Under the pieces are notes generated by a model. The model did no database searches. It was not told the DNA's origin and worked only from the letters and a program-made list of their open reading frames with translations. Source: Stackebrandtia nassauensis DSM 44728 (GTDB taxonomy: Bacteria > Actinomycetota > Actinomycetes > Mycobacteriales > Micromonosporaceae). Taken from it: DNA of 64,000 bases. Positions 1-64,000 of the stretch are shown here, piece by piece. The position numbers were made by a program, and so were the translations under genes. Numbering within the stretch: position 1 is the first letter of the stretch; each line of letters begins with the position of its first letter. The stretch spans positions 3,596,001 to 3,660,000 of the forward strand of contig NC_013947.1 in NCBI RefSeq assembly GCF_000024545.1, in the 5' to 3' direction.

Positions 1-32
1 CGGGCGAAGGAGGACGGTGGTTGCTGCGTCAT
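1..32 (-). CDS. 5' end of a gene running off the left edge
   Basis: An ATG at 32-30 on the minus strand opens a frame that stays open to the edge; only ten codons are visible (MTQQPPSSFA). An AGGAG-type ribosome binding site lies about six bases upstream of the ATG. It follows the HEAT-like gene (stop at 85) on the same strand, so it may be the next gene of that unit. No function can be read from so short a piece. Confidence 0.45.
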   Translation of the reverse strand, partial: MTQQPPSSFA

Positions 33-84
33 GTGAACTCCTGGTCTCGATGGTCGGGTGGCAGTCGAAGCGATGGTGCGATCG

Positions 85-1317
85 TCAGTATGTCCGTTGT
101 GGTGGTGAGCCGGTGCCCAGCCTCGCCAGGTGTCGCACCGCGGGGTCTTCGTCGTCGAGCCGGGCTCGCAGCGCCGAGGTCACCCGGCGGTCGCGGAACC
201 GGCTGTCGGCCAGCAGTGAGGTGGCGTGGCGGCGGATCACGGCGTGGGGGTGTTCGGTGCCCGCGATGGCGACGGCGATGTCCTCGCGTCGCAGTTCGCG
301 CAGGCTTCGGCCCGGTGCCAGGTGTGCCTCGGCGAGTTCGGCGACCGGGGGCGAATGGTCCAGCAGGGCCGACAGCCGTCCGTAGTCCAGGGGCGCTTCG
401 GGGTTCGCGTAGTCCTGCCACGACAGGTAGGGACAGCACAGGCCCCTCGCGGCGGCGGGATCGGGCAGGCGCGCGTGCAGCCAGTCGCCGTCGCCCAACA
501 GCGCCAGGGCGTCGCTGGTCCGGCCGTCGCCTCGCCGTGCGCACTCGCGCAGGGCGTCGATCACCTCGGCGCGGGTGTCGCCGATGTGGGCGAGCAGTTT
601 CGGCACGCTCCACTGGTAGTCGTCTTGGGACAGTTGCGCGACCAGCGCGGGTACGGCGTCGCCGCCGATGGCGCGCAGACGTTCGAACGCCTCCTCGCTG
701 TTGATCGCGCCGTCGAACTCCCCCAGCCGGGACAGCAGGAACGGGATCCGTTGCGGCAGTGGCAGAGCGTCGATCCGCGCGCGTTCCCGCGCGTCGGCGT
801 CCTGGGACGGGAACAGTGACCGGAACGCGGCGGCACCGACGGCGCGACGTACCAGGTTCTCGAGGTCGGCGCAGTCGTGGTCGTAGAACATCACCACCAG
901 ATCCGGCGACACGCCCGGCAGACCGACGAGTTCGTCTCGGAGTTGTTTCGCCGTCCGCACCAGCATGGCGCGCAGGTTGCGTTCGTGATGGGCGAAGTCC
1001 GACGCCGAGGCCGTCGCCATCACGGCTTCGCCCTCGGCGATGGCCGCGGTCAGTTCACTCGTCTGGTAGTCGATGTCGTCGTCGGGCCAGTCGGCCGGAT
1101 TCCAGTCGGCGTCGTACAGGTCCCCCGCCGGGCGCGACGTGACCGGTTCGACCACCGCCGCCAGGCTGGGAAAGTGCACCTGTTCGCCGTCGACGTACAG
1201 GTTGAACAAGGCCACGGCCCGCAGGTGTCGGCCGGAGTCCGCGGCGGGTACCACGGTTCGCACCGTCGTGGCCGTGCACGCCAGCAGCAGCGGTCGCACG
1301 GCGTCCCAGATTCCCAT
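85..1317 (-). CDS. HEAT-repeat-like hypothetical protein
   Basis: A 410-residue soluble protein of unknown function. The first 160 residues contain phrases such as ALFNLYVDGEQVHFPSLAA and a long helical stretch, which loosely recall DUF4303-type domains. From about residue 190 to the end there are short paired helices rich in Ala, Leu and Arg (for example AIGGDAVPALVAQL and HAVIRRHATSLLADSRF) typical of HEAT-like repeats, which usually mediate protein contacts. There is no signal peptide or membrane segment. I chose the ATG at 1317; a TTG three codons upstream is also possible. The domain reading is tentative. Confidence 0.7.
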   Translation of the reverse strand: MGIWDAVRPLLLACTATTVRTVVPAADSGRHLRAVALFNLYVDGEQVHFPSLAAVVEPVTSRPAGDLYDADWNPADWPDDDIDYQTSELTAAIAEGEAVMATASASDFAHHERNLRAMLVRTAKQLRDELVGLPGVSPDLVVMFYDHDCADLENLVRRAVGAAAFRSLFPSQDADARERARIDALPLPQRIPFLLSRLGEFDGAINSEEAFERLRAIGGDAVPALVAQLSQDDYQWSVPKLLAHIGDTRAEVIDALRECARRGDGRTSDALALLGDGDWLHARLPDPAAARGLCCPYLSWQDYANPEAPLDYGRLSALLDHSPPVAELAEAHLAPGRSLRELRREDIAVAIAGTEHPHAVIRRHATSLLADSRFRDRRVTSALRARLDDEDPAVRHLARLGTGSPPQRTY

Positions 1318-1341
1318 GCGCGACAACGGTAGCAGCGCTGC

Positions 1342-1764
1342 TTAAGCGCCCAGGAACGTCAGCCGCACCTGGCGGCGCGGATTGTCGACATTGGTGTCGA
1401 TGAGGACGATCGACTGCCAGGTGCCCAGTGTCAGCGCACCCGACACCACCGGGACGGTGGCGTACGGGGCGACGAAACCCGGCAGGACGTGGTCGCGGCC
1501 GTGCCCGGGGGATCCGTGCGAATGCCGCCACCGGTCGTCGCGAGGCAGCAGGTGGTCGATGGCCGCCAGCAGGTCCGTGTCGCTGCCCGCGCCGGTCTCG
1601 ATGATGGCCAGGCCCGCCGTCGCGTGCGGCACGAACACGTTGAGCAGGCCGTTGTTGGCCCCGTGTTCGCGCAGGAACGACTCGCACTCCCCGCTGATAT
1701 CGCGCGCGGCCGCTTTGGTGCCGGTCGTCAGCTCCACCGTCAAGGTGTGGAAAACACCGCTCAT
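1342..1764 (-). CDS. yjbQ: YjbQ/UPF0047 family protein
   Basis: A 140-residue protein of the YjbQ (UPF0047) family, whose members show weak thiamine-phosphate synthase activity but whose real role is unsettled. The family signature is clear: HATAGLAI near residue 50, HSHGSPGHGRDHV near 85, and the closing LGTWQSIVLIDTNVDNPRR. The His-rich part is thought to bind a metal. The ATG at 1764 is preferred over a GTG six codons earlier because an AGGA lies nine bases before it. It lies 24 bases upstream of the HEAT-like gene on the same strand and diverges from the helicase gene. Confidence 0.88.
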   Translation of the reverse strand: MSGVFHTLTVELTTGTKAAARDISGECESFLREHGANNGLLNVFVPHATAGLAIIETGAGSDTDLLAAIDHLLPRDDRWRHSHGSPGHGRDHVLPGFVAPYATVPVVSGALTLGTWQSIVLIDTNVDNPRRQVRLTFLGA

Positions 1765-1823
1765 GAGCGTCGATCCTGCCACCTCGCGCGCGCCGCCCCC
1801 AAGCGACGGGGCACCATGATCGG

Positions 1824-4322
1824 GTGAATCTCGCCGACCGCTTCCCCGCCACGCCCGATCCCGACGCCATTTTCTCGGCGTTCACCGACTGGGCCGTGGA
1901 GGCGGGTTTCAGCCTGTACGACGCGCAGGAAGAAGCGGTCATGGAGATCGTGTCGGGAAACAACGTCATCGTGTCGACGCCGACGGGGTCCGGCAAGAGC
2001 CTCATCGCCGCCGGTGCTCACTTCGCGGCGCTGTCGGAGAACCGCACCAGTTTCTACACCGCGCCCATCAAGGCGTTGGTCAGCGAGAAGTTCTTCGACC
2101 TGTGCGAGCTGTTCGGCACCGACAACGTCGGCATGATGACCGGCGACGCCTCCGTCAACGCCGACGCCCCGCTGATCTGCTGCACCGCCGAGGTCCTGGC
2201 CAACATCGCGTTTCGCGACGGCGACTACGCCGACGTCGGGCAGGTCGTCATGGACGAGTTCCACTTCTACGCCGAACCCGACCGCGGCTGGGCCTGGCAG
2301 GTGCCGCTGCTGGAGCTGCCGCGCACCCAGTTCGTGCTCATGTCGGCGACGCTGGGCGACACGTCGTTCTTCGAGAAGGACCTCACCCGGCGCACCGGAC
2401 GCACCACCACGGCCATCACCTCGGGCACCCGGCCGGTGCCGCTGTACTACCGCTACTCCACCGAACCGTTGCAGCAGACCATCGAACTGCTGCTGCGCGA
2501 CGACAAGGCACCGGTCTACATTGTTCACTTCACGCAGGCCGCCGCGATGGAGCAGGCCTCGGCGCTGATGAGCATCAACGTGTGCACCAAGGAGGAGAAG
2601 GCCGCCATCAACGACCTGATCGGCGGTTTCCGGTTCACCACCAAGTTCGGGAAGATGCTGTCCCGGCTGGTCAAACACGGCATCGGCGTCCACCACGCCG
2701 GGATGCTGCCCAAGTACCGGCGCCTGGTCGAACGGCTCGCCCAGGCCGGGCTGCTGAAGATCATCTGCGGCACCGACACGCTCGGAGTCGGGGTCAACGT
2801 CCCGATCCGCACCGTCCTGTTCACCGGCCTGACCAAGTACGACGGCCAGCGCACCCGCAGGCTGCGCTCCCGCGAGTTCCACCAGATCGCGGGCCGGGCC
2901 GGGCGTGCCGGGTTCGACACCGAGGGGCTGGTGGTCGCGCAGGCCCCCGAGCACGTCATCGAGAACCAGAAGGCGATCACCAAGGCCGGTGACGACCCGA
3001 AGAAGCTGCGCAAGATCAAGAAGAAGTCCGCGCCGGAGGGGTTCGTCGGCTGGTCGGAGGAGACGTTCCAGAAGCTGCAGGAGTCGCCGCCCGAGCCGCT
3101 CACCAGCCGGTTCAGGGTGTCCAACGCGATGCTCATCAACGTCATCGCCCGACCCGGCAACGCCTTCGACGCGATGCGGTCGCTGTTGACCGACAACCAC
3201 GCGCCGCCGGGGATCCAGCGCAAGCTGATCTCCGAGGCGATCGCGATGTACCGGTCGCTGCTGGCGGCGGGCATCGTGGAGGAGCTGCCCGAACCCGACC
3301 GCACCGGACGCCGGCAGCGGCTCACCGTCGACCTGGACACGACGTTCGCGCTCAACCAGCCGCTGTCGCCGTTGGCGCTGGCCGCCTACGAACTGCTCGA
3401 CCCCGAGGACATCCACCATGGGCTCGACACCCTGAGCATCATCGAGGCCACTTTGGAGGACCCGCGGCAGGTGCTGGCCGCGCAGCAGTCCCGGGCCCGC
3501 GGCGAGGCGGTCGCGCAGATGAAGGCCGACGGCATCGAGTACGACGAGCGCGTCGAACGCGTCGCTGAGATCACCCATCCCAAGCCGCTGGAAGAGTTGC
3601 TGGAGGCCGCCTACGACGCCTACGGGCGCACCCATCCGTGGATCCGCGACCATCCGCTGCGGCCCAAGTCGGTGGCCCGGGACCTGTACGAACGCGCCAT
3701 GACCTTCGGCGAGTACATCGCCTTCTACGACCTGTCGCGTGCCGAGGGCATCGTGCTGCGGTACCTGGCCAGCGCCTACAAGGCCCTGGACCAGACGATC
3801 CCCGACGACGCCAAGACCGAGGAGATCCACGACCTGGTCGCGTGGCTGGGCGAGGTGGTGCGTCAGGTCGACTCCAGTCTGCTGGACGAATGGCAGCAAC
3901 TGTCCAACCCGAAGGACGACGAGGACACCGTCATCGTCCCCAAGGAGGCCTCCAGCGCCATCACCGCCAACGAGCGTGCCTTCACCGTCGCGGTCCGCAA
4001 CGCGATGTTCCGGCACGTGGAGCTGGCGGCCCTGGACCGTCCCGAGGAGCTGGCGGGACTGGAGACCGGTCTGTCCGTCGAGGACTGGGAGGCCGCCCTG
4101 GACGGGTATTTCGAGGCCCACGACGACATCGGTACCGGTGCGAACGCGCGCTCGGCGGCGATGCTGCTGATCGACAAGCAGCCGCACACCTGGCGGGTGT
4201 CGCAGATCGTGGACGATCCCGACGGCGACCACGACTGGCGCATCAACGCCGAGGTGGACCTGCCCGCCAGTGACGAGGCCGGACAGGTGGAGCTGACCAT
4301 CACGTCGATGGCGGCGATGTAG
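1824..4322 (+). CDS. Ski2-like DEAD/DEAH-box helicase with DUF3516 region
   Basis: An 832-residue superfamily 2 helicase, probably acting on RNA. Visible motifs in order are Walker A (TPTGSGKS, about residues 50-57), DEFH as motif II, SATLGD as motif III, and the C-terminal RecA-like motif VI HQIAGRAGRAGFD near residue 355. The long C-terminal half (about 400-832) matches the DUF3516 extension found in actinobacterial members. The start is a GTG. Its stop is immediately followed by the ATG of the next gene, so the two are probably cotranscribed. The in vivo substrate is unknown. Confidence 0.92.
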   Translation: MNLADRFPATPDPDAIFSAFTDWAVEAGFSLYDAQEEAVMEIVSGNNVIVSTPTGSGKSLIAAGAHFAALSENRTSFYTAPIKALVSEKFFDLCELFGTDNVGMMTGDASVNADAPLICCTAEVLANIAFRDGDYADVGQVVMDEFHFYAEPDRGWAWQVPLLELPRTQFVLMSATLGDTSFFEKDLTRRTGRTTTAITSGTRPVPLYYRYSTEPLQQTIELLLRDDKAPVYIVHFTQAAAMEQASALMSINVCTKEEKAAINDLIGGFRFTTKFGKMLSRLVKHGIGVHHAGMLPKYRRLVERLAQAGLLKIICGTDTLGVGVNVPIRTVLFTGLTKYDGQRTRRLRSREFHQIAGRAGRAGFDTEGLVVAQAPEHVIENQKAITKAGDDPKKLRKIKKKSAPEGFVGWSEETFQKLQESPPEPLTSRFRVSNAMLINVIARPGNAFDAMRSLLTDNHAPPGIQRKLISEAIAMYRSLLAAGIVEELPEPDRTGRRQRLTVDLDTTFALNQPLSPLALAAYELLDPEDIHHGLDTLSIIEATLEDPRQVLAAQQSRARGEAVAQMKADGIEYDERVERVAEITHPKPLEELLEAAYDAYGRTHPWIRDHPLRPKSVARDLYERAMTFGEYIAFYDLSRAEGIVLRYLASAYKALDQTIPDDAKTEEIHDLVAWLGEVVRQVDSSLLDEWQQLSNPKDDEDTVIVPKEASSAITANERAFTVAVRNAMFRHVELAALDRPEELAGLETGLSVEDWEAALDGYFEAHDDIGTGANARSAAMLLIDKQPHTWRVSQIVDDPDGDHDWRINAEVDLPASDEAGQVELTITSMAAM

Positions 4323-5171
4323 ATGGGTAACTCCTCGCCCGGCGGTTACCGCATGCCCGCCGGTATCGGCCCCGCTGATGCCTCTTTGGCCGCGTCGGGG
4401 AAGCGGTTCAAGATCGCCGGATACGTCATCGGTGCTTTCGTGCTGGTCATCATGCCGTACCTCGCCGTGGAGAACGTCGCCAAGGAGGGTGGTTCGACCG
4501 GCGACATGATCGGCTATATCGCGTTGGGCTACGGGTGCGGGCTGCCGTTGTTCGCCGGACTGCCGTGGCTGGTGGGGTTCACCCGCGACAAGCAGGCCCG
4601 GCAGTGCCTGTACCTCAACGGAACCCAGCTGACCGTGGTCGGTCTGGTGGGGGCCGCGCGCGCCAACGTGTTCGACCTGTCGCGGACCCGGATGCGGCTG
4701 GAGCTGGTCGGCGGGCAACGCAGCGACAACGCCACCCAGCAGTTGGCCGAGGGCAAGCGGACGCTGGTGGCCAACCGGGACAACCAGATCAACCGCAGTC
4801 CGCTGGCCGGGGTCAACCTGGGGCCGCTGCCCGCGCAGTACTTCGTGCCGTTCCATCCGGTGCTGATCCTGTTTCGCGAGGACGACTTCCAGATCCCAGT
4901 GGAGTTGTGTCATGTGGCCAGTCGGCACATGCGCGACCCGCGAGAGACCATGATGCTGGCCGAGGCCATCCGGTACAACCCGGATCCGGCGGCGCAGTAT
5001 GTCGCGGGCCAGCTGCGCACGATCGCGCGGTGGCGGTGGCTGCCGCACATCACCGCCGCCCAGCCCCACGCCGTCCCGGCCACGCCCCTCGACTATCCGA
5101 TGACCGCGCCGGTCATCCCCACGCCGGTGCAGGCCGGGCAGCCGTCGCCGGAGATCCAGATCCAGCCGTAG
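4323..5171 (+). CDS. Hypothetical membrane protein
   Basis: A 282-residue protein with two hydrophobic segments near the N-terminus (about residues 30-50 and 62-88), a central hydrophilic domain, and a Pro-rich C-terminal tail (from about 240). I do not recognise the family. The ATG directly abuts the TAG of the helicase gene, so translation is probably coupled. The topology suggests a membrane anchor with a cytoplasmic domain. A functional link to the helicase is suggested only by adjacency. Confidence 0.72.
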   Translation: MGNSSPGGYRMPAGIGPADASLAASGKRFKIAGYVIGAFVLVIMPYLAVENVAKEGGSTGDMIGYIALGYGCGLPLFAGLPWLVGFTRDKQARQCLYLNGTQLTVVGLVGAARANVFDLSRTRMRLELVGGQRSDNATQQLAEGKRTLVANRDNQINRSPLAGVNLGPLPAQYFVPFHPVLILFREDDFQIPVELCHVASRHMRDPRETMMLAEAIRYNPDPAAQYVAGQLRTIARWRWLPHITAAQPHAVPATPLDYPMTAPVIPTPVQAGQPSPEIQIQP

Positions 5172-5180
5172 CCGTCGGGG

Positions 5181-6059
5181 TCACCGTTTCGCCAGGTTGA
5201 GGATCAGCGTCGCGATGTCGTCGGGCGCGGTTTCGGCCATGAAGTGGCCCGCCCGGGTGGTGAAGTGCTCCAGGTCGGCGGCCCAGGGCCGCCAGGTCGC
5301 GGCCGCGTCGAAGCCGAGCTGCTGACCCCAGTCCTGCTGGATGACCGTCACCGGCATGGCCAGTCGGTTACCGGCGTCGAGATCGGCCTGGTCGTGTTCG
5401 ATGTCGATGGTCGCGGTGGCCCGGACGTCGGCGACGATCGAGTCCACCGCCTGGCGGCTGGCGTTCAGGTATTCGGCGCGCACGTCGGCCGGGATCGCGT
5501 CGGGTCCGGTGTTCCACGCGTCGAGGAAGAACCCGAAGAAGGCGTCGCTGCTGTTGGCGATCATCTGCTCGGGAAGGCCGACCGGCTGCGCCATCAGGTA
5601 CAGATGGAAGGCCACCGCCGCGTTGACTCCCTGAAGGACGTTCCACGTGTCCAAAGTCGGCAGGATGTCGAGGATTCCCAGCTGGCTGACGCGATTCGGG
5701 TGGTCCAGTCCCGCGCGGAAGGCGACGTGGGCGCCGCGATCGTGGCCGACGAGGGTGAACCGGTCGATGCCCAGCGCGTCGGCCAGGCCGACGATGTCGG
5801 CGGCCATGGTGCGCTTGGAGTAGGTGTCCGGGTCGAGTGCGGCGGGTTTGGCGCTGGCGCCGTAGCCGCGAAGGTCGGGCGCGATCACGGTGTGGTGTTC
5901 GGCGAGTACGGGAGCCACGTGCCGCCACATCAGGTGGGTCTGCGGGAAGCCGTGCAGCAGGATGATCGCGGGGCCGTCGCCGCCGACAGCCGCGTTGAGG
6001 CTGACGCCGTCGGCGACGTCGATCGCTTTGGTGTCGAATCCCGGGATGGTGATGGTCAT
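5181..6059 (-). CDS. Alpha/beta hydrolase, haloacetate dehalogenase-like
   Basis: A 292-residue alpha/beta-hydrolase. It shows the oxyanion motif LLHGFPQTHLMW, the nucleophile elbow GHDRGAHVAF with Asp as nucleophile, and a C-terminal RAGHFMAE with the catalytic His. An Asp nucleophile in GHDRGA is typical of haloacetate/fluoroacetate dehalogenases and epoxide hydrolases rather than of Ser esterases. The substrate cannot be fixed from sequence. The ATG at 6059 is chosen because AAGGAG lies seven bases upstream; 19 extra codons upstream look spurious. It diverges from the BTAD regulator gene at 6178, which may control it. Confidence 0.85.
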   Translation of the reverse strand: MTITIPGFDTKAIDVADGVSLNAAVGGDGPAIILLHGFPQTHLMWRHVAPVLAEHHTVIAPDLRGYGASAKPAALDPDTYSKRTMAADIVGLADALGIDRFTLVGHDRGAHVAFRAGLDHPNRVSQLGILDILPTLDTWNVLQGVNAAVAFHLYLMAQPVGLPEQMIANSSDAFFGFFLDAWNTGPDAIPADVRAEYLNASRQAVDSIVADVRATATIDIEHDQADLDAGNRLAMPVTVIQQDWGQQLGFDAAATWRPWAADLEHFTTRAGHFMAETAPDDIATLILNLAKR

Positions 6060-6177
6060 CGTCGTCTCCTTGAGTCGGGCCGCTGACGTTTCGGCGGCGG
6101 GAACGCTTCCGAGCATCCGGCGAGCGGATTAGCAGTGGATCAGCGACGAACGGCGCGGCATCGACGACAATCGGCGG

Positions 6178-8121
6178 GTGGACATCCTCATCAAGGTGCT
6201 GGGGCCGGTGCGGGTCACCGACGCGGCGGGCGGTCCGGTCGCGGTGGGCAGTCAGCGGCGGCGTGAGCTGCTGGGTCGGCTGGTGGCCGCCGGGGGCCGC
6301 GCGGTGTCGCTGCGGGCGCTCGTCGAGGACCTGTGGGACGACCCGCCGTCCACGGCCACCGGCACGGTGCGCACCTTCGTGTCGGAGCTGCGGCGCGCGT
6401 TGGAGCCGCAGCGTTCGCCGCGGGGCCGCTCACGGCTCATCGAGACCGTCGGCACCGGGTACGCGCTGCGGGTGCCGCGCGAGCGCGTGGACGCGCACCG
6501 GTTCGAGGACACGCTGCGCGCCGCCCGGGATCAGTCCGGTCAGGACGCGGCTGCCGCGCTGACCGACGCGATCGCTTGGTGGGACGGCGAACCGTACGCC
6601 GATCTCGACGCCTCGGCGTGGGTGGTCCGCGAGCGCGCCCGGCTGGGCGAGCTTCACCTCCAGGCGGTCGAGTTGCGCGCGCGGGCGGTGATCGACCTGG
6701 GGCGCGGCGAGTCGCTGGTGGCGGAGCTGGAGGCGTTCGCGGCCTCGCATCCGTGGCGCGAGCACGCCTGGGTGTTGCTGTCCCACGCCCTGTACCAGGC
6801 CGACCGGCAGGTCGACGCACTGTCCACACTGCGCACGGCTCGGGAGCGGCTGCTGGACAGGTTCGGGTTGGAGTCGGCGGCCGGTCTCGACGATCTCGAA
6901 CGTGACATCCTGCGTCACGCCGCGCACCTGGCGCCCGCCGCCCGCGACGGCAACCGGCTGGGGCTGCTCACCCGCACCGAGGCGAGCGGGACCTACTCCC
7001 GGCTGCGCGCCATGAGCACTGTGGCCAGTGCGGCGGCGATCACCGGCGGCACCAACCTGGTGCTGGCCCAGCGGCAACGCGCGGCGGCCGTCGCCGAGGC
7101 CGAGCGCACCGACGACCCCGATCTCACCGCTCGTGTCATCGCCGCCTACGACGTCCCGGCCGTGTGGTCGCGCGCCGACGATCCCGAACAGTCGCGGGCG
7201 CTGGTTGCGACGACCCGGCGCACTCTGCTGCGGCTCGGGTCGGACGCCCCCGCGGCGCTTCGGGCGCGGCTGCTGGCCACCGTCGCGCTGGAACACCGGG
7301 GGTCGCGCGACGCGTGGGCCGCCGAGGCCGCGCGCGAAGCCGAGCGCATCGCCCGCGACCTGTCCGACCCGAACGTGCTGGTGCTGGCGCTCAACGGCCG
7401 GTTCATGCAGTCCTTCCAGCGTCCGGGAAACACCGCCGAACGCGACGCCATCGCCAGTGAACTCATCGCGGTGTCCACTCGGCACGATCTGGCGACGTTC
7501 GAGATCCTCGGTCACCTCATCAAGATCCAGGTCGGCGCGGCGCTGGGCGACATCGATACCGCCGAGCGCCATGTCGCGGCGGCCGAGCGGCTGGCCGACG
7601 TCCACGAGACGCCGCTGGTTCGCGTCCTGACCGCCGCCTTCGCCGCGATGCGACTGGCGCAGGCGTCCGGCGATCCCGCCGAGGCCGCGCGGGCGTACCG
7701 GGCTGTGGCTACGGAACTGGCGGGTGCCGGTATGCCCGGGGTGGAGGCCGGGATGTTCCCGCTCGCGCTGTTGTCGTTGCGGTTGCGGCACGGGCGGCCC
7801 GCGCCGGTGGATCCGGATCTCGACAGGGGTCCCTATCGTGCCTGGGTGCAGCCGCTCATCGATCTCGCGCGGGACGACCCGTCGGCGGCGCGCCGGTCGG
7901 CTGCCGCGTTGCCCGAACCGGCCGCCGACCACCTGTACGACGCGCTGTGGGCGGTCACCGCACATACCGCGATCCGCTTGGAGGACGCGTCGCTGGCGGC
8001 TCGGGCCCGCGAGGCGCTGGACCCGTTGCGGGGCCAGATCGCGGGCGGGACAACGGCTATCGTCAGTTTCGGACCGGTGGATGACATCCTGGCCGAGCTC
8101 GACGCGCATCGCGGGTCATGA
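6178..8121 (+). CDS. BTAD-domain (SARP/AfsR-type) transcriptional regulator
   Basis: A 647-residue regulator. Residues 1-100 form an OmpR-like winged helix (TVRTFVSELRRALEP is the recognition region), followed by a bacterial transcriptional activation domain to about residue 250. The rest is Ala/Arg-rich helical sequence resembling TPR-like sensor domains. There is no P-loop, so it lacks the NB-ARC ATPase of AfsR. The start is a GTG. It is divergent from the alpha/beta hydrolase with a 118-nt shared upstream region, suggesting it regulates that gene. Its 3' end overlaps the DUF488 gene by 6 nt on the opposite strand. Confidence 0.85.
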   Translation: MDILIKVLGPVRVTDAAGGPVAVGSQRRRELLGRLVAAGGRAVSLRALVEDLWDDPPSTATGTVRTFVSELRRALEPQRSPRGRSRLIETVGTGYALRVPRERVDAHRFEDTLRAARDQSGQDAAAALTDAIAWWDGEPYADLDASAWVVRERARLGELHLQAVELRARAVIDLGRGESLVAELEAFAASHPWREHAWVLLSHALYQADRQVDALSTLRTARERLLDRFGLESAAGLDDLERDILRHAAHLAPAARDGNRLGLLTRTEASGTYSRLRAMSTVASAAAITGGTNLVLAQRQRAAAVAEAERTDDPDLTARVIAAYDVPAVWSRADDPEQSRALVATTRRTLLRLGSDAPAALRARLLATVALEHRGSRDAWAAEAAREAERIARDLSDPNVLVLALNGRFMQSFQRPGNTAERDAIASELIAVSTRHDLATFEILGHLIKIQVGAALGDIDTAERHVAAAERLADVHETPLVRVLTAAFAAMRLAQASGDPAEAARAYRAVATELAGAGMPGVEAGMFPLALLSLRLRHGRPAPVDPDLDRGPYRAWVQPLIDLARDDPSAARRSAAALPEPAADHLYDALWAVTAHTAIRLEDASLAARAREALDPLRGQIAGGTTAIVSFGPVDDILAELDAHRGS

Positions 8122-8601
8122 CGGGCGCAGGTGCTCGATCGTGACGTCTTGCGTCTCGGCCAGCAGCCGCGCGATCAGTGAACGGTGGCACGCCTCCGGG
8201 TCGCGCTCCACACAGAACAGTGCCCCGGTTCCGTGGCTCGGCAGCGCCGACACGATCGGTGCCAGGTCGGCGCCGTCGAGGATCTCGGCCGTGTAGCGGC
8301 GAATGTACTCATCGGCCAGTTCGCGGCGCGAGCGTTTCCCGACGCTGTTGCGATCGTCCTCGGCGTACTGAAGTCGGCGCAGCTCCGTGGTGGGGGCGAG
8401 CTCGGGATGGTGTTCGTAGGCGATTCCGGCCTCGGCCAGGGCCGCCTGCAACCGTTGCGAGTTCGCCCAGGCGTACTCGGATCCGCGGACACCACGCCGC
8501 TGCCGGACGTCGAACAACACCCGCACGTCGGCGTGGCGCAGCCGCTGTAGGAAGGACTCGGCGTCGAAGTCGTAGACGCCGATCGTCACCAGTTTGCCCA
8601 T
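8116..8601 (-). CDS. DUF488 family protein
   Basis: A 161-residue DUF488 protein. The family pattern is visible: an N-terminal TIGVYDFDAESFLQRL, then LFDVRQRRGVRGSEYAWA, and a conserved CVERDPEACHRSLIA near residue 130. That Cys/His motif is diagnostic. The molecular function of DUF488 is unknown, though a role in nucleic acid or redox chemistry has been proposed. The start is an ATG. The gene ends inside the last codons of the convergent BTAD gene, and the next gene upstream, a RidA member, is also on the minus strand. Confidence 0.85.
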   Translation of the reverse strand: MGKLVTIGVYDFDAESFLQRLRHADVRVLFDVRQRRGVRGSEYAWANSQRLQAALAEAGIAYEHHPELAPTTELRRLQYAEDDRNSVGKRSRRELADEYIRRYTAEILDGADLAPIVSALPSHGTGALFCVERDPEACHRSLIARLLAETQDVTIEHLRPS

Positions 8602-8672
8602 CGATTCTCACCTGTCTGCCTGCTGCTCGTGCCAGTGTGCCTGGCACGAGCAGCCGAGGCGTCGAAGTCGCG

Positions 8673-9068
8673 TTACGCGACGGCGGTTCCCTCCAGTTCG
8701 ATCAGCTGACCGGGGATCGCCAGCCGGGTCACCCCGAGCATCGTGGTCGTCGGTGCCACCCCGGCGGCGCCCAACCGGGACGCCAGCACGCCGTAGTGCT
8801 GGAACAGCAGATCGACGTCGGTGGTGTAGACGTTGAGCCGCACCAGGTTGGCCAGCGACATGTCGGCCTCGGCGAGTACGGCCTCCAGGTTGTCGATGCT
8901 CAGCGCCAGCTGGGCGGCCATGTCGCCGTCGTGCTGCGGCTTGCCGTCGTCGCTCATCGCGGTCTGCCCGGAGCAGTACAGGGTCCGGGTGTGCCCGGAG
9001 ACGACCTCACCCTGGTTGAACCCCATTTCCACCGACCACTGCACCGGGTTGACCGCTGTTCGTTCCAT
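8673..9068 (-). CDS. RidA/YjgF family protein
   Basis: A 131-residue Rid protein. RidA-type proteins hydrolyse reactive enamine/imine intermediates to ketones. The typical order is present: a GEVVSGHTRTLYCSGQTA strand, QLALSIDNLEAVLAEADMSLANLVRLNVYTTD in the middle, and a C-terminal LIELEGTAVA. The active-site Arg of archetypal RidA (usually RNC or xxRxxVxxxxLP context) is not in its usual form, so this may be a Rid4-7 subgroup member. I took the ATG at 9068, with a GGAG eleven bases upstream. It is divergent from the WYL regulator at 9167, its probable controller. Confidence 0.85.
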   Translation of the reverse strand: MERTAVNPVQWSVEMGFNQGEVVSGHTRTLYCSGQTAMSDDGKPQHDGDMAAQLALSIDNLEAVLAEADMSLANLVRLNVYTTDVDLLFQHYGVLASRLGAAGVAPTTTMLGVTRLAIPGQLIELEGTAVA

Positions 9069-9166
9069 TGCCACTTGTGCTCCATTCGAGTCGTTTGACG
9101 CTGTCGGCAACAAGCCTCACAACAAATCACGACATCTTGTGTCATGTATTCCGATAGACTTTTCGG

Positions 9167-10138
9167 ATGCGTGCCGACCGCTTGGTTTCGCTGGTGCTGC
9201 TGCTGCGCCAGCGCGGTCGGCTGTCCGCCGAAACGCTGGCGCGCGAACTGGAGGTGTCGACCCGCACCGTGCTGCGCGACATCGAGGCGCTGTCGGCGGC
9301 GGGCGTCCCGGTCTACGCCGAACGCGGCCGACACGGCGGTTTCGCGTTGCTGCCGGGTTTCCGGACCGAGCTGACCGGGTTGAACCACGACGAGGCCCTG
9401 GCGCTGCTGACCGCCGGATCCGGACGCGGCGAGCAGGTGTTCGGCCTCAGTTCGGCGCTCGCTTCGGCCATGCGCAAGGTGGTCGACGCGTTGCCGGAGA
9501 ACCATCGCGCCAGCGCCAACGACGCGGCCCAGCGGTTCCTCGTCGAGCCGGAGACCGACCTGCTCTCGCGGCGACTGGTCACTGAGGACGTACCCGAGTC
9601 GGTGCTGGCCGAGGTGCGGCGCGCGGTGCTCGCGGGGCACAAGCTGCGCATCCGCTACGCGGCCACCGACCAGGAGCCACGCTGGCGCACGGTGGACCCC
9701 ATCGGCCTGGTGACCGTGCGCGACCGGGGCTACCTGCTGGCCACACGAGCGGGCGCGGACCGCACCTACCGGCTGTCGCGGATGGCTGCCGCCGAGGAAC
9801 TGCCCGAGGCGGCGCGGCGACCCGACCGGGTCGATCTGGACCGGATCTGGCGGGAACGCTGCGCCCAGTTCCTGGCCGAGGGCCACATGAGCGTGCGGGT
9901 GCGGGTGGATCCGCGACGGCGCGAGGAGCTGCTGAACAGCGCGGTTGCCGTCCGCGCGGAGGAGTCCGACGCGGACGGCTGGCTGCGGCTGGAGGTGACC
10001 TATCAGGACTCGCGGCACGCCGAGTGGGCGCTGTGGCAGCTTGGTGCGGACGCCGAAGCCCTTGCGCCGCAGTCGTTGCGTGCGGCGTTGCGCGATCGGG
10101 CCACGACGATGGCCGCCCACTATGGTTCGGCGTCCTAG
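9167..10138 (+). CDS. YafY-type HTH/WYL-domain regulator
   Basis: A 323-residue regulator. It has an N-terminal winged helix (RADRLVSLVLLLRQRGRLSA, then LEVSTRTVLRDIEALSAAGV), a linker, and a C-terminal WYL region around residues 150-215 (LRIRYAATDQEPRWRTVDPIGLV and GYLLATRAG). WYL domains bind ligands or nucleic acid ends and switch the HTH. The gene is divergent from the RidA gene. Its stop overlaps the convergent quinone oxidoreductase stop by 4 nt. Confidence 0.9.
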   Translation: MRADRLVSLVLLLRQRGRLSAETLARELEVSTRTVLRDIEALSAAGVPVYAERGRHGGFALLPGFRTELTGLNHDEALALLTAGSGRGEQVFGLSSALASAMRKVVDALPENHRASANDAAQRFLVEPETDLLSRRLVTEDVPESVLAEVRRAVLAGHKLRIRYAATDQEPRWRTVDPIGLVTVRDRGYLLATRAGADRTYRLSRMAAAEELPEAARRPDRVDLDRIWRERCAQFLAEGHMSVRVRVDPRRREELLNSAVAVRAEESDADGWLRLEVTYQDSRHAEWALWQLGADAEALAPQSLRAALRDRATTMAAHYGSAS

Positions 10139-11067
10139 AACTCCACGACGAGCTTGCCGACGGTGTGCTTGCCGACCAAGTCCTCATAGGCCGTTCGCGC
10201 TTCGGAGAACGGGTACACACCCGTGACCGGGACCCGCAACTCCCCCAGGCTCACCCGGGCTGCCAGCCCGGACAGGTCGCCGTCCCGAGCGGTCAGGTCG
10301 ACCCGTTCGACCGTGACCCCACGTTCCAGGGCCGTCGGCTGCTCGGTGCACGTCAGCACCAGGCCCTCGTCGATGGCCGCCGCCGCGATGCCCGGCAGTG
10401 CCGCGCCGTCCTCGGCCAACGCCAGCACCACATCGACGCCGCCGGGAACCAGCTCGCGGGCCAGCTGCGCGGTCTTCCCGCCGGTGTAGTCGATGACGTG
10501 ATGGGCGCCCCAGCCAAGCACCGTCTCGGTGTCGTCAGGTCGGCCGGTGGCCAGCACCCGGGCACCGGCGGCGGCGAACAACTGCACCGCGAACGAACCG
10601 ACACCCCCGGTGGCGCCGCTGATCAACACGTCGCGTCCGGCGACCGGTACACAGTGGTGCAACAACGACAGCGCGGTCAGCCCGGCCGCTGGCAGCGCCG
10701 CCGCCGACCGGGCGTCCACACCCTCGGGCCGGTGCGTCAACAGCGGCCCGGTCTGGGCGAGCGTGTACTCCGCGACGGCACCCGCGACGCCGAGGTTCAT
10801 GGCCGTCACCGCGTCGCCGGGCGCGTACCCGATCGTGTCGGGCCCGACGGCCTCGACGGTGCCGGACACGTCGATGCCGACCACGAACGGGTGGGTAACC
10901 GGGAACACCTCCCGCACGCTGCCGAGCACCAGCTTGACGTCCAAGGGGTTGAGGGCCACGGCCTCGGTGCGGACCAACACCTGCCCGGGACCGGGAACCG
11001 GTTTGTCTACATCGGAGAAAGTCAGGTCGGCGAGCGGGCCGTATCCGACGGCGGTCAAAGCTTTCAC
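10135..11067 (-). CDS. NADP-dependent MDR-family oxidoreductase (quinone oxidoreductase type)
   Basis: A 310-residue zinc-less medium-chain dehydrogenase/reductase. The GroES-like domain covers residues 1-115 and the Rossmann motif ATGGVGSFAVQL lies near residue 150. No catalytic zinc ligands are visible. Such enzymes reduce quinones or enones with NAD(P)H. The start is the GTG at 11067, with GAAGGA seven bases upstream; the frame stays open far beyond this only because of the high GC content. It is convergent with the WYL regulator and divergent from the LuxR-type gene at 11206. Confidence 0.88.
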   Translation of the reverse strand: MKALTAVGYGPLADLTFSDVDKPVPGPGQVLVRTEAVALNPLDVKLVLGSVREVFPVTHPFVVGIDVSGTVEAVGPDTIGYAPGDAVTAMNLGVAGAVAEYTLAQTGPLLTHRPEGVDARSAAALPAAGLTALSLLHHCVPVAGRDVLISGATGGVGSFAVQLFAAAGARVLATGRPDDTETVLGWGAHHVIDYTGGKTAQLARELVPGGVDVVLALAEDGAALPGIAAAAIDEGLVLTCTEQPTALERGVTVERVDLTARDGDLSGLAARVSLGELRVPVTGVYPFSEARTAYEDLVGKHTVGKLVVEF

Positions 11068-11205
11068 GATTCGTCCTTCGGTGGTGGGGCTTACGACCCG
11101 GCAAGCCTGCCGCCGTGAGCCGCTTTGCTCGGCCACTCTTTGGGACGGTTGCGCCCCGCCGAAGGAGTGGCCCGGTCGCGGCCGCGACGCGGATAACGTG
11201 TAGGC

Positions 11206-12489
11206 ATGACCACCCCCGATCAGCCGCTGGCCGCCGTCTTCACCGTGCTCAACGGGCCCCTGGACCAGCTGCTGGGCCGGTTCTCCGCGCTGCTGCGGGA
11301 CCTGGTTCCGCACGAGGCGCTGGCGATGCTGACCGGCGACTGCTCCCGCAACCCGCTCATCACCCACGGCGATCCCGCCGTGGCCGAGCGCGTCGTCACC
11401 GCCGAGCTCAACCAGCTGGGCGCCGTCACCGGGGTGACCCGGCCGTGGTGGGGACAGGCGAAACTGGCCGGGCGCACCCGTCCGGTGCTGGCGGTGGCGT
11501 CCCATCCCCGGGGTTCGGCGGGCGCGCTGCTGGCGGTCGCGGCCCACGAGCCGCGACCCAGCACCGAGGTTCTGGCCACCGTGCAGTCGATGTGGGATCT
11601 GATCACGCTGCACGTGGCCGACCGGGCCGGGGACGTCGAGTCGCCGCAGCTGGTCATGACCCATCGGCTCGTCGCCGAGGAACGCGCCCGGGTGGTGACC
11701 GAGCTGACCGAGTCGCATTCGGCCACGATCGTGTCGCTGCTGGCGGCGTTGCGGTCGAGGACACTGAGCGACACCGCCGCCCGGCAGGTCGCGACCGACC
11801 TGGCCGTCAACGCGTTGATCGACCTGCGCACCACCGGCGACTGGGACCGGGTGATCAGTCAGGAGGTCGCCGAGGACGCGTTCACGCGGCTGGCCGACCG
11901 GTTGCGTCCACTGTCGCGTTACGGCGATGTCGAGCTGGAACTGGTGCCGCCCAGCCAGTCCCAGCGGGAGCTGCCGGGTCAGGTGGCGCGGGTCGCGCGG
12001 ACGATGTCGCGGGCGGTGGTGCTGGTGCTGCTGGAGCAGGGCGGTGTCGGCCGGGTACGGATCACCTGGGACGCGGGCGATGCCGCGCTGCGCATCACGA
12101 TCCGCGACGACGGTTCCGGGCACGTTCCCCGTCGGGCGCTGGAATCGTTGCGCACCAACGATCGACTGGGCCCGCTGTCGGGGACCTTCACCGTGGACGC
12201 GGTTCCCGGCTGGGGTACCGCGGTGACGATCACCGTGCCGCTGGCGGTGCCGTCGGCGACTCGTCCGGCGCCGCTGCCGGAGCTGAACCCGCGCGAGCTG
12301 GACGTCCTGGCGAAGCTGGCCGGCGGCTTGCGCAACCGTCGCATCGCCGAAGAGTTGCACATCAGTGAGAACACCGTGAAGTTCCACGTCGGCAACATCC
12401 TGCAAAAACTCGGTGTGGCCTCCCGCAACGAGGCCGCGGTGCTGGCGCGCGACGCGGGCATCGACGCCGCGACGGTCAGCGCGGGCTAG
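11206..12489 (+). CDS. One-component LuxR regulator with degenerate histidine-kinase core
   Basis: A 427-residue protein combining a GAF-like N-terminal region (1-150), a HisKA_3-like helix (ERARVVTELTESHSATIV, about 163-180), a HATPase_c-like domain (RDDGSGHVP and GWGTAVTITVP, about 270-345) and a C-terminal LuxR helix-turn-helix (LNPRELDVLAKLAGGLRNRRIAEELHISENTVKFHV, about 360-400). In true kinases the first helix carries ELHD, and here it reads ELTE, so autophosphorylation is doubtful. Kinase and DNA-binding output fused in one chain is unusual. It probably acts as a ligand-controlled regulator, perhaps of the divergent oxidoreductase gene. Confidence 0.85.
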   Translation: MTTPDQPLAAVFTVLNGPLDQLLGRFSALLRDLVPHEALAMLTGDCSRNPLITHGDPAVAERVVTAELNQLGAVTGVTRPWWGQAKLAGRTRPVLAVASHPRGSAGALLAVAAHEPRPSTEVLATVQSMWDLITLHVADRAGDVESPQLVMTHRLVAEERARVVTELTESHSATIVSLLAALRSRTLSDTAARQVATDLAVNALIDLRTTGDWDRVISQEVAEDAFTRLADRLRPLSRYGDVELELVPPSQSQRELPGQVARVARTMSRAVVLVLLEQGGVGRVRITWDAGDAALRITIRDDGSGHVPRRALESLRTNDRLGPLSGTFTVDAVPGWGTAVTITVPLAVPSATRPAPLPELNPRELDVLAKLAGGLRNRRIAEELHISENTVKFHVGNILQKLGVASRNEAAVLARDAGIDAATVSAG

Positions 12490-12587
12490 CCGGGGCTCAC
12501 CACGCCTCCGAACGAGGCCGCGCGATCGGCGCGCGACGCCGGGATCGCCGCCGACCACCGGCGCGGACTGGGCCTCACCACGCCTCC
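12425..12587. repeat. Imperfect tandem duplication at the 3' end of the LuxR gene
   Basis: About 50 nt from the last codons of the LuxR gene (from 12425) recur in diverged form at about 12508-12556, just past its stop. A 14-base direct repeat, CTCACCACGCCTCC, occurs at 12496-12509 and again at 12574-12587, 78 nt apart. The second copy encodes the last three codons and the stop of the convergent MarR gene. The pattern suggests a past duplication or recombination that copied both gene ends. Confidence 0.65.
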
Positions 12588-13063
12588 AGTTGCCGGGCCC
12601 AGGCGCGCAGCCCGGCGGCGAAACCCTCGCGTTGCCCCGGGGTCAACTCGTCCAGTGCCTTGAGCAGCGGTTCGGCGCGTCGGGTCACCACGGATTCCAT
12701 GTGTTCGCGGCGATCGGGCCGCAGCGACACCAGGGTGCGGCGCCGGTTGCCCGGGTCAGGTTGCCGCTCCACCCACTGTGCCCGGTCCAGGTCGCCGACG
12801 AGTTCCGACACTGTGGACAGCGCCAGGCCCATCCGGTTGGCCAGTTCGGTGACGCTCAATCCGTCGGCGGCCACCAGTTGAACGCACACGGCCGCGTGCC
12901 GGTTGGTCAGTCCGTGGTCGGCGAAGGAATGCGAGTGTTCGTCGGGTTTCTCGGCGCGCACCTTGGCGAAGAACGCCGCGATCAGCGGCATGAAACCCAC
13001 GACGTCGGCGATCTCGTCGGGCTTGGGGTCGCGTGGGTCACCTTCGGTGGCGTTGTCCGGCAT
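12575..13063 (-). CDS. MarR family transcriptional regulator
   Basis: A 162-residue MarR-type winged-helix repressor. The core runs from LTNRHAAVCVQLVAADGLSVTELANRMGLALSTVSELVGDL to the wing RQPDPGNRRRTLVSLRPDRR. The ATG at 13063 has AGGA seven bases upstream and is preferred over a GTG two codons earlier. It is divergent from the questin oxidase-like gene, with 61 nt of unusually AT-rich shared promoter, so it very probably represses that gene and itself. The inducer is unknown. Confidence 0.9.
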   Translation of the reverse strand: MPDNATEGDPRDPKPDEIADVVGFMPLIAAFFAKVRAEKPDEHSHSFADHGLTNRHAAVCVQLVAADGLSVTELANRMGLALSTVSELVGDLDRAQWVERQPDPGNRRRTLVSLRPDRREHMESVVTRRAEPLLKALDELTPGQREGFAAGLRAWARQLEAW

Positions 13064-13082
13064 CCCCACATCCTATATATTC

Positions 13083-13100
13083 GGATATCCAAACTATTGG
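13083..13100. promoter_or_regulatory. Candidate MarR operator
   Basis: The AT-rich gap between the marR and questin oxidase-like starts contains GGATATCC, a perfect palindrome (13083-13090), overlapped by CCAA-ACTA-TTGG (13089-13100). MarR dimers bind short inverted repeats in exactly this position. Assignment rests on position and symmetry only. Confidence 0.5.
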
Positions 13101-13124
13101 GAAATACGAAGAAAGGCTGGCAGG

Positions 13125-14252
13125 ATGACGACCTATCACGACGCCGTCAACGACGCCCTGGAACGCCTCGACGACCTCGGCTACGAACGCAGCCTCGGCG
13201 GCGGCGACCTGGCCAACCACGGACCCATGGGCGCCGAGACCCTCGCCGTCCTCGGCCACGGCGACGCCGTTCCCGCCTGGGTGGCCGTCTACCGCGCCGC
13301 CGCACCCCACCACGAACCGCCCGTCGCGCACCAGCGACTCGACAGCACTGAGGACAGTTGGCGACCGGCGCTCGGCGACATCGGCCGCGCCGGGGACTTC
13401 GAGGAACTGTTCGCCCGCGAGATCGACGCCGACGGCTGGCAGACCGTGCTCCAGCGCTGGTGGCCGCGACTGCTGGCCGGACCGCTGACCGGCCTGACCC
13501 ACGGCCTCATCCGCACCGCTCACGCCGTGCGCTCCATCGCCGCCACCGACTCCCCCACCGGCATCCAGCTGACCGAGCTGAGCCGGGGTCTGGGTTACTG
13601 GGCTGCCCGGTTCATCGACAAGCCCGGCCCCGGACGGCTTCGCGGCTCGCTGAGCCTGCCGCAGGCGGTGGCCGCGATGCGCAGGTCCGCGCAGCCGCCC
13701 ACCAGCCCTGCCGAGGGCCAGCGGCGGCTGCGGAGCCCCGACGACATGCCCGGCTACCACGACAACCTCGAACTGCTTGGTCCCGAACGGATCCAGTCAC
13801 TGCTGTCCGACATGACCGCCGAGTTCGCCGGGGTGTGCGTGGCGCACTCCAACGGCATGTTCCCGATTCCGCTGGTGCACGGCGTGACCGCACCGGCCGC
13901 CGCGCGGCTGGTACTGCCCTACCTGCCCGAGGACCAGCACGAGGCCACCGCGGCGGCGCTGTGGCAGACCCAGGTCACGCTGGCCATGATCACCACAGTG
14001 GACAGCGGCGGCGAGGCCGAGGCGCGCGACCGGGCCGCGTCCGCCGAGGTCCCGGCCTGGGACGAGTTGGTGGCGCGGGCCGTGGACCACAAGGACGAGC
14101 ACGTCATCAAGTTCACCGAGGCCTGCCTGCGCGAACACACGTTGCGGCCCGACCCGCGCTACGCCTGGGCTGCCGACCTCGCCCAGCAGCGCATCGAGCG
14201 CCCCGACGGGGATTCCGGTCCGGCGATGGTGGCGCGGTTCGCCAAACCCTAG
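13125..14252 (+). CDS. Questin oxidase-like family protein
   Basis: A 375-residue protein of the questin oxidase-like family (DUF4243). Fungal questin oxidase opens an anthraquinone ring by Baeyer-Villiger-type chemistry using NADPH, whereas bacterial members are uncharacterised. Family features include LTHGLIRTAHAVRSIA near residue 125, LSRGLGYWAARF near 155, and LVHGVTAPAAARLVLPYLP near 255. The ATG at 13125 follows a GAAAGG site, and the open frame upstream overlaps marR and is spurious. The neighbouring MarR suggests induction by an aromatic or quinone compound. Confidence 0.85.
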   Translation: MTTYHDAVNDALERLDDLGYERSLGGGDLANHGPMGAETLAVLGHGDAVPAWVAVYRAAAPHHEPPVAHQRLDSTEDSWRPALGDIGRAGDFEELFAREIDADGWQTVLQRWWPRLLAGPLTGLTHGLIRTAHAVRSIAATDSPTGIQLTELSRGLGYWAARFIDKPGPGRLRGSLSLPQAVAAMRRSAQPPTSPAEGQRRLRSPDDMPGYHDNLELLGPERIQSLLSDMTAEFAGVCVAHSNGMFPIPLVHGVTAPAAARLVLPYLPEDQHEATAAALWQTQVTLAMITTVDSGGEAEARDRAASAEVPAWDELVARAVDHKDEHVIKFTEACLREHTLRPDPRYAWAADLAQQRIERPDGDSGPAMVARFAKP

Positions 14253-14294
14253 GAGAATCGCCGGGGCGGCGGGGCGGGTCGCTACGATGCCGGG

Positions 14295-15464
14295 ATGGAA
14301 GAGCAGGTGAATGGCGCCGACCTGGCGTCCGAGGACGTGGACGCGGCGGTGACCCGACTTCTGGACGTACTGCGCGACACCGACGCCGGAGGCTGGTACT
14401 CGGCGTTGGAGGTGGTGCGGCCCTGGTCGGAGCACAACCCGAGGATCACCGGCGAGTTCGCGCGCCCCGACGCCGTCCGGCGTTACCTGTCCCGGGAACT
14501 GGCCGGGCTGTTGCGCAACGGCGCCACCGTGACCGCCCGGCCGTCCCGCCGCGCGCTGGCCTTCGACGACCCGGACTTCTTCGCCGCCCTCGACGAGGAC
14601 CGCTTCGACCTGCGGGCCAAGAAGCTGTTCCTGTTCGGACCGGAGCGGATGGCGTTGTCGCTCAACCGGTTGACGCACTACACCGGCACCCCGGCGGAGT
14701 CGTTCGAGCGGCACGTCCTGTTCACCAACTACGCGATGCACGTCGAGGCGTTCCAGGACCGTTTCCCCGACGCCGAGGGACCGGTGCGGGACGGGGTTCA
14801 GATGCCCGCCTGGCACCACCGCACCCCCGACGGCGACGGGGTGAGCCTGGTGAACATCGGCGTGGGCCCGTCCAACGCCAAAACCCTCACCGACCATCTC
14901 GCGGTTCTGCGTCCCGACACCATGATCATGATCGGTCACTGTGGAGGTCTGCGGAACCATCAGCGGCTGGGCGACTTCGTGCTGGCGACGTCGTATCTGC
15001 GGGCGGACCGCATCCTCGACGACGTACTGTCACCGGTCATCCCGGTGATCCCCAACCACCGTCTCAACCAGTTCCTACTCGACGCCCTGGAGAAACGCGA
15101 CGCCTCCTACCGGCTCGGCTCGGTTTGCACAGTGGACAACCGCAACTGGGAGTTCAACCAGGCCGGGGTGTTGCCCGCGATGCGCGCCGCCCGCTGCGTC
15201 GGCGTCGACATGGAGTCGGCGACGGTGGCGGCCAACGGTTTCCGCTATCGCATCCCCAACACCACCCTGCTGTGCGTCTCGGACAAACCGCTGCACGCCT
15301 CGCCGAAGCTGGCGGCCAGTGCCACCGAGTTCTACGAGTCCAGCAAGCGGGCCCACCTGGGCATCGCACTGTCGTGTCTGGACCGGGTGCGCCGCGAACA
15401 TCCCGACGGCCTGCCGCACCACGACATCCGCTCGGCCGACGAGCCGCTGCTCGGCGCGGGGTGA
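14295..15464 (+). CDS. amn: AMP nucleosidase
   Basis: A 389-residue AMP nucleosidase, which splits AMP into adenine and ribose 5-phosphate. The C-terminal phosphorylase-like domain is well conserved: VNIGVGPSNAKTLTDHLAVL, IGHCGGLR, VDMESATVAANGFRYRIP and LLCVSDKPLH. The characteristic FERHVLFTNYAMHVEAF segment precedes it. It is about 90 residues shorter than the E. coli enzyme (484), mostly in the N-terminal regulatory domain, so ATP/phosphate control may differ. It is convergent with the LysE-type exporter, 15 nt away. Confidence 0.93.
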   Translation: MEEQVNGADLASEDVDAAVTRLLDVLRDTDAGGWYSALEVVRPWSEHNPRITGEFARPDAVRRYLSRELAGLLRNGATVTARPSRRALAFDDPDFFAALDEDRFDLRAKKLFLFGPERMALSLNRLTHYTGTPAESFERHVLFTNYAMHVEAFQDRFPDAEGPVRDGVQMPAWHHRTPDGDGVSLVNIGVGPSNAKTLTDHLAVLRPDTMIMIGHCGGLRNHQRLGDFVLATSYLRADRILDDVLSPVIPVIPNHRLNQFLLDALEKRDASYRLGSVCTVDNRNWEFNQAGVLPAMRAARCVGVDMESATVAANGFRYRIPNTTLLCVSDKPLHASPKLAASATEFYESSKRAHLGIALSCLDRVRREHPDGLPHHDIRSADEPLLGAG

Positions 15465-15479
15465 CCGCGTCGGTCCACG

Positions 15480-16133
15480 TCAGAACGTGCGCACCAGCAG
15501 CAGGGTTCCCATCACGAGCATGGTGACGGCGACCAGCCCGTCCAGCGCCCGCCAGGCGGCGGGACGGGCCAGGACGGCGCTGAGCAGTCGGGCGCCGTAA
15601 CCCAGGACGGCGAACCACGCCAGGCTCGCGGCCATCGCGCCCAGGCCGAACACCCAGCGCAGCGAGCCCCGGTCGGCGGCCACCGAACCCAACAGCAGCA
15701 CGGTGTCCAGGTAGACGTGCGGGTTGAGCCAGGTCAGCGCCAGGCAGGTGAGCACCGCGATCCGCATCGAGCTGGCCGAGGCGCCCTCGACCGTCAGCCC
15801 CTGCCCGGCGGGGCGCAGCACCCGACGGGTGGCGATGACGCCGTAACCGATCAGGAAGATCCCACCGGCCAACCCGACCACGGTCAGGGCGATGGGCCAC
15901 GCGGTGACCACGGCGCCGAGCCCGGCCACGCCGAGCGCGATGAGGACCGCGTCGGAGGCGGCGCAGATGCCGACCACGGCGAGCACGGCCTGGCCGCGCA
16001 CGCCTTGGCGCAGCACGAACGCGTTCTGGGCGCCGATGGCGATGATGAGGGAAAGACCGGTGCCGAATCCGGCGATGGCCGCGGGGAGGATGCCACTGTT
16101 CACGGGATCCGATGCTATGGACGATCCAGCCAT
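15480..16133 (-). CDS. LysE/ArgO-type amino acid exporter
   Basis: A 217-residue integral membrane exporter with about six hydrophobic segments. The LysE family N-terminal motif FGTGLSLIIAIGAQNAFVLRQG is present, as is the mid-protein TWLNPHVYLDTVLLLGS. Members export basic amino acids such as lysine and arginine. The ATG at 16133 is preferred; a GTG ten codons later is possible. It is divergent from an ArgP-type LysR regulator across only 40 nt, the classic lysE-lysG/argO-argP arrangement, so induction by basic amino acids is expected. Confidence 0.92.
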   Translation of the reverse strand: MAGSSIASDPVNSGILPAAIAGFGTGLSLIIAIGAQNAFVLRQGVRGQAVLAVVGICAASDAVLIALGVAGLGAVVTAWPIALTVVGLAGGIFLIGYGVIATRRVLRPAGQGLTVEGASASSMRIAVLTCLALTWLNPHVYLDTVLLLGSVAADRGSLRWVFGLGAMAASLAWFAVLGYGARLLSAVLARPAAWRALDGLVAVTMLVMGTLLLVRTF

Positions 16134-16140
16134 TAGTACA

Positions 16141-16166
16141 GCTAAAGTTTCTAACGTATCCTTAGC
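16141..16166. promoter_or_regulatory. Candidate LysR-type operator between lysE and argP-like genes
   Basis: The 40-nt AT-rich gap holds the inverted repeat GCTAA-N16-TTAGC, spanning the centre between the two start codons. The compact spacing means that both promoters and the regulator site must overlap, and the regulator transcript is probably nearly leaderless, since no ribosome binding site precedes its ATG. Confidence 0.45.
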
Positions 16167-16173
16167 GATTGTG

Positions 16174-17073
16174 ATGATGGAGCTGCCGTTCGACCAGGTG
16201 CGCACCCTGCTGGCCGTCGTGGACGAGGGCACCTTCGAAGCGGCGGCCGCCGCACTGCACGTGACACCCTCGGCGGTCAGCCAGCGCGTCAAGACCCTGG
16301 AGCAGCGCACCGGCCGGGTGCTGCTGATGCGCACCAAACCGGTGCGGCCCACCGAATCGGGGCAGGTGGTCGTGCGGTTCGCGCGGCAGCTGGCCGCGAT
16401 GGAGAACGACGCGCGACTGGCGCTGGGCCTCGCCTCCGCGTCGGCACCGGCCCGGCTGCCCATCGCGGTGAACGCGGACTCGCTGGCCACCTGGTTCCAG
16501 CAAGCGCTCACCCGGGTGCCGCAGGACCCGCCGATCTACTTCGAGCTGTACCGCGAGGACGAGTCCCACACCGCGACACTGCTGCGCGAAGGCCGGGTGA
16601 TGGCGGCGGTGACCTCGTCGGCCGAACCGGTGGCGGGTTGCACGGTGCGGGTGCTGGGCCGGGCCCGGTATCTGCCGGTGGCCAATCCCGAGTTCGCGAA
16701 GCGCCACCTGTCGTCGGGGGTGCTGGAACGTTGTCTGCCTGACGCGCCGGTCATCGTGTTCGACCGGCGCGACGACCTTCAGGACCGGTTCCTCCGCGAC
16801 TTCACTCCCGACGGGCGGGGCGCCAGCCAGCTGCGGCACCAGATACCGACCTCGGAGGGTTTCTGCGAGGCGGTGGCCGCGGGGCTCGGTTGGGGTCTGG
16901 TCCCGGAACCGCAGGCCGAGCCGCTGTTGAAGACGGGGTCGCTTGTGGAACTGATACCGGGACAGCCGGTGGACGTGCCGCTGTACTGGCAACAGTGGAA
17001 GCTGGACGTGCCAGCGCTGACACTGGTGGCCGAAACGATCGCCGTCTCGGCCACCGAGGCCCTGTACGCCTAA
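16174..17073 (+). CDS. ArgP/LysG-type LysR regulator
   Basis: A 299-residue LysR-type regulator of the ArgP (IciA/LysG) subgroup. The HTH is FDQVRTLLAVVDEGTFEAAAAALHVTPSAVSQRVKTLEQRTG, and the following LLMRTKPVRPTESGQVV is typical of ArgP. The C-terminal two-thirds form the periplasmic-binding-like effector domain, presumably sensing lysine/arginine. ATG codons at 16174 and 16177 are both possible. It lies back to back with the LysE exporter it most likely activates. Its stop overlaps the convergent NmrA-like gene by 4 nt. Confidence 0.92.
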   Translation: MMELPFDQVRTLLAVVDEGTFEAAAAALHVTPSAVSQRVKTLEQRTGRVLLMRTKPVRPTESGQVVVRFARQLAAMENDARLALGLASASAPARLPIAVNADSLATWFQQALTRVPQDPPIYFELYREDESHTATLLREGRVMAAVTSSAEPVAGCTVRVLGRARYLPVANPEFAKRHLSSGVLERCLPDAPVIVFDRRDDLQDRFLRDFTPDGRGASQLRHQIPTSEGFCEAVAAGLGWGLVPEPQAEPLLKTGSLVELIPGQPVDVPLYWQQWKLDVPALTLVAETIAVSATEALYA

Positions 17074-17957
17074 CCCCACTCGGGTTTCTGCGCCAGGACC
17101 TGATCCCAGTCGACCGTCTTGGCCCAGTCGCGATAGGAGTGCCATCCGATGTCCGGGAACTCGGCGCGCAACGCGGCGACGTCGGTGTGTTCACGGTTGT
17201 CCTCGAACCGCTGGAACAGTTCGGCGGTCTCGTCACCGGCCCACTGGCGGATCATCGGGATCGGGATCTGCTCGTAGGGCAGGTCCTTGCCGATGACCTC
17301 GGACAAAACGGCGGCGACCTCGACGCTCGTCAACGTCTCCGAGACCACGTCGATGGCCCGGCCGTTCAGTGCCTCGGCGTTCTCGATCGCGTGCACCGCC
17401 ATGCCGGCGATGTCCAAAGTGGTGACCTGGTCGAGTTTGCGGTCGGCCGTCAGCGGAAAGGCGTAGACACCCTGGTTCAGTCGGGTGAAACCGACGTTGA
17501 GGGCGTTCTCCATGAAGTAGGACGGCTGAATGCCGGTGAACCGCAAGCCCTGGGACACCAGGTATCGGTGCACGATCTGCTTGGCGGACGCGTGCTCGAC
17601 GGTGACGTCGACATCGCCGTTCGCGCCCTTGACCGATGAGTACACGAGATGGGCGTCAACGGCGGCCGCCGCGTCGGCCAACGCCCGCCCCTGGGCGATC
17701 TCCTCCTCGGTGCCGTTCTCGCCGAACGGCACCGTGAGGCCGAAGATCGCGTCGGCACCCTTGGCGGCGCGGGTCAGCGCCTCGGCGTCGGCGAGATCGC
17801 CGGTGGCCAGCCGGACGCCGTCGCGCGCCAGCGCCTTGGCCGCATCGCTGTCGGGATCACGCACATAGGCGACCGGTTCGTGGCCGCGCTGCCGCAGGCG
17901 ATCCACGACGGCTCCACCTTGGCGTCCGGTGGCTCCGGCTACCAGTACACGAGTCAT
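17070..17957 (-). CDS. NmrA-like NAD(P)-binding protein
   Basis: A 295-residue atypical short-chain dehydrogenase of the NmrA/HSCARG type. The Rossmann motif is VLVAGATGRQGGAVVDRL at the start, followed by YVRDPDSDAAKAL (NADP phosphate region) and HLVYSSVKGANGD. It lacks a clear Ser-Tyr-Lys catalytic triad, so it may sense redox or act on an unknown substrate. It is followed upstream by a TetR gene on the same strand, and a perfect palindrome sits just before its ATG. Regulation by that TetR protein is likely. Confidence 0.9.
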   Translation of the reverse strand: MTRVLVAGATGRQGGAVVDRLRQRGHEPVAYVRDPDSDAAKALARDGVRLATGDLADAEALTRAAKGADAIFGLTVPFGENGTEEEIAQGRALADAAAAVDAHLVYSSVKGANGDVDVTVEHASAKQIVHRYLVSQGLRFTGIQPSYFMENALNVGFTRLNQGVYAFPLTADRKLDQVTTLDIAGMAVHAIENAEALNGRAIDVVSETLTSVEVAAVLSEVIGKDLPYEQIPIPMIRQWAGDETAELFQRFEDNREHTDVAALRAEFPDIGWHSYRDWAKTVDWDQVLAQKPEWG

Positions 17958-17966
17958 GAGAACCTC

Positions 17967-17982
17967 TCAATCAATCGATTGA
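17967..17982. promoter_or_regulatory. TetR-type operator before the nmrA-like gene
   Basis: TCAATCGATTGA (17971-17982) is a perfect 12-base palindrome 13 nt upstream of the ATG at 17957. It is preceded by an overlapping TCAATCA at 17967. The same TCAATCA/TGATTGA half-sites occur in the promoter of the neighbouring tetR gene. Confidence 0.65.
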
Positions 17983-18038
17983 ATAATTACGCTGAACGGT
18001 AGCACGCCCGCAGATCCACTCCATTCAGCCGGGAGCCC

Positions 18039-18659
18039 TCAGGTGGTTTCGCCGTCGTCGTCGGCGCCCAGCAGTCGCGCCAGTTGCCGACTCACCCGCT
18101 CCCGATACTCGGCCGACAGCGGATCCACCCCGTAGATCCCCTGCACCGCCTGGGGTATCGCGACCGGCGCGAAGGCGAGCAGGAACTGCAACAGCGCCAC
18201 GAACTCCGGCGACGTCTCACTGCCTATCTGCCCCTCGGACTGCCGGGCCCTGGTCTGCTCCACGGCCGAGGCGGCGACGCGTTCCCACTCCGCCACCAAC
18301 GGCCCGGTGTCACCGGGGTAGTCCCCCAGTGCCTGCCACACCACCAGGCGAGCCCGCCGCGGATCGCGCAGCGTCACGTCCAGGGCGGCACGGAATCCGT
18401 CCAGGAACGAACTCTCGGCACTGGAATCCTCCAAACTGGAGCGCCGCTCCCGCCAGGTCTCGCGAAGCGCGTCCAGCAAGCCTTCCTTGCCGCCGAAATA
18501 GTACGAGATCAGCTGGACGTTGACTCCCGCGCGCTTGGCGATCCCGGCGGTGCGGGCGCCGCTGTAGCCCTTGGCGGAGAACTCGTCCAGGGCGGCGTCC
18601 AGTATCCGCTGCCTGGTCTGGGTCGCGTTGCGTTTGTCGCCGGTGTCCGAAGTCGCCAC
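18039..18659 (-). CDS. TetR family transcriptional regulator
   Basis: A 206-residue TetR repressor. The HTH is TRQRILDAALDEFSAKGYSGARTAGIAKRAGVNVQLISYYFGGKEGLLDAL (about residues 14-65), and the rest is an all-helical ligand domain. The start is a GTG without a visible ribosome binding site. The gene precedes the NmrA-like gene on the same strand, and matching operator half-sites in front of both genes indicate autoregulation and control of nmrA. Confidence 0.9.
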   Translation of the reverse strand: MATSDTGDKRNATQTRQRILDAALDEFSAKGYSGARTAGIAKRAGVNVQLISYYFGGKEGLLDALRETWRERRSSLEDSSAESSFLDGFRAALDVTLRDPRRARLVVWQALGDYPGDTGPLVAEWERVAASAVEQTRARQSEGQIGSETSPEFVALLQFLLAFAPVAIPQAVQGIYGVDPLSAEYRERVSRQLARLLGADDDGETT

Positions 18660-18671
18660 CTCGGGAGGTTA

Positions 18672-18691
18672 TCAATCAACCACCTGATTGA
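18672..18691. promoter_or_regulatory. TetR autoregulatory operator
   Basis: The inverted repeat TCAATCA-N6-TGATTGA lies 13 nt upstream of the tetR GTG. It shares its half-sites with the palindrome before the nmrA-like gene, which supports one repressor controlling both. Confidence 0.65.
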
Positions 18692-18693
18692 CT

Positions 18694-19485
18694 TCAGGGC
18701 TTGACGGCGCCCACCGAGCACAGGGCGGCCGTGGTCACCTCGCGGGTCTCGTCGGTGAGCGACTGTCCGATCCAGCTTTCCTTGAAGGACAGCCGCAAAC
18801 CGTCGTAGAGTTCGAGTTCACCGGTGAGCGGGATCGACTTGGTGATGGTCGCCGCGACCACCTGCTCGTATCGCACCAGCCAGTTGCGGCCCACGATGTC
18901 GGGCAGCGGGGTGTCTCCCAGCAGTTTGGTCAGTCGCGTCTTGCCGAGATGGGTCTCACCGGGTCCGGCGACGAACACCAGCCCGATGTCCAGCACCACC
19001 AGGTCGTACTCGATGTCGTTGACCTTGACGTTGGCCATCGCGTCCAGGACGACGGCGTCCTCGGCCCAGGCTCGCGCGGCCTCCGCGGCGGCGGCCTCCG
19101 GCATCGGACCGGTGTTGCGCAGGTTGGCCAGCAGTTCCTTGAGAAGGTCCCCGTCCTTCTTGTCGAGCGGTGCCGAGACCCAGCGTTCGGCGATTTCCAG
19201 CTGTTCGCCACCGAGGAGGTCGAGCGCGACCTTGAACGGGGTGCCGGGCTTGACGAGCTGGACGTGGGTGACGTCGGTGAAATCGACGAACCGATTGCGG
19301 CGGATGAGTTCCGCCTGCGTTGTGGTGTCGAGGATCCGGCGCAGTCGCTTGGCGTCGGACTTGGAGTGGTCCGACAGGAACAGCAGTCCGGACTGGTAGA
19401 ACACGAGGTCGTGGCGAACGTCGTTGATCTTGACATCGGTGATGCCCCCGAGCGCGGGCCCGATTCGTCCATCCTGTTCCGGCAC
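18694..19485 (-). CDS. Hypothetical protein built of two related domains
   Basis: A 263-residue protein of unrecognised family. It contains two copies of one unit. Copy 1 begins GGITDVKINDVRHDLVFYQSGLLFLS (about residue 13) and copy 2 begins DAMANVKVNDIEYDLVVLDIGLVFVA (about residue 148). Each is followed by a basic helix, then by an F/Y-rich beta segment ending in an AERW- or KESW-type motif. The alternating hydrophobic pattern suggests beta-rich PH-like or GRAM-like domains, which is inference. No signal peptide or membrane segment is seen. The start is a GTG. It is divergent from the TPR-like gene at 19566. Confidence 0.75.
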   Translation of the reverse strand: MPEQDGRIGPALGGITDVKINDVRHDLVFYQSGLLFLSDHSKSDAKRLRRILDTTTQAELIRRNRFVDFTDVTHVQLVKPGTPFKVALDLLGGEQLEIAERWVSAPLDKKDGDLLKELLANLRNTGPMPEAAAAEAARAWAEDAVVLDAMANVKVNDIEYDLVVLDIGLVFVAGPGETHLGKTRLTKLLGDTPLPDIVGRNWLVRYEQVVAATITKSIPLTGELELYDGLRLSFKESWIGQSLTDETREVTTAALCSVGAVKP

Positions 19486-19565
19486 AGGGGAAACCTACCA
19501 GTCGTCGACTACACAACGGGTGCCACTACTCTGTTCCCGGTTCGGACAGATATCAGAGGATGCAA

Positions 19566-20537
19566 ATGGGCAGATTTTTCGGGCGAAGGCACAAGCCCGC
19601 CGACATCCCGACGCACGACCCGACGTTCGGCGACCCCAAAGCCGCCCAACTGGTGTCCGATCTGCAATCCCGCGACTGGCGGGCGGTCCACAACTTCCTC
19701 AACGTCATTCAAGACCCCGACGATCTGCAGTACTACCTCGACTTCTGCGTCGAACAACTCGGCGTCCAGGCGTGGATCGAGGACTGGATCGAAGCCGAAC
19801 CGCAGTCGTACCTGCCGTTTCTCGTCGGTGGCGCGCACGCCGTCGAGTGGGCCTGGCTGGGACGCGGAGCCGCGCTGGCCAAGCACACGCTTCCCGCCCA
19901 GTTCCAGATCTTCGAACGCAGACTGCGCAAGGCCCACGAACTCCTGGAACACGCGATCGCCCGCAACCCGGACGACCCCACGGCCTGGGCGGCGTTGATC
20001 AAGTGTGGAATGGGCATGAGCCTGGGTCTCGAGGAAGCCACCGCCCGGTTCCGCGAAGCGGTGGCACGACATCGATGGCACTACGGCGCTCACATGAGTC
20101 TGCTCCATCAATTCCTACGCAAGTGGGGCGGCTCCCACGAACTGGCCTCGTCGTTCGCCCTGGACACCGCCGCGAACGCCCCGGCATCCAGCGGCCTGGC
20201 CTCCATGGTGGTCACCGCGAGCCTGGAGCACTGGCGCATGGACCTCGACGAGGCCGAGTCGGAGAAGTACCTCAACAGCGACGAGACCGTCGCCGGTTTC
20301 CACACCGCCGCCGACCAGTCGGTCCGGCATCTCAGCTACCGGCGCCGACTCGGCTGGCAGCGCGACTTCAACATGTTCGCCTTCGCGTTCTGGGAGACCG
20401 ACCAATGGGATGCCGCCGGGGCGATGTTCGACGCGCTCGGCGACCAGTTCACCCGGACGCCGTGGAACTTCCTGGTCGGCGAGAGCGCCGAATGGTTCGC
20501 CCGCGCGCGGGCCGAGGTGGCCAAGCACCGGTCGTAG
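19566..20537 (+). CDS. TPR-like helical hypothetical protein
   Basis: A 323-residue protein of paired helices with TPR-like character: LRKAHELLEHAIARNPDDPTAWAALIKCGMGM is a recognisable repeat near residue 120, followed by LEEATARFREAV. It has an unusual Trp/His-rich centre (HRWHYGAHMSLLHQF) and resembles uncharacterised actinobacterial proteins. I cannot name a family securely. The ATG at 19566 is preferred because GAGG is six bases upstream; another ATG two codons earlier has no spacing for a binding site. The function is unknown. Confidence 0.75.
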   Translation: MGRFFGRRHKPADIPTHDPTFGDPKAAQLVSDLQSRDWRAVHNFLNVIQDPDDLQYYLDFCVEQLGVQAWIEDWIEAEPQSYLPFLVGGAHAVEWAWLGRGAALAKHTLPAQFQIFERRLRKAHELLEHAIARNPDDPTAWAALIKCGMGMSLGLEEATARFREAVARHRWHYGAHMSLLHQFLRKWGGSHELASSFALDTAANAPASSGLASMVVTASLEHWRMDLDEAESEKYLNSDETVAGFHTAADQSVRHLSYRRRLGWQRDFNMFAFAFWETDQWDAAGAMFDALGDQFTRTPWNFLVGESAEWFARARAEVAKHRS

Positions 20538-20609
20538 CCACGACCGCGACCGTGCCGAATCCTCGCACTAGGGTCGTTCGGTTGAGCGGGCCGGGCATAC
20601 GGGGGAAAC

Positions 20610-20720
20610 ATGGCACGTCGCGGCGATTCCGAAAGACCGTCCCCATGGGACCCAACGGGCGTTGGGTCACGGTGGGTGACGGGTTCACTTCTTGTGCGCC
20701 CCATCGGGTGCTGGCCATGA
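20610..20720 (+). CDS. Possible small ORF upstream of the lysozyme gene
   Basis: A 36-codon frame starting ATG at 20610, preceded by GGGGGA three bases upstream, lies in the 224-nt gap before the GH25 gene. The product would be short, with a Trp-rich middle (SPWDPTG and GSRWVTG). The frame overlaps the inverted repeat at 20649-20668. It could be a leader peptide, a gene remnant or chance. It is recorded as a candidate only. Confidence 0.25.
   Translation: MARRGDSERPSPWDPTGVGSRWVTGSLLVRPIGCWP
20649..20668. promoter_or_regulatory. Perfect 8-bp hairpin in the lysozyme leader
   Basis: GACCCAAC-GGGC-GTTGGGTC forms a perfect 8-bp stem with a 4-nt loop about 94 nt upstream of the GH25 start. It has no U-tract. 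It could be a regulatory leader element or a terminator of the preceding gene. Confidence 0.45.
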
Positions 20721-20761
20721 TGGCCGCTCGAGCACCGCCCCTGTCCCCGAAGGAGTTCCAC

Positions 20762-21520
20762 ATGGTTGCTCTCGCCCGACGCCCGCTGCGGCGGCGGTTC
20801 CAGTTGATCGTCGGCGCGTTGGTCGCGTCGCTGCTGGCCGTCGTCACCCTCGTCATCACCGCGCCCGCCGAAGCCGAAGCCGAGACCAGGGCCAAGCCCG
20901 CCGGTATCGACGTATCCCGCTATCAGGGAGACATCAACTGGAAGAAGGTGCGCGGCGGCGGCATCCAGTTCGCCTGGATCAAGGCCACCGAAGGCACCAG
21001 CTACATCGACCCGAAGTTCGCCGCCAACTACAAGGGAGCGTACGGGGCCAAGGTCATCCGGGGCGCGTACCACTTCGCCCGTCCCGGCAACTCCAGTGGC
21101 ACCGCCCAGGCCCGTTACTTCGCCCGGCACGGCGGCGCCTGGTCGGCCGACAACCGCACTCTGCCCGGTGCCCTGGACCTGGAGGCCGGATGCCACGGCC
21201 TGTCCAAGAAGCAGATGCGCGGCTGGATCTCCGACTTCCACAGCGCCTACAAGTCCAAGACCGGACGCCACGTCGTCATCTACACCACCGCCAGCTGGTG
21301 GTCGTCGTGCACCGGCAACTGGACCGGACTGGCCAAGAAGTCACCGATGTGGGTGGCCCACTGGGGTGCCTCCAGCCCCTCGGTTCCGCACGGCTGGGCC
21401 ACCTGGACGGCCTGGCAGTACACCAGCAGCGGCAGCGTCTCCGGGATCGCGGGCGACGTGGACCGCAACCGGTTCAACGGTTCCCGCGACCGGCTGCTCG
21501 CGCTGGCCAACAACACCTAG
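20762..21520 (+). CDS. Secreted GH25 lysozyme (muramidase)
   Basis: A 252-residue exported glycoside hydrolase family 25 lysozyme, which cleaves the MurNAc-GlcNAc bond of peptidoglycan. Residues 1-41 form a signal peptide with an Arg-rich n-region (RRPLRRRF), a long hydrophobic core and an Ala-rich cleavage area. The mature enzyme starts near GIDVSRYQGDINW, which carries the first conserved Asp. ALDLEAGC near residue 140 supplies the catalytic Asp/Glu pair. The ending WQYTSSGSVSGIAGDVDRN is typical. The ATG has GAAGGAG six bases upstream. It is convergent with the phosphodiester glycosidase gene across a strong terminator. Confidence 0.93.
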   Translation: MVALARRPLRRRFQLIVGALVASLLAVVTLVITAPAEAEAETRAKPAGIDVSRYQGDINWKKVRGGGIQFAWIKATEGTSYIDPKFAANYKGAYGAKVIRGAYHFARPGNSSGTAQARYFARHGGAWSADNRTLPGALDLEAGCHGLSKKQMRGWISDFHSAYKSKTGRHVVIYTTASWWSSCTGNWTGLAKKSPMWVAHWGASSPSVPHGWATWTAWQYTSSGSVSGIAGDVDRNRFNGSRDRLLALANNT

Positions 21521-21540
21521 GACCACAGTACTCACTCCAC

Positions 21541-21579
21541 AGTGGCGGTGCCCCCCCGTGCGCAGGGGGCACCGCCACT
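21541..21579. terminator. Bidirectional hairpin terminator
   Basis: Two perfect complementary 15-base arms (21541-21555 and 21565-21579) flank a 9-nt loop between the convergent lysozyme and phosphodiester glycosidase genes. There is no T-tract, as is common in actinobacteria. Its position between converging stops supports a terminator for both. Confidence 0.85.
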
Positions 21580-21596
21580 TCGGGTGGGTGCGTGGG

Positions 21597-22805
21597 TCAG
21601 GCGGCTTTGGTGAACACTCCCAGGCCGTTGGCGACCTTGCGCTGCGAGCCGTCGGAGGGGGTGTTGCGGACGCTGGTGGCGGTGTTCCCGGCCTTGCGGG
21701 CGACCAGGGTGGTCGAGCCACCACCGTCGAGGTTGATGACGTTGTGGTCGGCACCCAGGTTGACCATGATGTCGGCCATCGACTTGACGGTGGCGCCGAC
21801 GCTGGTGGAGCTGCGGCCGTCGACGGCCACCATGTACAGCTTGGAGCCGTCGGCGTTGGAACCCACGGCGGTGCGCGGCGCCAGCGTGGCCGCGTCGTCG
21901 TTGAGGTCGAGCATCGTGCCGTCGTCGATGAGGATCAGACCGCCCAGCGCGGTGTCCAGGTCGGCACCGTCCTCACTGGCCAGCTGGTAGTCGACGTTGA
22001 CCTCGTCGCCTTCGGACAGTCCGTTGAGGTGCTCGACGCCCTTGTCACGGGCGAGCAGGACCGTGGCGTCCTTGGCGATCTGGCCCTCGCCGGGAGCGTC
22101 CGACACCCGGGTGACCTTGCCGTCGACGATCTCGACCTCTTTGGTCTGTTCGCTGCACGGGGCGTCGCGGTCGTCGTCGGTACCGCAGGTGGCGCGCTTG
22201 CGGGAGGTCTTGCCCCAGTCGGCGTTGAACACCCCGACGCCGTCGACGGTGATGGCGTACTGGTTGAGGCCCTTCAGTTCGAAGCTGCCCGCGGCCGTGG
22301 TGGCCTTGCCGTCGACGTTGAGCCGGTCGATGACCGTCTTGCCGTCCTTGGTGATGCCGAAGACGCTGTCGTTGTCGGTTCCGGGCGGGGGTGTCGGCCC
22401 GTGGCGTTGTTTGCCGGGAACCGGGCCCTTACGGTCCTTGCCGTCCAGGATCTCGGGGCCGACGGCGGCGCCGGTCTGTCCGATGTTGAAGAAGTCGCCG
22501 TTGACTCCGGCCACGGCCTTGACCCGGTCGGCCAGCGACGTCACGACACCGGTCGCGGCCACCGGACCGGGCGTCAGCAGCCCGACCTCGACGTCCTCGC
22601 GAGTGAGGTCCACGGTGAGGATATGGCCGATGGACTTGCCGTGCGGGGTCGAGATGGTCTTCTTCTCGTAGGTCACGCCGGGCGCGACCTGCTCGGCCTT
22701 CTTGGCGACGACGTTGTCGTCGGCGACGGCCATGTACGCCGGGAGGGCGACGACCGCCGCGGTCACCGCGGCCAGCAACGCGATTCGTCGGGGTTTCACA
22801 GTCAC
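21597..22805 (-). CDS. Secreted phosphodiester glycosidase (NAGPA domain)
   Basis: A 402-residue exported protein with a phosphodiester glycosidase (NAGPA) domain, the fold of the enzyme that removes GlcNAc from phosphodiester-linked sugars. Residues 1-28 form a signal peptide (RRIALLAAVTAAVVALPAYMAVA). Domain hallmarks are GVNGDFFN near residue 100 and VINLDGGGSTTLV near residue 365. In bacteria these proteins are often attached to the cell envelope and may process glycopolymers, but the substrate is not known. The start is a GTG. It shares a 364-nt upstream region with the divergent DGPF gene. Confidence 0.9.
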   Translation of the reverse strand: MTVKPRRIALLAAVTAAVVALPAYMAVADDNVVAKKAEQVAPGVTYEKKTISTPHGKSIGHILTVDLTREDVEVGLLTPGPVAATGVVTSLADRVKAVAGVNGDFFNIGQTGAAVGPEILDGKDRKGPVPGKQRHGPTPPPGTDNDSVFGITKDGKTVIDRLNVDGKATTAAGSFELKGLNQYAITVDGVGVFNADWGKTSRKRATCGTDDDRDAPCSEQTKEVEIVDGKVTRVSDAPGEGQIAKDATVLLARDKGVEHLNGLSEGDEVNVDYQLASEDGADLDTALGGLILIDDGTMLDLNDDAATLAPRTAVGSNADGSKLYMVAVDGRSSTSVGATVKSMADIMVNLGADHNVINLDGGGSTTLVARKAGNTATSVRNTPSDGSQRKVANGLGVFTKAA

Positions 22806-23169
22806 GCCGCGAACCTACGGTTCGCCTCCATGTTTTGGCAATAATCCACGCCGTCTCATCACGACCGTTCGTCCCAGCCGTCGTAGTGTGCGGCGGGGCC
22901 TTCTGGGGCTTGTCGTGCGCCTGCGCGACGATGGCTTCGCCGAGCGCGGCGGCGCCGTGCAGCCGGCGACGTCGAAGCACTGGTCCCTGTTGCCTTCGTC
23001 GCTCAGGCCCGCGTCTGCTTCAGTAAGACTGAAGCTTGGGGATCGGCGCCCGGGAAAAGGCGCAATAATGTCGGAAATCGTGGCCCGCGCTGTCGATGAC
23101 GGGTTTGGTCGTTCGTCTCCTATAAGACGGGCGGACACTGCCGCCCGCGGATCCGAGAAAGGGACCCAC
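22806..23169. other. Intergenic region, 364 nt, with ECF promoter
   Basis: This is the shared upstream region of the phosphodiester glycosidase (minus) and DGPF/sigma (plus) genes. It holds the ECF42-like promoter at 23091-23117 and a run CTTCAGTAAGACTGAAG (23017-23033) forming a 6-bp inverted repeat. No convincing gene was found in it. Confidence 0.6.
23091..23117 (+). promoter_or_regulatory. Candidate ECF42 autoregulated promoter
   Basis: TGTCGA at 23091-23096 and CGTC at 23114-23117 are separated by 17 nt, 53 nt upstream of the DGPF start. As I recall, ECF42 sigma factors use a TGTCGA -35 and a CG(A/T)C -10 element in front of the DGPF-sigma operon, which matches both sequence and position here. 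Confidence 0.65.
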
Positions 23170-23529
23170 ATGCGCTACATGTTGTTGCTCAACGGTGAGG
23201 AACCGACGACGACGCCGTCCGAGGCGGAGATGAACGCGGAGATGGCGGAGTGGGGGGCGTACGACACGGCCGTGCACGAGGCCGGGATCTTCGTGTCCTC
23301 CGAGGCACTGCAGCCGAGCCAGACCGCCACCACCGTGCGCCTCAAGGACCAGGAGCGGATAGTCACCGACGGCCCGTTCGTCGAGACCCGCGAGGTGCTC
23401 GGCGGCTTCTACGTCATCGACGTCCCCGACCTGGACACCGCACTGGACTGGGCGGCCAAGTGCCCGGCGGCCAAGAACGGCTCGGTCGAGATCAGGCCGG
23501 TCCTGGTGTTCGACGAGCCGGAGCAGTGA
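23170..23529 (+). CDS. DGPF/YCII-domain protein (ECF42 partner)
   Basis: A 119-residue YCII-related protein containing the signature TDGPF near residue 60, with MRYMLLLNGEE at the start and GGFYVIDVPDLDTALDWA at the end. Such DGPF proteins are conserved partners and targets of ECF42 sigma factors; their chemistry is unknown, though the fold resembles dimeric alpha/beta-barrel enzymes. The ATG follows AAAGGGA. The sigma factor gene starts 25 nt downstream, consistent with one operon under the promoter at 23091. Confidence 0.93.
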   Translation: MRYMLLLNGEEPTTTPSEAEMNAEMAEWGAYDTAVHEAGIFVSSEALQPSQTATTVRLKDQERIVTDGPFVETREVLGGFYVIDVPDLDTALDWAAKCPAAKNGSVEIRPVLVFDEPEQ

Positions 23530-23554
23530 GCCAGCGCGGCGCGCGGGCGGTGCG

Positions 23555-24844
23555 ATGACCGAGGACGACGTGGGAACGAGCGACACCGTCGACGCGGTGT
23601 TCCGCGAGGAGTGGGGCCGACTGCTGGCCACACTCGTCGGGTGGCTGCGAGACCTGGACCTGGCCGAAGAGGTGGCGGCCGACGCCATCGCCGCGGCGGT
23701 CAGGCACTGGCCCACCGACGGCGTACCCGACCACCCCACCGCCTGGCTGCTCACCACCGCCCGCCGCCGCGCGGTCGACCTGCTGCGCCGCCGCAAGACA
23801 TACGCGGCCAAACTGGCGATCCTGCGCGTGGAAGCCGACCGCGTCGAGACCGAGCGCCTGGTGACCACCGCGGCCGGTACCGAGCAGGCGGCCCGGGACA
23901 CGATCGGAGACGACCGGCTACGGCTGTTCTTCACCTGCTGCCACCCGGCACTGGCCCCGGAAGCACGCGTCGCGTTGACCCTGCGGTACCTCGCCGGACT
24001 GTCGACAGTAGAAGTCGCGCGAGCGTTCCTGGTACCCGAAACGACGATGGCGCAACGCCTCACCCGCGCCAAACGCAAGATCCGCGAAGCCAACATCCCC
24101 TACCGGGTCCCCGGTCCGTCCGAGATACCCGACCGACTGCCAGCGGTACTGAGCGTCATCTACGTGGTCTTCACCGAGGCATACGCGGCCAGCCAAGGCC
24201 CGGACCTGACCCGCCCGGACCTCGCCGACGAGGCGATCCGACTGGCCCGGATCCTGCATCGCCTCATGCCCCACGACCGCGAAGTGCTCGGCCTGCTGGC
24301 GTTGCTGTTGCTGACCCACGCCCGTCACCCCGCCCGCACCGACTCCGACGGCAACCCGGTACTGCTGGCCGACCAGGACCGATCCCGCTGGGACCGGCAC
24401 ACAGTGGACGAAGGCGTGGCGCTCCTCGAACAAGCGCTCCCTGACCGCGATCCGGGCCCGTACCTGATTCAGGCGGCGATCGCGGCACTACATGACCAGG
24501 CCGACTCGATGGAAACCACCGACTGGCCCCAGATCGTCGCGCTGTACAACCTGCTTCAACGAGTCGCGCCTTCGCCGGTGGTATCGCTGAACCGCGCGGT
24601 CGCGGTCGGCATGGCCGACGGCCCGCAAGCCGGACTGGCCCTACTCGACGACCTGGCCGACAGCCCCGCTTTGGAGCGCTACCACCTGTTCCACTCCGCC
24701 CGCGCCGGTCTACTCAAGCAACTCGGACGCGAATCCGAGGCGGCCCAGGCATATCGCCAAGCCCTCGACCTGGTCGGCAACGAACCCGAACGGGCATTCC
24801 TACGCCGCCAGCTCGCCGACATCGAGCACCACGGTCATCGCTGA
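23555..24844 (+). CDS. ECF42-group RNA polymerase sigma factor
   Basis: A 429-residue sigma factor. Region 2 (about 15-80, WGRLLATLVGWLRDLDLAEEV, then ADAIAAAVRHWP) and region 4 (about 130-180, RVALTLRYLAGLSTVEVARAFLVPETTMAQRLTRAKRKIR) are followed by a long C-terminal extension (190-429) with TPR-like helices, as in the ECF42 group. No anti-sigma gene is present; in this group the extension is thought to control activity. DGPF as upstream partner confirms the group. It is convergent with the GNAT gene 19 nt away. Confidence 0.93.
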   Translation: MTEDDVGTSDTVDAVFREEWGRLLATLVGWLRDLDLAEEVAADAIAAAVRHWPTDGVPDHPTAWLLTTARRRAVDLLRRRKTYAAKLAILRVEADRVETERLVTTAAGTEQAARDTIGDDRLRLFFTCCHPALAPEARVALTLRYLAGLSTVEVARAFLVPETTMAQRLTRAKRKIREANIPYRVPGPSEIPDRLPAVLSVIYVVFTEAYAASQGPDLTRPDLADEAIRLARILHRLMPHDREVLGLLALLLLTHARHPARTDSDGNPVLLADQDRSRWDRHTVDEGVALLEQALPDRDPGPYLIQAAIAALHDQADSMETTDWPQIVALYNLLQRVAPSPVVSLNRAVAVGMADGPQAGLALLDDLADSPALERYHLFHSARAGLLKQLGRESEAAQAYRQALDLVGNEPERAFLRRQLADIEHHGHR

Positions 24845-24863
24845 GCGGAAGCTCAAGCGCCAC

Positions 24864-25295
24864 TCATCCCGCCTGGTCCAGGATCATCAACTTGAACGGA
24901 TCGGGAAACGGCACGAAACCGACCTTGGCGTACACCCCGTGGGCATCCAACGTGGACAGCAGGACCCGCTTGAGCTTGAACGGCTCCAGGTGGTCACGGA
25001 TCACGACGGCCAGCCACGTGCCCAGGCCCTTCCCGCGATGGTCGGGAGCGATGTAGACGTCGCACAGCCAGGCGAACGTCGCCAGATCCGTGACCACGCG
25101 GGCATAGCCGACGAGTGCCCCGCCGCTGTCGTACAGCCCGAAGTTCTCCGACGCCCGGATGGACCGCGCGACCGTGTCCCGGGAGCGGCCCTCGGCCCAG
25201 AACGTGTCGGTCGACAGCCAATGGTGGACCAGATCGACGTCGATACGATCCACGTCGGTGTCGACTTCGTATCCGTTGTCGTTGCGCGTGATCAT
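24864..25295 (-). CDS. GNAT family acetyltransferase
   Basis: A 143-residue single-domain GNAT acetyltransferase. The acetyl-CoA binding motif A is visible as CDVYIAPDHRGKGLGTWLA (about residues 77-95), followed by the C-terminal HGVYAKVGFVPF. The substrate is unknown; the small size suggests a small-molecule or peptide amine. The ATG at 25295 lacks a strong ribosome binding site. It lies just downstream of the LAL regulator gene on the same strand, with a 26-nt gap. Confidence 0.88.
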   Translation of the reverse strand: MITRNDNGYEVDTDVDRIDVDLVHHWLSTDTFWAEGRSRDTVARSIRASENFGLYDSGGALVGYARVVTDLATFAWLCDVYIAPDHRGKGLGTWLAVVIRDHLEPFKLKRVLLSTLDAHGVYAKVGFVPFPDPFKLMILDQAG

Positions 25296-25321
25296 GGTGC
25301 GGAATGCTAGCTGCCGCGCCG

Positions 25322-28051
25322 TCAGCCGAAGTCCCGCTCGGCCAGTTCCGCGCGGGTCGTCACACCGAGCTTGGGGTAGGCCTTGTACAGGTGATACCCG
25401 ACGGTGCGGGGGCTGAGGAACAGCTGCGCGGCGATCTGTCGATTGGTGGCACCGGTCGCGGCCAACCGGACCACGTCCAGCTCCCGCCGCGTCAACGTAC
25501 CCAAAGGACTGTCCTGATGCGGGGCCAGCGTGCCGCCGGTCGCGGCCAGCTCCGAGCGGGCCCGCTCGGCCCACGGGATGGCGCCCAGGTCCGCGAGCTG
25601 ATGCGCGGCGGCGCTCAGCTGCTCGCGAGCGTCGGCCCGGCGGCGACGTCGGCGCAGCCACTCCCCGTACAGCAGCCGGGTACGAGCGTGCTCGAAACAG
25701 CGTCCACCATGGACGTGATGCGCCAGTGCCGCCCGGAACCGGTCCTCGGCTTCGACGTCGGGCTCCAGCAGGGCCCGGCACCGTTCGACCATCGCCAGAG
25801 CCCACGGCTGCGCGCTCGCCACCGCCCACGCCTCGAATCGCGCGAACGCCCCGTCGGCCAGTCGCGGTTCGCCGAGCCGCACCGCCGCCTCCACGAAATC
25901 GGGAATGGCGATCGTGACGATGACGGTGTGCCGCAGCGGCCCGTCCATGATGCGCCCCATACGTTCGACAAGCGCCGCGGGTCGACCGCGCACCAGGTCG
26001 AGCAGCCCCAGCGCGCACTCGCCCCAACCGGAACCATTGCGTTCCCGCACCGCGCCCTCGGCACGCTCGGCCAGCGTCACGCATTCGGCGTCGTCGCCAC
26101 GGATCGCCGACAACCACGCCAGAATCCCGCCCAGGTACCGCAACCGCCCCGACTGCCCGGTGTCCTCGGCGATCCGCCACGCCTCGGCCCCGGCCGCCGC
26201 GGCCTGCAAGTGCCGTCCACTCAGCAACTGCGCCTGGGTCAACAGCTGCAACGCGTGCGGCAACGACCCGATACGGCCGCGCCGACGACAATCAGTCACC
26301 CAAGCCGACGCCAGTTCGCATGCGGCGTCGGTGTTCCCGGACATGAGCGCGGCGAAGACCGCGAACGTCGCGGCGACCGACTCCTCCTCATGCGCGACCG
26401 ACCGCGCCGACGCCACACTCGGCGCGAGCGCCGCCCGCAACAGATCGAGACCGGTCTTCACATCGCCCGCCACGAGCCGTTCCATTCCGGACACGGTGCG
26501 CACGATCGGAACCAACGCGGCGTCCAGCCTCGGCTCCAGTGTGGTCAACAACTCGGCACTGGCCCGCAGCGACGCGTGATCACCCGCGAACCACGCGCTG
26601 TTGGCGGCCTGGGCGAGCATGTTCGCCGCCTGGTTCGGCGCGTCGGCGGTGATCGCCGGAACCGCGTCGAGCAACGTCCGGGCGGGCGCGCTCACCCCAC
26701 CAAGCTCGGAGTCCACTGTCGCCTGAATCACCGCGAGCCGCGCGACCGCCGCCGGATCGGTGGTCAACCGCCGCGCACGCTCCATCACCGCGCGAGCCCT
26801 CCGCAACTGCCCCGCCACCACAGCGGACTCGGCGGCAGCGGTGAGCCGCCCGGCACGCCGCTCCCGCTCCACGGTCAACTGCGCCGCCCGCTCATAAGCG
26901 GTAACCGCCGAAGCGTGACTCCCCCGCCGCCGCGCCCGCTGCCCCGCCAGCCGCAAAACCTCCCCGAGCTCCTCATCGGGCCCCAAAGCCGCCGCCGACA
27001 AATGCCAAGCCCGACGATCGGCGTCAGCCTCATCGTCCAGAACCGCCGCCAACGCCCGATGCGCCTCGATGCGTTCCGCCAACGGCGCTTCCCGATACGC
27101 CGCCGCCTTCACCAACGGATGCCGAAACTCCAGCCGATGCTCACTGACATGCACCAACCGCGCCCGCTCGGCGGGCACCAGATCCGAGACATCGGCACCA
27201 GCAGCCGCCCGCAACACCACCCCGAGGTTCCCGGTCCCCTCGGTCGCCGCGAACACCAACAACTGCCGCGCCGCTTGGGGCAACGACCGAACCGCGGCCC
27301 GCAACGACTCCTCCAACCGCCCCACCGTCGCGGTAGCGGCCAACGGCAACGGATCCAACCGTCCCGCCCGCTGCTCCGGGCTCAACGCCCGAGTGAACTC
27401 GATGAGCGCCAACGGATTGCCCTGCGCCTCGACCACCAGCCGTTCCCGAACCTCAGCCACCAGGTCATCGGCCACTTGCGACAACAGAGCGTGGCTTTGC
27501 GCCTCGTCCAACCCGTCCAGCCGCAACTCCGTCAGCCCGGCCAACGCCGCGTTCTCCGCATCGTCGCGCACCGCCAGCACCATGGTGATCCGATCGGCGT
27601 CCAACCGCCGTGCCGCGAACACCAAAGCGTCCGCACTGGCCCGATCCAGCCACTGCGCGTCATCCACAAGGCACAACACCGGCCGCTCCTCGGCCAGGTC
27701 CGCCAACAACGTCAAGACCGCCAGGCCCACCAGGAACCGGTCCGCGTCCACCCCACCGCCCTGCCCGAACGCCGCGCGCAAGGCATCCCGCTGCGGATCC
27801 GGCAGCTCCCCCACCAACCCGGACACCGGCCGCAACAACAGGTGCAGCGCCGCGAACGGCAACTCCGCCTCGGTCTCCAACCCGGTCACCCGCAACACCC
27901 GAACATCGGTCACCGCCCCCGCCAACTCGTCCAGCAACGCCGACTTACCGATCCCGGGACCACCACGCACCACGATCGCGTTGCCACGGCCGTCCCGCGA
28001 CTCGGCGGCCAGCCGCCGCAACCGATTGAGCTCTGTTTTCCGACCGATCAT
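25322..28051 (-). CDS. LAL-type LuxR regulator with AAA ATPase domain
   Basis: A 909-residue large ATP-binding LuxR-family (LAL/MalT-like) regulator. Walker A is GGPGIGKS at about residues 30-37, and a Walker B-like CLVDDAQW lies near residue 130. The long middle contains helical TPR-type sensor repeats. The C-terminal HTH is LTRRELDVVRLAATGATNRQIAAQLFLSPRTVGYHL. The first 18 codons of the longer open frame are excluded because conserved sequence begins at MIGRKTEL. The target and signal are unknown, and the downstream GNAT gene may be cotranscribed. Confidence 0.9.
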   Translation of the reverse strand: MIGRKTELNRLRRLAAESRDGRGNAIVVRGGPGIGKSALLDELAGAVTDVRVLRVTGLETEAELPFAALHLLLRPVSGLVGELPDPQRDALRAAFGQGGGVDADRFLVGLAVLTLLADLAEERPVLCLVDDAQWLDRASADALVFAARRLDADRITMVLAVRDDAENAALAGLTELRLDGLDEAQSHALLSQVADDLVAEVRERLVVEAQGNPLALIEFTRALSPEQRAGRLDPLPLAATATVGRLEESLRAAVRSLPQAARQLLVFAATEGTGNLGVVLRAAAGADVSDLVPAERARLVHVSEHRLEFRHPLVKAAAYREAPLAERIEAHRALAAVLDDEADADRRAWHLSAAALGPDEELGEVLRLAGQRARRRGSHASAVTAYERAAQLTVERERRAGRLTAAAESAVVAGQLRRARAVMERARRLTTDPAAVARLAVIQATVDSELGGVSAPARTLLDAVPAITADAPNQAANMLAQAANSAWFAGDHASLRASAELLTTLEPRLDAALVPIVRTVSGMERLVAGDVKTGLDLLRAALAPSVASARSVAHEEESVAATFAVFAALMSGNTDAACELASAWVTDCRRRGRIGSLPHALQLLTQAQLLSGRHLQAAAAGAEAWRIAEDTGQSGRLRYLGGILAWLSAIRGDDAECVTLAERAEGAVRERNGSGWGECALGLLDLVRGRPAALVERMGRIMDGPLRHTVIVTIAIPDFVEAAVRLGEPRLADGAFARFEAWAVASAQPWALAMVERCRALLEPDVEAEDRFRAALAHHVHGGRCFEHARTRLLYGEWLRRRRRRADAREQLSAAAHQLADLGAIPWAERARSELAATGGTLAPHQDSPLGTLTRRELDVVRLAATGATNRQIAAQLFLSPRTVGYHLYKAYPKLGVTTRAELAERDFG

Positions 28052-28160
28052 GACGCCGCCGACCCTACCTAAGCCACACCCGCCCTGACCCGCGTCGATG
28101 GTCACATTCCGGTAGCCGTGACAGATTCACCCGCCCCTGACGCGGCCTAACGTCGAGGTC

Positions 28161-28640
28161 ATGGAATCGACCACACCGGACGTGATCACCACACGCCCCG
28201 TCGCGCACGTCATCGGCGGCCGCGCCGACCCCAACGACGACGACTGGAACACCGAGACGGCCACCATCCGCTTCGACGCCACCCAGTTCGCCCCCGAAGC
28301 CCTAGCCGGACTAGACGCGTTCTCACACGTAGAAGTGATCTTCCGATTCCACCGCACCTCCCCCGACCGCGTCAACACCGGCGCCCGCCACCCGCGCGGC
28401 AACCCCGACTGGCCCCTGGTCGGCATCTTCGCCCAACGCGGCCGCGACCGCCCCAACCTGCTCGGCGTCTCCCGCTGTCAGCTCCTGTCCGTCAACGGCC
28501 TGGACGTCCACGTCCGCGGCCTGGACGCCATCGACGGCACCCCCGTCCTCGACCTCAAGCCCTACATGACCGAGTTCGGTCCCCAAGGCGAAGTCACCCA
28601 GCCCGCCTGGGCCACCGACCTCATGCGCCACTACTACTGA
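28161..28640 (+). CDS. TrmO-family SAM-dependent tRNA methyltransferase
   Basis: A 159-residue TrmO/TsaA-like protein. TrmO methylates N6-threonylcarbamoyladenosine at position 37 of some tRNAs. Characteristic stretches are PVAHVIGG near the N-terminus, LAGLDAFSHVEVIFRFH, GIFAQRGRDRPNLLGVS, and LDAIDGTPVLDLKPYMTEF. It lacks the extra C-terminal domain of E. coli TrmO (235 residues), like many bacterial short forms. The flavin monooxygenase gene starts 14 nt downstream, so the two likely form an operon. Confidence 0.88.
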   Translation: MESTTPDVITTRPVAHVIGGRADPNDDDWNTETATIRFDATQFAPEALAGLDAFSHVEVIFRFHRTSPDRVNTGARHPRGNPDWPLVGIFAQRGRDRPNLLGVSRCQLLSVNGLDVHVRGLDAIDGTPVLDLKPYMTEFGPQGEVTQPAWATDLMRHYY

Positions 28641-28654
28641 AACCGGAGCACCCC

Positions 28655-29821
28655 ATGCCCACCCTGCCAACCGAAACCGACGTCCTCATCGTCGGCGCGG
28701 GCCCCGTCGGACTCACGCTGGCCACCGCCCTGGCCCAAAACGGCGTCCAGGCCACCCTGGTCGACAAGCTCACCGACGGCGCCAACACCTCCCGAGCCGC
28801 CGTCGTCCACGCTCGCACCCTAGAAGTACTGCGCGACATCAACATCAGCGACGACCTGGTCTCACGCGGAGTCATCGTCCCCCACTTCGAAGTCCGCGAC
28901 CGCGACCGAGCCCTGCTGAGCGTCGGCTTCGACAAACTGCCGACCCCCTTCCCCTACACGCTCATGGTCCCGCAGAACATCACCGAAGAACTCCTCCTGA
29001 CCCGACTCCACACGGTCGGCGGCGAAGTCCACCGCCCTCACGAAGTCACCGACATCACCACCCGCCCCGACCACGTCACCGCCACCCTCACCGACGGCCA
29101 CCAGATCCGCGCCCGTTACCTGATCGGCTGCGACGGCATGCACTCCACAGTGCGCGAACACAGCGGCATCCCCTTCACCGGCGACACCTACGCCGCCTCC
29201 TTCATCCTGGCCGACGTCCACATGACCTGGTCCGAACCCGACGACCACGTCTACCTCTTCTTCGACCCCGCCGGAGTCATGGTCGTGGCACCCCTCCCCG
29301 ACGGCCGCCACCGCATCGTCGCCACCCTCGACCCGGCACCCGAACACCCCGACACCCACGACGTCCAATCCCTCCTGGACACCCGAGGCCCCAAAGCCCA
29401 CCCCGCAACCATCAAAGACGTCGTCTGGAGCTCCCGTTTCCGCGTCCACCACCGCCTGGCCGACCACTACCGCGCCGACCGCATCCTCCTGGCCGGAGAC
29501 GCCGCCCACGTCCACAGCCCCGCCGGTGGCCAAGGCATGAACACCGGCATCCAAGACGCGATCAACCTCGCCGAAAAACTCACCGCCGTCCTCCGCGACG
29601 CCGCCCCCTCCCACACCCTCGACGCCTACGAATCCGAACGCCGCCCCGTCGCGGCCGACGTCGTGGCCTTCACCCACCGCATGACCCGCATCGCCACCCT
29701 GGGCAACGGCCCCCTCCGCGGCCTCCGCAACTCCGCCCTACGAGCCCTCGACTTCCTCCCCGGCGTCCACCACACCCTCGCGATGAACCTCTCCGAACTG
29801 GCCACCACCGACCGCCACTAG
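28655..29821 (+). CDS. FAD-dependent aromatic monooxygenase (PHBH fold)
   Basis: A 388-residue class A flavoprotein monooxygenase. It shows the dinucleotide motif VLIVGAGPVGLTLATALA at the start, the DG motif LIGCDGMHSTVRE near residue 165, and the GD motif ILLAGDAAHVHSPAGGQGMNTGIQDA near 285. Such enzymes hydroxylate aromatic substrates with NAD(P)H and O2. It lacks the C-terminal thioredoxin-like domain of phenol hydroxylase relatives. The substrate is unknown. GGAG lies upstream of the ATG. Codon use is extremely C-rich at third positions. Confidence 0.9.
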   Translation: MPTLPTETDVLIVGAGPVGLTLATALAQNGVQATLVDKLTDGANTSRAAVVHARTLEVLRDINISDDLVSRGVIVPHFEVRDRDRALLSVGFDKLPTPFPYTLMVPQNITEELLLTRLHTVGGEVHRPHEVTDITTRPDHVTATLTDGHQIRARYLIGCDGMHSTVREHSGIPFTGDTYAASFILADVHMTWSEPDDHVYLFFDPAGVMVVAPLPDGRHRIVATLDPAPEHPDTHDVQSLLDTRGPKAHPATIKDVVWSSRFRVHHRLADHYRADRILLAGDAAHVHSPAGGQGMNTGIQDAINLAEKLTAVLRDAAPSHTLDAYESERRPVAADVVAFTHRMTRIATLGNGPLRGLRNSALRALDFLPGVHHTLAMNLSELATTDRH

Positions 29822-30019
29822 ACCCCCTGCGAGGGCTCACCTCACACACGAGGGGCGCACTTTCACATGACGTTCGCGCACGGCGTCGATGGATGACGCG
29901 GCGTGGTGCTCGGTTCGGTGGGGTTGGTTGGTCCTGGACGGAGATTAGTAACCGATCCTTCCAAAGGGGGTGGTCTCGTTGACGCTCTCGAACAACTACT
30001 CCCCTCCGAGTGCGGGTAC

Positions 30020-30062
30020 CCGGAGTCCCGGTTCCTTCTCTTTCGTGGAGCGGGGACTCCGG
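30020..30062. repeat. 10-bp perfect inverted repeat upstream of arsR1
   Basis: CCGGAGTCCC (30020-30029) and GGGACTCCGG (30053-30062) are exact complements around a 23-nt pyrimidine-rich loop, 80 nt before arsR1. It could be a terminator for the preceding operon, a regulator site or an RNA structure. No T-tract follows. Confidence 0.55.
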
Positions 30063-30102
30063 CCTTCTCAGGTTCGAATCGACGACCGGCGGGCCGTTCC
30101 GG

Positions 30103-30139
30103 TTGACAGGAGTAGTAATCATCTATTATCGTCGATGAT
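30103..30139 (+). promoter_or_regulatory. arsR1 promoter and overlapping operator
   Basis: TTGACA (30103-30108) and TATTAT (30124-30129) form a plausible sigma-70-type promoter with a short 15-nt spacer. The inverted repeat ATCATC-N10-GATGAT (30118-30123 and 30134-30139) covers the -10 box and ends two bases before the ATG. Repressor binding there would block initiation. The predicted transcript would be nearly leaderless. Confidence 0.6.
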
Positions 30140-30141
30140 CG

Positions 30142-30474
30142 ATGAAAGAAGATGATGTCGCGCCGTTGGGCAAGGCCGAGGCCGATGAGTTCGCCGGTTG
30201 GTTCAGGGCGTTGTCGGACGGCACTCGCATTCAGATCGTGTCCCTGCTGGCCAAGCGGCGTGAACCGATGAAGGTCGGTGCGATCGTGGAAGCGGTGGGT
30301 GTCGGGCAGTCGACGGTGTCGCACCATCTGAAGATCCTGGCCGAGGTGGGTTTCGTGTTGGCTCAGCCCAGTGGGGCGTCCACGTTGTATCGGATCAACG
30401 AGTCGTGTGTGACGGCGTTTCCGTCCGCCGCCGATGTCGTCATGGGGCGTCCGGCTCCCCCTCGAATCTGCTAA
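30142..30474 (+). CDS. arsR: ArsR family repressor (arsR1)
   Basis: A 110-residue ArsR/SmtB winged-helix repressor. The DNA-binding helices are VGAIVEAVGVGQSTVSHHLKILAEVGFVL (about residues 48-75). The usual ELCVCDL metal-binding motif in helix alpha-3 is absent; the only Cys visible are in the C-terminal region (SCVTAF and the terminal PRIC), so arsenite sensing may use different ligands. It overlaps an operator at its start and precedes arsM by 9 nt in one operon. Confidence 0.9.
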   Translation: MKEDDVAPLGKAEADEFAGWFRALSDGTRIQIVSLLAKRREPMKVGAIVEAVGVGQSTVSHHLKILAEVGFVLAQPSGASTLYRINESCVTAFPSAADVVMGRPAPPRIC

Positions 30475-30483
30475 GGAGTTTCC

Positions 30484-31209
30484 ATGTCCCACAAGAACAT
30501 CGTCGACAAGTACTCGTCTCTGGCCCGTAGCGCGCTCGACGGCGCGACGGTCAGCGACTGCGAACCTCGGGCTTTCGCCGACGGGAAGTTCGGCGCTGGC
30601 GGGTACGTGACCCTCGACGACCTTCCCGAGGGCGCCGCTCGCGCGAGTCTGGGTTGCGGTGATCCGGTGGCGGTGGCGAATCTGCGGCCCGGTGACGTCG
30701 TCTTGGACCTGGGATCGGGCGGCGGGATCGACGTGCTGCTGTCGGCGCGTCGGGTGTTGCCGGGCGGCAGCGCCTATGGGCTGGATGCCAGCGCCGACAT
30801 GGTCGCGCTTGCTCGTCGCTACGCCGCCGAGGCCGGTGTGGACAATGTGGAGTTCCTGCAGGGTGATATCGAGAACATCCCACTGCCGGACGGCAGTGTG
30901 GATGTCGTGATCTCCAACTGCGTGTTGTGCTTGTCCAGCGACAAGTCCGCGACGCTCACCGAGGCGTTTCGGGTGCTCAAACCGCTGGGCCGGTTCGGTA
31001 TCAGCGACGTGGTCGCTGCCGGTGAGGCCGACCCGCTGGAACGGGAACGTATCGAGGAGCGGATCGGTTGTTCGGCTGGCACGCTGACCACGATCGAGTA
31101 TCGGGACATGTTGTCCGCCATCGGATTCGCGGACGTGGCGATCACCCTCACCGCCGATCACGGGGCTGGTGTTCACTCGGCGATCGTTCAGGCGGCAAAG
31201 CCCGGCTAG
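30484..31209 (+). CDS. arsM: Arsenite S-adenosylmethionine methyltransferase
   Basis: A 241-residue ArsM, which methylates As(III) to less toxic or volatile forms. The SAM-binding motif is VLDLGSGGGIDVLLSA (about residues 73-88). Cysteines expected for As(III) coordination are present: C58 in SLGCGDP, C146 in ISNCVLCLSSDK and C196 in ERIGCSAGT, plus C26 near the N-terminus. An extra Cys at 149 replaces the usual Asn of NCVxNLS. The protein is slightly shorter than typical ArsM at the C-terminus. It is cotranscribed with arsR1. Confidence 0.93.
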   Translation: MSHKNIVDKYSSLARSALDGATVSDCEPRAFADGKFGAGGYVTLDDLPEGAARASLGCGDPVAVANLRPGDVVLDLGSGGGIDVLLSARRVLPGGSAYGLDASADMVALARRYAAEAGVDNVEFLQGDIENIPLPDGSVDVVISNCVLCLSSDKSATLTEAFRVLKPLGRFGISDVVAAGEADPLERERIEERIGCSAGTLTTIEYRDMLSAIGFADVAITLTADHGAGVHSAIVQAAKPG

Positions 31210-31217
31210 TTCGCCAC

Positions 31218-31245
31218 GCGGGTGCACCCTTGCGAGCCCACCCGC
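31218..31245. terminator. Candidate terminator between arsM and arsO
   Basis: GCGGGTG (31218-31224) and CACCCGC (31239-31245) form a 7-bp stem with a 14-nt loop just after the arsM stop and before the convergent arsO stop. Support is modest: the stem is short and no T-tract follows. Confidence 0.4.
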
Positions 31246-31290
31246 ACCGCGACCCGCATCGCTGCGACTGACCGCAGCCCGGCCCCGTGG

Positions 31291-32379
31291 TTATGCCACG
31301 AACGGCAGATGAGCGCCTGATGCGAAGGCGGCCAGGGCCGGAGTGACGTGCGCGGCGTCGGCGGCGACCCCGCGCAGGGTGTTGGAGGCGAAGTTGCGCT
31401 GGTATTCGACGCCGAGAAAGACCAGGCCCGGATGGGTCAGTGACACGCCTTGAGAGTGCAGCGGCATACCGTTCTCGTCCAAGGCGCCCAGGGATTTCAG
31501 GTAGCCCAGGCTGGGCCGGTATCCGGTGGCCAGGATGATCGCGTCGACGGGCTCGCTATTGCCGTCGCGCCACACCACCCCGTGATCGGTGAGACCGGTG
31601 AACATGTCCCGGCGATCAAGCAGTCGTGAGTCGAAGGCGTCGGCGTAGCCGCCGGTGTCCATGACCAGCTTGCCGGTCAGCAGGCGTGCCAGCCACGCGG
31701 GTGGCAGGTCGTCGAAACGGTCGGTGAGCAGGTAGTGGACGTCGCGGCCGTTCACCAGTTGCGGGACGAGCTGCGGCATGTGGTGGCTGGCCAGGGTCAC
31801 CGTCGCGACGTGAGCCAGTTCGACGGCGACTTGGACGGCGGAGTCGCCCGCGCCGACCACGACAACGCGCTGTCCCTTGTAGGGGCTGGGTTCACGGTAG
31901 TCGGCGACGTGCAGCAGCCTTCCTGCGAAGCGTTCGGTCCCATGGAGTTCGGGGATGTGCGGGTTGGCGAACGAGCCGGTGGCCGCCACCAGACCGGAGG
32001 CTTCCACGGTGCCGCCGTCGGCCGTGGTGACCAGGTAGCGTCCGGATGCGACGGACACGTCGGTGACCCGGGTCCGGGTGCGGATCTCCACATCGAGACC
32101 GGCGGCGAACCGCTCCAGGTAGGAGGCGACGTCGTCGCGAGTGGGGTAGTCGTCGGGTTCACCGCCGAAGTCGATGTCGGCGAGGTTGTTGAACCGGTTG
32201 GGCGAAAAAGCCTTGAGACTGTCGTAGTAGTGCGGCCATGAGCCCGCGGCTCGGTCACCGGCTTCGAGGATGAGCGGGCGTAGCCCGGCGTCACGAACGG
32301 CGCGGGCGGCGGCCAGACCGGACTGTCCGGCTCCGACGATGACAACGGGAGGGGTATCAGTGTTCACCCGAGCTATCAT
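31291..32379 (-). CDS. arsO: ArsO-like flavin-dependent monooxygenase
   Basis: A 362-residue flavoprotein monooxygenase of the two-dinucleotide-binding type. The FAD motif VVIVGAGQSGLAAARAVRDAG is at the N-terminus and the NADPH motif RVVVVGAGDSAVQVAVELA lies near residue 170; ILATGYRPSLGYL lies near 285. ArsO genes recur in bacterial arsenic islands and are thought to oxidise an arsenical, though the reaction is not firmly established. It is divergent from arsR2 with an AT-rich operator between them. The ATG at 32379 is used; a GTG four codons on is possible. Confidence 0.85.
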   Translation of the reverse strand: MIARVNTDTPPVVIVGAGQSGLAAARAVRDAGLRPLILEAGDRAAGSWPHYYDSLKAFSPNRFNNLADIDFGGEPDDYPTRDDVASYLERFAAGLDVEIRTRTRVTDVSVASGRYLVTTADGGTVEASGLVAATGSFANPHIPELHGTERFAGRLLHVADYREPSPYKGQRVVVVGAGDSAVQVAVELAHVATVTLASHHMPQLVPQLVNGRDVHYLLTDRFDDLPPAWLARLLTGKLVMDTGGYADAFDSRLLDRRDMFTGLTDHGVVWRDGNSEPVDAIILATGYRPSLGYLKSLGALDENGMPLHSQGVSLTHPGLVFLGVEYQRNFASNTLRGVAADAAHVTPALAAFASGAHLPFVA

Positions 32380-32408
32380 ATCGTAATATCAAGAAATGAC
32401 AATATGAT
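32375..32408. promoter_or_regulatory. Operator between arsO and arsR2
   Basis: ATCATAT (32375-32381) and ATATGAT (32402-32408) are exact inverted repeats 20 nt apart in the AT-rich gap between the divergent genes. The left arm overlaps the arsO start codon. This is the natural target for ArsR2. Confidence 0.55.
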
Positions 32409-32441
32409 GAGTGTCGCGATCGAAGGAGGCATGCTAGACAG

Positions 32442-32789
32442 GTGACGACAGCCGCGACATCGCTCAGCCCCGAGGCCCAGGCGTTCTTGAAGGCCCTGGC
32501 CAGCTCGACTAGGCAGCAGATCATGTTCGCCTTCGACGGCGGCAGCGAACTGACCGTCGGGGACGTGGCCAAGCGGCTGGAGCTCGCGCAGTCGGCCGCC
32601 TCCACCCACCTGGCCACCCTGCGCGACGCGGGAATCCTGACCTCGCGCCGCGACTGGAAGACCGTCTACTACCGCGCCAACCCGGCGGGGTTCCTCAAGA
32701 GTCTCGACGACCTGCGTGACTACCTGCTGGCCTGCTGTCCACCCGACTGCGCGGCGCCGCCGGATGCGACAGCTGAGGACACGACGTAG
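32442..32789 (+). CDS. ArsR family repressor with C-terminal Cys cluster (arsR2)
   Basis: A 115-residue ArsR/SmtB repressor. The HTH is LTVGDVAKRLELAQSAASTHLATLRDAGILTSRRDWKTVYYR (about residues 36-77). A cluster LLACCPPDCAAPP at residues 96-108 offers three closely spaced Cys as a likely metalloid site, unlike the alpha-3 site of classical ArsR. The start is a GTG. It is divergent from arsO, and its stop is 12 nt from the convergent arsC stop. Confidence 0.9.
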   Translation: MTTAATSLSPEAQAFLKALASSTRQQIMFAFDGGSELTVGDVAKRLELAQSAASTHLATLRDAGILTSRRDWKTVYYRANPAGFLKSLDDLRDYLLACCPPDCAAPPDATAEDTT

Positions 32790-32801
32790 CCGCGCGGGGA
32801 C

Positions 32802-33212
32802 TCAGGCGGCGGGGACGTCGAGTTCGGCCAGCAGCTTGCGCACCCGTACGTGGATGTCGTCGCGGACGGCGCGCACCTTCTCCACCGGCTGCCCGGCCGG
32901 GTCGTCCAGTTCCCAGTTCAGGTACCGCTTCCCCGGATACACCGGGCAGGCGTCGCCGCACCCCATCGTGATGACCACATCGGAGGCTCTCACCGCCTCG
33001 TCCGACAGCTTCTTGGGGAACTCCTTGCTGACGTCCAGGCCGATCTCGGCCAACGCCTCCACCACGGCGGGATTGATCGACTCGGCAGGGGCCGAACCGG
33101 CCGAGCGCACCGCGACACGTCCGGCGGCGAGATGATCCAAGATGGCGGCGGCCATCTGGGATCGTCCAGCATTGTGGACGCAAACGAACAGGACCTCCGG
33201 TTTGCCGGACAT
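32802..33212 (-). CDS. arsC: Arsenate reductase, low-molecular-weight phosphatase fold
   Basis: A 136-residue arsenate reductase of the LMW protein tyrosine phosphatase fold. The P-loop is CVHNAGRSQMA (C11 nucleophile, R17). A second motif GCGDACPVYPGKRY carries C85 and C89. The close match to actinobacterial arsenate reductases suggests coupling to mycothiol/mycoredoxin or thioredoxin, and sequence alone does not decide which. The ATG at 33212 follows AAGGGA. The next genes upstream on the same strand are the unknown 198-residue gene and the ArsR-ArsC fusion. Confidence 0.9.
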   Translation of the reverse strand: MSGKPEVLFVCVHNAGRSQMAAAILDHLAAGRVAVRSAGSAPAESINPAVVEALAEIGLDVSKEFPKKLSDEAVRASDVVITMGCGDACPVYPGKRYLNWELDDPAGQPVEKVRAVRDDIHVRVRKLLAELDVPAA

Positions 33213-33311
33213 GTGGTTTCCCTTCATCGTGCAGATAGTGGACAAGAACTCCCCCGTGACCCGAATGGTCAACAGCGGCAGGTGAGTGTGGACTCTGGCC
33301 GCGCCTCCGTG

Positions 33312-33908
33312 TCATGGCGCGGTCTCCTGCCGTCGAGCCAGGTATCGGTACCAAGCTGACAGCGCGGTCACGAGCATGCGCTTGGCGGCTCGGTCGCGCA
33401 GCGGCTCGGGAAGGTTGATGATCGCGGTGTTCGCGGCCTCCAGGGCGTGTCGAGCGATGCCGTGGCGCCACACCACCGCCGCAGCGTGACGTGTCCATCG
33501 CGACAACCTCCTCGGCTTGGCACGGCGCGAGGCGAGTGTGGACTGACGGTGTCGGGCAAGCCACAGGTAGCGCTTGACGCGACGGCGCAGTCGCGCGGTG
33601 GCGGCATGGCGACGCGCCACCTCCAGGACCACGGTGACGATGACCGGATCGGCCTGCTCGTCAACGCTGGCGTCGCCGCTGGCCGAGTCGGCCAGATCGG
33701 CGGCGAAGGCCATCAGCCGTGTCCGGCCGAGGTCACTGGAGACGTCGTGACAGGCGCGGGCGACGGCGGCCAGTACCGGGTGGGCGCGGATCGCCGCGTC
33801 ACGGTGCGCCCCGTCGAGGACACTGTCCCAGATGATGCCCATACCGTCGGTGGGCGACAGACGTGCGAACTGCTCCCAGTGAGGCTTGGGGGATGGTGCG
33901 GCGTCCAT
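33312..33908 (-). CDS. Hypothetical protein inside the arsenic island
   Basis: A 198-residue, Arg/Ala-rich, probably all-helical soluble protein that I do not recognise. The N-terminal half contains HWEQFARLSPTDGMGIIWDSVLDGAHRDAA, and the middle is a strongly basic helix run (RLRRRVKRYLWLARHRQ). There are few Cys (only one, in ARACHDVSSD), so it is not an obvious metal binder. It lies 12 nt downstream of the ArsR-ArsC fusion and is likely cotranscribed with it. Its placement suggests an arsenic-related or regulatory accessory role, which is inference. Confidence 0.7.
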   Translation of the reverse strand: MDAAPSPKPHWEQFARLSPTDGMGIIWDSVLDGAHRDAAIRAHPVLAAVARACHDVSSDLGRTRLMAFAADLADSASGDASVDEQADPVIVTVVLEVARRHAATARLRRRVKRYLWLARHRQSTLASRRAKPRRLSRWTRHAAAVVWRHGIARHALEAANTAIINLPEPLRDRAAKRMLVTALSAWYRYLARRQETAP

Positions 33909-33920
33909 GGTTAGTCCTGT

Positions 33921-34607
33921 TCACGACATCCCCGTTGCGACAGTCAGCATCGGCGCCAAGCGGTCGATGCGCCGGTCGATGTCGGCGAAGGCCGATTCGA
34001 AAGCCTCATCGGTACCCACCGGCACCGGATCGGGCACTGACCAATGCCACCGTGCAGCCTCAACGGCCATTGATTCGTGAGCGTTGTCGCACACGGCGAT
34101 CACCAGATCGCCCTCAACCACCACATCGGATACGTGAGCTGTCCCGCTGGGCGGTAGCCGCAGCCCGTGCCGCCGCGCCACGGCTACCGCCTTCGGATGC
34201 ACTCGTGCGGCCGGATCGGTCCCGGCACTGGCGGCCGGAACCTGACTGTGCTGTCGCCACAGCGCCTCCGCCAGCTGGGACCGCGCGGTGTTGCGGGTGC
34301 ACACGAACACCACCCGCGAAGCCACAACGCGCGGTGATACCTGGAGCCCTGCCACTGCTTCAGGAACCAGCCGCAGGTAGGTCCGACGCCGATCGGCCTC
34401 GGACCGCGAACGCGTGACCACCCCGGCGTCGACGAGCGTCTTCAGATGATGCGCCAGCAGGTTCGACGGCATCCCCACCAGGCGCTCAAGCTCCTGCGGA
34501 GAAACGTCTCCCAACGTCAAGGCGTCCACGATGCGCAACCGCACAGGCTCACCCAACGCCGCGTGCACACGCGCCCGACGCTCGACGGAATCTGACTCAA
34601 TCAACAT
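33921..34607 (-). CDS. ArsR-arsenate reductase fusion protein
   Basis: A 228-residue fusion. Residues 1-90 are an ArsR-type winged helix (LGDVSPQELERLVGMPSNLLAHHLKTLVDAGVVT), and residues 97-228 are a LMW-phosphatase/arsenate reductase domain with P-loop CTRNTARSQ (C103, R109) and a C-terminal Asp-Pro loop (SVPDPVP). It could reduce arsenate and regulate its own operon, or use the phosphatase fold as a sensor. The ATG lies inside a perfect 20-base operator-like palindrome. It is divergent from arsR3-acr3. Confidence 0.92.
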   Translation of the reverse strand: MLIESDSVERRARVHAALGEPVRLRIVDALTLGDVSPQELERLVGMPSNLLAHHLKTLVDAGVVTRSRSEADRRRTYLRLVPEAVAGLQVSPRVVASRVVFVCTRNTARSQLAEALWRQHSQVPAASAGTDPAARVHPKAVAVARRHGLRLPPSGTAHVSDVVVEGDLVIAVCDNAHESMAVEAARWHWSVPDPVPVGTDEAFESAFADIDRRIDRLAPMLTVATGMS

Positions 34608-34613
34608 TGAGTC
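34594..34613. promoter_or_regulatory. Operator overlapping the start of the ArsR-ArsC fusion
   Basis: GACTCAAT-CAAC-ATTGAGTC is a perfect inverted repeat with 8-bp arms. The start codon of the fusion gene (34607-34605) lies within it. No ribosome binding site is visible, so transcription probably starts at or next to the ATG, and repressor bound here would cover the initiation site. Confidence 0.65.
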
Positions 34614-34721
34614 AACAATGGCTGAGCAAACTCCCTCTTGTCAAGTCCCACTACGCAGCGCAGTGAGCTCGGCCACACCTGCCCTCGTCGCCTTGACGGC
34701 CACGCCGAACCATCATGTCTA

Positions 34722-34756
34722 ATCAATGCGTGTTGATGTCATCAATCCACGTTGAT
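34722..34756. promoter_or_regulatory. Tandem ArsR operators at the arsR3 start
   Basis: ATCAA-N6-TTGAT occurs twice in a row (34722-34737 and 34741-34756), 3 nt apart. This matches the general ArsR pattern of TCAA/TTGA half-sites. The start of arsR3 lies within this array, implying a leaderless or very short-leader transcript. Confidence 0.65.
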
Positions 34757-35041
34757 GTGATCCGGCTGCTGAGCGACCCGCTGCGCCGCCACATCGTCGA
34801 ACTGCTCGCCCAGGGCCCCGCCTGCACCTGCCACCTCGTCACCGACACCGGCGCCAAACAGCCCGCCGTTTCACATCACCTGAAAGTCCTCAAGGAAGCC
34901 GGACTGGTCGCCAGCGAGCCCCACGGTCGCTACACCTATTACCGCCTGCTCCCCGACGCACTCGAAACCACCGCCCACGGCCTTACCGCACTAGTCCAAT
35001 CCGCCCGACGCTCCGCCAACGATCGAAGGGAATGCCCGTGA
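34736..35041 (+). CDS. arsR: ArsR family repressor (arsR3)
   Basis: A 101-residue classical ArsR. The metal-binding motif ACTCHLV (two Cys in helix alpha-3) precedes TGAKQPAVSHHLKVLKEAGLVASEPHGRYTYYRL. The start is uncertain: an ATG at 34715 lies upstream of the operator array, the ATG at 34736 fits the length of related proteins, and a GTG at 34757 begins right after the array. I chose 34736. Its stop overlaps the acr3 start in a GTGA arrangement, so the two are translationally coupled. Confidence 0.9.
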   Translation: MSSIHVDVIRLLSDPLRRHIVELLAQGPACTCHLVTDTGAKQPAVSHHLKVLKEAGLVASEPHGRYTYYRLLPDALETTAHGLTALVQSARRSANDRRECP

Positions 35042-36141
35042 CGACCGCACCCGAAGCCACCGCCGAGACAGGATCCCGCTCCCCCGTCAAACTATCCATG
35101 CTGGACAAACTGTTGCCGGTGTGGATCGGCCTGGCCATGGTCGCGGGCCTGCTGCTGGGGCGCACCATCCCCGCATTCGGCCCGGCCCTGGACGCCATGT
35201 CGATCGGCGGCATCTCGGTACCGATCGCACTGGGCCTGTTGATCATGATGTACCCGGTGCTGGCCAAAGTGCGCTACGACCGCCTCGACACCGTCACCTC
35301 CGACCGGCGACTGCTGGCCTCCTCGCTGGTGCTGAATTGGCTCCTCGGCCCGGCCATCATGTTCGCGCTCGCCTGGACCTTCCTGCCCGACCTGCCCGAA
35401 TACCGCACCGGCCTCATCATCGTCGGGCTCGCCCGCTGCATCGCCATGGTCATCATCTGGAACGACCTGGCCTGCGGCGACCGCGAAGCCGCCGCCGTCC
35501 TGGTGGCACTCAACTCGGTATTCCAGGTGCTCGCCTTCGGCCTACTCGGCTGGTTCTACCTCGACCTGCTGCCCGGCTGGCTCGGCCTGACACAATCCGG
35601 ACTGGACGTATCAGTGTGGACGATCGTGGTCAACGTGCTCCTCTTCCTGGGCATCCCCCTGGCCGCCGGATTCCTCACCCGCAAACTGGGCGAGCGCGCC
35701 AAAGGCCGCACCTGGTACGAAGACCGGTTCCTGCCCAAAATCGGGCCGATCGCGTTGTACGGCCTACTGTTCACCATCGTCATCCTGTTCGCCCTCCAAG
35801 GCGACGCCATCATCGGCCAACCCCTCGACGTCGCCCGCATCGCCCTCCCACTGCTGGTCTACTTCGCCCTCATGTGGGCCGGATCCTTCGCACTGGGCAA
35901 GACCATCGGCATGGGATACGAACGCACCACCACCCTGGCGTTCACCGCTGCCGGAAACAACTTCGAACTAGCCATCGCCGTGGCCATCGCGACCTTCGGC
36001 GTCACCTCCGGACAAGCCCTGGCCGGAGTCGTCGGCCCCCTCATCGAAGTACCCGTCCTCGTCGCCCTCGTCTACGTCAGCCTATGGGCCAGACGATTCT
36101 TCACCGCGAAACAACTCTCCAGCCGCCAAGCGACCAGGTAG
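35038..36141 (+). CDS. acr3: ACR3-family arsenite efflux permease
   Basis: A 367-residue arsenite exporter with about ten membrane segments. The key ACR3 motif GLARCIAMVIIWNDLACGD is present, with the functional Cys at residue 134. TAAGNNFELAIAVAIATFG near residue 305 is also diagnostic. The GTG at 35038 is chosen because GAAGGGA lies six bases upstream; an ATG at 35032 would sit too close to it. It is coupled to arsR3, giving the arsenite-inducible export unit of the island. Confidence 0.95.
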   Translation: MTTAPEATAETGSRSPVKLSMLDKLLPVWIGLAMVAGLLLGRTIPAFGPALDAMSIGGISVPIALGLLIMMYPVLAKVRYDRLDTVTSDRRLLASSLVLNWLLGPAIMFALAWTFLPDLPEYRTGLIIVGLARCIAMVIIWNDLACGDREAAAVLVALNSVFQVLAFGLLGWFYLDLLPGWLGLTQSGLDVSVWTIVVNVLLFLGIPLAAGFLTRKLGERAKGRTWYEDRFLPKIGPIALYGLLFTIVILFALQGDAIIGQPLDVARIALPLLVYFALMWAGSFALGKTIGMGYERTTTLAFTAAGNNFELAIAVAIATFGVTSGQALAGVVGPLIEVPVLVALVYVSLWARRFFTAKQLSSRQATR

Positions 36142-36180
36142 CCCCGCCACAAGAGCACTATTGGGAGCAGAGGTGCGTCG

Positions 36181-36681
36181 ATGGTGCTCAACCTGTTGAT
36201 CGGTGTTCATATCTCGGCCGGACTGCTCGCCGTGGGCTGCGGAGCGGCGGCGATGGTGGTGCGCAAACAACCCGTTCGCCACCCCTGGCTGGGACGCACC
36301 TACCTGACCGCGCTCGTGGGCCTGGTGGTGACAGCGATCGGGCTCGTCACTTTTCGACCGCACACCGCTTACCTGTTGCTCCTGGGAACCGCGGCCTTGG
36401 CCACTGCCGGGATCGGCTTCGCAGCACGCCGCATGAGGTGGCGAGGATGGCTTCGCCATCATCTGGCCGCCATGGGGACGTCGTACATCCTCATGCTCAC
36501 AGCATTCTATGTAGACAACGGTCCACGCTTGCCCCTGTGGAACCTGCTGCCGCCACTGATGTTCTGGTTCCTGCCCGCACTGGTCGGACTCCCGTTGCTG
36601 TTGTGGGCGTTGGCACGTCACCGCATCCACCCCAACAATCGGCGTCCGCTACGACGGTCACCCGAGGGCGGGACCACCTAA
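36181..36681 (+). CDS. DUF2306-like membrane protein
   Basis: A 166-residue integral membrane protein with four or five hydrophobic segments and the phrase HPWLGRTYLTALVGLVVTAIGL, reminiscent of DUF2306 proteins. A pair of His in WLRHHLAAMG lies before another segment and could bind haem, as proposed for related proteins. The function is unknown. It follows acr3 by 39 nt and may be read from the same transcript. Its stop overlaps the convergent hydrogenase protease by 4 nt. Confidence 0.75.
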   Translation: MVLNLLIGVHISAGLLAVGCGAAAMVVRKQPVRHPWLGRTYLTALVGLVVTAIGLVTFRPHTAYLLLLGTAALATAGIGFAARRMRWRGWLRHHLAAMGTSYILMLTAFYVDNGPRLPLWNLLPPLMFWFLPALVGLPLLLWALARHRIHPNNRRPLRRSPEGGTT

Positions 36682-37253
36682 CCGGCCAGACCCCTTGCCA
36701 CGCCAGGCGCAAGGGCGGGCACGCTTCTCAGATAACTCGATGCGGCACTGGCCCCGCCCCAATGCCTCACTGATCGACCGTGACGGAGCCGCCAAACGTG
36801 GCACGCCGATAATCTGCTGGCTGCCAGCGTGGTCACACGGTCAATCACGGCCGGGATGGCCTCGGCGACATCGGCGCTGATCCCTACGCCCTGGCTCAGG
36901 TCGGCGGCTTCGACGGCGAGGATGACGAGTCGCTGTGGCAACCGGTCCAGCACCCGTGCCAGTTCGAAGGTGTCGCCGATATCGATGGCGTGGGAACTGG
37001 CGGTTCCCGTGCCATGGCTCGGAGGGAGGGTGGTCAGTTCATGGATCGTGCCGGGTCGGGCGGTGCCGCTTCGTACGGCGTCGACCACCACCGCCAGTTC
37101 GGCACCGTCCCACAGGTCGATCAGATCGGTGGGTTCGCCGTCGCTTGTGGCCAGTCGTGCCGTGATTCCGGTCGTTTCGAGCCGGTGGATGACCTCGTAC
37201 CCGACGCCGTCGTCGCGACGGTAGGGGTTGCCGATACCGATGACGACGATCAT
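36678..37253 (-). CDS. Hydrogenase maturation protease (HyaD/HybD family)
   Basis: A 191-residue endopeptidase of the type that removes the C-terminal tail of [NiFe]-hydrogenase large subunits after nickel insertion. The nickel-sensing motif GIGNPYRRDDGVGYEVI includes Asp at about residue 15; AVVVDAVRSG supplies the second Asp and SSHAIDIGDTFELARVL the His. It is longer than usual (about 155-165) because of an Arg-rich C-terminal tail. It starts 2 nt after a universal stress protein gene in one operon. No hydrogenase structural gene is in the window. Confidence 0.88.
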   Translation of the reverse strand: MIVVIGIGNPYRRDDGVGYEVIHRLETTGITARLATSDGEPTDLIDLWDGAELAVVVDAVRSGTARPGTIHELTTLPPSHGTGTASSHAIDIGDTFELARVLDRLPQRLVILAVEAADLSQGVGISADVAEAIPAVIDRVTTLAASRLSACHVWRLRHGRSVRHWGGASAASSYLRSVPALAPGVARGLAG

Positions 37254-37255
37254 GT

Positions 37256-38125
37256 TCAGTGATGTTGCCCGGAAGCGCGAACAATCGCCAGCGGACATTT
37301 GCTGGTGTGGGCCAGGGCGAAAGCCGTGGATCCCAGTAGCCGGGCGCGTAGTTCTCCGCGCATCCGGGAGCCGACCACGAGCAGCGAGGCCTTCGCGGAC
37401 GCGTCGACCAAGGTGGTGGTGACGTCGGTGGACTGGATTGGGAGGGCCGTGGTCTCCACCGTCGGGTACGTGTCCTGCCACTGGCTCATCCAGCTCTCCA
37501 GTAGACGTTCGGTGCGTTGTCGATCGTCTTCTTCCGCTGTCGCGTCGTTCGGCGCGGCGGACCACGCGTGAACGGCGTGCAGTGGCACCTGACGCGCCGC
37601 CGCCTCGGCGAACGCGAAACCGAGGGCCTCCCGTGAGATCGGGGTGCCGTCGACGCCGACCACCACCGTGCTGACGATGTCCTCCTCACCCCGTACCAGC
37701 ATGACCGGGCAGCGGGCGCGGGTCACCACATCCACGGCAACTGACCCCAGCATCAGCTCCAGGACGCCGCCGCGGCCTCTGGCTCCCACCGTGATCAGGG
37801 CGGCGTGTTCGGACTCGTCGACGAGCGCGACGGCGGCGCTGCCGTCGATGACTTCGCCCGAAACCCTCAGGTCGGGATGCGCGCGGCGAGCCATCGTGAC
37901 GGCTTCGTCGACGATGCGCCGGTTTTCCGCGTCGGGTGGCAGCGGGGCGGTGTAGATGCCTCCCGAGGCGGGATCGCCGTAGTAGGCCGACCAGGTTCGC
38001 GCGTGCACGACCCGAAGCGGCAGGCCTCGCAGCAGTGCCTCACCGGCGGCGAATCGGACGGTGCGTGAACCGGCGATGGAACCGTCGACACCGACGACAA
38101 CGGGATTGACTTTCGTCGTGTTCAT
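37256..38125 (-). CDS. Two-domain universal stress protein (USP A)
   Basis: A 289-residue tandem UspA protein. Each half has the Rossmann-like ATP-binding pattern: VGARGRGGVLELMLGSVA near residue 120 and VGSRMRGELRARLLGSTA near 262. Such proteins bind ATP and help growth arrest under hypoxia or starvation in mycobacteria. The ATG at 38125 follows AGGAGG. A DosR-like box lies 60 nt upstream. It is clearly a paralogue of the USP at 58286 and is cotranscribed with the hydrogenase protease. Confidence 0.94.
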   Translation of the reverse strand: MNTTKVNPVVVGVDGSIAGSRTVRFAAGEALLRGLPLRVVHARTWSAYYGDPASGGIYTAPLPPDAENRRIVDEAVTMARRAHPDLRVSGEVIDGSAAVALVDESEHAALITVGARGRGGVLELMLGSVAVDVVTRARCPVMLVRGEEDIVSTVVVGVDGTPISREALGFAFAEAAARQVPLHAVHAWSAAPNDATAEEDDRQRTERLLESWMSQWQDTYPTVETTALPIQSTDVTTTLVDASAKASLLVVGSRMRGELRARLLGSTAFALAHTSKCPLAIVRASGQHH

Positions 38126-38184
38126 CCTTTCAGCCTCCTCATGTGACCGGCGGAACACAGGGTGTCGGTGCGCCCTCGGTAGAC

Positions 38185-38199
38185 GGGACTTTCGGCCCC
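38185..38199. promoter_or_regulatory. DosR-like box before USP A
   Basis: GGGACTTTCGGCCCC, an imperfect palindrome close to the DosR consensus (GGGACTWWAGTCCC core), lies 60 nt upstream of the USP A start codon. Confidence 0.6.
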
Positions 38200-38218
38200 A
38201 GCCAAGGGACATCCGACC

Positions 38219-38701
38219 TCATGACGGTCCCGGCGGGGTTCGCGTGGATTCGCCGGTCGCTTCGATCAGGCGCCGCCGGGTCGCCTGGAGCCGGTCGGCG
38301 ACAACTTGGGCGAAGCGGCGGGCCAGTTCGTAACCGAGTTCGGGATCGGCGGTACATAGGCGCCGCACCTCGGCGGCGTTGAACTCCACCGCGAAGACAT
38401 CGTCTTCGGCTACGGCGCCGAAGTGCCAGGTGAACGGTGGTGCCATCCACGACCATCCCAGTACGCTGCCGGGTTCCAGCGTTTCGATTTCCTGGGTTCT
38501 CTTTCCTGGGGACTCATAGTCGAGCACGACGTGTCCCTGGCGGATCAGCCAGAACCGGTCGGCGGGAGTGTTTTCCCGGAAGATGCGGGCGCCACTGTGG
38601 AACATGGCGCGGTGAGCGCACATGGACAGTCGTGTCAGCTGCTCTTTTGGCAGGTCACCGGTGAACGGGTGGCCGCGCAGCAGGTCGTAGGCGGTTTCCA
38701 T
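38219..38701 (-). CDS. Cyclic-nucleotide-binding-fold protein without HTH
   Basis: A 160-residue protein consisting of one cNMP-binding beta-roll (about 15-125) and a C-terminal helix, with no DNA-binding domain. The phosphate-binding cassette is degenerate: where cAMP binders have G-E-x-A/G-L and R-x-A, this has PGSVLGWSWMAPPFTWHF. Ligand binding is therefore doubtful or altered. The ATG follows AGGAGG. It sits between hsp20 and USP A on the same strand, in a stress gene array, and may act as a small sensor or scaffold. Confidence 0.85.
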   Translation of the reverse strand: METAYDLLRGHPFTGDLPKEQLTRLSMCAHRAMFHSGARIFRENTPADRFWLIRQGHVVLDYESPGKRTQEIETLEPGSVLGWSWMAPPFTWHFGAVAEDDVFAVEFNAAEVRRLCTADPELGYELARRFAQVVADRLQATRRRLIEATGESTRTPPGPS

Positions 38702-38734
38702 CGGTCCTCCTGTGAGTTCTATTTCGGTGGTTGC

Positions 38735-38777
38735 GGCGGGACGGTGGCCGCGTCGTCATGGCCGGTACCGTCCCGCC
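38735..38777. terminator. Strong hairpin between hsp20 and the cNMP-fold gene
   Basis: GGCGGGACGGT (38735-38745) and ACCGTCCCGCC (38767-38777) are exact complements, with further pairing of GGCC inside. It probably terminates or attenuates transcription after hsp20, though it lies upstream of a same-strand gene. Confidence 0.65.
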
Positions 38778-38828
38778 TCGGTGTCCACATCGACTCCTGG
38801 TGGAGTTCTCGGGTAGTCGGACAGGCTT

Positions 38829-39224
38829 CTACGAGCCCTTGACCGGTATCACCACGCTGGTGTCGGAGCCCGCTTTCAGGGGCACCGTGATGTCGAGGAC
38901 TCCCCGGACGTATTCGGCTTTGATGTTGTCGGTGTCGGCGTTGCCCGGAAGCCGGACGGCGCGATACATCGATCCATACCGGAATTCGGAGTGGGTCTCG
39001 TCGTGGGTCCCGGATTGGCGTTCGGCCCGCAGGCTCAGGACGTCGTGGTCAACCGAGACGTGGATGTCCTTGTTGGGATCCATTCCCGGCAATTCGGCGC
39101 GGACCCGGTATTCCTGGTCGCTCTGCTGGATCGCGATGCGGATTGGGGGCGTGTGGTGCGACCCGGGGCTCATCCCGAAAAAGTCAGCGAGATCGCCGAA
39201 GATTCGTGGAGTCAGCGAGGTCAT
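38829..39224 (-). CDS. Hsp20 / alpha-crystallin small heat shock protein
   Basis: A 131-residue small heat shock protein, an ATP-independent holdase. The alpha-crystallin domain spans about residues 30-120 (YRVRAELPGMDPNKDIHVSV and VRGVLDITVPLKAG). The C-terminal I-x-V anchoring motif appears as VVIPV. It is similar in type to mycobacterial HspX, a hallmark of the dormancy response. The ATG follows an AGGAAGGA site. It lies 66 nt downstream of the DoxX gene on the same strand. Confidence 0.93.
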   Translation of the reverse strand: MTSLTPRIFGDLADFFGMSPGSHHTPPIRIAIQQSDQEYRVRAELPGMDPNKDIHVSVDHDVLSLRAERQSGTHDETHSEFRYGSMYRAVRLPGNADTDNIKAEYVRGVLDITVPLKAGSDTSVVIPVKGS

Positions 39225-39290
39225 GGGTTTTCTTCCTTCCTGTGCGCGGTGGTGATTCGAGCGGGTGCTCTCGGTTTTGTGTGGTTGGCG

Positions 39291-39839
39291 TCAACGCAGG
39301 ACCGGCCAGGATTGGACGAGGCCGGTGCGCGACCATGGTTTGCCGAATCCCCAGGTGTCTCCGGCGTTGGCGTAGGCCAGGCCGATGACGAGGATGGCCA
39401 TGATGATGTGGTCGTCGATGAGGGGGTTGTTGGCCGGTGGCAGGGCCACGCTCCACATCAGCACCAGTTGGATGGCCGCGGCGATGGCGGCGATGCGCAT
39501 GCCGATGCCCAGGATCATGGCGATGCCGATTCCGGCCAGGCCGAGCATGAACAGCCAGTCGGCCCACGCGGCTCCGGCGATGGAGGTGTAGAAGCCCTTG
39601 AACGGTCCGGAGGCGGAGTTGGCCAGGAAGCCCTGGGTGGGGCGGCCGCCGTTGAGCCAGGAGTGGTCGGGTGGGGTGGCGTAGCCGAGTCCGAAGGTCT
39701 TGTCGAGGAACGCCCACAGGAAGATCCACCCGACACCGATACGGGCGACCGCCCACACCCGACGACCATGGTGAGTCGAGGGGTCGGGCACGGATTCGTC
39801 AACGGGCACCTCATGTCTCGGGCGTTGATGCGTCGTCAT
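39291..39839 (-). CDS. DoxX-like membrane protein
   Basis: A 182-residue DoxX-type membrane protein with four hydrophobic segments (VARIGVGWIFLWAFLDKTFG near residue 35, then WADWLFMLGLAGIGIAMILG and two more). DoxX relatives contribute to redox balance or quinone-linked processes, but the role here is not known. The start at 39839 has GAGGAGA upstream and removes 16 spurious codons. It heads the DoxX-hsp20 unit and shares a near-perfect DosR-like palindrome with the divergent GH130 gene. Confidence 0.85.
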   Translation of the reverse strand: MTTHQRPRHEVPVDESVPDPSTHHGRRVWAVARIGVGWIFLWAFLDKTFGLGYATPPDHSWLNGGRPTQGFLANSASGPFKGFYTSIAGAAWADWLFMLGLAGIGIAMILGIGMRIAAIAAAIQLVLMWSVALPPANNPLIDDHIIMAILVIGLAYANAGDTWGFGKPWSRTGLVQSWPVLR

Positions 39840-39958
39840 CGCTTTTCTCCTCTCGCGCAAGCGATGCGTGAATGACACCACCAGCACACCGCAAACGCGG
39901 GTCGTGCGCGTAGGGGCGCCGGTCTTCAGTCGGCACGCCCGACCTCCCCTACCGACAA

Positions 39959-39975
39959 AGGGACCAATCGTCCCT
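39959..39975. promoter_or_regulatory. DosR-like palindrome between DoxX and GH130 genes
   Basis: AGGGAC-CAATC-GTCCCT is the best palindrome of the set, with exact 6-bp arms. It lies 120 nt from the DoxX start and 113 nt from the GH130 start, so it could serve both. A weaker GGGGGTCTTTCGCC follows at 39979. Confidence 0.7.
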
Positions 39976-40088
39976 ATCGGGGGTCTTTCGCCTCAACTAA
40001 CGTCGAAGCCAAACGCGAAACACACTGGTGGGGACAGGAACCGACACGTATTCAGACACAGTGGAAATAGCCAGGCGAGGAGTCTGTC

Positions 40089-41111
40089 ATGTCCCGCACA
40101 CCGCCCGACGCGATCTTCGGCGACCGTGAGGGTTGCCAACTCCGCGAACCCTTCGACAAACCATGGGGGGCCACGGCTCTGCCGTCGTTCACCCGGCATC
40201 CCGGCAATCCCGTGCTGACGGCGGCCGACTGGCCGACTCCGGTGGCCACGATCGGCAACCCCGGTGCCGCCCATGACGGCCACGGCATCGTGTTGCTGTG
40301 CGGGGTCGAGGATCGACGAGGTATGACGACGCTGAACATCGCGCGCAGCCGTGACGGAGTCGGTGACTGGAGCATCGAGTCCCAGCCGTTGATCGAGCCC
40401 CGCAGCTGCGGCTCCCGGCACTGGTCGGGGGTCCGGGACGGACGACTGACCTGGGTGCCCGAACTGAACGGCTGGGTCATCGCGTTCACCGCCTTCGGAC
40501 ACAGCGGGACCGGTGTCGCCCTGGCGTTTACCTCGGATTTCAAGGACGTGGTGCCGCTCGGTGTCGCCGCGCCCCCCGACGACCAGAGCGGTGTGCTGCT
40601 GCCGCGCCGCGCCGACGGTGAATTCGTTCTCCTGCACCGGCCGATGTCGCCAATGTCGCTGCGTGCCGACGTGTGGTCGTCACGGTCACCGGACCTGTTG
40701 CGGTGGCACGGCTCCAGGCCGGTTTTGCCCGCGAGGCCGACCCCGTGGTGGGACTCGGCCGGTGTCGGTGTGGGGCCGCCGCCCATCGAGACCGACCATG
40801 GCTGGCTGACCGTCTACTCCGGCGACAAACGCGTCGACGATCGCACCGTGCGCCGCGTCGGTATGGCGCTGCTGGACCGCGATGACCCGACGCGGGTGAC
40901 GCATCGCGGCGACGAATGGGTCCTCGAGGCGTCCGAACCCTATGAGACGGGCAGGTCGCCAACCCGTTCGGTGACGCCCAGCGGGGCCGTGATCGATGTC
41001 GAGTCCAGGGCGCTGCGGCTGTACTACGGTGTCGCGGATTCGGGTGTCTGTCTGGCCACAGCGGACCTGGACGAGGTTCTCACCTACCTGCTCAACCAAC
41101 CAGTCGGCTGA
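40089..41111 (+). CDS. GH130-like protein with degenerate catalytic motif
   Basis: A 340-residue five-bladed propeller of glycoside hydrolase family 130 type. It resembles the GH130 protein at 42471 along most of its length (NPVLTAADWPTPVATIGNPGA, LLCGVEDRRG and the end LRLYYGVADSGVCLATADLDEVL). The family motif E-D-P-R reads V-R-D-G-R here (residues 115-119): Asp and the last Arg are kept, while Glu and Pro are lost, and CRVED has become CGVED. Activity is uncertain, and it may be a binding or altered-specificity paralogue. Its end overlaps the convergent GT4 gene by 20 nt. Confidence 0.82.
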   Translation: MSRTPPDAIFGDREGCQLREPFDKPWGATALPSFTRHPGNPVLTAADWPTPVATIGNPGAAHDGHGIVLLCGVEDRRGMTTLNIARSRDGVGDWSIESQPLIEPRSCGSRHWSGVRDGRLTWVPELNGWVIAFTAFGHSGTGVALAFTSDFKDVVPLGVAAPPDDQSGVLLPRRADGEFVLLHRPMSPMSLRADVWSSRSPDLLRWHGSRPVLPARPTPWWDSAGVGVGPPPIETDHGWLTVYSGDKRVDDRTVRRVGMALLDRDDPTRVTHRGDEWVLEASEPYETGRSPTRSVTPSGAVIDVESRALRLYYGVADSGVCLATADLDEVLTYLLNQPVG

Positions 41112-42342
41112 CGTGGTCGCCAACACCAACGGTTGACAGCGTCCCGTTCCGATCCCCGCCACACGAACGGATCCGCTCCACGAGTGTCTCGGCCACCCTC
41201 GGCCACATCAGACGGTTGCCGACACGCCGGGCCACGACTCGCGTGCACGACAGGGCGACGGGATCGGTCAGCAGTTCGGTCACGGCGGCCCCGAACCCGG
41301 CGGGGTCGTCTCCGGACACCAGTCTGCCCGCTCCGCTGGACAACAGGTCCCGGGCGTAGTGGTAGTCGGTGGACACCGTCGGGCAGCCGGCCGCGACGGC
41401 GAAGGTCAGTGTTCCCGAGGAGATCTGTTCCTGGCTGCGATACGGGGTCAGGTACACGTCGGTGTTGGCCAGCAGCGCCGACAGTTCGGCCGGGGACAGG
41501 TACCGGTCGACGAAGTCGACGTTGTCCTCCAACCCCATGCGGCAGGCCAGGTCCCGCAGTCGCGACAGGTACGCGGTGCCGTGGGCGGCCAGTTCCCCGG
41601 GATGGGTGGCACCGGCGATGACGTAGCGAACGTCGGGAAGCCTCTCCACGACGGTGGCCAGGCCGTCGATCGCGGTCTCGAGGGACTTGCCCGGGCCCAG
41701 GAGCCCGAACGTGGACAGCAGTGGCCCGGTTCGGGACTTCGCCAGGATCCGTGCCAGATCCGGTCCCAGCCGCGACTCCTCGATCGACGTGCGAAGGATC
41801 GGGGGCGCACCGTGCGGGATGACCACCAGTTTCGACGGTTGGGCCAATCCGGCGTCCACCCCCAGGTTCACTCCGGTGGGGGTCAGCATCGTGATGAGGG
41901 CGGCGTCGCGGCACAGGCGGTGCAGCACCGTCGCCTGGGCCCGGGTGGGACAGGACAACATCGTGTGCGGAGTGACCATATAGGGCAGTCCGAGTCTGGT
42001 GAGCTCGGCGCTCAGTTCCAGAACGTGGGCTCCGGCCGTCCCGCCGAAGATCCCGTATTCGTGCTCGATGAGCACGATGTCGGCGCCCTGGTCCCGCATC
42101 CGGCGGGCCGCGGCGCGGTATGTCGCCGGTGCGTCGGCGGAGATCGTCGCGGTGACCTCGTCGGGATAGGTCAGCCCGTCGGTGTCCATCGCGCAGACAC
42201 GGACGTCGATGTCCTGGTCGAGCCCCAGCAGGGCGTCGCGCAGATCGGTGGTGAAGTTGGCCAACCCGCATCGTCGGGGCGGATAGGTGGACACGATGTG
42301 GATGTTCAGTTCTCGCCGGGAACGGCCCCTGGTGTTGGGCAT
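41092..42342 (-). CDS. GT4-family glycosyltransferase
   Basis: A 416-residue GT-B glycosyltransferase of family 4. The N-terminal domain starts with IHIVSTYPPRRCGLANFTTDL, and the C-terminal donor-binding domain includes FGLLGPGKSLETAIDGLA (about residue 228) and the E-x7-E-like region YRSQEQISSGTLTFAVAAGCPTV (about 320). It probably transfers a hexose, and mannose would fit the GH130 neighbours. The start at 42342 has AGGGG upstream. The C-terminus overlaps the convergent GH130-like gene. Confidence 0.88.
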   Translation of the reverse strand: MPNTRGRSRRELNIHIVSTYPPRRCGLANFTTDLRDALLGLDQDIDVRVCAMDTDGLTYPDEVTATISADAPATYRAAARRMRDQGADIVLIEHEYGIFGGTAGAHVLELSAELTRLGLPYMVTPHTMLSCPTRAQATVLHRLCRDAALITMLTPTGVNLGVDAGLAQPSKLVVIPHGAPPILRTSIEESRLGPDLARILAKSRTGPLLSTFGLLGPGKSLETAIDGLATVVERLPDVRYVIAGATHPGELAAHGTAYLSRLRDLACRMGLEDNVDFVDRYLSPAELSALLANTDVYLTPYRSQEQISSGTLTFAVAAGCPTVSTDYHYARDLLSSGAGRLVSGDDPAGFGAAVTELLTDPVALSCTRVVARRVGNRLMWPRVAETLVERIRSCGGDRNGTLSTVGVGDHVSRLVG

Positions 42343-42409
42343 GGAAAACCCCTGTCGGTCAATGGAAGTCGGCACCGGTGTGCGTCGCGGTACGCTTCCG
42401 GCCGCCAAG

Positions 42410-42424
42410 GGGACTATCGCTGAC
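42410..42424. promoter_or_regulatory. DosR-like half-site before the GT4 gene
   Basis: GGGACTATCGCTGAC lies 67 nt upstream of the GT4 start. The left arm fits the other boxes while the right arm is poor, so this is the weakest member of the set. Confidence 0.35.
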
Positions 42425-42470
42425 GTCGTGGGGTCACAGACAGTGCCGTACTGCCTCGTTTCGCACGTCC

Positions 42471-43430
42471 TTACAACCCATTGTCGACGGGTTCGCAGTC
42501 CCACAAGAAGTCCAGCACTTCGTCAAGTTTGGCGGTGGCCAGGCCGATGCTGGTGTCGGCGGCGCCGTAGTAGAGGTCCAGATCGCCGGTGTCGAGGCGG
42601 TGGACCATGCCGGTCGGGAACACCACGTTGGGAACGTCGCCCTGTCGTTCGTACCGGGTACTCGGGCTCAGCACCCATTGCGTCGAGCGGCGCAGTACGC
42701 GTTCGGGCCGCTCCAGATCCAGCAGTGCCAGTCCGGCCCGGTAGACCTGGGTTCCGGCTCCGGCCTTGACACCGTGATAGACGAGCAGCCAACCTCGCGA
42801 GGTGGCGATGGGCGGCGGTCCGGCGCCGATGCGGACCGCGTCCCAGGCGGGGCCGCGCCGGGAACGCAGCACCGGCTCGGCGATCGTCCATGAATCCAAA
42901 CTGGATGAACGCGACAGCCAGATGTCGGCGGTGTCGGAGGCCGCGGAGACCGGACGGTGCAGCAACACGAAATCTCCGTCCACCCGACGGGGGAACAGCG
43001 AGGCGTTCTTGTTCTCCGGCGGCAGGATCACGCCTTTGGGGGTCAGAGTGCGGAAATCCTCGGTCAGGGCCAGCGCGACGGCGGGACCGGCGGGGCCGTA
43101 GACGGTGTAGGTGATGGCCCAGCAGCCCAGCTCCTCCAACCTGGTCACCCGGGGATCCTCGGCCCCCCAGCACGACGCCGGGTCGTCCGGGTCGGCGTCG
43201 ATGAGCGGCTGGGGGTCGATGCTCCAGTCGGTTCGACCGTTTCGGCTGCGCGCGACCGTCAGATGCGAGACACCCTGACGGTCCTCCACCCGGCACAACA
43301 GGACGGTCTCCTGCTCGTGACTGGTGGCGCCGGGGTTGAACACGGTGTTGATGGGATACGGCCAGTCGGACGCGGTCAGCACCGGCCCCTCGGCATGACG
43401 ACGGAAGAGACAGGACTCGGACTGCACCAT
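42471..43430 (-). CDS. GH130 family beta-mannoside phosphorylase/hydrolase
   Basis: A 319-residue GH130 protein. Family members phosphorolyse or hydrolyse beta-mannosides. The sequence has FNPGAT (31-36), LLCRVEDRQGVSHLTVARS and the intact WGAEDPRVTRLEE motif (E91, D92, P93, R94), so the catalytic Asp is present. The substrate subgroup cannot be assigned by eye. The ATG at 43430 follows GAAGGA. It is 29 nt downstream of the alpha-barrel gene and likely shares its transcript with a USP gene. Confidence 0.9.
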   Translation of the reverse strand: MVQSESCLFRRHAEGPVLTASDWPYPINTVFNPGATSHEQETVLLCRVEDRQGVSHLTVARSRNGRTDWSIDPQPLIDADPDDPASCWGAEDPRVTRLEELGCWAITYTVYGPAGPAVALALTEDFRTLTPKGVILPPENKNASLFPRRVDGDFVLLHRPVSAASDTADIWLSRSSSLDSWTIAEPVLRSRRGPAWDAVRIGAGPPPIATSRGWLLVYHGVKAGAGTQVYRAGLALLDLERPERVLRRSTQWVLSPSTRYERQGDVPNVVFPTGMVHRLDTGDLDLYYGAADTSIGLATAKLDEVLDFLWDCEPVDNGL

Positions 43431-43459
43431 TGTGGTCCTTCGTGAGGCGAGGTACGGGT

Positions 43460-44506
43460 CTAGTGTGACAGCGTCACCAATCTGGCTTCCACCAACCGCG
43501 ACAATGCCTGATAGTACGCCAGAGTGGACTCCGCACCCTGGTTCTCGTTGACGCCGTGTCGCCCCACCCCGTCTCGGCATCCTCCGGTGGACGCATCGTA
43601 CAGACTCAAACCGTGGGCGTTGTCGCCCAGGAACCAGCCGAAACACCTCAGCGCCAACCGGGCGTACCGGGGCGAGGAGGTGTGGACGTACGCGTCCACC
43701 AGGCATTCGACGAGCGCGGCCGCGTCGATCGGCTGTTCGTCGCCCTCATGGCCGAGCCTGGCGGTGTCGCGCCGCCGCCAGGTGTTGCCGACGCAACGCA
43801 GCGGTCCAGTGTCGATGTGGACCTGTCGGCAGTACCAGTCCAGTGCCGACAGCGCCCGGTGTGTCATCCCGGGTTCGCGCAACCGCCCGGCCGCCGCCAG
43901 CAGTGCCTGCGGCAGCCGGGCGTTGTCGTAGGCCAGCATCGGCTCGAACCAGTACCAGTTCGGCGCCACCGACCGTCGCAGTCTCGCGTCGAGGTAGTAC
44001 GCGGTGGCGCACAGCGGCCCGGATTCACACAAACCCAGGGCGGCGTACGCGGTCGCCCGCAACGACAGCTGGTGTACGCCGGGGCGCAGCCGGCCGCGCA
44101 AGGCCGCCGCTCGGTGCCGAACCGTGCCGGAAACCGGTGCGGCGTACAGCTCGCCGAGCGCCCACAATGCTCGTCCGACGTGATCACCGGCGTGCGGTTC
44201 GTCGGTCCACTCCCCGTCGCTGTCGGCGACATTGCGCAACAGGCCCGCGGTCTCGCCGAAGGATCGCTCCAGGAAGTCGATACTCGTGGCGATCCAGGTG
44301 CCGACGGTCTCGGTGGCCCAGCCGAGCCGCAGGAACCGGGCGGCGACGATCGCCAACCGGGACACGTCGTCGACACAGTAGCCGGAGCCCCGATCGGGTT
44401 TGTCGAAGCGGGCGAACTGGATGATCCCCCGCTCGTCGGTCAATCGTCGCAGGTGATCCAGTCGCAGCATGGGCGCCACGGCCACACCGTCCTCGTCGAA
44501 ACTCAT
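43460..44506 (-). CDS. Putative (alpha/alpha)-barrel carbohydrate-active protein
   Basis: A 348-residue, all-helical protein with repeated hydrophobic helices (SLRATAYAALGLCESGPLCATAYYLDARL, ALSALDWYCRQVH) and the conserved C-terminal GVGRHGVNENQGAESTLAYYQALSRL. This ending is shared with regions attached to bacterial glycosyltransferases and with six-hairpin glycosidases. It probably acts on a glycan with its GH130 and GT4 neighbours. The start at 44506 has AGGTGA seven bases upstream; a GTG at 44515 would overlap the USP gene. The specific activity is unknown. Confidence 0.78.
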   Translation of the reverse strand: MSFDEDGVAVAPMLRLDHLRRLTDERGIIQFARFDKPDRGSGYCVDDVSRLAIVAARFLRLGWATETVGTWIATSIDFLERSFGETAGLLRNVADSDGEWTDEPHAGDHVGRALWALGELYAAPVSGTVRHRAAALRGRLRPGVHQLSLRATAYAALGLCESGPLCATAYYLDARLRRSVAPNWYWFEPMLAYDNARLPQALLAAAGRLREPGMTHRALSALDWYCRQVHIDTGPLRCVGNTWRRRDTARLGHEGDEQPIDAAALVECLVDAYVHTSSPRYARLALRCFGWFLGDNAHGLSLYDASTGGCRDGVGRHGVNENQGAESTLAYYQALSRLVEARLVTLSH

Positions 44507-44511
44507 GTGAA

Positions 44512-45351
44512 TCACCTGTCGTTGACCAGCACCAATGGACAGTCACAGCGATGTACCAAGGCGTAGGCGGTGGAGCCCAGCATTTTCGAGCCGAAGCGGC
44601 AGCGGGACCCGATGACGACCACACCGGCCGACCGGGAGGCTTCGGTGAGTGCGTCGGCGGGCTCGACGCCGGACACCACCGTCACGCTCACCTCCACATC
44701 GGGGAACTCGTCGCACCACCTCCGCGACCACGCGGACAGTCGATCCGCCACATCGATGTCCGATGTGGAATGTTCCTCCATACTCGGCCCCCGGTTGTCG
44801 ATGTGCAGGGCGTGCAACGCGACCCGTCGCCGTTCCGCTTCACGCGACGCGAACGCCGATACCGCCGCCGATGTGGCCGGGTCGTCCAAGCCCACCACCA
44901 CGGGGCCCGATCGATGTGTCCCGCCTCTGACCACCATGACCGGGCAGGTCGCCAGTGTGGCGACCCGCACCGCGGTGGATCCCAACAGCAGTCCCGTGAA
45001 ACCGCCGAGTCCTCGTGCCCCGACGACGAGAAGTCGGGCGTGCGCCGACTCCTCGATCAGGATCGTCGCGGCGTCGCCGTCAGCGAGATGTTCCTCGACC
45101 GTCATGCCGGGGTGACGATCCTCGACTCGTCGCCGGGCTTCGGCGAGGACACGTGTGCCGTCGCGGGGACGTTCCCCATCCCTCGGCCGCGACCGAATCA
45201 CGGTCGCGGTCTCGGATGGTGTTCGAACGTGGACGATCCGCAGGTTCGTCTGGTACACCTCGGCCTCGACGGCGGCGATGTCAACGGCCTCGACACTCTC
45301 GGGCGAGCCGTCGACGCCGACGACCACCGGTGGGGACTCGACATGCGACAC
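44512..45351 (-). CDS. Two-domain universal stress protein (USP B)
   Basis: A 279-residue tandem UspA protein. ATP-binding motifs are VGARGLGGFTGLLLGSTA (about residues 108-125) and the more diverged IGSRCRFGSKMLGSTAYAL near the C-terminus, which misses part of the usual G-x2-G spacing. It heads the unit USP-barrel-GH130 with a 5-nt gap to the next gene. The start is a GTG without a ribosome binding site. A DosR-like box lies 59 nt upstream, in the gap shared with the SHOCT gene. Confidence 0.92.
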   Translation of the reverse strand: MSHVESPPVVVGVDGSPESVEAVDIAAVEAEVYQTNLRIVHVRTPSETATVIRSRPRDGERPRDGTRVLAEARRRVEDRHPGMTVEEHLADGDAATILIEESAHARLLVVGARGLGGFTGLLLGSTAVRVATLATCPVMVVRGGTHRSGPVVVGLDDPATSAAVSAFASREAERRRVALHALHIDNRGPSMEEHSTSDIDVADRLSAWSRRWCDEFPDVEVSVTVVSGVEPADALTEASRSAGVVVIGSRCRFGSKMLGSTAYALVHRCDCPLVLVNDR

Positions 45352-45409
45352 GGTGCCAGCGTGCTAGGTGACCGGGGTTCGCAGCAGAGTAAAAGCGACC
45401 CCCGGCGCC

Positions 45410-45425
45410 GGGACCTTTGGTCGCC
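45410..45425. promoter_or_regulatory. DosR-like box before USP B
   Basis: GGGACCTTTGGTCGCC has near-symmetric GGGACC/GGTC arms and lies 59 nt upstream of the USP B start and 109 nt upstream of the divergent SHOCT gene. Confidence 0.6.
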
Positions 45426-45533
45426 GCGGTGGACGCGATGTGGCCCGTCGCCGCAGCCCGCACGGCCCTTTCCTGGTCGCTGTCCGTTCACCGATCCTGG
45501 CGGTAGGACGCACTAGACGCGAAGGAAGAAGCG

Positions 45534-45782
45534 ATGATGTACTGGGACAACGACATGGGCCCGGCCGCCTGGGTGTTCATGACCCTCAACCATCTGGTGG
45601 TGTGGGCGCTGCTGGTGGGCGCGATCTGGCTGGCCGTGCGCGCGGTGCGCCATTACGTGTCGCACGGCGGCGGAGTCACGCACCCCGAGCGGGTGCTTGC
45701 GGAGCGGTTCGCCAAGGGCGAGATCGACGAGGCCGAGTACCGCGAACGTCTGGACGTGTTGCGTGGCCACGCGAGGTCGTGA
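45534..45782 (+). CDS. SHOCT-domain small membrane protein
   Basis: An 82-residue protein with one membrane helix (about 13-40, AWVFMTLNHLVVWALLVGAIWLAVRAV) and a C-terminal SHOCT motif (LAERFAKGEIDEAEYRERLDVL, about residues 56-77). SHOCT motifs mediate oligomerisation. The function is unknown. GGAAGAAG lies upstream of the ATG. It is divergent from USP B and its stop is 2 nt from the hypE stop. Confidence 0.88.
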   Translation: MMYWDNDMGPAAWVFMTLNHLVVWALLVGAIWLAVRAVRHYVSHGGGVTHPERVLAERFAKGEIDEAEYRERLDVLRGHARS

Positions 45783-45784
45783 CG

Positions 45785-46834
45785 TCAGCAGATGCGCGGC
45801 AGCTGTTCGCCGATGAGCATGTCGACCACTCGCGCGGTACCCAGTGGAGTGCGGGCGGTGACGCGGCCGGACGGACCGGCGGTGACCCGCCCGATGAGGC
45901 TGGCGTGTTCCGCTTCCGGACAGGTCCGCATCGCCGCCAGCACGGCGTCGGCGGCTTCGGGCGCGACCAGCGCGATGAGGCAGCCCTCGTTGGCGACGTG
46001 CCACACGTCCAGGCCCAGCAGCTCGCAGGCGGCGGTGACCGGGGTGGGTACCGGTACTGCGGCTTCGGTGATCTCGATGCCGACCTGACTGGCCTGGGCC
46101 ACTTCGATCAGGGCACTGGCCAGGCCGCCTCTGGTCGGGTCCCGCAGTACGTGGACTCCGGCGCCTCCGGCCGCGAGCATGGCGGCCACGAGTTCGTGCA
46201 GGGGCCGGGTGTCGGAGGTGATGGCGGCTTCGAAGCCCAGTCCTTCGCGCACCGACAGGATGGCCGTGCCGTGGGAACCGATGGGCCCCGAGACGAGCAC
46301 GGCGTCGCCGACGGCGGCGTTGGCGGCCGACACCGCCGCGGCCGGGGCTATCCGGCCCACACCGGTGGTGGTGATGTAGATGCCGTCGCACGCGCCCCGG
46401 TTCACCACCTTGGTGTCACCGGTGACCACGGCGACCCCGCAGTCGGCGGCGGCCTTGGCCACCGAGTCGTTGATACGGCGCAGTTCCGCCATCGGCAGGC
46501 CCTCTTCCAGCACATAGGACACGGCGAGCGCGATGGGGACGGCTCCCCGCATGGCGAGGTCGTTGACGGTCCCGTGCACCGCCAGCATCCCGATGTCGCC
46601 GCCGGGAAAGAATCGCGGTGTCACCACGAAGGCGTCTGTCGACAGTGCCAGGTCACCACCCGGGTCGGGGAGCACGGCGGCGTCCTCCATCGGACCCGGA
46701 GGAAGCAGTCCCGGGGTGATCACCTCCCCCAGCAGCTCGGCCATCAATTGTCCTCCCGAGCCGTGGCCCAGCCGGATGTGGCTTGAGTCGGTTCGCGGTA
46801 CCGGGCAGGACGCCGCGGCGGGGTCGACGGTCAT
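45785..46834 (-). CDS. hypE: Hydrogenase maturation protein HypE
   Basis: A 349-residue HypE, which dehydrates a C-terminal thiocarbamoyl to thiocyanate to supply the cyanide ligands of the [NiFe] centre. The C-terminus is the invariant PRIC, with Cys349 as carbamoyl acceptor. The PurM-like N-terminal domain contains [14 protein letters not shown] and MEDAAVL, and [27 protein letters not shown] is also typical. The start at 46834 has GGAGGA upstream. It overlaps hypD by 4 nt and is the last gene of a nine-gene unit. Confidence 0.96.
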
Positions 46835-47940
46835 TGTTCCTCCAGTGTGGCTTGTCGGCCTCGTCCCGCCGTGTGGAAGGCGGCACAGGTTCCCTCCGCC
46901 GACACCATGGGCGCTCCCAGCGGATGTCGCGGGGTGCAGGCGGTGCCGTAGGCGAGGCAGTCGGTGGGCAGTCGGGTGCCGCGCAGGATCTCCCCCGCGA
47001 TGCACACTTCGCTTTCGCGGGTGGCTTCCCGTTCGACCGGGAAGCGGGTTTCGGCGTCGTGGTGGCGGTAGGCTTCCGACAGTCGCAGGCCACTGTGGGC
47101 GATCTCGCCGATGCCGCGCCAGGTGCGGTCGGTCAGCGTGAACACCTCGTCGATGGTGTCGCGGGCGCGGCTGTTGCCCGTGCGGCGCACGGCCCGGACG
47201 TACTGGTTCTCCACTTCGGCCCGTCCGGTCTCCAGTTGGCGCACCGCCATGACGATTCCCTCGATCAGGTCGAGGGGTTCGAATCCGGTGACCACGATGG
47301 GCACCCGGTACGCCGCCGCGATGGGTTCGTACTGGGTCCAGCCCATGACCGCGCACACGTGACCGGCGGCGAGGAAGGCGGTGACCTCGTTGTCGGGCGC
47401 GTCGAGTATCGCGGTGATCGCGGGCGGCACCAGCACGTGGGACACCAGCACGCTGAAGTTGTCCAGGCCGAGGCTGGCGGCCTGTTTGACGGCCATCGCG
47501 TTGGCGGGGGCGGTGGTTTCGAACCCCACGGCGAAGAAGACCACCTGACGGTCGGGGTTGGCGACGGCCAGGCTCACCGCGTCCAGCGGCGTGTACACCA
47601 CCCGGACGTCGCCGCCGCGCGCCTTGACGCCGAGCAGATCGCCACCGGAACCGGGCACCCGGAGCATGTCCCCGTAGCTGCAGAAGATGACCCCGTCACG
47701 CGAGGCGATCGCGATGGCCTTGTCGACCATCTCCAGCGGGGTCACGCACACCGGGCAGCCGGGGCCGTGGATCATGCGGATCCCGTGTGGCAGCAGTTCG
47801 TCGATGCCCTGCCGGACGATGGTGTGGGTCTGGCCCCCGCACACCTCCATCAGGGTCCAGGGACGGGTCGCGGTCGATTCCAGTTCGGACAGCAGTCGGC
47901 GTGCCAGCACCGGGTCGCGGTATTCGTCTAGGTATTTCAT
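46831..47940 (-). CDS. hypD: Hydrogenase maturation protein HypD
   Basis: A 369-residue iron-sulfur protein that, with HypC, assembles the Fe(CN)2CO unit. Conserved Cys motifs are [11 protein letters not shown] (about 33-42), [10 protein letters not shown] (about 59-68) and [12 protein letters not shown] near 320, followed by the C-terminal [21 protein letters not shown], which binds the 4Fe-4S cluster. It is full length. It overlaps both hypC and hypE by 4 nt, showing translational coupling. Confidence 0.96.
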
Positions 47941-48188
47941 GGTTCGGTCCCCAGTTCGGTTGCCAGGGCGTCGGGTATCGCCCGGATCACGGCCAGGGTC
48001 CGGGCCGCCTCGGCCTCGTCGACGCGGGAGATCGCGAATCCCACGTGCACGATGACGTAGTCACCCGTTTCCGCCTCGGGGACGTATTCCAGGCACGCCT
48101 CACGTCGCAGGCCGTCGAAGTCGACGGTGCCCATACGGGGTCTGCCCTGGGCGACGTCGACGATACGTCCCGGTATTCCCAGACACAT
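47937..48188 (-). CDS. hypC: Hydrogenase maturation chaperone HypC
   Basis: An 83-residue HypC/HupF chaperone. It begins [10 protein letters not shown], where Cys2 (N-terminal after Met removal) binds the iron unit with HypD. The central strand [36 protein letters not shown] is typical. GGAGGTGA lies just upstream of the ATG. It sits between hypF (5-nt gap) and hypD (4-nt overlap). Confidence 0.96.
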
Positions 48189-48193
48189 GGTTG

Positions 48194-50488
48194 TCACCTC
48201 CGGGTGGATCGGGCCGCGGCTATCACTGCCTGGCCATAAGCGATACCGCCGTCGTTGACCGGAATGTCGCGGCTGATGTGGACGGTGAAACCCTCCTGAC
48301 CGAGAGCCTCGCGAACGCCGCGGACCAGGCGCCGGTTCTGGAACACCCCACCGCCCAGGCACACGGTTTTGGGATAGCCGTGCCGGGCGGCGTCGCGCAC
48401 CAACGCCACCGTCACCTCCACAATGGTGGTGTGGAATCGCGCCGCGGTGAGGCTCGTCGCTTCGTCCGTCTCGGTGATGGCGCGCAGAGTGGGTATTGGG
48501 TCGTAGACGGCGATCCCGTCCCGCCGGGCCAGCCGCCACGGCAGCGGGAAGGCGTCGGCGACGCCTTCGCAGGCGGCTTCCAGCAGTACCGCCGCCTCGC
48601 CCTCGTAGCTGGAGGTGTCGGTGATTCCCAGCAGCGCGGCGACCGCGTCGAACAGTCGACCGGCGCTGGATGCTTTGGGGCAGTTGACGCCTCGCTCGAT
48701 CATCCGACGAATGGTGTCGGTCTGGGCGGGGCCGAGGCGTTTCTCCAGTTCTGGTGCCCGGAATGTTCCGCCGCCGAGATCCTCGGCGCCGTAGCGGTAT
48801 CCCAGTGCCATCCGGGCGGGGTTGCGGATCGCGGCGGCACCACCGGGAAGCGGCGCGTAGCCGAACCGGCCCAGCCGCCGGAAGTCCCGGTAGTCGGCCA
48901 GCATGATCTCGCCGCCCCACAGGGTGCCGTCGTCGCCCATGCCGAGTCCGTCGTAGGCGACCCCGATGAACGGTTCGTCGACGCCGCGTTCGGCGGCGGT
49001 GGCCACGACATGAGCGTGGTGGTGCTGGACGCCCACGCGGTCCAGGCCACTGTCCCTGGCGAACCGGGTGGACGCGTACCCGTCGTGCAGGTCGTGGGCG
49101 ATGAGGTTCGGTTGTACCGCGTGCATGCCGCACAGGCGGTCGACGCCGGTGGCGTAGCCGTCCATCGCCTCGGCGCTGTCGAGGTCACCCAGGTACGGGC
49201 CCAGGATGACCCGGTCGTCCCCGGTCACCGCCAACGCCGATTTCGACTGCGCGCCAGCGGCCAGGATGGTCCTGTCCGTCGGGATCGGCAGTCGCGACGG
49301 TGATGGCGCGTAGCCGCGGGCTCGCCGCAGGGTCAGTGTCTCACCGTCGACCACCCGCACCACGGAATCGTCGTGGCGTTCCCGGATCGGGCGGTCGTGG
49401 CCGAGCACTCCGTCCACCATGGGCCCCAGGCGGTCCCGGGCGGCCTCGTCGCCGATGATGATGGGTTCGCCGCCGAGGTTCCCGCTGGTCACGACCAGCG
49501 GACGATCCAGTGCGGCCAGCAGGAGATGATGCAGCGGGCTGTAGGGCAGGAACACTCCCACATGGGACAGACGCGGGGCCACCAACGATGACAGCGTTTC
49601 CAGGTGCGGGCTGTGACACACCACGATCGGCGCCGCAGGTGCCGTCAGCAGTTTCGCCTCGTCGGTGTCGAGGTCGGCCAGCCTCCGGGCCCGGTCCAGG
49701 GTGCCAACCATGACCGCCAGTGGTTTGCCGGGGCGGTTCTTGACGTGACGCAGCCGCCGCACCGCCGTGTCGTCTCCGGCGTCGGTGACCAGTTGATAGC
49801 CCCCGACGCCCTTCATCGCTATCAGGCCGCCGGTTTCCAGAACGGCGATCGCCTGTGACAGTGCCGCCTCGCCGTGGCCGATGCCGTCTCCCCACCACGT
49901 CAATCGCGGTCCGCAGTCGGCGCAGGCGATCGGTTCGGCGTGGAAGCGCCGGTCACCGGGATCGAGGTATTCGCCCCGGCAGCGGTCGCACATGTGGAAC
50001 GTCCGCATCGTGGTGCGGGCCCGGTCGTACGGAAGATCGTCGATGATGGATATCCGGGGTCCGCAGGCGGTGCAGTTGATGAAGGGGTATCGGTACCGGC
50101 GGTCGTCGGGGTCGAACAGTTCCCGCGCACAGGCGGCGCAGGTCGCCAGGTCCGGCGGCGGGTACCGCCGTGGATCTCCGGAGCGAGCACTGTTGACGAT
50201 GCGAAAACCCGCCCCGGGCCCGGGAGTGGGCTCCAGGTCGGCGACGGCAACATTCTCCACATGGGACTGGACGGGTGCCTCGGTGCTCAGCCGCGCGATG
50301 AACTCCGCCAGCGCGGCCGCCGGGCCGCGGGCGGTGATGGCGACCTGGCCGCCGGTATTGGCGACGTGTCCGTTCAGGCGGTGTTCGTTCGCCAGCCGGT
50401 ACACGAACGGACGGAACCCGACGCCCTGCACCAGCCCGGAGACGGTCACGCGCACCGCGCGGACTCCGCGCAGCCGGGCGGGCGTCAT
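48194..50488 (-). CDS. hypF: Carbamoyltransferase HypF
   Basis: A 764-residue HypF, which makes carbamoyl-adenylate from carbamoyl phosphate and passes the group to HypE. Domains in order are acylphosphatase (1-95, VSGLVQGVGFRPFVYRLA), two Cys-rich zinc fingers (CAACAREL to CADCG, about 112-195), a YrdC-like domain (about 205-385) and a Kae1-like domain with the metal motif VQHHHAHVVATAAE near residue 490. It is full length with all domains. It overlaps the upstream USP gene by 4 nt. HypA and HypB are not nearby. Confidence 0.96.
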   Translation of the reverse strand: MTPARLRGVRAVRVTVSGLVQGVGFRPFVYRLANEHRLNGHVANTGGQVAITARGPAAALAEFIARLSTEAPVQSHVENVAVADLEPTPGPGAGFRIVNSARSGDPRRYPPPDLATCAACARELFDPDDRRYRYPFINCTACGPRISIIDDLPYDRARTTMRTFHMCDRCRGEYLDPGDRRFHAEPIACADCGPRLTWWGDGIGHGEAALSQAIAVLETGGLIAMKGVGGYQLVTDAGDDTAVRRLRHVKNRPGKPLAVMVGTLDRARRLADLDTDEAKLLTAPAAPIVVCHSPHLETLSSLVAPRLSHVGVFLPYSPLHHLLLAALDRPLVVTSGNLGGEPIIIGDEAARDRLGPMVDGVLGHDRPIRERHDDSVVRVVDGETLTLRRARGYAPSPSRLPIPTDRTILAAGAQSKSALAVTGDDRVILGPYLGDLDSAEAMDGYATGVDRLCGMHAVQPNLIAHDLHDGYASTRFARDSGLDRVGVQHHHAHVVATAAERGVDEPFIGVAYDGLGMGDDGTLWGGEIMLADYRDFRRLGRFGYAPLPGGAAAIRNPARMALGYRYGAEDLGGGTFRAPELEKRLGPAQTDTIRRMIERGVNCPKASSAGRLFDAVAALLGITDTSSYEGEAAVLLEAACEGVADAFPLPWRLARRDGIAVYDPIPTLRAITETDEATSLTAARFHTTIVEVTVALVRDAARHGYPKTVCLGGGVFQNRRLVRGVREALGQEGFTVHISRDIPVNDGGIAYGQAVIAAARSTRR

Positions 50489-51375
50489 GGCGTCGCCTCG
50501 TCCGCGGCGTGGACGATCGCCACCGGCGCGTGGGCGTGGTGCAACATGGCCTGGCTCGTCGAACCCAGGACGAGTCCGGCGAAGCCCCCGTGTCCCCGGG
50601 AACCGACCACCAGCAGCTGAGCGCCCCTGGACTGTTCCAGCAGGATCTGCCGGGTGTTGCCGTGCAGCGAGGTCCGCGTGACCTCGACGTCGGCGTATTC
50701 GCGCCGGATTCCGGCCAACGAGTCCGACAGCACCGCGGTGGCACGGTTCTCCATCGCCTCGCGATCGCCGACGCCCAGGACGAAGTAGCCGTCCCGGGTC
50801 GTGGTCGGATAGTGCCAGGCGTGCAGGACGGTCACCGGTAGCCGGCGTAGCCGTGCCTCCCGCAGTCCGAAGCGGACGGCCGCCTGCGACAGCACCGAAC
50901 CGTCCACACCGATGACCACTCGTCCGGCGTTGGGGCCGTCACCGGTATCGGTGTCGCGCACGACGATGACCGGGCAGTGGGCGTGCGCGCTGACCTGGGT
51001 GGTGGTCGAGCCCAGGAGTATCCCGGCGAAGCCGCCGCGGCCGCGATCACCCAGCACCAGCAGCGCCCATTTGTGGGACTCCGACACCAGGCCGCCGCTG
51101 GAGGTCGAGGCACTGATCAGTGCGGTCTCGATGCTCACATCCGGCGCGGTCAGCTCCAGCCTCCGCTTGGCGGCGTCGAGCATGTCCTGAACGGACTTTC
51201 GTTCGGCGCTGGGGTCGGTTTCTCCCTCGGCGGGTGGCGGCGGGGCGCCCATCGTCAGGTGGACGGTCACCAGGAGCAGGGGCAGGCCGCGCAGCCGTGC
51301 CTCGTCGAGCGCCCATGCGACGGCGCGCTCGCTGTGTTCGGAATCGTCGTATCCGACGGCTACCGGAGTGGACAT
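50485..51375 (-). CDS. Two-domain universal stress protein (USP C)
   Basis: A 296-residue tandem UspA protein. ATP-binding motifs are LGDRGRGGFAGILLGSTT near residue 125 and VGSRGHGGFAGLVLGSTSQAM near residue 268. The C-terminal half is very close to that of USP D at 57218, indicating duplication. It lies between the CoA ligase fusion (16-nt gap) and hypF (4-nt overlap), placing a stress protein within a hydrogenase maturation operon. Confidence 0.94.
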   Translation of the reverse strand: MSTPVAVGYDDSEHSERAVAWALDEARLRGLPLLLVTVHLTMGAPPPPAEGETDPSAERKSVQDMLDAAKRRLELTAPDVSIETALISASTSSGGLVSESHKWALLVLGDRGRGGFAGILLGSTTTQVSAHAHCPVIVVRDTDTGDGPNAGRVVIGVDGSVLSQAAVRFGLREARLRRLPVTVLHAWHYPTTTRDGYFVLGVGDREAMENRATAVLSDSLAGIRREYADVEVTRTSLHGNTRQILLEQSRGAQLLVVGSRGHGGFAGLVLGSTSQAMLHHAHAPVAIVHAADEATP

Positions 51376-51391
51376 GTCGTGTCTCCTTGTC

Positions 51392-54088
51392 TCACGGTTC
51401 TCGCAGGGTGGGCAGCATCCATTCGGCGCCGGTGTCGGTGGCGGCGACGTTGACCTTGACGTCGACGGCCGCCAGCAGCCCGGGACCGGCCAGCAGCGGG
51501 TTGATGTCCAGTTCGGCCAGTTCGGGGAAGTCCTCGGCCAGCCGCGCCAGCCGCAGCATCAGGTCTTCGAGTCGATAGGTGTCGACGGGCTGACTGCCGC
51601 GATACCCCGTCAGCAGAGGTGCCGTGCGCAACGAGCGCCACATCCGCCGGGCGTCCAGATCGGTCAGCGGCAACAGCCGGAAGGCGTTGTCGTCCCACAG
51701 TTCGGTCTGGATTCCGCCCCGTCCCAGCATCACGACCGACCCGAACTGCCGGTCGTGGGTGACACCGGCGATGAGTTCGACCGTGCCGGTCACCATGGGC
51801 TGCACGGCGACCCGGGGCACGGAGGTGTGCAGCGCGTTGCCTATGGCCAGGTACGCGCTCTTGACGGCGGCGGCCGAGTCGAGCCCCAGGTGGACGGCTC
51901 CGCGTTCGGTCTTGTGGACCATCGTCGGATCGTCGGCCTTGAGCGCCACGGGAAAGCCGATGGCATCGGCCGCCGCGACGGCTTCGTGTACGGACGTGGC
52001 GAAGCGGGTTTCGACGTGGGGAATGCCGTAGCTTGCCAGCAGTCCGCGCGACCATTCGGCGTTCTGCCAGCCGCCGCCGGTGCGCAGCGCCTCGTCGACG
52101 AGCGACCGGGCGGCAGGTTGGTCGATATCGGACAGTTGCGGGGACTCGCCCAGGGGCTGGCGCCGCCATTCGGCGTAGCCGACGGCTCGCCCCAGTGCGG
52201 CCACCGCGCGTTCGGGAAGGTCGAACACGGGGACCCGTCGTTTGCCCAGTGTGGCCGGTGCGTCGGTGACACCGATCAGGACCACGGCCATCGGTGTGTC
52301 GGGCGCGGCGTCGGCAGCGTCGGCGATGGCCTGCAGGCAGCCGGGTACGTCAGTGGAACGGGACGCGGCGAAGGCCACGACCATGGCGTGGGTCTCGCCG
52401 CTGTCGGCCACCGTCACGATGGTGTCGCGCATGGCCGCCGGTGTGGTGGCCGCGCCCAGGTCGATGGGATTGTCGGTGGTGACGACGGCGGGATGATCGG
52501 CACGCAGTCGGTCCGCCAGCGGGGGTGACAGCTGCGGGCAGGTCAGTCCGGCGGTCTCGGCGCTGTCGGCGGCCAGCACGTTGATGCCGCCCGCGTTGCC
52601 GACGATCGCGATCCGGTTCCCCGCCGCCAACGGCTGCTCGGACAGCAGTCGGGCCGCGTCGATCATCTCACCGAGGGTGTCGGTGCGGATCACCCCGGAC
52701 TGTTCGAACAGCGAATCCACCGTGGTGTTGGCCGCCGCCGCGGCGGCGGTGTGGGACGCCCCGGCACGACGGCCGCCGCTGGACCGTCCGCTCTTGACCG
52801 CGAGTATCGGTTTCTGCCTGGCGAACGCCCGCGCCACCCGCGCGAACCGTCGCGGGTTGCCGAAGGACTCCAGGTACAGGGCCGCCGCCCGGCAGTCGGG
52901 ATCGTCGAACCAGTACGACAGCAGGTCGTTGCCGCTGACGTCGGCTTTGTTGCCGAGGGACACGAACGAGCGGATCCCCAGTTCGGCACCGCGCGCGTGA
53001 TGCAGCACCGCGATACCCACCGCGCCCGACTGCGAGGCCACCGCCAGTCCTCCGGGTTCGGGGACGTCGACGGCGAAACTCGCCGCCAGCCGCACCCGTG
53101 GGTCGGTGTTGATGAATCCGAGGCAGTTGGGGCCGACGAGGCGCATGTCGTGACGCCGGGCCCGGTTCACCAGTTCCGCCTGCGCGCCGACTCCGGCCTC
53201 GCCGATCTCGGCGAAGCCGGAACTGATCACGACCGCGGCCCGGGCACCGGCGCGCCCGGCCTCGTCGATGACATCGGCGACCGCCGCGGCGGGGACCGCG
53301 ACGATCACCAGGTCGACGGCGGCGGGGACCTCGTCCAGGGACTTGTAGCAGCGTTGTCCGGCGATCGTGTCGGCGTGCGGGTGAATCGGGTAGACCGAGC
53401 CGGTGAAGTCGTATTCGAGGATCTGGCGCAGGATCTCGTGGCCGATGCCGCCGGGCCGCCGTCCGGCACCGACGACGGCCACCGTGCGCGGTGTCATCAG
53501 GGGCGCCAGCGAACGCTGCTGGGCCGAGCGGCCGCGAAAGTCGACAGCGGACAGTTCACGGTCGCTGAAGCTGGTGGGCAGCGTGAAGTCCACGACGTTG
53601 CCGATCGCGGGCGACAGCCCGTCCGCCGACAGCCCGCAAATGACTTTCAGCATGGCGGTGTTGTTCAGCAACACCTTGCCCTCCAGCTGGGTGAGGCCGT
53701 TGCGGTGCGCTTCGACGCTGAGGTGCTCCAGCAGCAGGGTGGCGATGCCGCGGCCGTGGTGCGCCGAGGCGACGAACACCGCCAGCTCACCCCGGCTCGC
53801 GCCGGGTTCTCGCTCGTAGGAGGCCACACCGACGATGCGGCCGTGGTCGACGGCGACCAGGGCGGCGAAGTCGTCGCCGGGCGGACGGGTCAACCGTTCC
53901 ACCTCCCGGGGGACGGTGTCCTTGCCCAGCGCGAAGAACCGGAGTTTGATGCTGCGGGTGTCGGCGGTGTCGTGCAGGGAGGTCAGGCCCGCCGCGTCAC
54001 CGGGCCGCACCGGCCGGATCGACACGATCCTCCCGTCAAGGGTCAGTGCCCGCCTCGACGCGTCCTTGGTCGGGTTGGTGTCGCTCAT
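51392..54088 (-). CDS. GNAT acetyltransferase / NDP-forming acyl-CoA synthetase fusion
   Basis: An 898-residue fusion. Residues about 20-170 are a GNAT domain (ELAVFVASAHHGRGIATLLLEHL is the acetyl-CoA motif); from about 200 comes a CoA-binding Rossmann domain (VAVVGAGRRPGGIGHEIL), then succinyl-CoA ligase-like domains and a C-terminal ATP-grasp. The phosphohistidine motif GASHTAAAA retains His, whereas Salmonella Pat-type acetyltransferases are said to have lost ligase activity. It may acetylate proteins, form acyl-CoA, or both. The start at 54088 forms an ATGA overlap with the P-type ATPase stop. Confidence 0.9.
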   Translation of the reverse strand: MSDTNPTKDASRRALTLDGRIVSIRPVRPGDAAGLTSLHDTADTRSIKLRFFALGKDTVPREVERLTRPPGDDFAALVAVDHGRIVGVASYEREPGASRGELAVFVASAHHGRGIATLLLEHLSVEAHRNGLTQLEGKVLLNNTAMLKVICGLSADGLSPAIGNVVDFTLPTSFSDRELSAVDFRGRSAQQRSLAPLMTPRTVAVVGAGRRPGGIGHEILRQILEYDFTGSVYPIHPHADTIAGQRCYKSLDEVPAAVDLVIVAVPAAAVADVIDEAGRAGARAAVVISSGFAEIGEAGVGAQAELVNRARRHDMRLVGPNCLGFINTDPRVRLAASFAVDVPEPGGLAVASQSGAVGIAVLHHARGAELGIRSFVSLGNKADVSGNDLLSYWFDDPDCRAAALYLESFGNPRRFARVARAFARQKPILAVKSGRSSGGRRAGASHTAAAAAANTTVDSLFEQSGVIRTDTLGEMIDAARLLSEQPLAAGNRIAIVGNAGGINVLAADSAETAGLTCPQLSPPLADRLRADHPAVVTTDNPIDLGAATTPAAMRDTIVTVADSGETHAMVVAFAASRSTDVPGCLQAIADAADAAPDTPMAVVLIGVTDAPATLGKRRVPVFDLPERAVAALGRAVGYAEWRRQPLGESPQLSDIDQPAARSLVDEALRTGGGWQNAEWSRGLLASYGIPHVETRFATSVHEAVAAADAIGFPVALKADDPTMVHKTERGAVHLGLDSAAAVKSAYLAIGNALHTSVPRVAVQPMVTGTVELIAGVTHDRQFGSVVMLGRGGIQTELWDDNAFRLLPLTDLDARRMWRSLRTAPLLTGYRGSQPVDTYRLEDLMLRLARLAEDFPELAELDINPLLAGPGLLAAVDVKVNVAATDTGAEWMLPTLREP

Positions 54089-56649
54089 CTGGTCCTCCAT
54101 CGGTGATTGATGACTGTCTTGTGTGCCGCGTCGGCCGCCAGCACCATGGGCACCGCTGCCACCGCCAGGGTCCAGCCCAAAAGGGACGGCCAGCCGCCTC
54201 CGAGCAGCTGCGCCAGCGGTGGCAGTCCCAGGAACACGCCCAGCAGGACGATCTCGATCCCCACGGCCACCAGCAACAGCCGGTTGGTCGTCAGAGCGAT
54301 CCGGAACGCGGGGCGTGAGACGCTGCGGCAGGCGAAGGCGTTGGCCAGCTGTCCCAGGACGATCGCGGCGAAGGCCGTGCCCGAGGCGATGTGCAGCAGC
54401 GGCGCGGGTACGTCGCTTCCGGGCAGCCAGCCTCCCGCCAGCAGCACGACGGTGAACGCCGTCAGCGAGGCGAGCACCTCGGCGGGCCCCAGCACGCCGA
54501 AAGCCCGGATCAGGACGCCGCGGTTGATGAGGGCACCGGTGCGGGCACCGGTGGTCATGGTGCGGGGGTTGGGGGGTTCGGCGCCCAGCGCCAGTGCGGG
54601 CAACAGGTCGGTGCCGATGTCGAGGGCGAGAATCTGCAGGACGCCGATGGCCAGCGGAAACGACCCGCCGCTGAGCGCCCACACGACGAACGGCGCCAGT
54701 TCGGCGACGTTGTCGGTGAGGTGATACGTCAGAAACCGCCTGATGTTGACGAATGTGGCGCGTCCTCTTTCGACCGCCGCGACGATGGTGGCGAAGTGGT
54801 CGTCCAGCAGCACCAGATCGGCGGCCTCCCGGGCGATGTCGCTGCCCGAGGCACCCATGGCGATGCCGATGTCGGCGGTGCGCAGCGCGGGGGCGTCGTT
54901 GACGCCGTCGCCGGTCATGGCCACGATGTGGCCACTGTTCTGCAGGGCGCGGGCGATGCGCAGCTTGTCCTCCGGGGTCACGCGTGCGACCACCACCCCG
55001 TCGCGATCCAGCAGTTCGGCCAGCGCGGCCTCGTCGCCGGGCAGCTCCGCGCCCGTGATCACCAGGGAACCGTGATCCAGCAGGCCCACTCGCCGAGCCA
55101 CGGCGCTGGCGGTCGCGGGGTGGTCCCCGGTGACCACGGTCAGCCGGATACCGGCCCGACGGCACGCGGCGATCGCGTCGGCGACGTCGGGGCGGGGAGG
55201 GTCGGCCAGGCCCGCCACCCCCAGCAGGGTCAGGTCGCGTTCGTCGGCCTCGGCGCCCTGCCCCATCGCGGACGCGGTTCGGGCGGCAACGGCCAGCACC
55301 CGCAGGCCGGAGCGGGCGAAGTCGGCGGCGGCCTCGGCGGCGGATCCGGTGTCCCGGCATCGGGAGAACACGGCCTCGGGCGCCCCCTTCACATACAGCG
55401 TGTCCTCCACCAATGTGGATGACATGAGACGAGCGCTGTCGAAGGCGTAGCGGTGCTTCTCGGGTTCAGCGGCTTCTCTCGCCGCTACGTCGATGCCGCA
55501 ACGCAAGGCCAGTACGTGAAAGGCGACCTCCATCGGGTCGCCGTGCGGTGTGGCGTGACCGTCGTGTTCCACCAGGCGGCCCGACGAGGCCCGCACCGCG
55601 GCGTAGGCGAGCGCTTCGACGGCCTCCCGCGGCCCGTCGACGTCGCCTCGTGGTTCGTAGCCCTCGCCGGTGACCGAGGCGAGGCCCCGCGGTGTCCACA
55701 CTCGCGTAACCGTCATCTGGTTGCGGGTCAGGGTTCCGGTCTTGTCGGTGCAGATGTAGGTCACCGAGCCGAGGGTCTCCACCGACTCCAGCCGCTTGAC
55801 GAGCGCGTTCTTGTCCGCCATGGCTCGCGCCCCCCACGCCAGCGACAACGTCACGGTCGGCAGCAGTCCCTCCGGCACCAGCGCCACCGTCACGCCCAGG
55901 GCGAAGACGAACCCGACGGCCGGGTCGCTGCCCAGCAGCAGTGAGATCCCGAAGAACATCGCGCCCACGGCCACGGCCACCACGGCGATGACGGTCACGA
56001 CCCGGTTGAGCCGCACCGCCAGCGGGCTCGGGGGACGGTGCGTCTGCCGGGTCAGCATGGTGATCTGCGCCAGCCGGGTCCGCACGCCGGTCGCCGACAC
56101 CCGCGCGGCGGCCGCGCCCTCCACCGCGAAGGTGCCCGCGTACACCGTCGCGTCGGTCGTCACCCGCCGCGCGACCCCCTCGCCGGTCAACATGGACTCG
56201 TCGACGGCGATCTCGCCGCCGACGACACGCAGGTCCGCGCTGATGCGGTCCCCCGCTTCCAGCAAGACCAGGTCGCCGGGCACCAGCCGCGCGGCGGGAA
56301 TCGTGAGCCGGTGTCCGTCGCGGATGACGGTGGCGTTGGCGGGCATCAGATCCCGCAACCGTTCGGCGGCCCGGTCGGCGCGGTACTCCTGAATGTGGGC
56401 GAATCCGGCGTTGACCACCACGACGATGACGATGGCCACCGCCAGTTGCGGCATGCCGATCAGAAAGGCCAGTCCGGCCGCCGCCCACAGCAGCAGCGCG
56501 AAGAAGTGCGTCAACTGCTTCGCCAGCGCCCACCAGCGGCTGGCACGGCGGGCGACGGGAATCTCGTTGGGTCCCCGCGAGGCCAACAGCTTCGCGGCTT
56601 GGGTGCGCGACAAGCCGGTTTCGGAGGTCACGAGGCGAACCGGGACCAT
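54085..56649 (-). CDS. P-type cation ATPase (CtpF/P2 type)
   Basis: An 854-residue P-type ATPase with cation-ATPase N- and C-domains. The phosphorylation motif DKTGTLT has Asp302, the pump motif VPEGLLPTVTLSL lies at 258-270, and TGDGVNDAPALRTADIGIAMG marks the P domain. The A-domain loop reads LTGEG instead of LTGES. It is closest in type to mycobacterial CtpF, a DosR-regulon Ca/Mn-type pump; the ion is not certain. The start at 56649 has GGGAGA upstream and overlaps the preceding gene by 22 nt. Confidence 0.92.
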   Translation of the reverse strand: MVPVRLVTSETGLSRTQAAKLLASRGPNEIPVARRASRWWALAKQLTHFFALLLWAAAGLAFLIGMPQLAVAIVIVVVVNAGFAHIQEYRADRAAERLRDLMPANATVIRDGHRLTIPAARLVPGDLVLLEAGDRISADLRVVGGEIAVDESMLTGEGVARRVTTDATVYAGTFAVEGAAAARVSATGVRTRLAQITMLTRQTHRPPSPLAVRLNRVVTVIAVVAVAVGAMFFGISLLLGSDPAVGFVFALGVTVALVPEGLLPTVTLSLAWGARAMADKNALVKRLESVETLGSVTYICTDKTGTLTRNQMTVTRVWTPRGLASVTGEGYEPRGDVDGPREAVEALAYAAVRASSGRLVEHDGHATPHGDPMEVAFHVLALRCGIDVAAREAAEPEKHRYAFDSARLMSSTLVEDTLYVKGAPEAVFSRCRDTGSAAEAAADFARSGLRVLAVAARTASAMGQGAEADERDLTLLGVAGLADPPRPDVADAIAACRRAGIRLTVVTGDHPATASAVARRVGLLDHGSLVITGAELPGDEAALAELLDRDGVVVARVTPEDKLRIARALQNSGHIVAMTGDGVNDAPALRTADIGIAMGASGSDIAREAADLVLLDDHFATIVAAVERGRATFVNIRRFLTYHLTDNVAELAPFVVWALSGGSFPLAIGVLQILALDIGTDLLPALALGAEPPNPRTMTTGARTGALINRGVLIRAFGVLGPAEVLASLTAFTVVLLAGGWLPGSDVPAPLLHIASGTAFAAIVLGQLANAFACRSVSRPAFRIALTTNRLLLVAVGIEIVLLGVFLGLPPLAQLLGGGWPSLLGWTLAVAAVPMVLAADAAHKTVINHRWRTR

Positions 56650-57206
56650 TGCGTCTCCCATGAACGCATCCGGATTCGGTCGAGGCGCCGTCGCACCAGC
56701 CAGCACACCCCGAATCCGAGTTCGACGACGCCGATGTAGGCGAAGACGGCCGCGAAGACGGCCCGTCCGCTCGCCTGTTGCCGCGTCAACGGCGGCTCGG
56801 CGAGTTGATCGTCGCCGTCAAGCCAGATCGTGACCGTGTCGCCAGCCCTGGCGCCCGCCGGGGCTTTGACGCGTCCGCTGTCCTCGATGCCGTGACGTGT
56901 CTGCCAGCGCGCCTCACCCCAGCGTTGCTGGTACGAGGACGTTGCCACGGCGGGCTGGATGTCATGCGTCAACACCGCCGTTACCTGGTAGTGCGTCAGG
57001 GCTTGAGATTCCATGGTGGCCAGACCGTCCTCGTGGATCCTCATCCCCAGCCATACGCACACCGGCAGCAGTGCCGCCACGATGAGAATGACGAAGCGGG
57101 CGGCCATAGCCTCGACGCGATCCACTTCGCGCCGCAACGGGTTGTCGTCGAGGCTCAACAGCCGCGCGAATCTCGCGGCATCGGTGACCAAGCGCCAACG
57201 GATCAT
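56628..57206 (-). CDS. Rv1733c-like two-helix membrane protein
   Basis: A 192-residue membrane protein with two transmembrane helices (about 35-55 and 148-168) around an extracytoplasmic domain. NPLRREVDRVEAMAARF before the first helix and RVKAPAGARAGDTVTIWLDGDDQLAEPPLT before the second are the family pattern of mycobacterial Rv1733c, a dormancy-regulon antigen of unknown function. It sits between USP D (11-nt gap) and the P-type ATPase (22-nt overlap), suggesting a partner role for the pump. Confidence 0.85.
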   Translation of the reverse strand: MIRWRLVTDAARFARLLSLDDNPLRREVDRVEAMAARFVILIVAALLPVCVWLGMRIHEDGLATMESQALTHYQVTAVLTHDIQPAVATSSYQQRWGEARWQTRHGIEDSGRVKAPAGARAGDTVTIWLDGDDQLAEPPLTRQQASGRAVFAAVFAYIGVVELGFGVCWLVRRRLDRIRMRSWETQWSRFAS

Positions 57207-57217
57207 CGTCGTGCCGA

Positions 57218-58099
57218 TCAGGATGCGCCCGACGAGTGGACGACGGCCACGGGCGCGTCGGCGTGATGCACCATCGCCTGCGTGGTGGAGCCCAGCAGCA
57301 GGCCGGTGAAACCGCCGTGCCCTCGCGAACCCAACACCACGAGGCAGGCCCCCGCGGATTTCTCCTGCAGCAGTTGGCGGGCGTCGACGCGTTCACACAC
57401 CCGCTCCACCGGCACGTCGGGGTACTTCTGCGGCCACCCGGCCAAAGCCTCGGCCAGCACGCGTTTCTCGCTGTCGGCGCGTTCCTCGATGGAGTAGACC
57501 TGCGGAAGCACGTCGCCGGATTCGGTGGCGACCGGGTGGGTCCAGGCGTGAACGGCGATCAGCCGGGCTTCGCGCAGCGATGCCTCCTCGAAGGCGAACC
57601 GCAGTGCGGCCTGGGACAGCGGGGAGGCGTCCACGCCGACGACGATGCGATCGGGTTCCTGGCTCCTCACCGGCGCCGGGCCGCGGACCACCACGACCGG
57701 GCAGCGCGAGTAGGCGGTGACCTGCGTCGAGGTCGAGCCCAGCAGCAGCGAGGTGAATCTGCCTCGGCCACGGCTGCCAACGACCAACAGTTCGCCGTCC
57801 TCGGACGCCTCGACCAGGTCGATGCTGGCCGACATGCCACCGACGACCTTGCCGCTGACCTCCAGGTCGGGGTTCAGGTCGCGGATTCTGGCGACTTCCT
57901 TGTCGACGAGATCGCCCACGCTGGCACGCGAGGCTTCGTGCCTGCTGGAGTCGAGGTCCGTCGCCAACGGGGACAACACCAGGAACGAGTGGATGATCAG
58001 CAACCGACGCTGCCGCAGTCGGGCTTCCTCGGCCGCCCAGTCGACCGCGACCTGGCTGTGTGGTGAACCGTCGAATCCGACGATGATCGGAGCCGCCAT
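57218..58099 (-). CDS. Two-domain universal stress protein (USP D)
   Basis: A 293-residue tandem UspA protein. ATP-binding motifs are VGSRGRGRFTSLLLGSTS near residue 118 and LGSRGHGGFTGLLLGSTTQAM near residue 263. The ATG at 58099 has GGAGGA seven bases upstream and is preferred over the ATG five codons earlier, which lies before that site. It is the first gene of the nine-gene unit that ends with hypE. A DosR-like element lies about 120 nt upstream. Confidence 0.94.
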   Translation of the reverse strand: MAAPIIVGFDGSPHSQVAVDWAAEEARLRQRRLLIIHSFLVLSPLATDLDSSRHEASRASVGDLVDKEVARIRDLNPDLEVSGKVVGGMSASIDLVEASEDGELLVVGSRGRGRFTSLLLGSTSTQVTAYSRCPVVVVRGPAPVRSQEPDRIVVGVDASPLSQAALRFAFEEASLREARLIAVHAWTHPVATESGDVLPQVYSIEERADSEKRVLAEALAGWPQKYPDVPVERVCERVDARQLLQEKSAGACLVVLGSRGHGGFTGLLLGSTTQAMVHHADAPVAVVHSSGAS

Positions 58100-58218
58100 C
58101 TGTCTGTCCTCCATTGTGTCTCGGATGTCCGGTATGAGGTGCCATGCCCTGCCGGACGCGGTATTCAGCTTCCCGGCTCGCCGGGATCCGACGCAGGGTC
58201 CAGATACTTGAACCGGCA

Positions 58219-58233
58219 GGGACCAAAGTCGTT
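58219..58233. promoter_or_regulatory. DosR-like box before the nine-gene operon
   Basis: GGGACCAAAGTCGTT matches the DosR core GGGAC-Y-WW-AGTC over its first twelve positions. It lies 120 nt upstream of USP D, in the 186-nt gap behind the next gene. Confidence 0.6.
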
Positions 58234-58285
58234 GGCGCGGCCTGAGTCCCGCTTACCCGCGCCGGCTCGGCGAAAACCCGCGCCG

Positions 58286-59155
58286 CTATGTCGCGGAGCG
58301 AACGATCACCACCGGGCACTGGCTGGTGTGGACCATCGCGTATCCGGTCGAACCCAATAGCCGGGACCGCAGGGCGCCGCGCATCCGGGACCCGAGGACC
58401 ACCAGGCTCGCCTTCGCCGACTCCTCCCCCAGTGCCCGCGCGGGGTTGGCCTGATGCACCGGCACGGTCTCGACGACGACATCACCGAAGTTCCCGCGAT
58501 CATCGGACAGCCATTCGTCCAGGACCGATCGCGCGCGTTGCCGTCCGTCGGCTTCCGACTCGGCGGTGTCGACGAGGTTGGTCGAGTGGTGCCAGGCGTG
58601 GACGGCCCGCAGCGGCACACTCCGGGCCCGCGCCTCGGCGAACGCGAAGTCGATCGCGGCCTTGGACGTGCCCCGACCGTCCACACCCACCACGACCGGA
58701 CCGTTCCTGGTGACCTCACCGCGCACGACCAGCACCGGGCAGGTCGCCCGCGCGGCCACGTCCATCGCGGTCGAGCCGAGCGCCCGTCTCGCCAGTCCGC
58801 CGTGCCCGTGGGATCCGACGACCACGAGGGTGGCGTGACGGGACTCGTCTATCAGGACGACGGCGGGTCCGCCGTCGATCACGTGGCCGGTGACGTTCAC
58901 GTCGGGGTGAACTCCACGGACCAGGTCGCGGGCATTGTCGACGATCAGCCGGGCCGTCGGTTCGTCCTCAATGGGCGCGACGGGTGGGGTGAGCAGCGGC
59001 GGATTGCCGGTGTAGGTGGGCCACGCGCGGGCGTGGACGATACGAAGTGGACTTTGACGGTCGGCGGCGTATGCGGCGGCCAGGATGACGGTGCTCGGGC
59101 TGTCGTCCGAACCGTCGACACCGACGACCACTGGGGCGGGCGAGTTCTCGTTCAT
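58286..59155 (-). CDS. Two-domain universal stress protein (USP E)
   Basis: A 289-residue tandem UspA protein, the closest paralogue of USP A at 37256: both share PVVVGVDGS, RIVHARAW/RVVHARTW and the unusual second-domain motif GSRMRGALRSRLLGST. The first-domain motif is VGSHGHGGLARRALGSTA. The ATG at 59155 has GGAG two to three bases upstream, which is closer than usual. It is monocistronic by spacing (186 nt to USP D), with its own DosR-like box 59 nt upstream. Confidence 0.93.
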   Translation of the reverse strand: MNENSPAPVVVGVDGSDDSPSTVILAAAYAADRQSPLRIVHARAWPTYTGNPPLLTPPVAPIEDEPTARLIVDNARDLVRGVHPDVNVTGHVIDGGPAVVLIDESRHATLVVVGSHGHGGLARRALGSTAMDVAARATCPVLVVRGEVTRNGPVVVGVDGRGTSKAAIDFAFAEARARSVPLRAVHAWHHSTNLVDTAESEADGRQRARSVLDEWLSDDRGNFGDVVVETVPVHQANPARALGEESAKASLVVLGSRMRGALRSRLLGSTGYAMVHTSQCPVVIVRSAT

Positions 59156-59213
59156 GTCTCCAGACTCGCCGAATCCCGCGTACCGACGCAGGGGCGAAGC
59201 GGCCACGCCAACG

Positions 59214-59228
59214 GGGACTTTGAGCTCT
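59214..59228. promoter_or_regulatory. DosR-like box before USP E
   Basis: GGGACTTTGAGCTCT lies 59 nt upstream of the USP E start, the same distance as the boxes before USP A and USP B. The right arm is weak. Confidence 0.5.
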
Positions 59229-59258
59229 GCCCTCTCGGGCACTACGCCATAATGGACG

Positions 59259-59879
59259 CTAGACCGACGACCGCGCGGTCGTCGCCGACAACAGCCACCA
59301 CAGGACCGCACCGGTGACCGCGGCCATCGCCGCCGCCATCAGTGTCGCGGCGAACATCCCGATCACGACGACCGCACCGGTCGGCTGACCTTCATGCCAT
59401 AGTGGAGTCGACACCGTGAGGAACACCGCGAGTCCCGCCACCCAGGCCGCCGCCGTGCCGGTGATCCACCAGCCCGCCCTGGCGAGTCGTCCGCGCAGCA
59501 GCCACCATTGCGCGGTTCCGATCGACATCAGTCCCGTCACGGCCAGCACCACCGTGACACCGGCCGTCGCGGGCAGCGGCAACACGGCCTCGGACCACAG
59601 TTCGGCGATGACGAGGCCGCACACCCAGGCGATCCCGGCGCCGAGCGCGGTGGCTGTCGGCCAGTGCCGGGTCCCCGGCAACACCCGCCGCAGCACCCGC
59701 GCCTGGGCGAGGCCGAGGATGTATCCCTCGGTGCAACCAGCCGCCAGCATCAGTGCCGTCTGTACCGGCGCCGGGGCCGAGGGAGTGATCGCGTAGGTCG
59801 CGGAGGGCACCGCGAAACCGGCGCACTCCCCGAGGGTGACCCAGCCGAACCAGCTGAGCCACAACCGATCACGGCCCAT
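59259..59879 (-). CDS. Hypothetical multi-pass membrane protein
   Basis: A 206-residue protein with about six hydrophobic segments and few charged residues, of no family I recognise. It begins MGRDRLWLSWFGWVTLGECAGFA, and the segments include a Gly/Ala-rich LALGAGIAWVCGLVIAELW-like stretch. The ATG at 59879 overlaps the end of the DUF4389 gene by 11 nt, so it is probably translated from the same message. It may be a transporter-like or structural membrane protein of the stress island. Confidence 0.72.
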   Translation of the reverse strand: MGRDRLWLSWFGWVTLGECAGFAVPSATYAITPSAPAPVQTALMLAAGCTEGYILGLAQARVLRRVLPGTRHWPTATALGAGIAWVCGLVIAELWSEAVLPLPATAGVTVVLAVTGLMSIGTAQWWLLRGRLARAGWWITGTAAAWVAGLAVFLTVSTPLWHEGQPTGAVVVIGMFAATLMAAAMAAVTGAVLWWLLSATTARSSV

Positions 59880-60543
59880 GATGTTCCACAATCGTGGGTG
59901 CGTCGCCCTGGTCGAGGCGGAACGGTGGATAGACGTCGGTCATGAGCGCGACATAGGCCAGCACCCGGTATCCCCAGCGGGCGAGGCCGAGCAGCAGGTC
60001 GTACAGGCCGCTGAGGCGGCGTCCGGTGAACAGCAGCCCGAAACCGAGGATGAGCACGGCGGCGCCGAGGACACCGATCGACACGACGGCCCGTTCCCGG
60101 GTCGGCGCGTCATAGTCGCCCCAGACCGGGGCGGCCACGAACGCGTTGAGCAGCACCAGGTGGGGTATCGCCAGCAGCCAGTGCACCAGCGGACGCCAGC
60201 GCGCGATCCGCTCGGGGCGCGCGATGTCCAGTCGCGCCGGATACGACGGGTCGTCGGCCAGGGTGAAGGGCGGATAGCGGTCGGTTCCCAGCGCGGCGTA
60301 GCCGTAGTAGTTCACCCGCCAGTGCCACCGCAGGACGCCGACGTTGAAGTCGAAGATCCAGCGTGGATAGACGCCGGTGATCAACACCGCGACATACGCG
60401 ACGATCGTCAGGACCACGAACGCCGTCCACAGGAACAACAGGACGAGGTAGTGCGGGATCAACAGGATCCACTTCACCAGCCACAACCACCGGCTGAGGG
60501 ATTCGCCGGAGCGGGCGGTGAGTGTCAGCGTCTGTCCGTTCAT
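59869..60543 (-). CDS. DUF4389 membrane protein
   Basis: A 224-residue DUF4389 protein. The characteristic motif, a hydrophobic helix followed by RWxxRVxxYxxLxTDxYPPF, occurs twice: GVLRWHWRVNYYGYAALGTDRYPPF near residue 70 and GLARWGYRVLAYVALMTDVYPPF near residue 190, so the protein is an internal repeat with about four membrane helices. The function is unknown. The ATG follows GAGGAG. It is followed by the overlapping multi-pass membrane gene and preceded by a strong hairpin. Confidence 0.87.
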   Translation of the reverse strand: MNGQTLTLTARSGESLSRWLWLVKWILLIPHYLVLLFLWTAFVVLTIVAYVAVLITGVYPRWIFDFNVGVLRWHWRVNYYGYAALGTDRYPPFTLADDPSYPARLDIARPERIARWRPLVHWLLAIPHLVLLNAFVAAPVWGDYDAPTRERAVVSIGVLGAAVLILGFGLLFTGRRLSGLYDLLLGLARWGYRVLAYVALMTDVYPPFRLDQGDAPTIVEHHGP

Positions 60544-60587
60544 GGATTGTCTCCTCTTTCCTTCTCGGCCGACGGCCGATGTCGAAG

Positions 60588-60626
60588 CCGGACCCCCGCG
60601 CACCGGTGGCCGGGGCGGGGGTCCGG
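60588..60626 (-). terminator. 12-bp hairpin terminator
   Basis: CCGGACCCCCGC (60588-60599) pairs exactly with GCGGGGGTCCGG (60615-60626) around a 15-nt loop, just after the stop of the minus-strand gene at 60643 and before DUF4389. It probably ends or attenuates the upstream message. Confidence 0.7.
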
Positions 60627-60642
60627 TGGAGTCAGGTGAGAT

Positions 60643-61044
60643 TCATCCGACCGGGTGCATCGTCTTGCCCGGTGTCGTTCGGCTCAGGCTCCCGATCAGG
60701 TGCTGGACGGTGGTAGCCGCCCACAGCAGACCGATGGCACCGAGGAAGAACGCGAGGGCGATTCCGTTGCCGGTGAACAGCGCGATGAGGAACGCGATGC
60801 CCGCCACCGCACCGAGGACCTGGCCGATCTGTTTGGCGGGAGTTGCCTTGGCCGATTCCGTCGCGCCGACGGCGCACGCGGAAACACCGAGGATCAGTGC
60901 CGCGACCGCGAGGCCGCGCACACCACCCACCACGGGAAGACCGGCACCGGCGAGATACGCGGCGTAGAGGCCGAACGTGAACAACACGATCAGCGTCGCG
61001 ACACCGTCTCGCCAGGTCAGACGTCCGAGTGTCTTCGTCATCAT
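60643..61044 (-). CDS. Small hypothetical membrane protein
   Basis: A 133-residue protein with about four hydrophobic segments (WRDGVATLIVLFTFGLYAAYL, LAVAALILGVSACAVG, VLGAVAGIAFLIALF, ALAFFLGAIGLLWAATTV). I do not recognise the family. The ATG follows GAGGAGGTGA. It is the first gene of the unit that continues with DUF4389 across a hairpin, and it is divergent from the V-type ATPase genes. A DosR-like box lies 85 nt upstream. Confidence 0.75.
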   Translation of the reverse strand: MMTKTLGRLTWRDGVATLIVLFTFGLYAAYLAGAGLPVVGGVRGLAVAALILGVSACAVGATESAKATPAKQIGQVLGAVAGIAFLIALFTGNGIALAFFLGAIGLLWAATTVQHLIGSLSRTTPGKTMHPVG

Positions 61045-61128
61045 GCTCACCTCCTCTCCCCTTTACCGTTTCGCGCGAGCGGGGACGCCGCATGGGTTCA
61101 AGGTCCTCAGGATTGGCGCGCCGTACCC

Positions 61129-61143
61129 GGGACCTTGTGCCCC
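61129..61143. promoter_or_regulatory. DosR-like box between the membrane gene and V-ATPase operon
   Basis: GGGACCTTGTGCCCC is a fair palindrome (GGG..CCC arms) 85 nt from the minus-strand start at 61044 and 143 nt from the plus-strand start at 61286. It could serve either unit. Confidence 0.5.
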
Positions 61144-61285
61144 AACGTTTCTGGACGCGGGCAGCCCGCGCGCGGCGCCATGGCGGCGCCAGGGTCGTTG
61201 GGCCGTGCGCGCAGGGGCCGACGACCGCGGCACCGTGCCCGAAGATCCTCGCCACGGGTTTCCACCGCGGCCATACGGTCGGATC

Positions 61286-61732
61286 ATGGCGCTTCGCGAC
61301 TTCCTGGAACGGTTTCGCCCGGCCGGTGCGCCCGGCGCGGCCGCCGTCCGGGGTGTGCCGGCCGACCGCGTCGCCGAACGGGCCGCCGAACTCGAGCCGT
61401 TGCTGGCGGTCCTGTCGGCCACCGAGCAGGAAGCCGAAAGGATTCGGGCGGACGCGCGCGCCGAGGCGGCGAGACTGCGCGCCGAGGCGACGCGACGAGC
61501 CGAGGAGCTGCTTCACCGGGCACGAACGGAGGCGGCGGCGTTGCGCGCCGAGTCGATCGCGCAGGCGCGCGCGACCGCCGATGACGACAGTCAGGTCGAA
61601 GCCGCCGTCCGGGATGCTGTCTCCATGGTGGACGCATTGGCGCGGGCCAGGATGCCGGATCTGGTGCACCAGGCGGAGGATTGGGCCCGCCGGGTCCTCG
61701 ACGCCGATCGAACCGTGACCGGCGGCTCGTGA
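61286..61732 (+). CDS. V/A-type ATPase peripheral stalk subunit (E/G-like)
   Basis: A 148-residue protein dominated by a long Ala/Arg/Glu coiled coil (about 35-100, AEAARLRAEATRRAEELLHRARTEAAALRAE), typical of peripheral stalk subunits of V/A-type ATPases. The C-terminal part is a short amphipathic helix. Identification rests mainly on the two downstream genes, subunits C and I; whether it is E- or G/H-type cannot be settled by eye. The start at 61286 has only a weak binding site. Its TGA overlaps the next ATG by one base. Confidence 0.72.
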   Translation: MALRDFLERFRPAGAPGAAAVRGVPADRVAERAAELEPLLAVLSATEQEAERIRADARAEAARLRAEATRRAEELLHRARTEAAALRAESIAQARATADDDSQVEAAVRDAVSMVDALARARMPDLVHQAEDWARRVLDADRTVTGGS

Positions 61733-62652
61733 TGAGGGCCGGATGGGTTGCCGGGGGCATCCGGGCACGCGCGTTGCTGAACCGTCGGCTTGGCGTCGCG
61801 GGTGCACGCGAACTGGCTTCGAGTGCGTCCGCGCGGGCCGCGATTTCCACACTGGCCCAGGGACCATACGGGCATTCTGTTTACTCTGGACAAAGCCTCG
61901 CCGATGCCGAGCACGGCGTGGTCGAGGCGCTGTTGTGGCAGTTGCGGGTGTTGGCCGGTTGGCAGCCCCGACAGGGGGCGGAGATCGTCCGGGTGCTCGC
62001 CGCCGGCCTAGAGATGGCCAATGTGGTCGAACTCGCCCGGGAACTGTCCGCTCTGAAGACCGGACGGTATTTCGACCTGGGCAGGTTGTCCACGGCCTGG
62101 CCACGGCTGCGCGAGGCCGCCTCGACCACGGAACTCGCCGAATTGCTGGCGACCACGCCCTGGCGGGATCCGGAAGGCATCACGCCCGCGGCCATCGCGT
62201 CGTCCCTGGGGCTGGAGTGGGCTCGGCGGGTGATGACCGTGGTCCCGGAGGCGGCCGGTTGGGCCGCCGGTGGTGCCGCGTTGCTGACCGCCCGGCTCCT
62301 GTTCCTCGACGGTCGACCGGTTGAGGACTCGACACGCCGTCGAATGCGGACGCTGCTGGGAGACGGTGTGGCCGCCGGCGACTGGGACGGGTTCACACAG
62401 GGGTTGCGGCACAACGCACGCTGGCCGCTGGCTGGGGTCGGTGATCCCGGCCAGCTGTGGCGTGCCGAGAACGCCTGGTGGGTTCGAATGGAGCGCGAGG
62501 CTCGGGCACTGTTGTCGACGCCCAAAGCCGGACGTGCCGTGGTGGTCGGCTGTGTCGGCATGCTGGCGGCCGACGCCCGGCGGGTCCGCGCGGCCCTGCA
62601 CTGCGCGGCACGGGGCGGAAGAGCGCTGGGGGTCTACGATGCCGTTGTCTGA
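61732..62652 (+). CDS. V/A-type ATPase subunit C (AC39 family)
   Basis: A 306-residue all-helical protein with the layout of V/A-ATPase subunit C, the central cap linking the rotor ring to the catalytic head. Recognisable features are the start RARALLNRRLG, the internal segment LEMANVVELARELSALKTGRYFDLGRLSTAWPRL (compare EVxNLKxxLR in the family) and the repeated three-helix pattern. Sequence conservation in this family is low, so order and neighbours matter. It overlaps the subunit I gene by 14 nt. Confidence 0.75.
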   Translation: MRAGWVAGGIRARALLNRRLGVAGARELASSASARAAISTLAQGPYGHSVYSGQSLADAEHGVVEALLWQLRVLAGWQPRQGAEIVRVLAAGLEMANVVELARELSALKTGRYFDLGRLSTAWPRLREAASTTELAELLATTPWRDPEGITPAAIASSLGLEWARRVMTVVPEAAGWAAGGAALLTARLLFLDGRPVEDSTRRRMRTLLGDGVAAGDWDGFTQGLRHNARWPLAGVGDPGQLWRAENAWWVRMEREARALLSTPKAGRAVVVGCVGMLAADARRVRAALHCAARGGRALGVYDAVV

Positions 62653-64000
62653 GACGATGCGTCCGGTACGGATGCGACGCGTCGCGATCGTCGCCGGGCA
62701 GGCGGATCTGCGCGCCGCCCTGGCGGCCGTGGCGGACACCGGAACCGTCCAGCTCGACTCGACCTCCTGGGCCGAGTCGTCGGCCGGACCGGCCGGACGG
62801 GCACTGCGGGCGGCCCATGCCACAGTGGATTCGCCGGCGCTCTCGGAGTGGGAACCGGACCTGGACGAACTGGTGCGAGGCGGTCGCCTGGACCTGCTGG
62901 CCGGGGAGGCCCAGCTGGAGACTCACGCGGCCCAGGCCGTCCGGCGGGGCGAGTTCGCCGCGCTGACCGGGTGGCTTGCCGAATCGGCACTGCCGGATCT
63001 GACCGCCCGGCTGAGTCGGCTGGGCGCCGCGGTGGTGCCGCTGCCGTCGCCGCCGGGAGTCGATCCGCCCACCCTGTTGCCCGAAGGTGGACCCTGGCGC
63101 GGCTCCTTCACCGAATTGGTCACCACCTACGGCACGCTCCCCTATCGCGACGTCGATCCGACGCTTCCGGCGGCCGCGGCGTACGTGTTCATGTTCGGCA
63201 TGATGTTCGGCGACGCCGGTCACGGACTGCTGCTCCTGCTGGTCGCGCTGTGGTTGCGGTTCCGGCCGCCGCGGCGACTGCTGTGGGCGGTGCGGGCCTG
63301 GCCGTTCGTGCTCGCCGCGGGGTTCACCAGTGTCGGTTTCGGGGTGTTGTACGGGGAGTTCTTCGGGCCCACCGGGGTGCTGCCGGTCCTGTGGGTGGCT
63401 CCGCTCGAACAGCCGATGACGCTGCTGTGGGCGTCGGTGGCGGTGGGCGCCGTGTTGCTGGCCGCGGCCTACGCGGCCGCGGTCGTGAATCGCTGGCGGG
63501 AGGGCGGGCCTCGGCTGGCGGTGTACGCCTCCTCGGGCGGCGCGGGGCTGACGGTCTTCGTCGGCTTGGGCGCGCTGGCCGCCGGGCTTCTCCTGCACGG
63601 ATATGTGCTCATCGGTGTCGGCGTCTGCGTCACCGCGGTCGGTCTGGCGCTGTCGGGTGTCGGGTTCTACGCCGCTTCCGGTGGTGGCGCCGGCGGGATG
63701 GCGCAGGCCGGGGTCGAGGTCTTCGACGCGATCCTGCGGCTTGGCTCCAACCTGTTCTCCTTCGCCCGGTTGGCGGCGTTCGGACTCACCCACGCCGCAC
63801 TGGCCGGGTTGGTGTGGCACGGCACCACCGGACTGGCCGACGGGGGTCTCCCCGGGACGATCGCGGCGGTGCTGGTGTTCGTGCTCGGCAACGCGGTGGC
63901 GTTCGCGCTGGAGGCACTGGTGGCCGCGATCCAAGCGCTGCGACTCGAGTTCTACGAACTGTTCTCGCGGATGTTCACCGGATTCGGTGAACCATTCCAC
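62639..64000 (+). CDS. V/A-type ATPase subunit I (a-subunit), partial
   Basis: An open frame from the ATG at 62639 runs without a stop to the right edge (454 codons visible). The N-terminal half is a soluble Ala/Glu-rich domain. The membrane half has about seven helices and diagnostic motifs: VFMFGMMFGDAGHG (about residue 182), YGEFFG near 238, LRLGSNLFSFARLAAFGL near 370, and the closing EALVAAIQALRLEFYELFSRMF with the conserved Arg and Glu of the proton/sodium channel. This is the stator subunit. The remaining subunits (K, A, B, D) would be expected beyond the window. Confidence 0.92.
   Translation, partial: MPLSETMRPVRMRRVAIVAGQADLRAALAAVADTGTVQLDSTSWAESSAGPAGRALRAAHATVDSPALSEWEPDLDELVRGGRLDLLAGEAQLETHAAQAVRRGEFAALTGWLAESALPDLTARLSRLGAAVVPLPSPPGVDPPTLLPEGGPWRGSFTELVTTYGTLPYRDVDPTLPAAAAYVFMFGMMFGDAGHGLLLLLVALWLRFRPPRRLLWAVRAWPFVLAAGFTSVGFGVLYGEFFGPTGVLPVLWVAPLEQPMTLLWASVAVGAVLLAAAYAAAVVNRWREGGPRLAVYASSGGAGLTVFVGLGALAAGLLLHGYVLIGVGVCVTAVGLALSGVGFYAASGGGAGGMAQAGVEVFDAILRLGSNLFSFARLAAFGLTHAALAGLVWHGTTGLADGGLPGTIAAVLVFVLGNAVAFALEALVAAIQALRLEFYELFSRMFTGFGEPFH

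What the first reader, a model, noticed from the sequence alone, without database searches (positions are those of the whole stretch)
36678..61143. A DosR-type dormancy regulon clustered in one island with recurrent GGGAC(C/T)WW boxes
Seven intergenic elements (38185, 39959, 42410, 45410, 58219, 59214, 61129) share GGGAC followed by C/T and A/T-rich centres, close to the mycobacterial DosR consensus. In three universal stress genes the box lies 59-60 nt upstream of the start codon. The gene content mirrors the mycobacterial DosR regulon (USPs, Hsp20, Rv1733c-like, CtpF-like). In mycobacteria these genes are scattered; here they are contiguous. GGGAC is common in GC-rich DNA, so position and content carry the argument, not the word alone.
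Basis: partly seen in the sequence, partly recalled or inferred. Interest (0 to 1): 0.85.

Follow-up and report, generated by a model that had tools for sequence, protein, structure and literature searches.

The report
Low-oxygen survival island with spare ATPase
A soil actinomycete keeps its predicted low-oxygen survival genes together in one stretch of about 45,000 bases that also holds a hydrogen-handling enzyme and a second kind of ATP-driven ion pump, and at least one relative has the same combination with matching switch sites, so it looks like a larger version of the dormancy programme known from mycobacteria and Streptomyces.

Summary
The seven elements are real and denser than this genome's background (8 in 24.5 kb; about 2 expected). 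In three Usp genes the GTCCC end lies 58-59 nt before the start codon. Only two of the seven (38185, 39960) score as full boxes with a matrix from published OsdR sites; five are half-sites, and four of the seven sit in paralogous Usp promoters. Content is as claimed: Usp, Hsp20, Rv1733c family, P-type ATPase. Genome length (6,841,557 bp) points to Stackebrandtia nassauensis. It has one strong DevR match and a DevS/DosT-like kinase, about 362 kb away. The island continues past the window to about 81.5 kb: V/A-type ATPase, NiFe hydrogenase with three boxes upstream, two more Usp. In Virgisporangium about 67 kb holds devR-devS, Usp, Hsp20, P-type ATPase, V-ATPase, GH130, glycosyltransferase and hydrogenase; 23 boxes in the 80 kb scanned (control 4). 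Streptomyces V-ATPase promoters carry a box in 27 of 31 loci (control 1); other genera 7 of 37 (control 4). Clustering is not new (S. coelicolor SCO0167-0219; M. smegmatis msmeg_3927-3955). The possibly new part is a V-ATPase as a DevR/OsdR target. Hypoxic induction is untested.

The parts
36678..37200 (-). HycI-like hydrogenase maturation protease (ORF to 37565; true start uncertain)
   Evidence: Pfam HycI 35 bits
37256..38125 (-). Universal stress protein Usp1 (two Usp domains)
   Evidence: Pfam Usp; start by position and RBS
38184..38199 (.). DevR/OsdR box CGGGACTTTCGGCCCC; the GTCCC end is 59 nt before the Usp1 start
   Evidence: OsdR matrix 11.8; spacing
38219..38701 (-). cNMP-binding domain protein
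   Evidence: Pfam; best upstream matrix score 1.6
38829..39224 (-). Hsp20 / alpha-crystallin protein
   Evidence: Pfam HSP20; best upstream matrix score 0.4
39291..39839 (-). DoxX-like membrane protein
   Evidence: Pfam DoxX just under cut-off
39960..39975 (.). DevR/OsdR box GGGACCAATCGTCCCT between the divergent DoxX-like and GH130 genes
   Evidence: matrix 11.4
40089..41111 (+). GH130 family protein
   Evidence: Pfam
41092..42342 (-). Glycosyltransferase
   Evidence: Pfam
42410..42417 (+). Half-site GGGACTAT, 67 nt before the glycosyltransferase start; a separate weak matrix site (8.4) lies at 42442
42471..43706 (-). GH130 family protein, second copy
   Evidence: Pfam
44512..45351 (-). Universal stress protein Usp2
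   Evidence: Pfam
45410..45417 (+). Half-site GGGACCTT, 58 nt before the Usp2 start
   Evidence: best upstream matrix score 5.9
45785..50488 (-). hypE, hypD, hypC, hypF hydrogenase maturation genes
   Evidence: Pfam AIRS, HypD, HupF_HypC, HypF domains
50485..51375 (-). Universal stress protein Usp3
   Evidence: Pfam
51392..54085 (-). GNAT acetyltransferase fused to NDP-forming acyl-CoA synthetase (ORF to 55360; true start probably near 54085)
   Evidence: Pfam domains from residue about 450 of the long ORF
54085..56706 (-). CtpF-like type II P-type cation ATPase
   Evidence: Pfam; best NCBIfam model TIGR01522, below its cut-off
56628..57206 (-). Rv1733c family membrane protein
   Evidence: NF050032, 147.5 bits against cut-off 80
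57218..58114 (-). Universal stress protein Usp4
   Evidence: Pfam
58219..58226 (+). Half-site GGGACCAA, 104 nt before the Usp4 start
   Evidence: matrix 3.3
58286..59155 (-). Universal stress protein Usp5
   Evidence: Pfam
59214..59221 (+). Half-site GGGACTTT, 58 nt before the Usp5 start
   Evidence: matrix 1.1
59869..60603 (-). DUF4389 membrane protein
   Evidence: Pfam
60643..61044 (-). Small protein of unknown family, divergent from the V-ATPase operon
   Evidence: no Pfam or NCBIfam match
61129..61206 (.). Divergent promoter region: half-site at 61129 and weak box AGGGTCGTTGGGCCGT at 61191 (79 nt before the first V-ATPase gene)
   Evidence: matrix 8.1
61286..61732 (+). First V/A-ATPase gene, coiled-coil subunit (E/G-like)
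   Evidence: weak similarity to V-type subunit E, E 0.0013, among other coiled-coil families; position in the operon
61732..62652 (+). V/A-ATPase subunit C-like
   Evidence: weak vATP-synt_AC39 match, E 0.003, below cut-off
62321..64000 (+). V/A-ATPase subunit I (ORF continues to 64048; true start probably nearer 62650); c, A and B follow beyond the window
   Evidence: Pfam V_ATPase_I, ATP-synt_C, ATP-synt_ab

Best explanation
The window holds most of a low-oxygen (dormancy) regulon island of Stackebrandtia nassauensis, controlled by its DevR/DosR orthologue. Proposed mechanism: when oxygen leaves the heme of the DevS/DosT-like kinase (C1:3267997-3269733), the kinase phosphorylates DevR (C1:3269736-3270404, convergent neighbour, about 362 kb from the island). 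DevR~P binds full boxes and, probably cooperatively, half-sites upstream of the Usp, DoxX/GH130, glycosyltransferase, V/A-ATPase and hydrogenase units and turns them on. The products protect dormant cells (Usp, Hsp20, Rv1733c-like, P-type ATPase), dispose of reductant through a NiFe hydrogenase matured by HypCDEF and HycI, and hold ion gradients with a V/A-type ATPase. Shown here: gene content, orthologous regulator and sensor sequences, box enrichment in island promoters, association in relatives. Inferred: heme and oxygen sensing, binding, induction, direction of the ATPase and of the hydrogenase, cooperativity at half-sites.
For: Regulator: best solved-structure match DevR 3c3w, E 6e-81, next VraR 1.4e-39, recognition helix almost identical; kinase GAF matches DosT and DevS, E 1.9e-46 and 2.8e-44. 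Boxes by a matrix from published sites: 7 of 20 island units (5 distinct promoters) at 8 or more against 7 of 216 background genes, Fisher 0.0009 for 5 of 18; the excess stays at cut-offs 6 to 11 (7 of 20 against 14 of 216 at 6; 3 of 20 against 3 of 216 at 11). Three boxes in 90 bp upstream of the likely hydB start, while 0 of 216 background genes have two. Content: 7 of the genome's 13 Usp genes (25 domain matches, grouped by me) lie in 45 kb. Relative G057 (Virgisporangium): devR-devS, ten Usp hits, Hsp20, P-type ATPase, V-ATPase, GH130, glycosyltransferase and hydrogenase within about 67 kb; 23 boxes of 10 or more in 80 kb against 4 with the reversed matrix, 14 against 0 upstream of called gene starts. 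Streptomyces V-ATPase promoters: box in 27 of 31 loci against 1 of 31 control, in 21 of those 27 at 86-122 nt before the first gene. M. smegmatis counterpart raised at low oxygen.
Against: Five of the seven listed elements are half-sites with low matrix scores; four of the seven are in paralogous Usp promoters. Thirteen of 20 island units have no box of 8 or more, among them Hsp20, cNMP, Rv1733c/P-type ATPase, hyp genes, DUF4389, acyl-CoA synthetase, Usp2 to Usp7. Over the whole 45 kb the matrix hits do not stand out: 11 against 8 reversed at 8 or more, 2 against 3 at 10 or more. The tight full-box pattern is not enriched genome-wide (11 places, control 19). Of the best Usp hit in each of 30 genomes, 2 promoters carry the half-site and one of these is the own gene; matrix 9 or more in 5 of 30 against 3 of 30. 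No box of 8 or more upstream of devR. Outside Streptomyces the V-ATPase promoter signal is not significant, 7 of 37 against 4 of 37. In G031 boxes of 9 or more do not exceed the control, 15 against 14. No expression data.
Confidence: 0.76

Rival explanations
1. The island is a stress island whose DevR control is only partial: a few units (Usp1, DoxX/GH130, hydrogenase, perhaps V-ATPase) are true DevR targets, and the GGGAC half-sites in Usp promoters are relics of gene duplication without function.
For: Usp promoters 38185, 45410, 58219 and 59214 resemble each other beyond the box; half-sites score low; outside the own genome only 1 of 29 family Usp promoters has the half-site.
Against: The box core is kept at 58-59 nt in three island promoters while the surroundings differ, and again at a second locus; half-site density is four times background.
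Confidence: 0.35
2. The recurrent element is the site of another regulator or a sigma-factor -35 element (for example an ECF-type GGAAC -35), not of DevR.
For: GGGAC resembles recalled ECF -35 elements; GC-rich genomes give many GGGAC words.
Against: For the minus-strand genes the element reads WWRGTCCC, the wrong orientation for such a -35; the two full boxes are palindromic and fit the published OsdR matrix.
Confidence: 0.08
3. Clustering without co-regulation: Usp, hydrogenase and V-ATPase genes sit together through shared horizontal transfer, and the boxes are a by-product of GC-rich sequence.
For: V-ATPase A subunit found in only 5 of 101 genomes searched including the own, and in none of four congeners; over the whole 45 kb matrix hits are close to the control.
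Against: Boxes exceed a composition-matched reversed matrix in the Virgisporangium island (23 against 4) and at Streptomyces V-ATPase promoters (27 against 1 of 31).
Confidence: 0.1

Closest known systems
OsdR (SCO0204/SCO0203) core regulon of Streptomyces coelicolor, SCO0167-SCO0219 (PMC5069765; abstract, section 7 and passages seen)
   Same: DevR orthologue, same kind of 16-nt palindromic box, Usp-rich genomic region clustered around the regulator
   Different: Nitrate reductase genes there; no occurrence of 'hydrogenase' or 'ATPase' in the main text; in S. nassauensis devR lies about 362 kb from the island
M. smegmatis DosR-type cluster msmeg_3932-3955 with Hyd3 msmeg_3931-3927 (PMC2799521; passages seen)
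   Same: Contiguous DosR-type cluster beside a NiFe hydrogenase plus M52 peptidase, raised at low oxygen
   Different: A devR copy lies inside the cluster; no V-ATPase in the passages seen
M. tuberculosis DosR/DevR dormancy regulon (recalled, apart from the structure matches)
   Same: Usp, Hsp20, Rv1733c family, CtpF-like ATPase; regulator and sensor orthologues
   Different: Spread over several loci (recalled); no hydrogenase 3b or V-ATPase in the regulon (recalled); boxes here are mostly degenerate
A/V-type ATP synthase genes in actinomycetes, e.g. Melissospora conviva (PMC12451618; passages seen)
   Same: An A/V-type ATPase noted in the paper's beehive actinomycete
   Different: No occurrence of DosR or 'universal stress' in its main text

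Membership tests
DosR/DevR regulon | DevR orthologue with conserved receiver and recognition helix | tested here: met
   3c3w match E 6e-81, recognition helix near-identical; one match at E 1e-50 or better in the own genome, matches in 76 of 101 genomes searched
DosR/DevR regulon | DevS/DosT-type heme GAF histidine kinase | tested here: met
   GAF matches DosT/DevS E 1.9e-46 / 2.8e-44; the His of the HP motif and the Tyr of LYL are kept in the alignment, that they matter for heme and oxygen is recalled; heme binding itself not testable
DosR/DevR regulon | Full DevR box upstream of target units | tested here: inconclusive
   7 of 20 units (5 distinct promoters) at matrix 8 or more against 7 of 216; the other 13 units have half-sites or nothing
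DosR/DevR regulon | Typical gene content (Usp, Hsp20, Rv1733c, CtpF-like) | tested here: met
DosR/DevR regulon | DevR-dependent induction by low oxygen, NO or CO | not testable with these tools
   needs RNA-seq and a deletion
OsdR core-regulon island | Regulator gene inside the island | tested here: not met
   devR is at C1:3269736-3270404, the island starts at C1:3632678; met in the Virgisporangium island
Group 3b NADPH-linked NiFe hydrogenase (sulfhydrogenase type) | Alpha, beta and delta subunits of that type | tested here: inconclusive
   best NCBIfam models are sulfhydrogenase HydA and HydB but below their cut-offs; small subunit by Pfam only
V/A-type ATPase | A, B, I and c subunits | tested here: met
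   Pfam; small stalk subunits only weakly recognised

The most novel reading that the evidence does not exclude
A V/A-type ATPase carried by many actinomycetes is a dormancy enzyme of the DevR/OsdR regulon: it is switched on at low oxygen with universal stress proteins and a fermentative hydrogenase, and lets otherwise aerobic actinomycetes keep an energised membrane without oxygen.
Probability: 0.5. Interest if true: 0.72.

Novelty: new variant of a known kind. Interest (0 to 1): 0.5.

Why it matters
How aerobic actinomycetes survive without oxygen is an old question. If the V/A-ATPase and the hydrogenase are members of the DevR/OsdR regulon, they become concrete, testable parts of that survival state in harmless soil bacteria, and the regulon would be a modular island to which lineages add energy-conserving machines. 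The DosR-type island by itself is expected from S. coelicolor and M. smegmatis.

Tried and rejected
Tight full-box search over the whole genome: 11 distinct places, one in the island, 19 for the control; not enriched. A looser two-mismatch pattern gave 3204 forward matches against 3843 for the control and says nothing. De novo palindrome counting in 68 V-ATPase upstream stretches was swamped by GC-rich sequence, with AGGGC-N6-GCCCT only 24th of the 25 shown. Matrix and k-mer counting upstream of the best Usp hit of 30 genomes found no shared box (matrix 9 or more: 5 of 30 against 3 of 30; one search was done with unoriented loci and is void). ECF sigma -35 reading rejected on orientation. That the Streptomyces V-ATPase result holds for other genera was not supported: 7 of 37 loci against 4 of 37 control. 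Of 80 V-ATPase loci, 12 were dropped from the promoter count because less than 4.8 kb lay upstream of subunit A. One search counted one acyl-CoA synthetase gene (L079) wrongly because it lies at the edge of its stretch; one search drops it (5 of 8 against 1 of 8 instead of 6 of 9 against 2 of 9), other counts unchanged. The 24-site bin at -1500 from the A-subunit start was not pursued; it may be conserved coding sequence. Literature on a V-type ATPase together with DosR, DevR, OsdR, Streptomyces or hypoxia: five searches; from the listings (15 of 24, none found, 4 of 4, 20 of 983 and 10 of 81 papers shown) I saw no paper making the link; subscription papers are mostly not in that library.
Full report
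What the genome is. The window is C1:3596001-3660000 of a single 6,841,557-bp contig. That length equals the published single-replicon genome of Stackebrandtia nassauensis LLR-40K-21T, an aerobic soil actinomycete (PMC3035245, abstract seen).

The observation. All seven elements exist, with 39959 read as 39960. GGGACYWW is enriched in the window against shuffles (3 of 100 reach 14) and in the named stretch against 400 kb of the same genome (33 hits, about 2.0 expected in 24.5 kb, 8 seen). Relative to the downstream minus-strand genes the element reads WWRGTCCC, and in Usp1, Usp2 and Usp5 it ends 59, 58 and 58 nt before the start codon. A Usp gene at a second locus repeats the 58-nt spacing (L008). 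The eighth hit, 56642, lies where the Rv1733c-family and P-type ATPase reading frames overlap.

How good the boxes are. I built a matrix from 25 S. coelicolor OsdR sites printed in Table 1 of PMC5069765; they are predictions there, some tested by EMSA. The control is the same matrix read backwards. At 8 or more it marks 7 of 20 island units, which are 5 distinct promoters: Usp1, DoxX-like/GH130, glycosyltransferase, the divergent 61-kb promoter of the V-ATPase operon, and hydB with three boxes. Background: 7 of 216 genes; control 1 of 20 and 6 of 216. Fisher P is 0.0009 for 5 of 18. The cut-off of 8 was chosen after a first scan; the excess also holds at 6 and 7 (7 of 20 against 14 and 10 of 216) and at 10 (3 of 20, two promoters, against 3 of 216). 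Counted over all 45 kb, genes included, hits are close to the control (11 against 8 at 8 or more; 2 against 3 at 10 or more), so the signal is in where the boxes lie, not in their number. Usp2, Usp4 and Usp5 have only half-sites, and the four Usp promoters (38185, 45410, 58219, 59214) are similar beyond the element, so they are not independent. A tight pattern over the whole genome is not enriched.

The regulator. The one DevR match of the genome at E 1e-50 or better is C1:3269739-3270404; its closest solved structure is M. tuberculosis DevR (E 6e-81; next VraR 1.4e-39), with the recognition helix nearly identical. It lies tail to tail with a 578-residue kinase whose GAF domain matches DosT and DevS. 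Both are about 362 kb from the island. No box of 8 or more lies upstream of devR.

The island is larger than the finding. Beyond the window (window-frame coordinates) follow V/A-ATPase c, A and B (64045-68312), an acyl-CoA synthetase, dehydrogenase E1 and E2 and a carrier protein (69074-74366), hydrogenase beta (longest reading frame 74725-76383), small (77093-77953) and large (77937-79235) subunits, and two more Usp genes (79255-81240). The island runs from about 36.7 to 81.5 kb. Seven of the genome's 13 Usp genes lie in it (25 domain matches, grouped by me). Two hydrogenase beta homologues align only from residue 190 or 198 of the long frame, so the true start is probably 75244 or 75271; then the boxes at 75079, 75120 and 75152 end 149 to 76 nt before 75244. 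If the long frame were real they would be coding.

Relatives. The V-ATPase A subunit is in 5 of 101 genomes searched including the own; a scan of named genomes kept 80 loci (208 stretches matched). Of 61 of those loci with at least 20 kb, 40 carry Usp genes and 45 at least one island module; 70 Usp genes lie in 1.57 Mb, where about 2 would be expected from the 11 Usp genes that PMC5069765 gives for S. coelicolor (its 8.7-Mb size is recalled). In 400 kb of own background the island proteins hit only one acyl-CoA synthetase. Upstream of the V-ATPase operon the matrix finds a box of 10 or more in 34 of 68 loci against 5 of 68: in Streptomyces 27 of 31 against 1 of 31, elsewhere 7 of 37 against 4 of 37. 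In 21 of the 27 Streptomyces loci the box lies 86-122 nt before the first gene, by a simple start-codon rule. The Streptomyces loci are related to each other, so they are not 31 independent cases. Boxes upstream of other modules in the 80 loci, against the control in the same stretches: Usp 17 of 61 against 3, acyl-CoA synthetase 5 of 8 against 1, Hsp20 5 of 11 against 2, P-type ATPase 4 of 18 against 0.

The closest whole-island relative is Virgisporangium: within about 67 kb lie devR-devS, ten Usp hits, DoxX, the acetyltransferase-synthetase fusion, Hsp20, P-type ATPase, the V-ATPase operon, GH130, glycosyltransferase and hydrogenase, with 23 boxes of 10 or more in the 80 kb scanned against 4, and 14 against 0 upstream of called gene starts. 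G031 has V-ATPase, Usp, P-type ATPase, cNMP and dehydrogenase genes on one 52-kb contig, but boxes of 9 or more do not exceed the control (15 against 14). G066 shows only the V-ATPase in the 20 kb held, and G006 the V-ATPase and a distant P-type ATPase on its 11-kb contig.

Known and new. A clustered OsdR core regulon is published for S. coelicolor (PMC5069765; abstract, section 7 and passages seen) and a contiguous DosR-type cluster with hydrogenase Hyd3 for M. smegmatis (PMC2799521; passages seen). A DevR-type island here is therefore a new member of a known kind. What I did not find in the listings of five searches is a V/A-type ATPase tied to this regulon. That link rests on the Streptomyces promoters and the Virgisporangium island; in the window itself the V-ATPase promoter has one weak box (8.1, 79 nt before the first gene) and one half-site.

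Mechanism. Most likely DevS senses loss of oxygen, DevR~P binds full boxes and, with help from neighbours, half-sites, and the island is induced together. M. tuberculosis DevR binds adjacent sites cooperatively and its sites vary in strength (PMC3029386, passages), which would let half-sites count. None of this has been measured in this organism.

Noticed in passing
C1:3887888-3891355 (L008:5888-9376): A second, smaller locus with three Usp genes and an acetyltransferase-acyl-CoA-synthetase fusion nearby; one Usp has AAAGTCCC 58 nt, another 156 nt, before the start.
   Followed up: partly
window-frame 69074-74366 (beyond the window): Acyl-CoA synthetase, dehydrogenase E1/E2 and carrier-protein operon that recurs near the V-ATPase (acyl-CoA synthetase in 18, E1 alpha in 17 of 80 loci) and often has an OsdR-type box there (5 of 8 against 1), but none here.
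   Followed up: partly
window 58165-58190: GC-rich inverted repeat in the leader of Usp4; the Usp4 upstream stretch scores 16.4 with the reversed control matrix; possibly a leader hairpin.
   Followed up: no
upstream of window Usp4 and Usp5 and of the Usp at C1:2919434: A shared CCCTGCGTCG word in three Usp promoters, function unknown.
   Followed up: no
C1:3267997-3270404 (L005:7997-10404): devS and devR lie tail to tail rather than in one operon, and no OsdR-type box of 8 or more lies before devR.
   Followed up: partly
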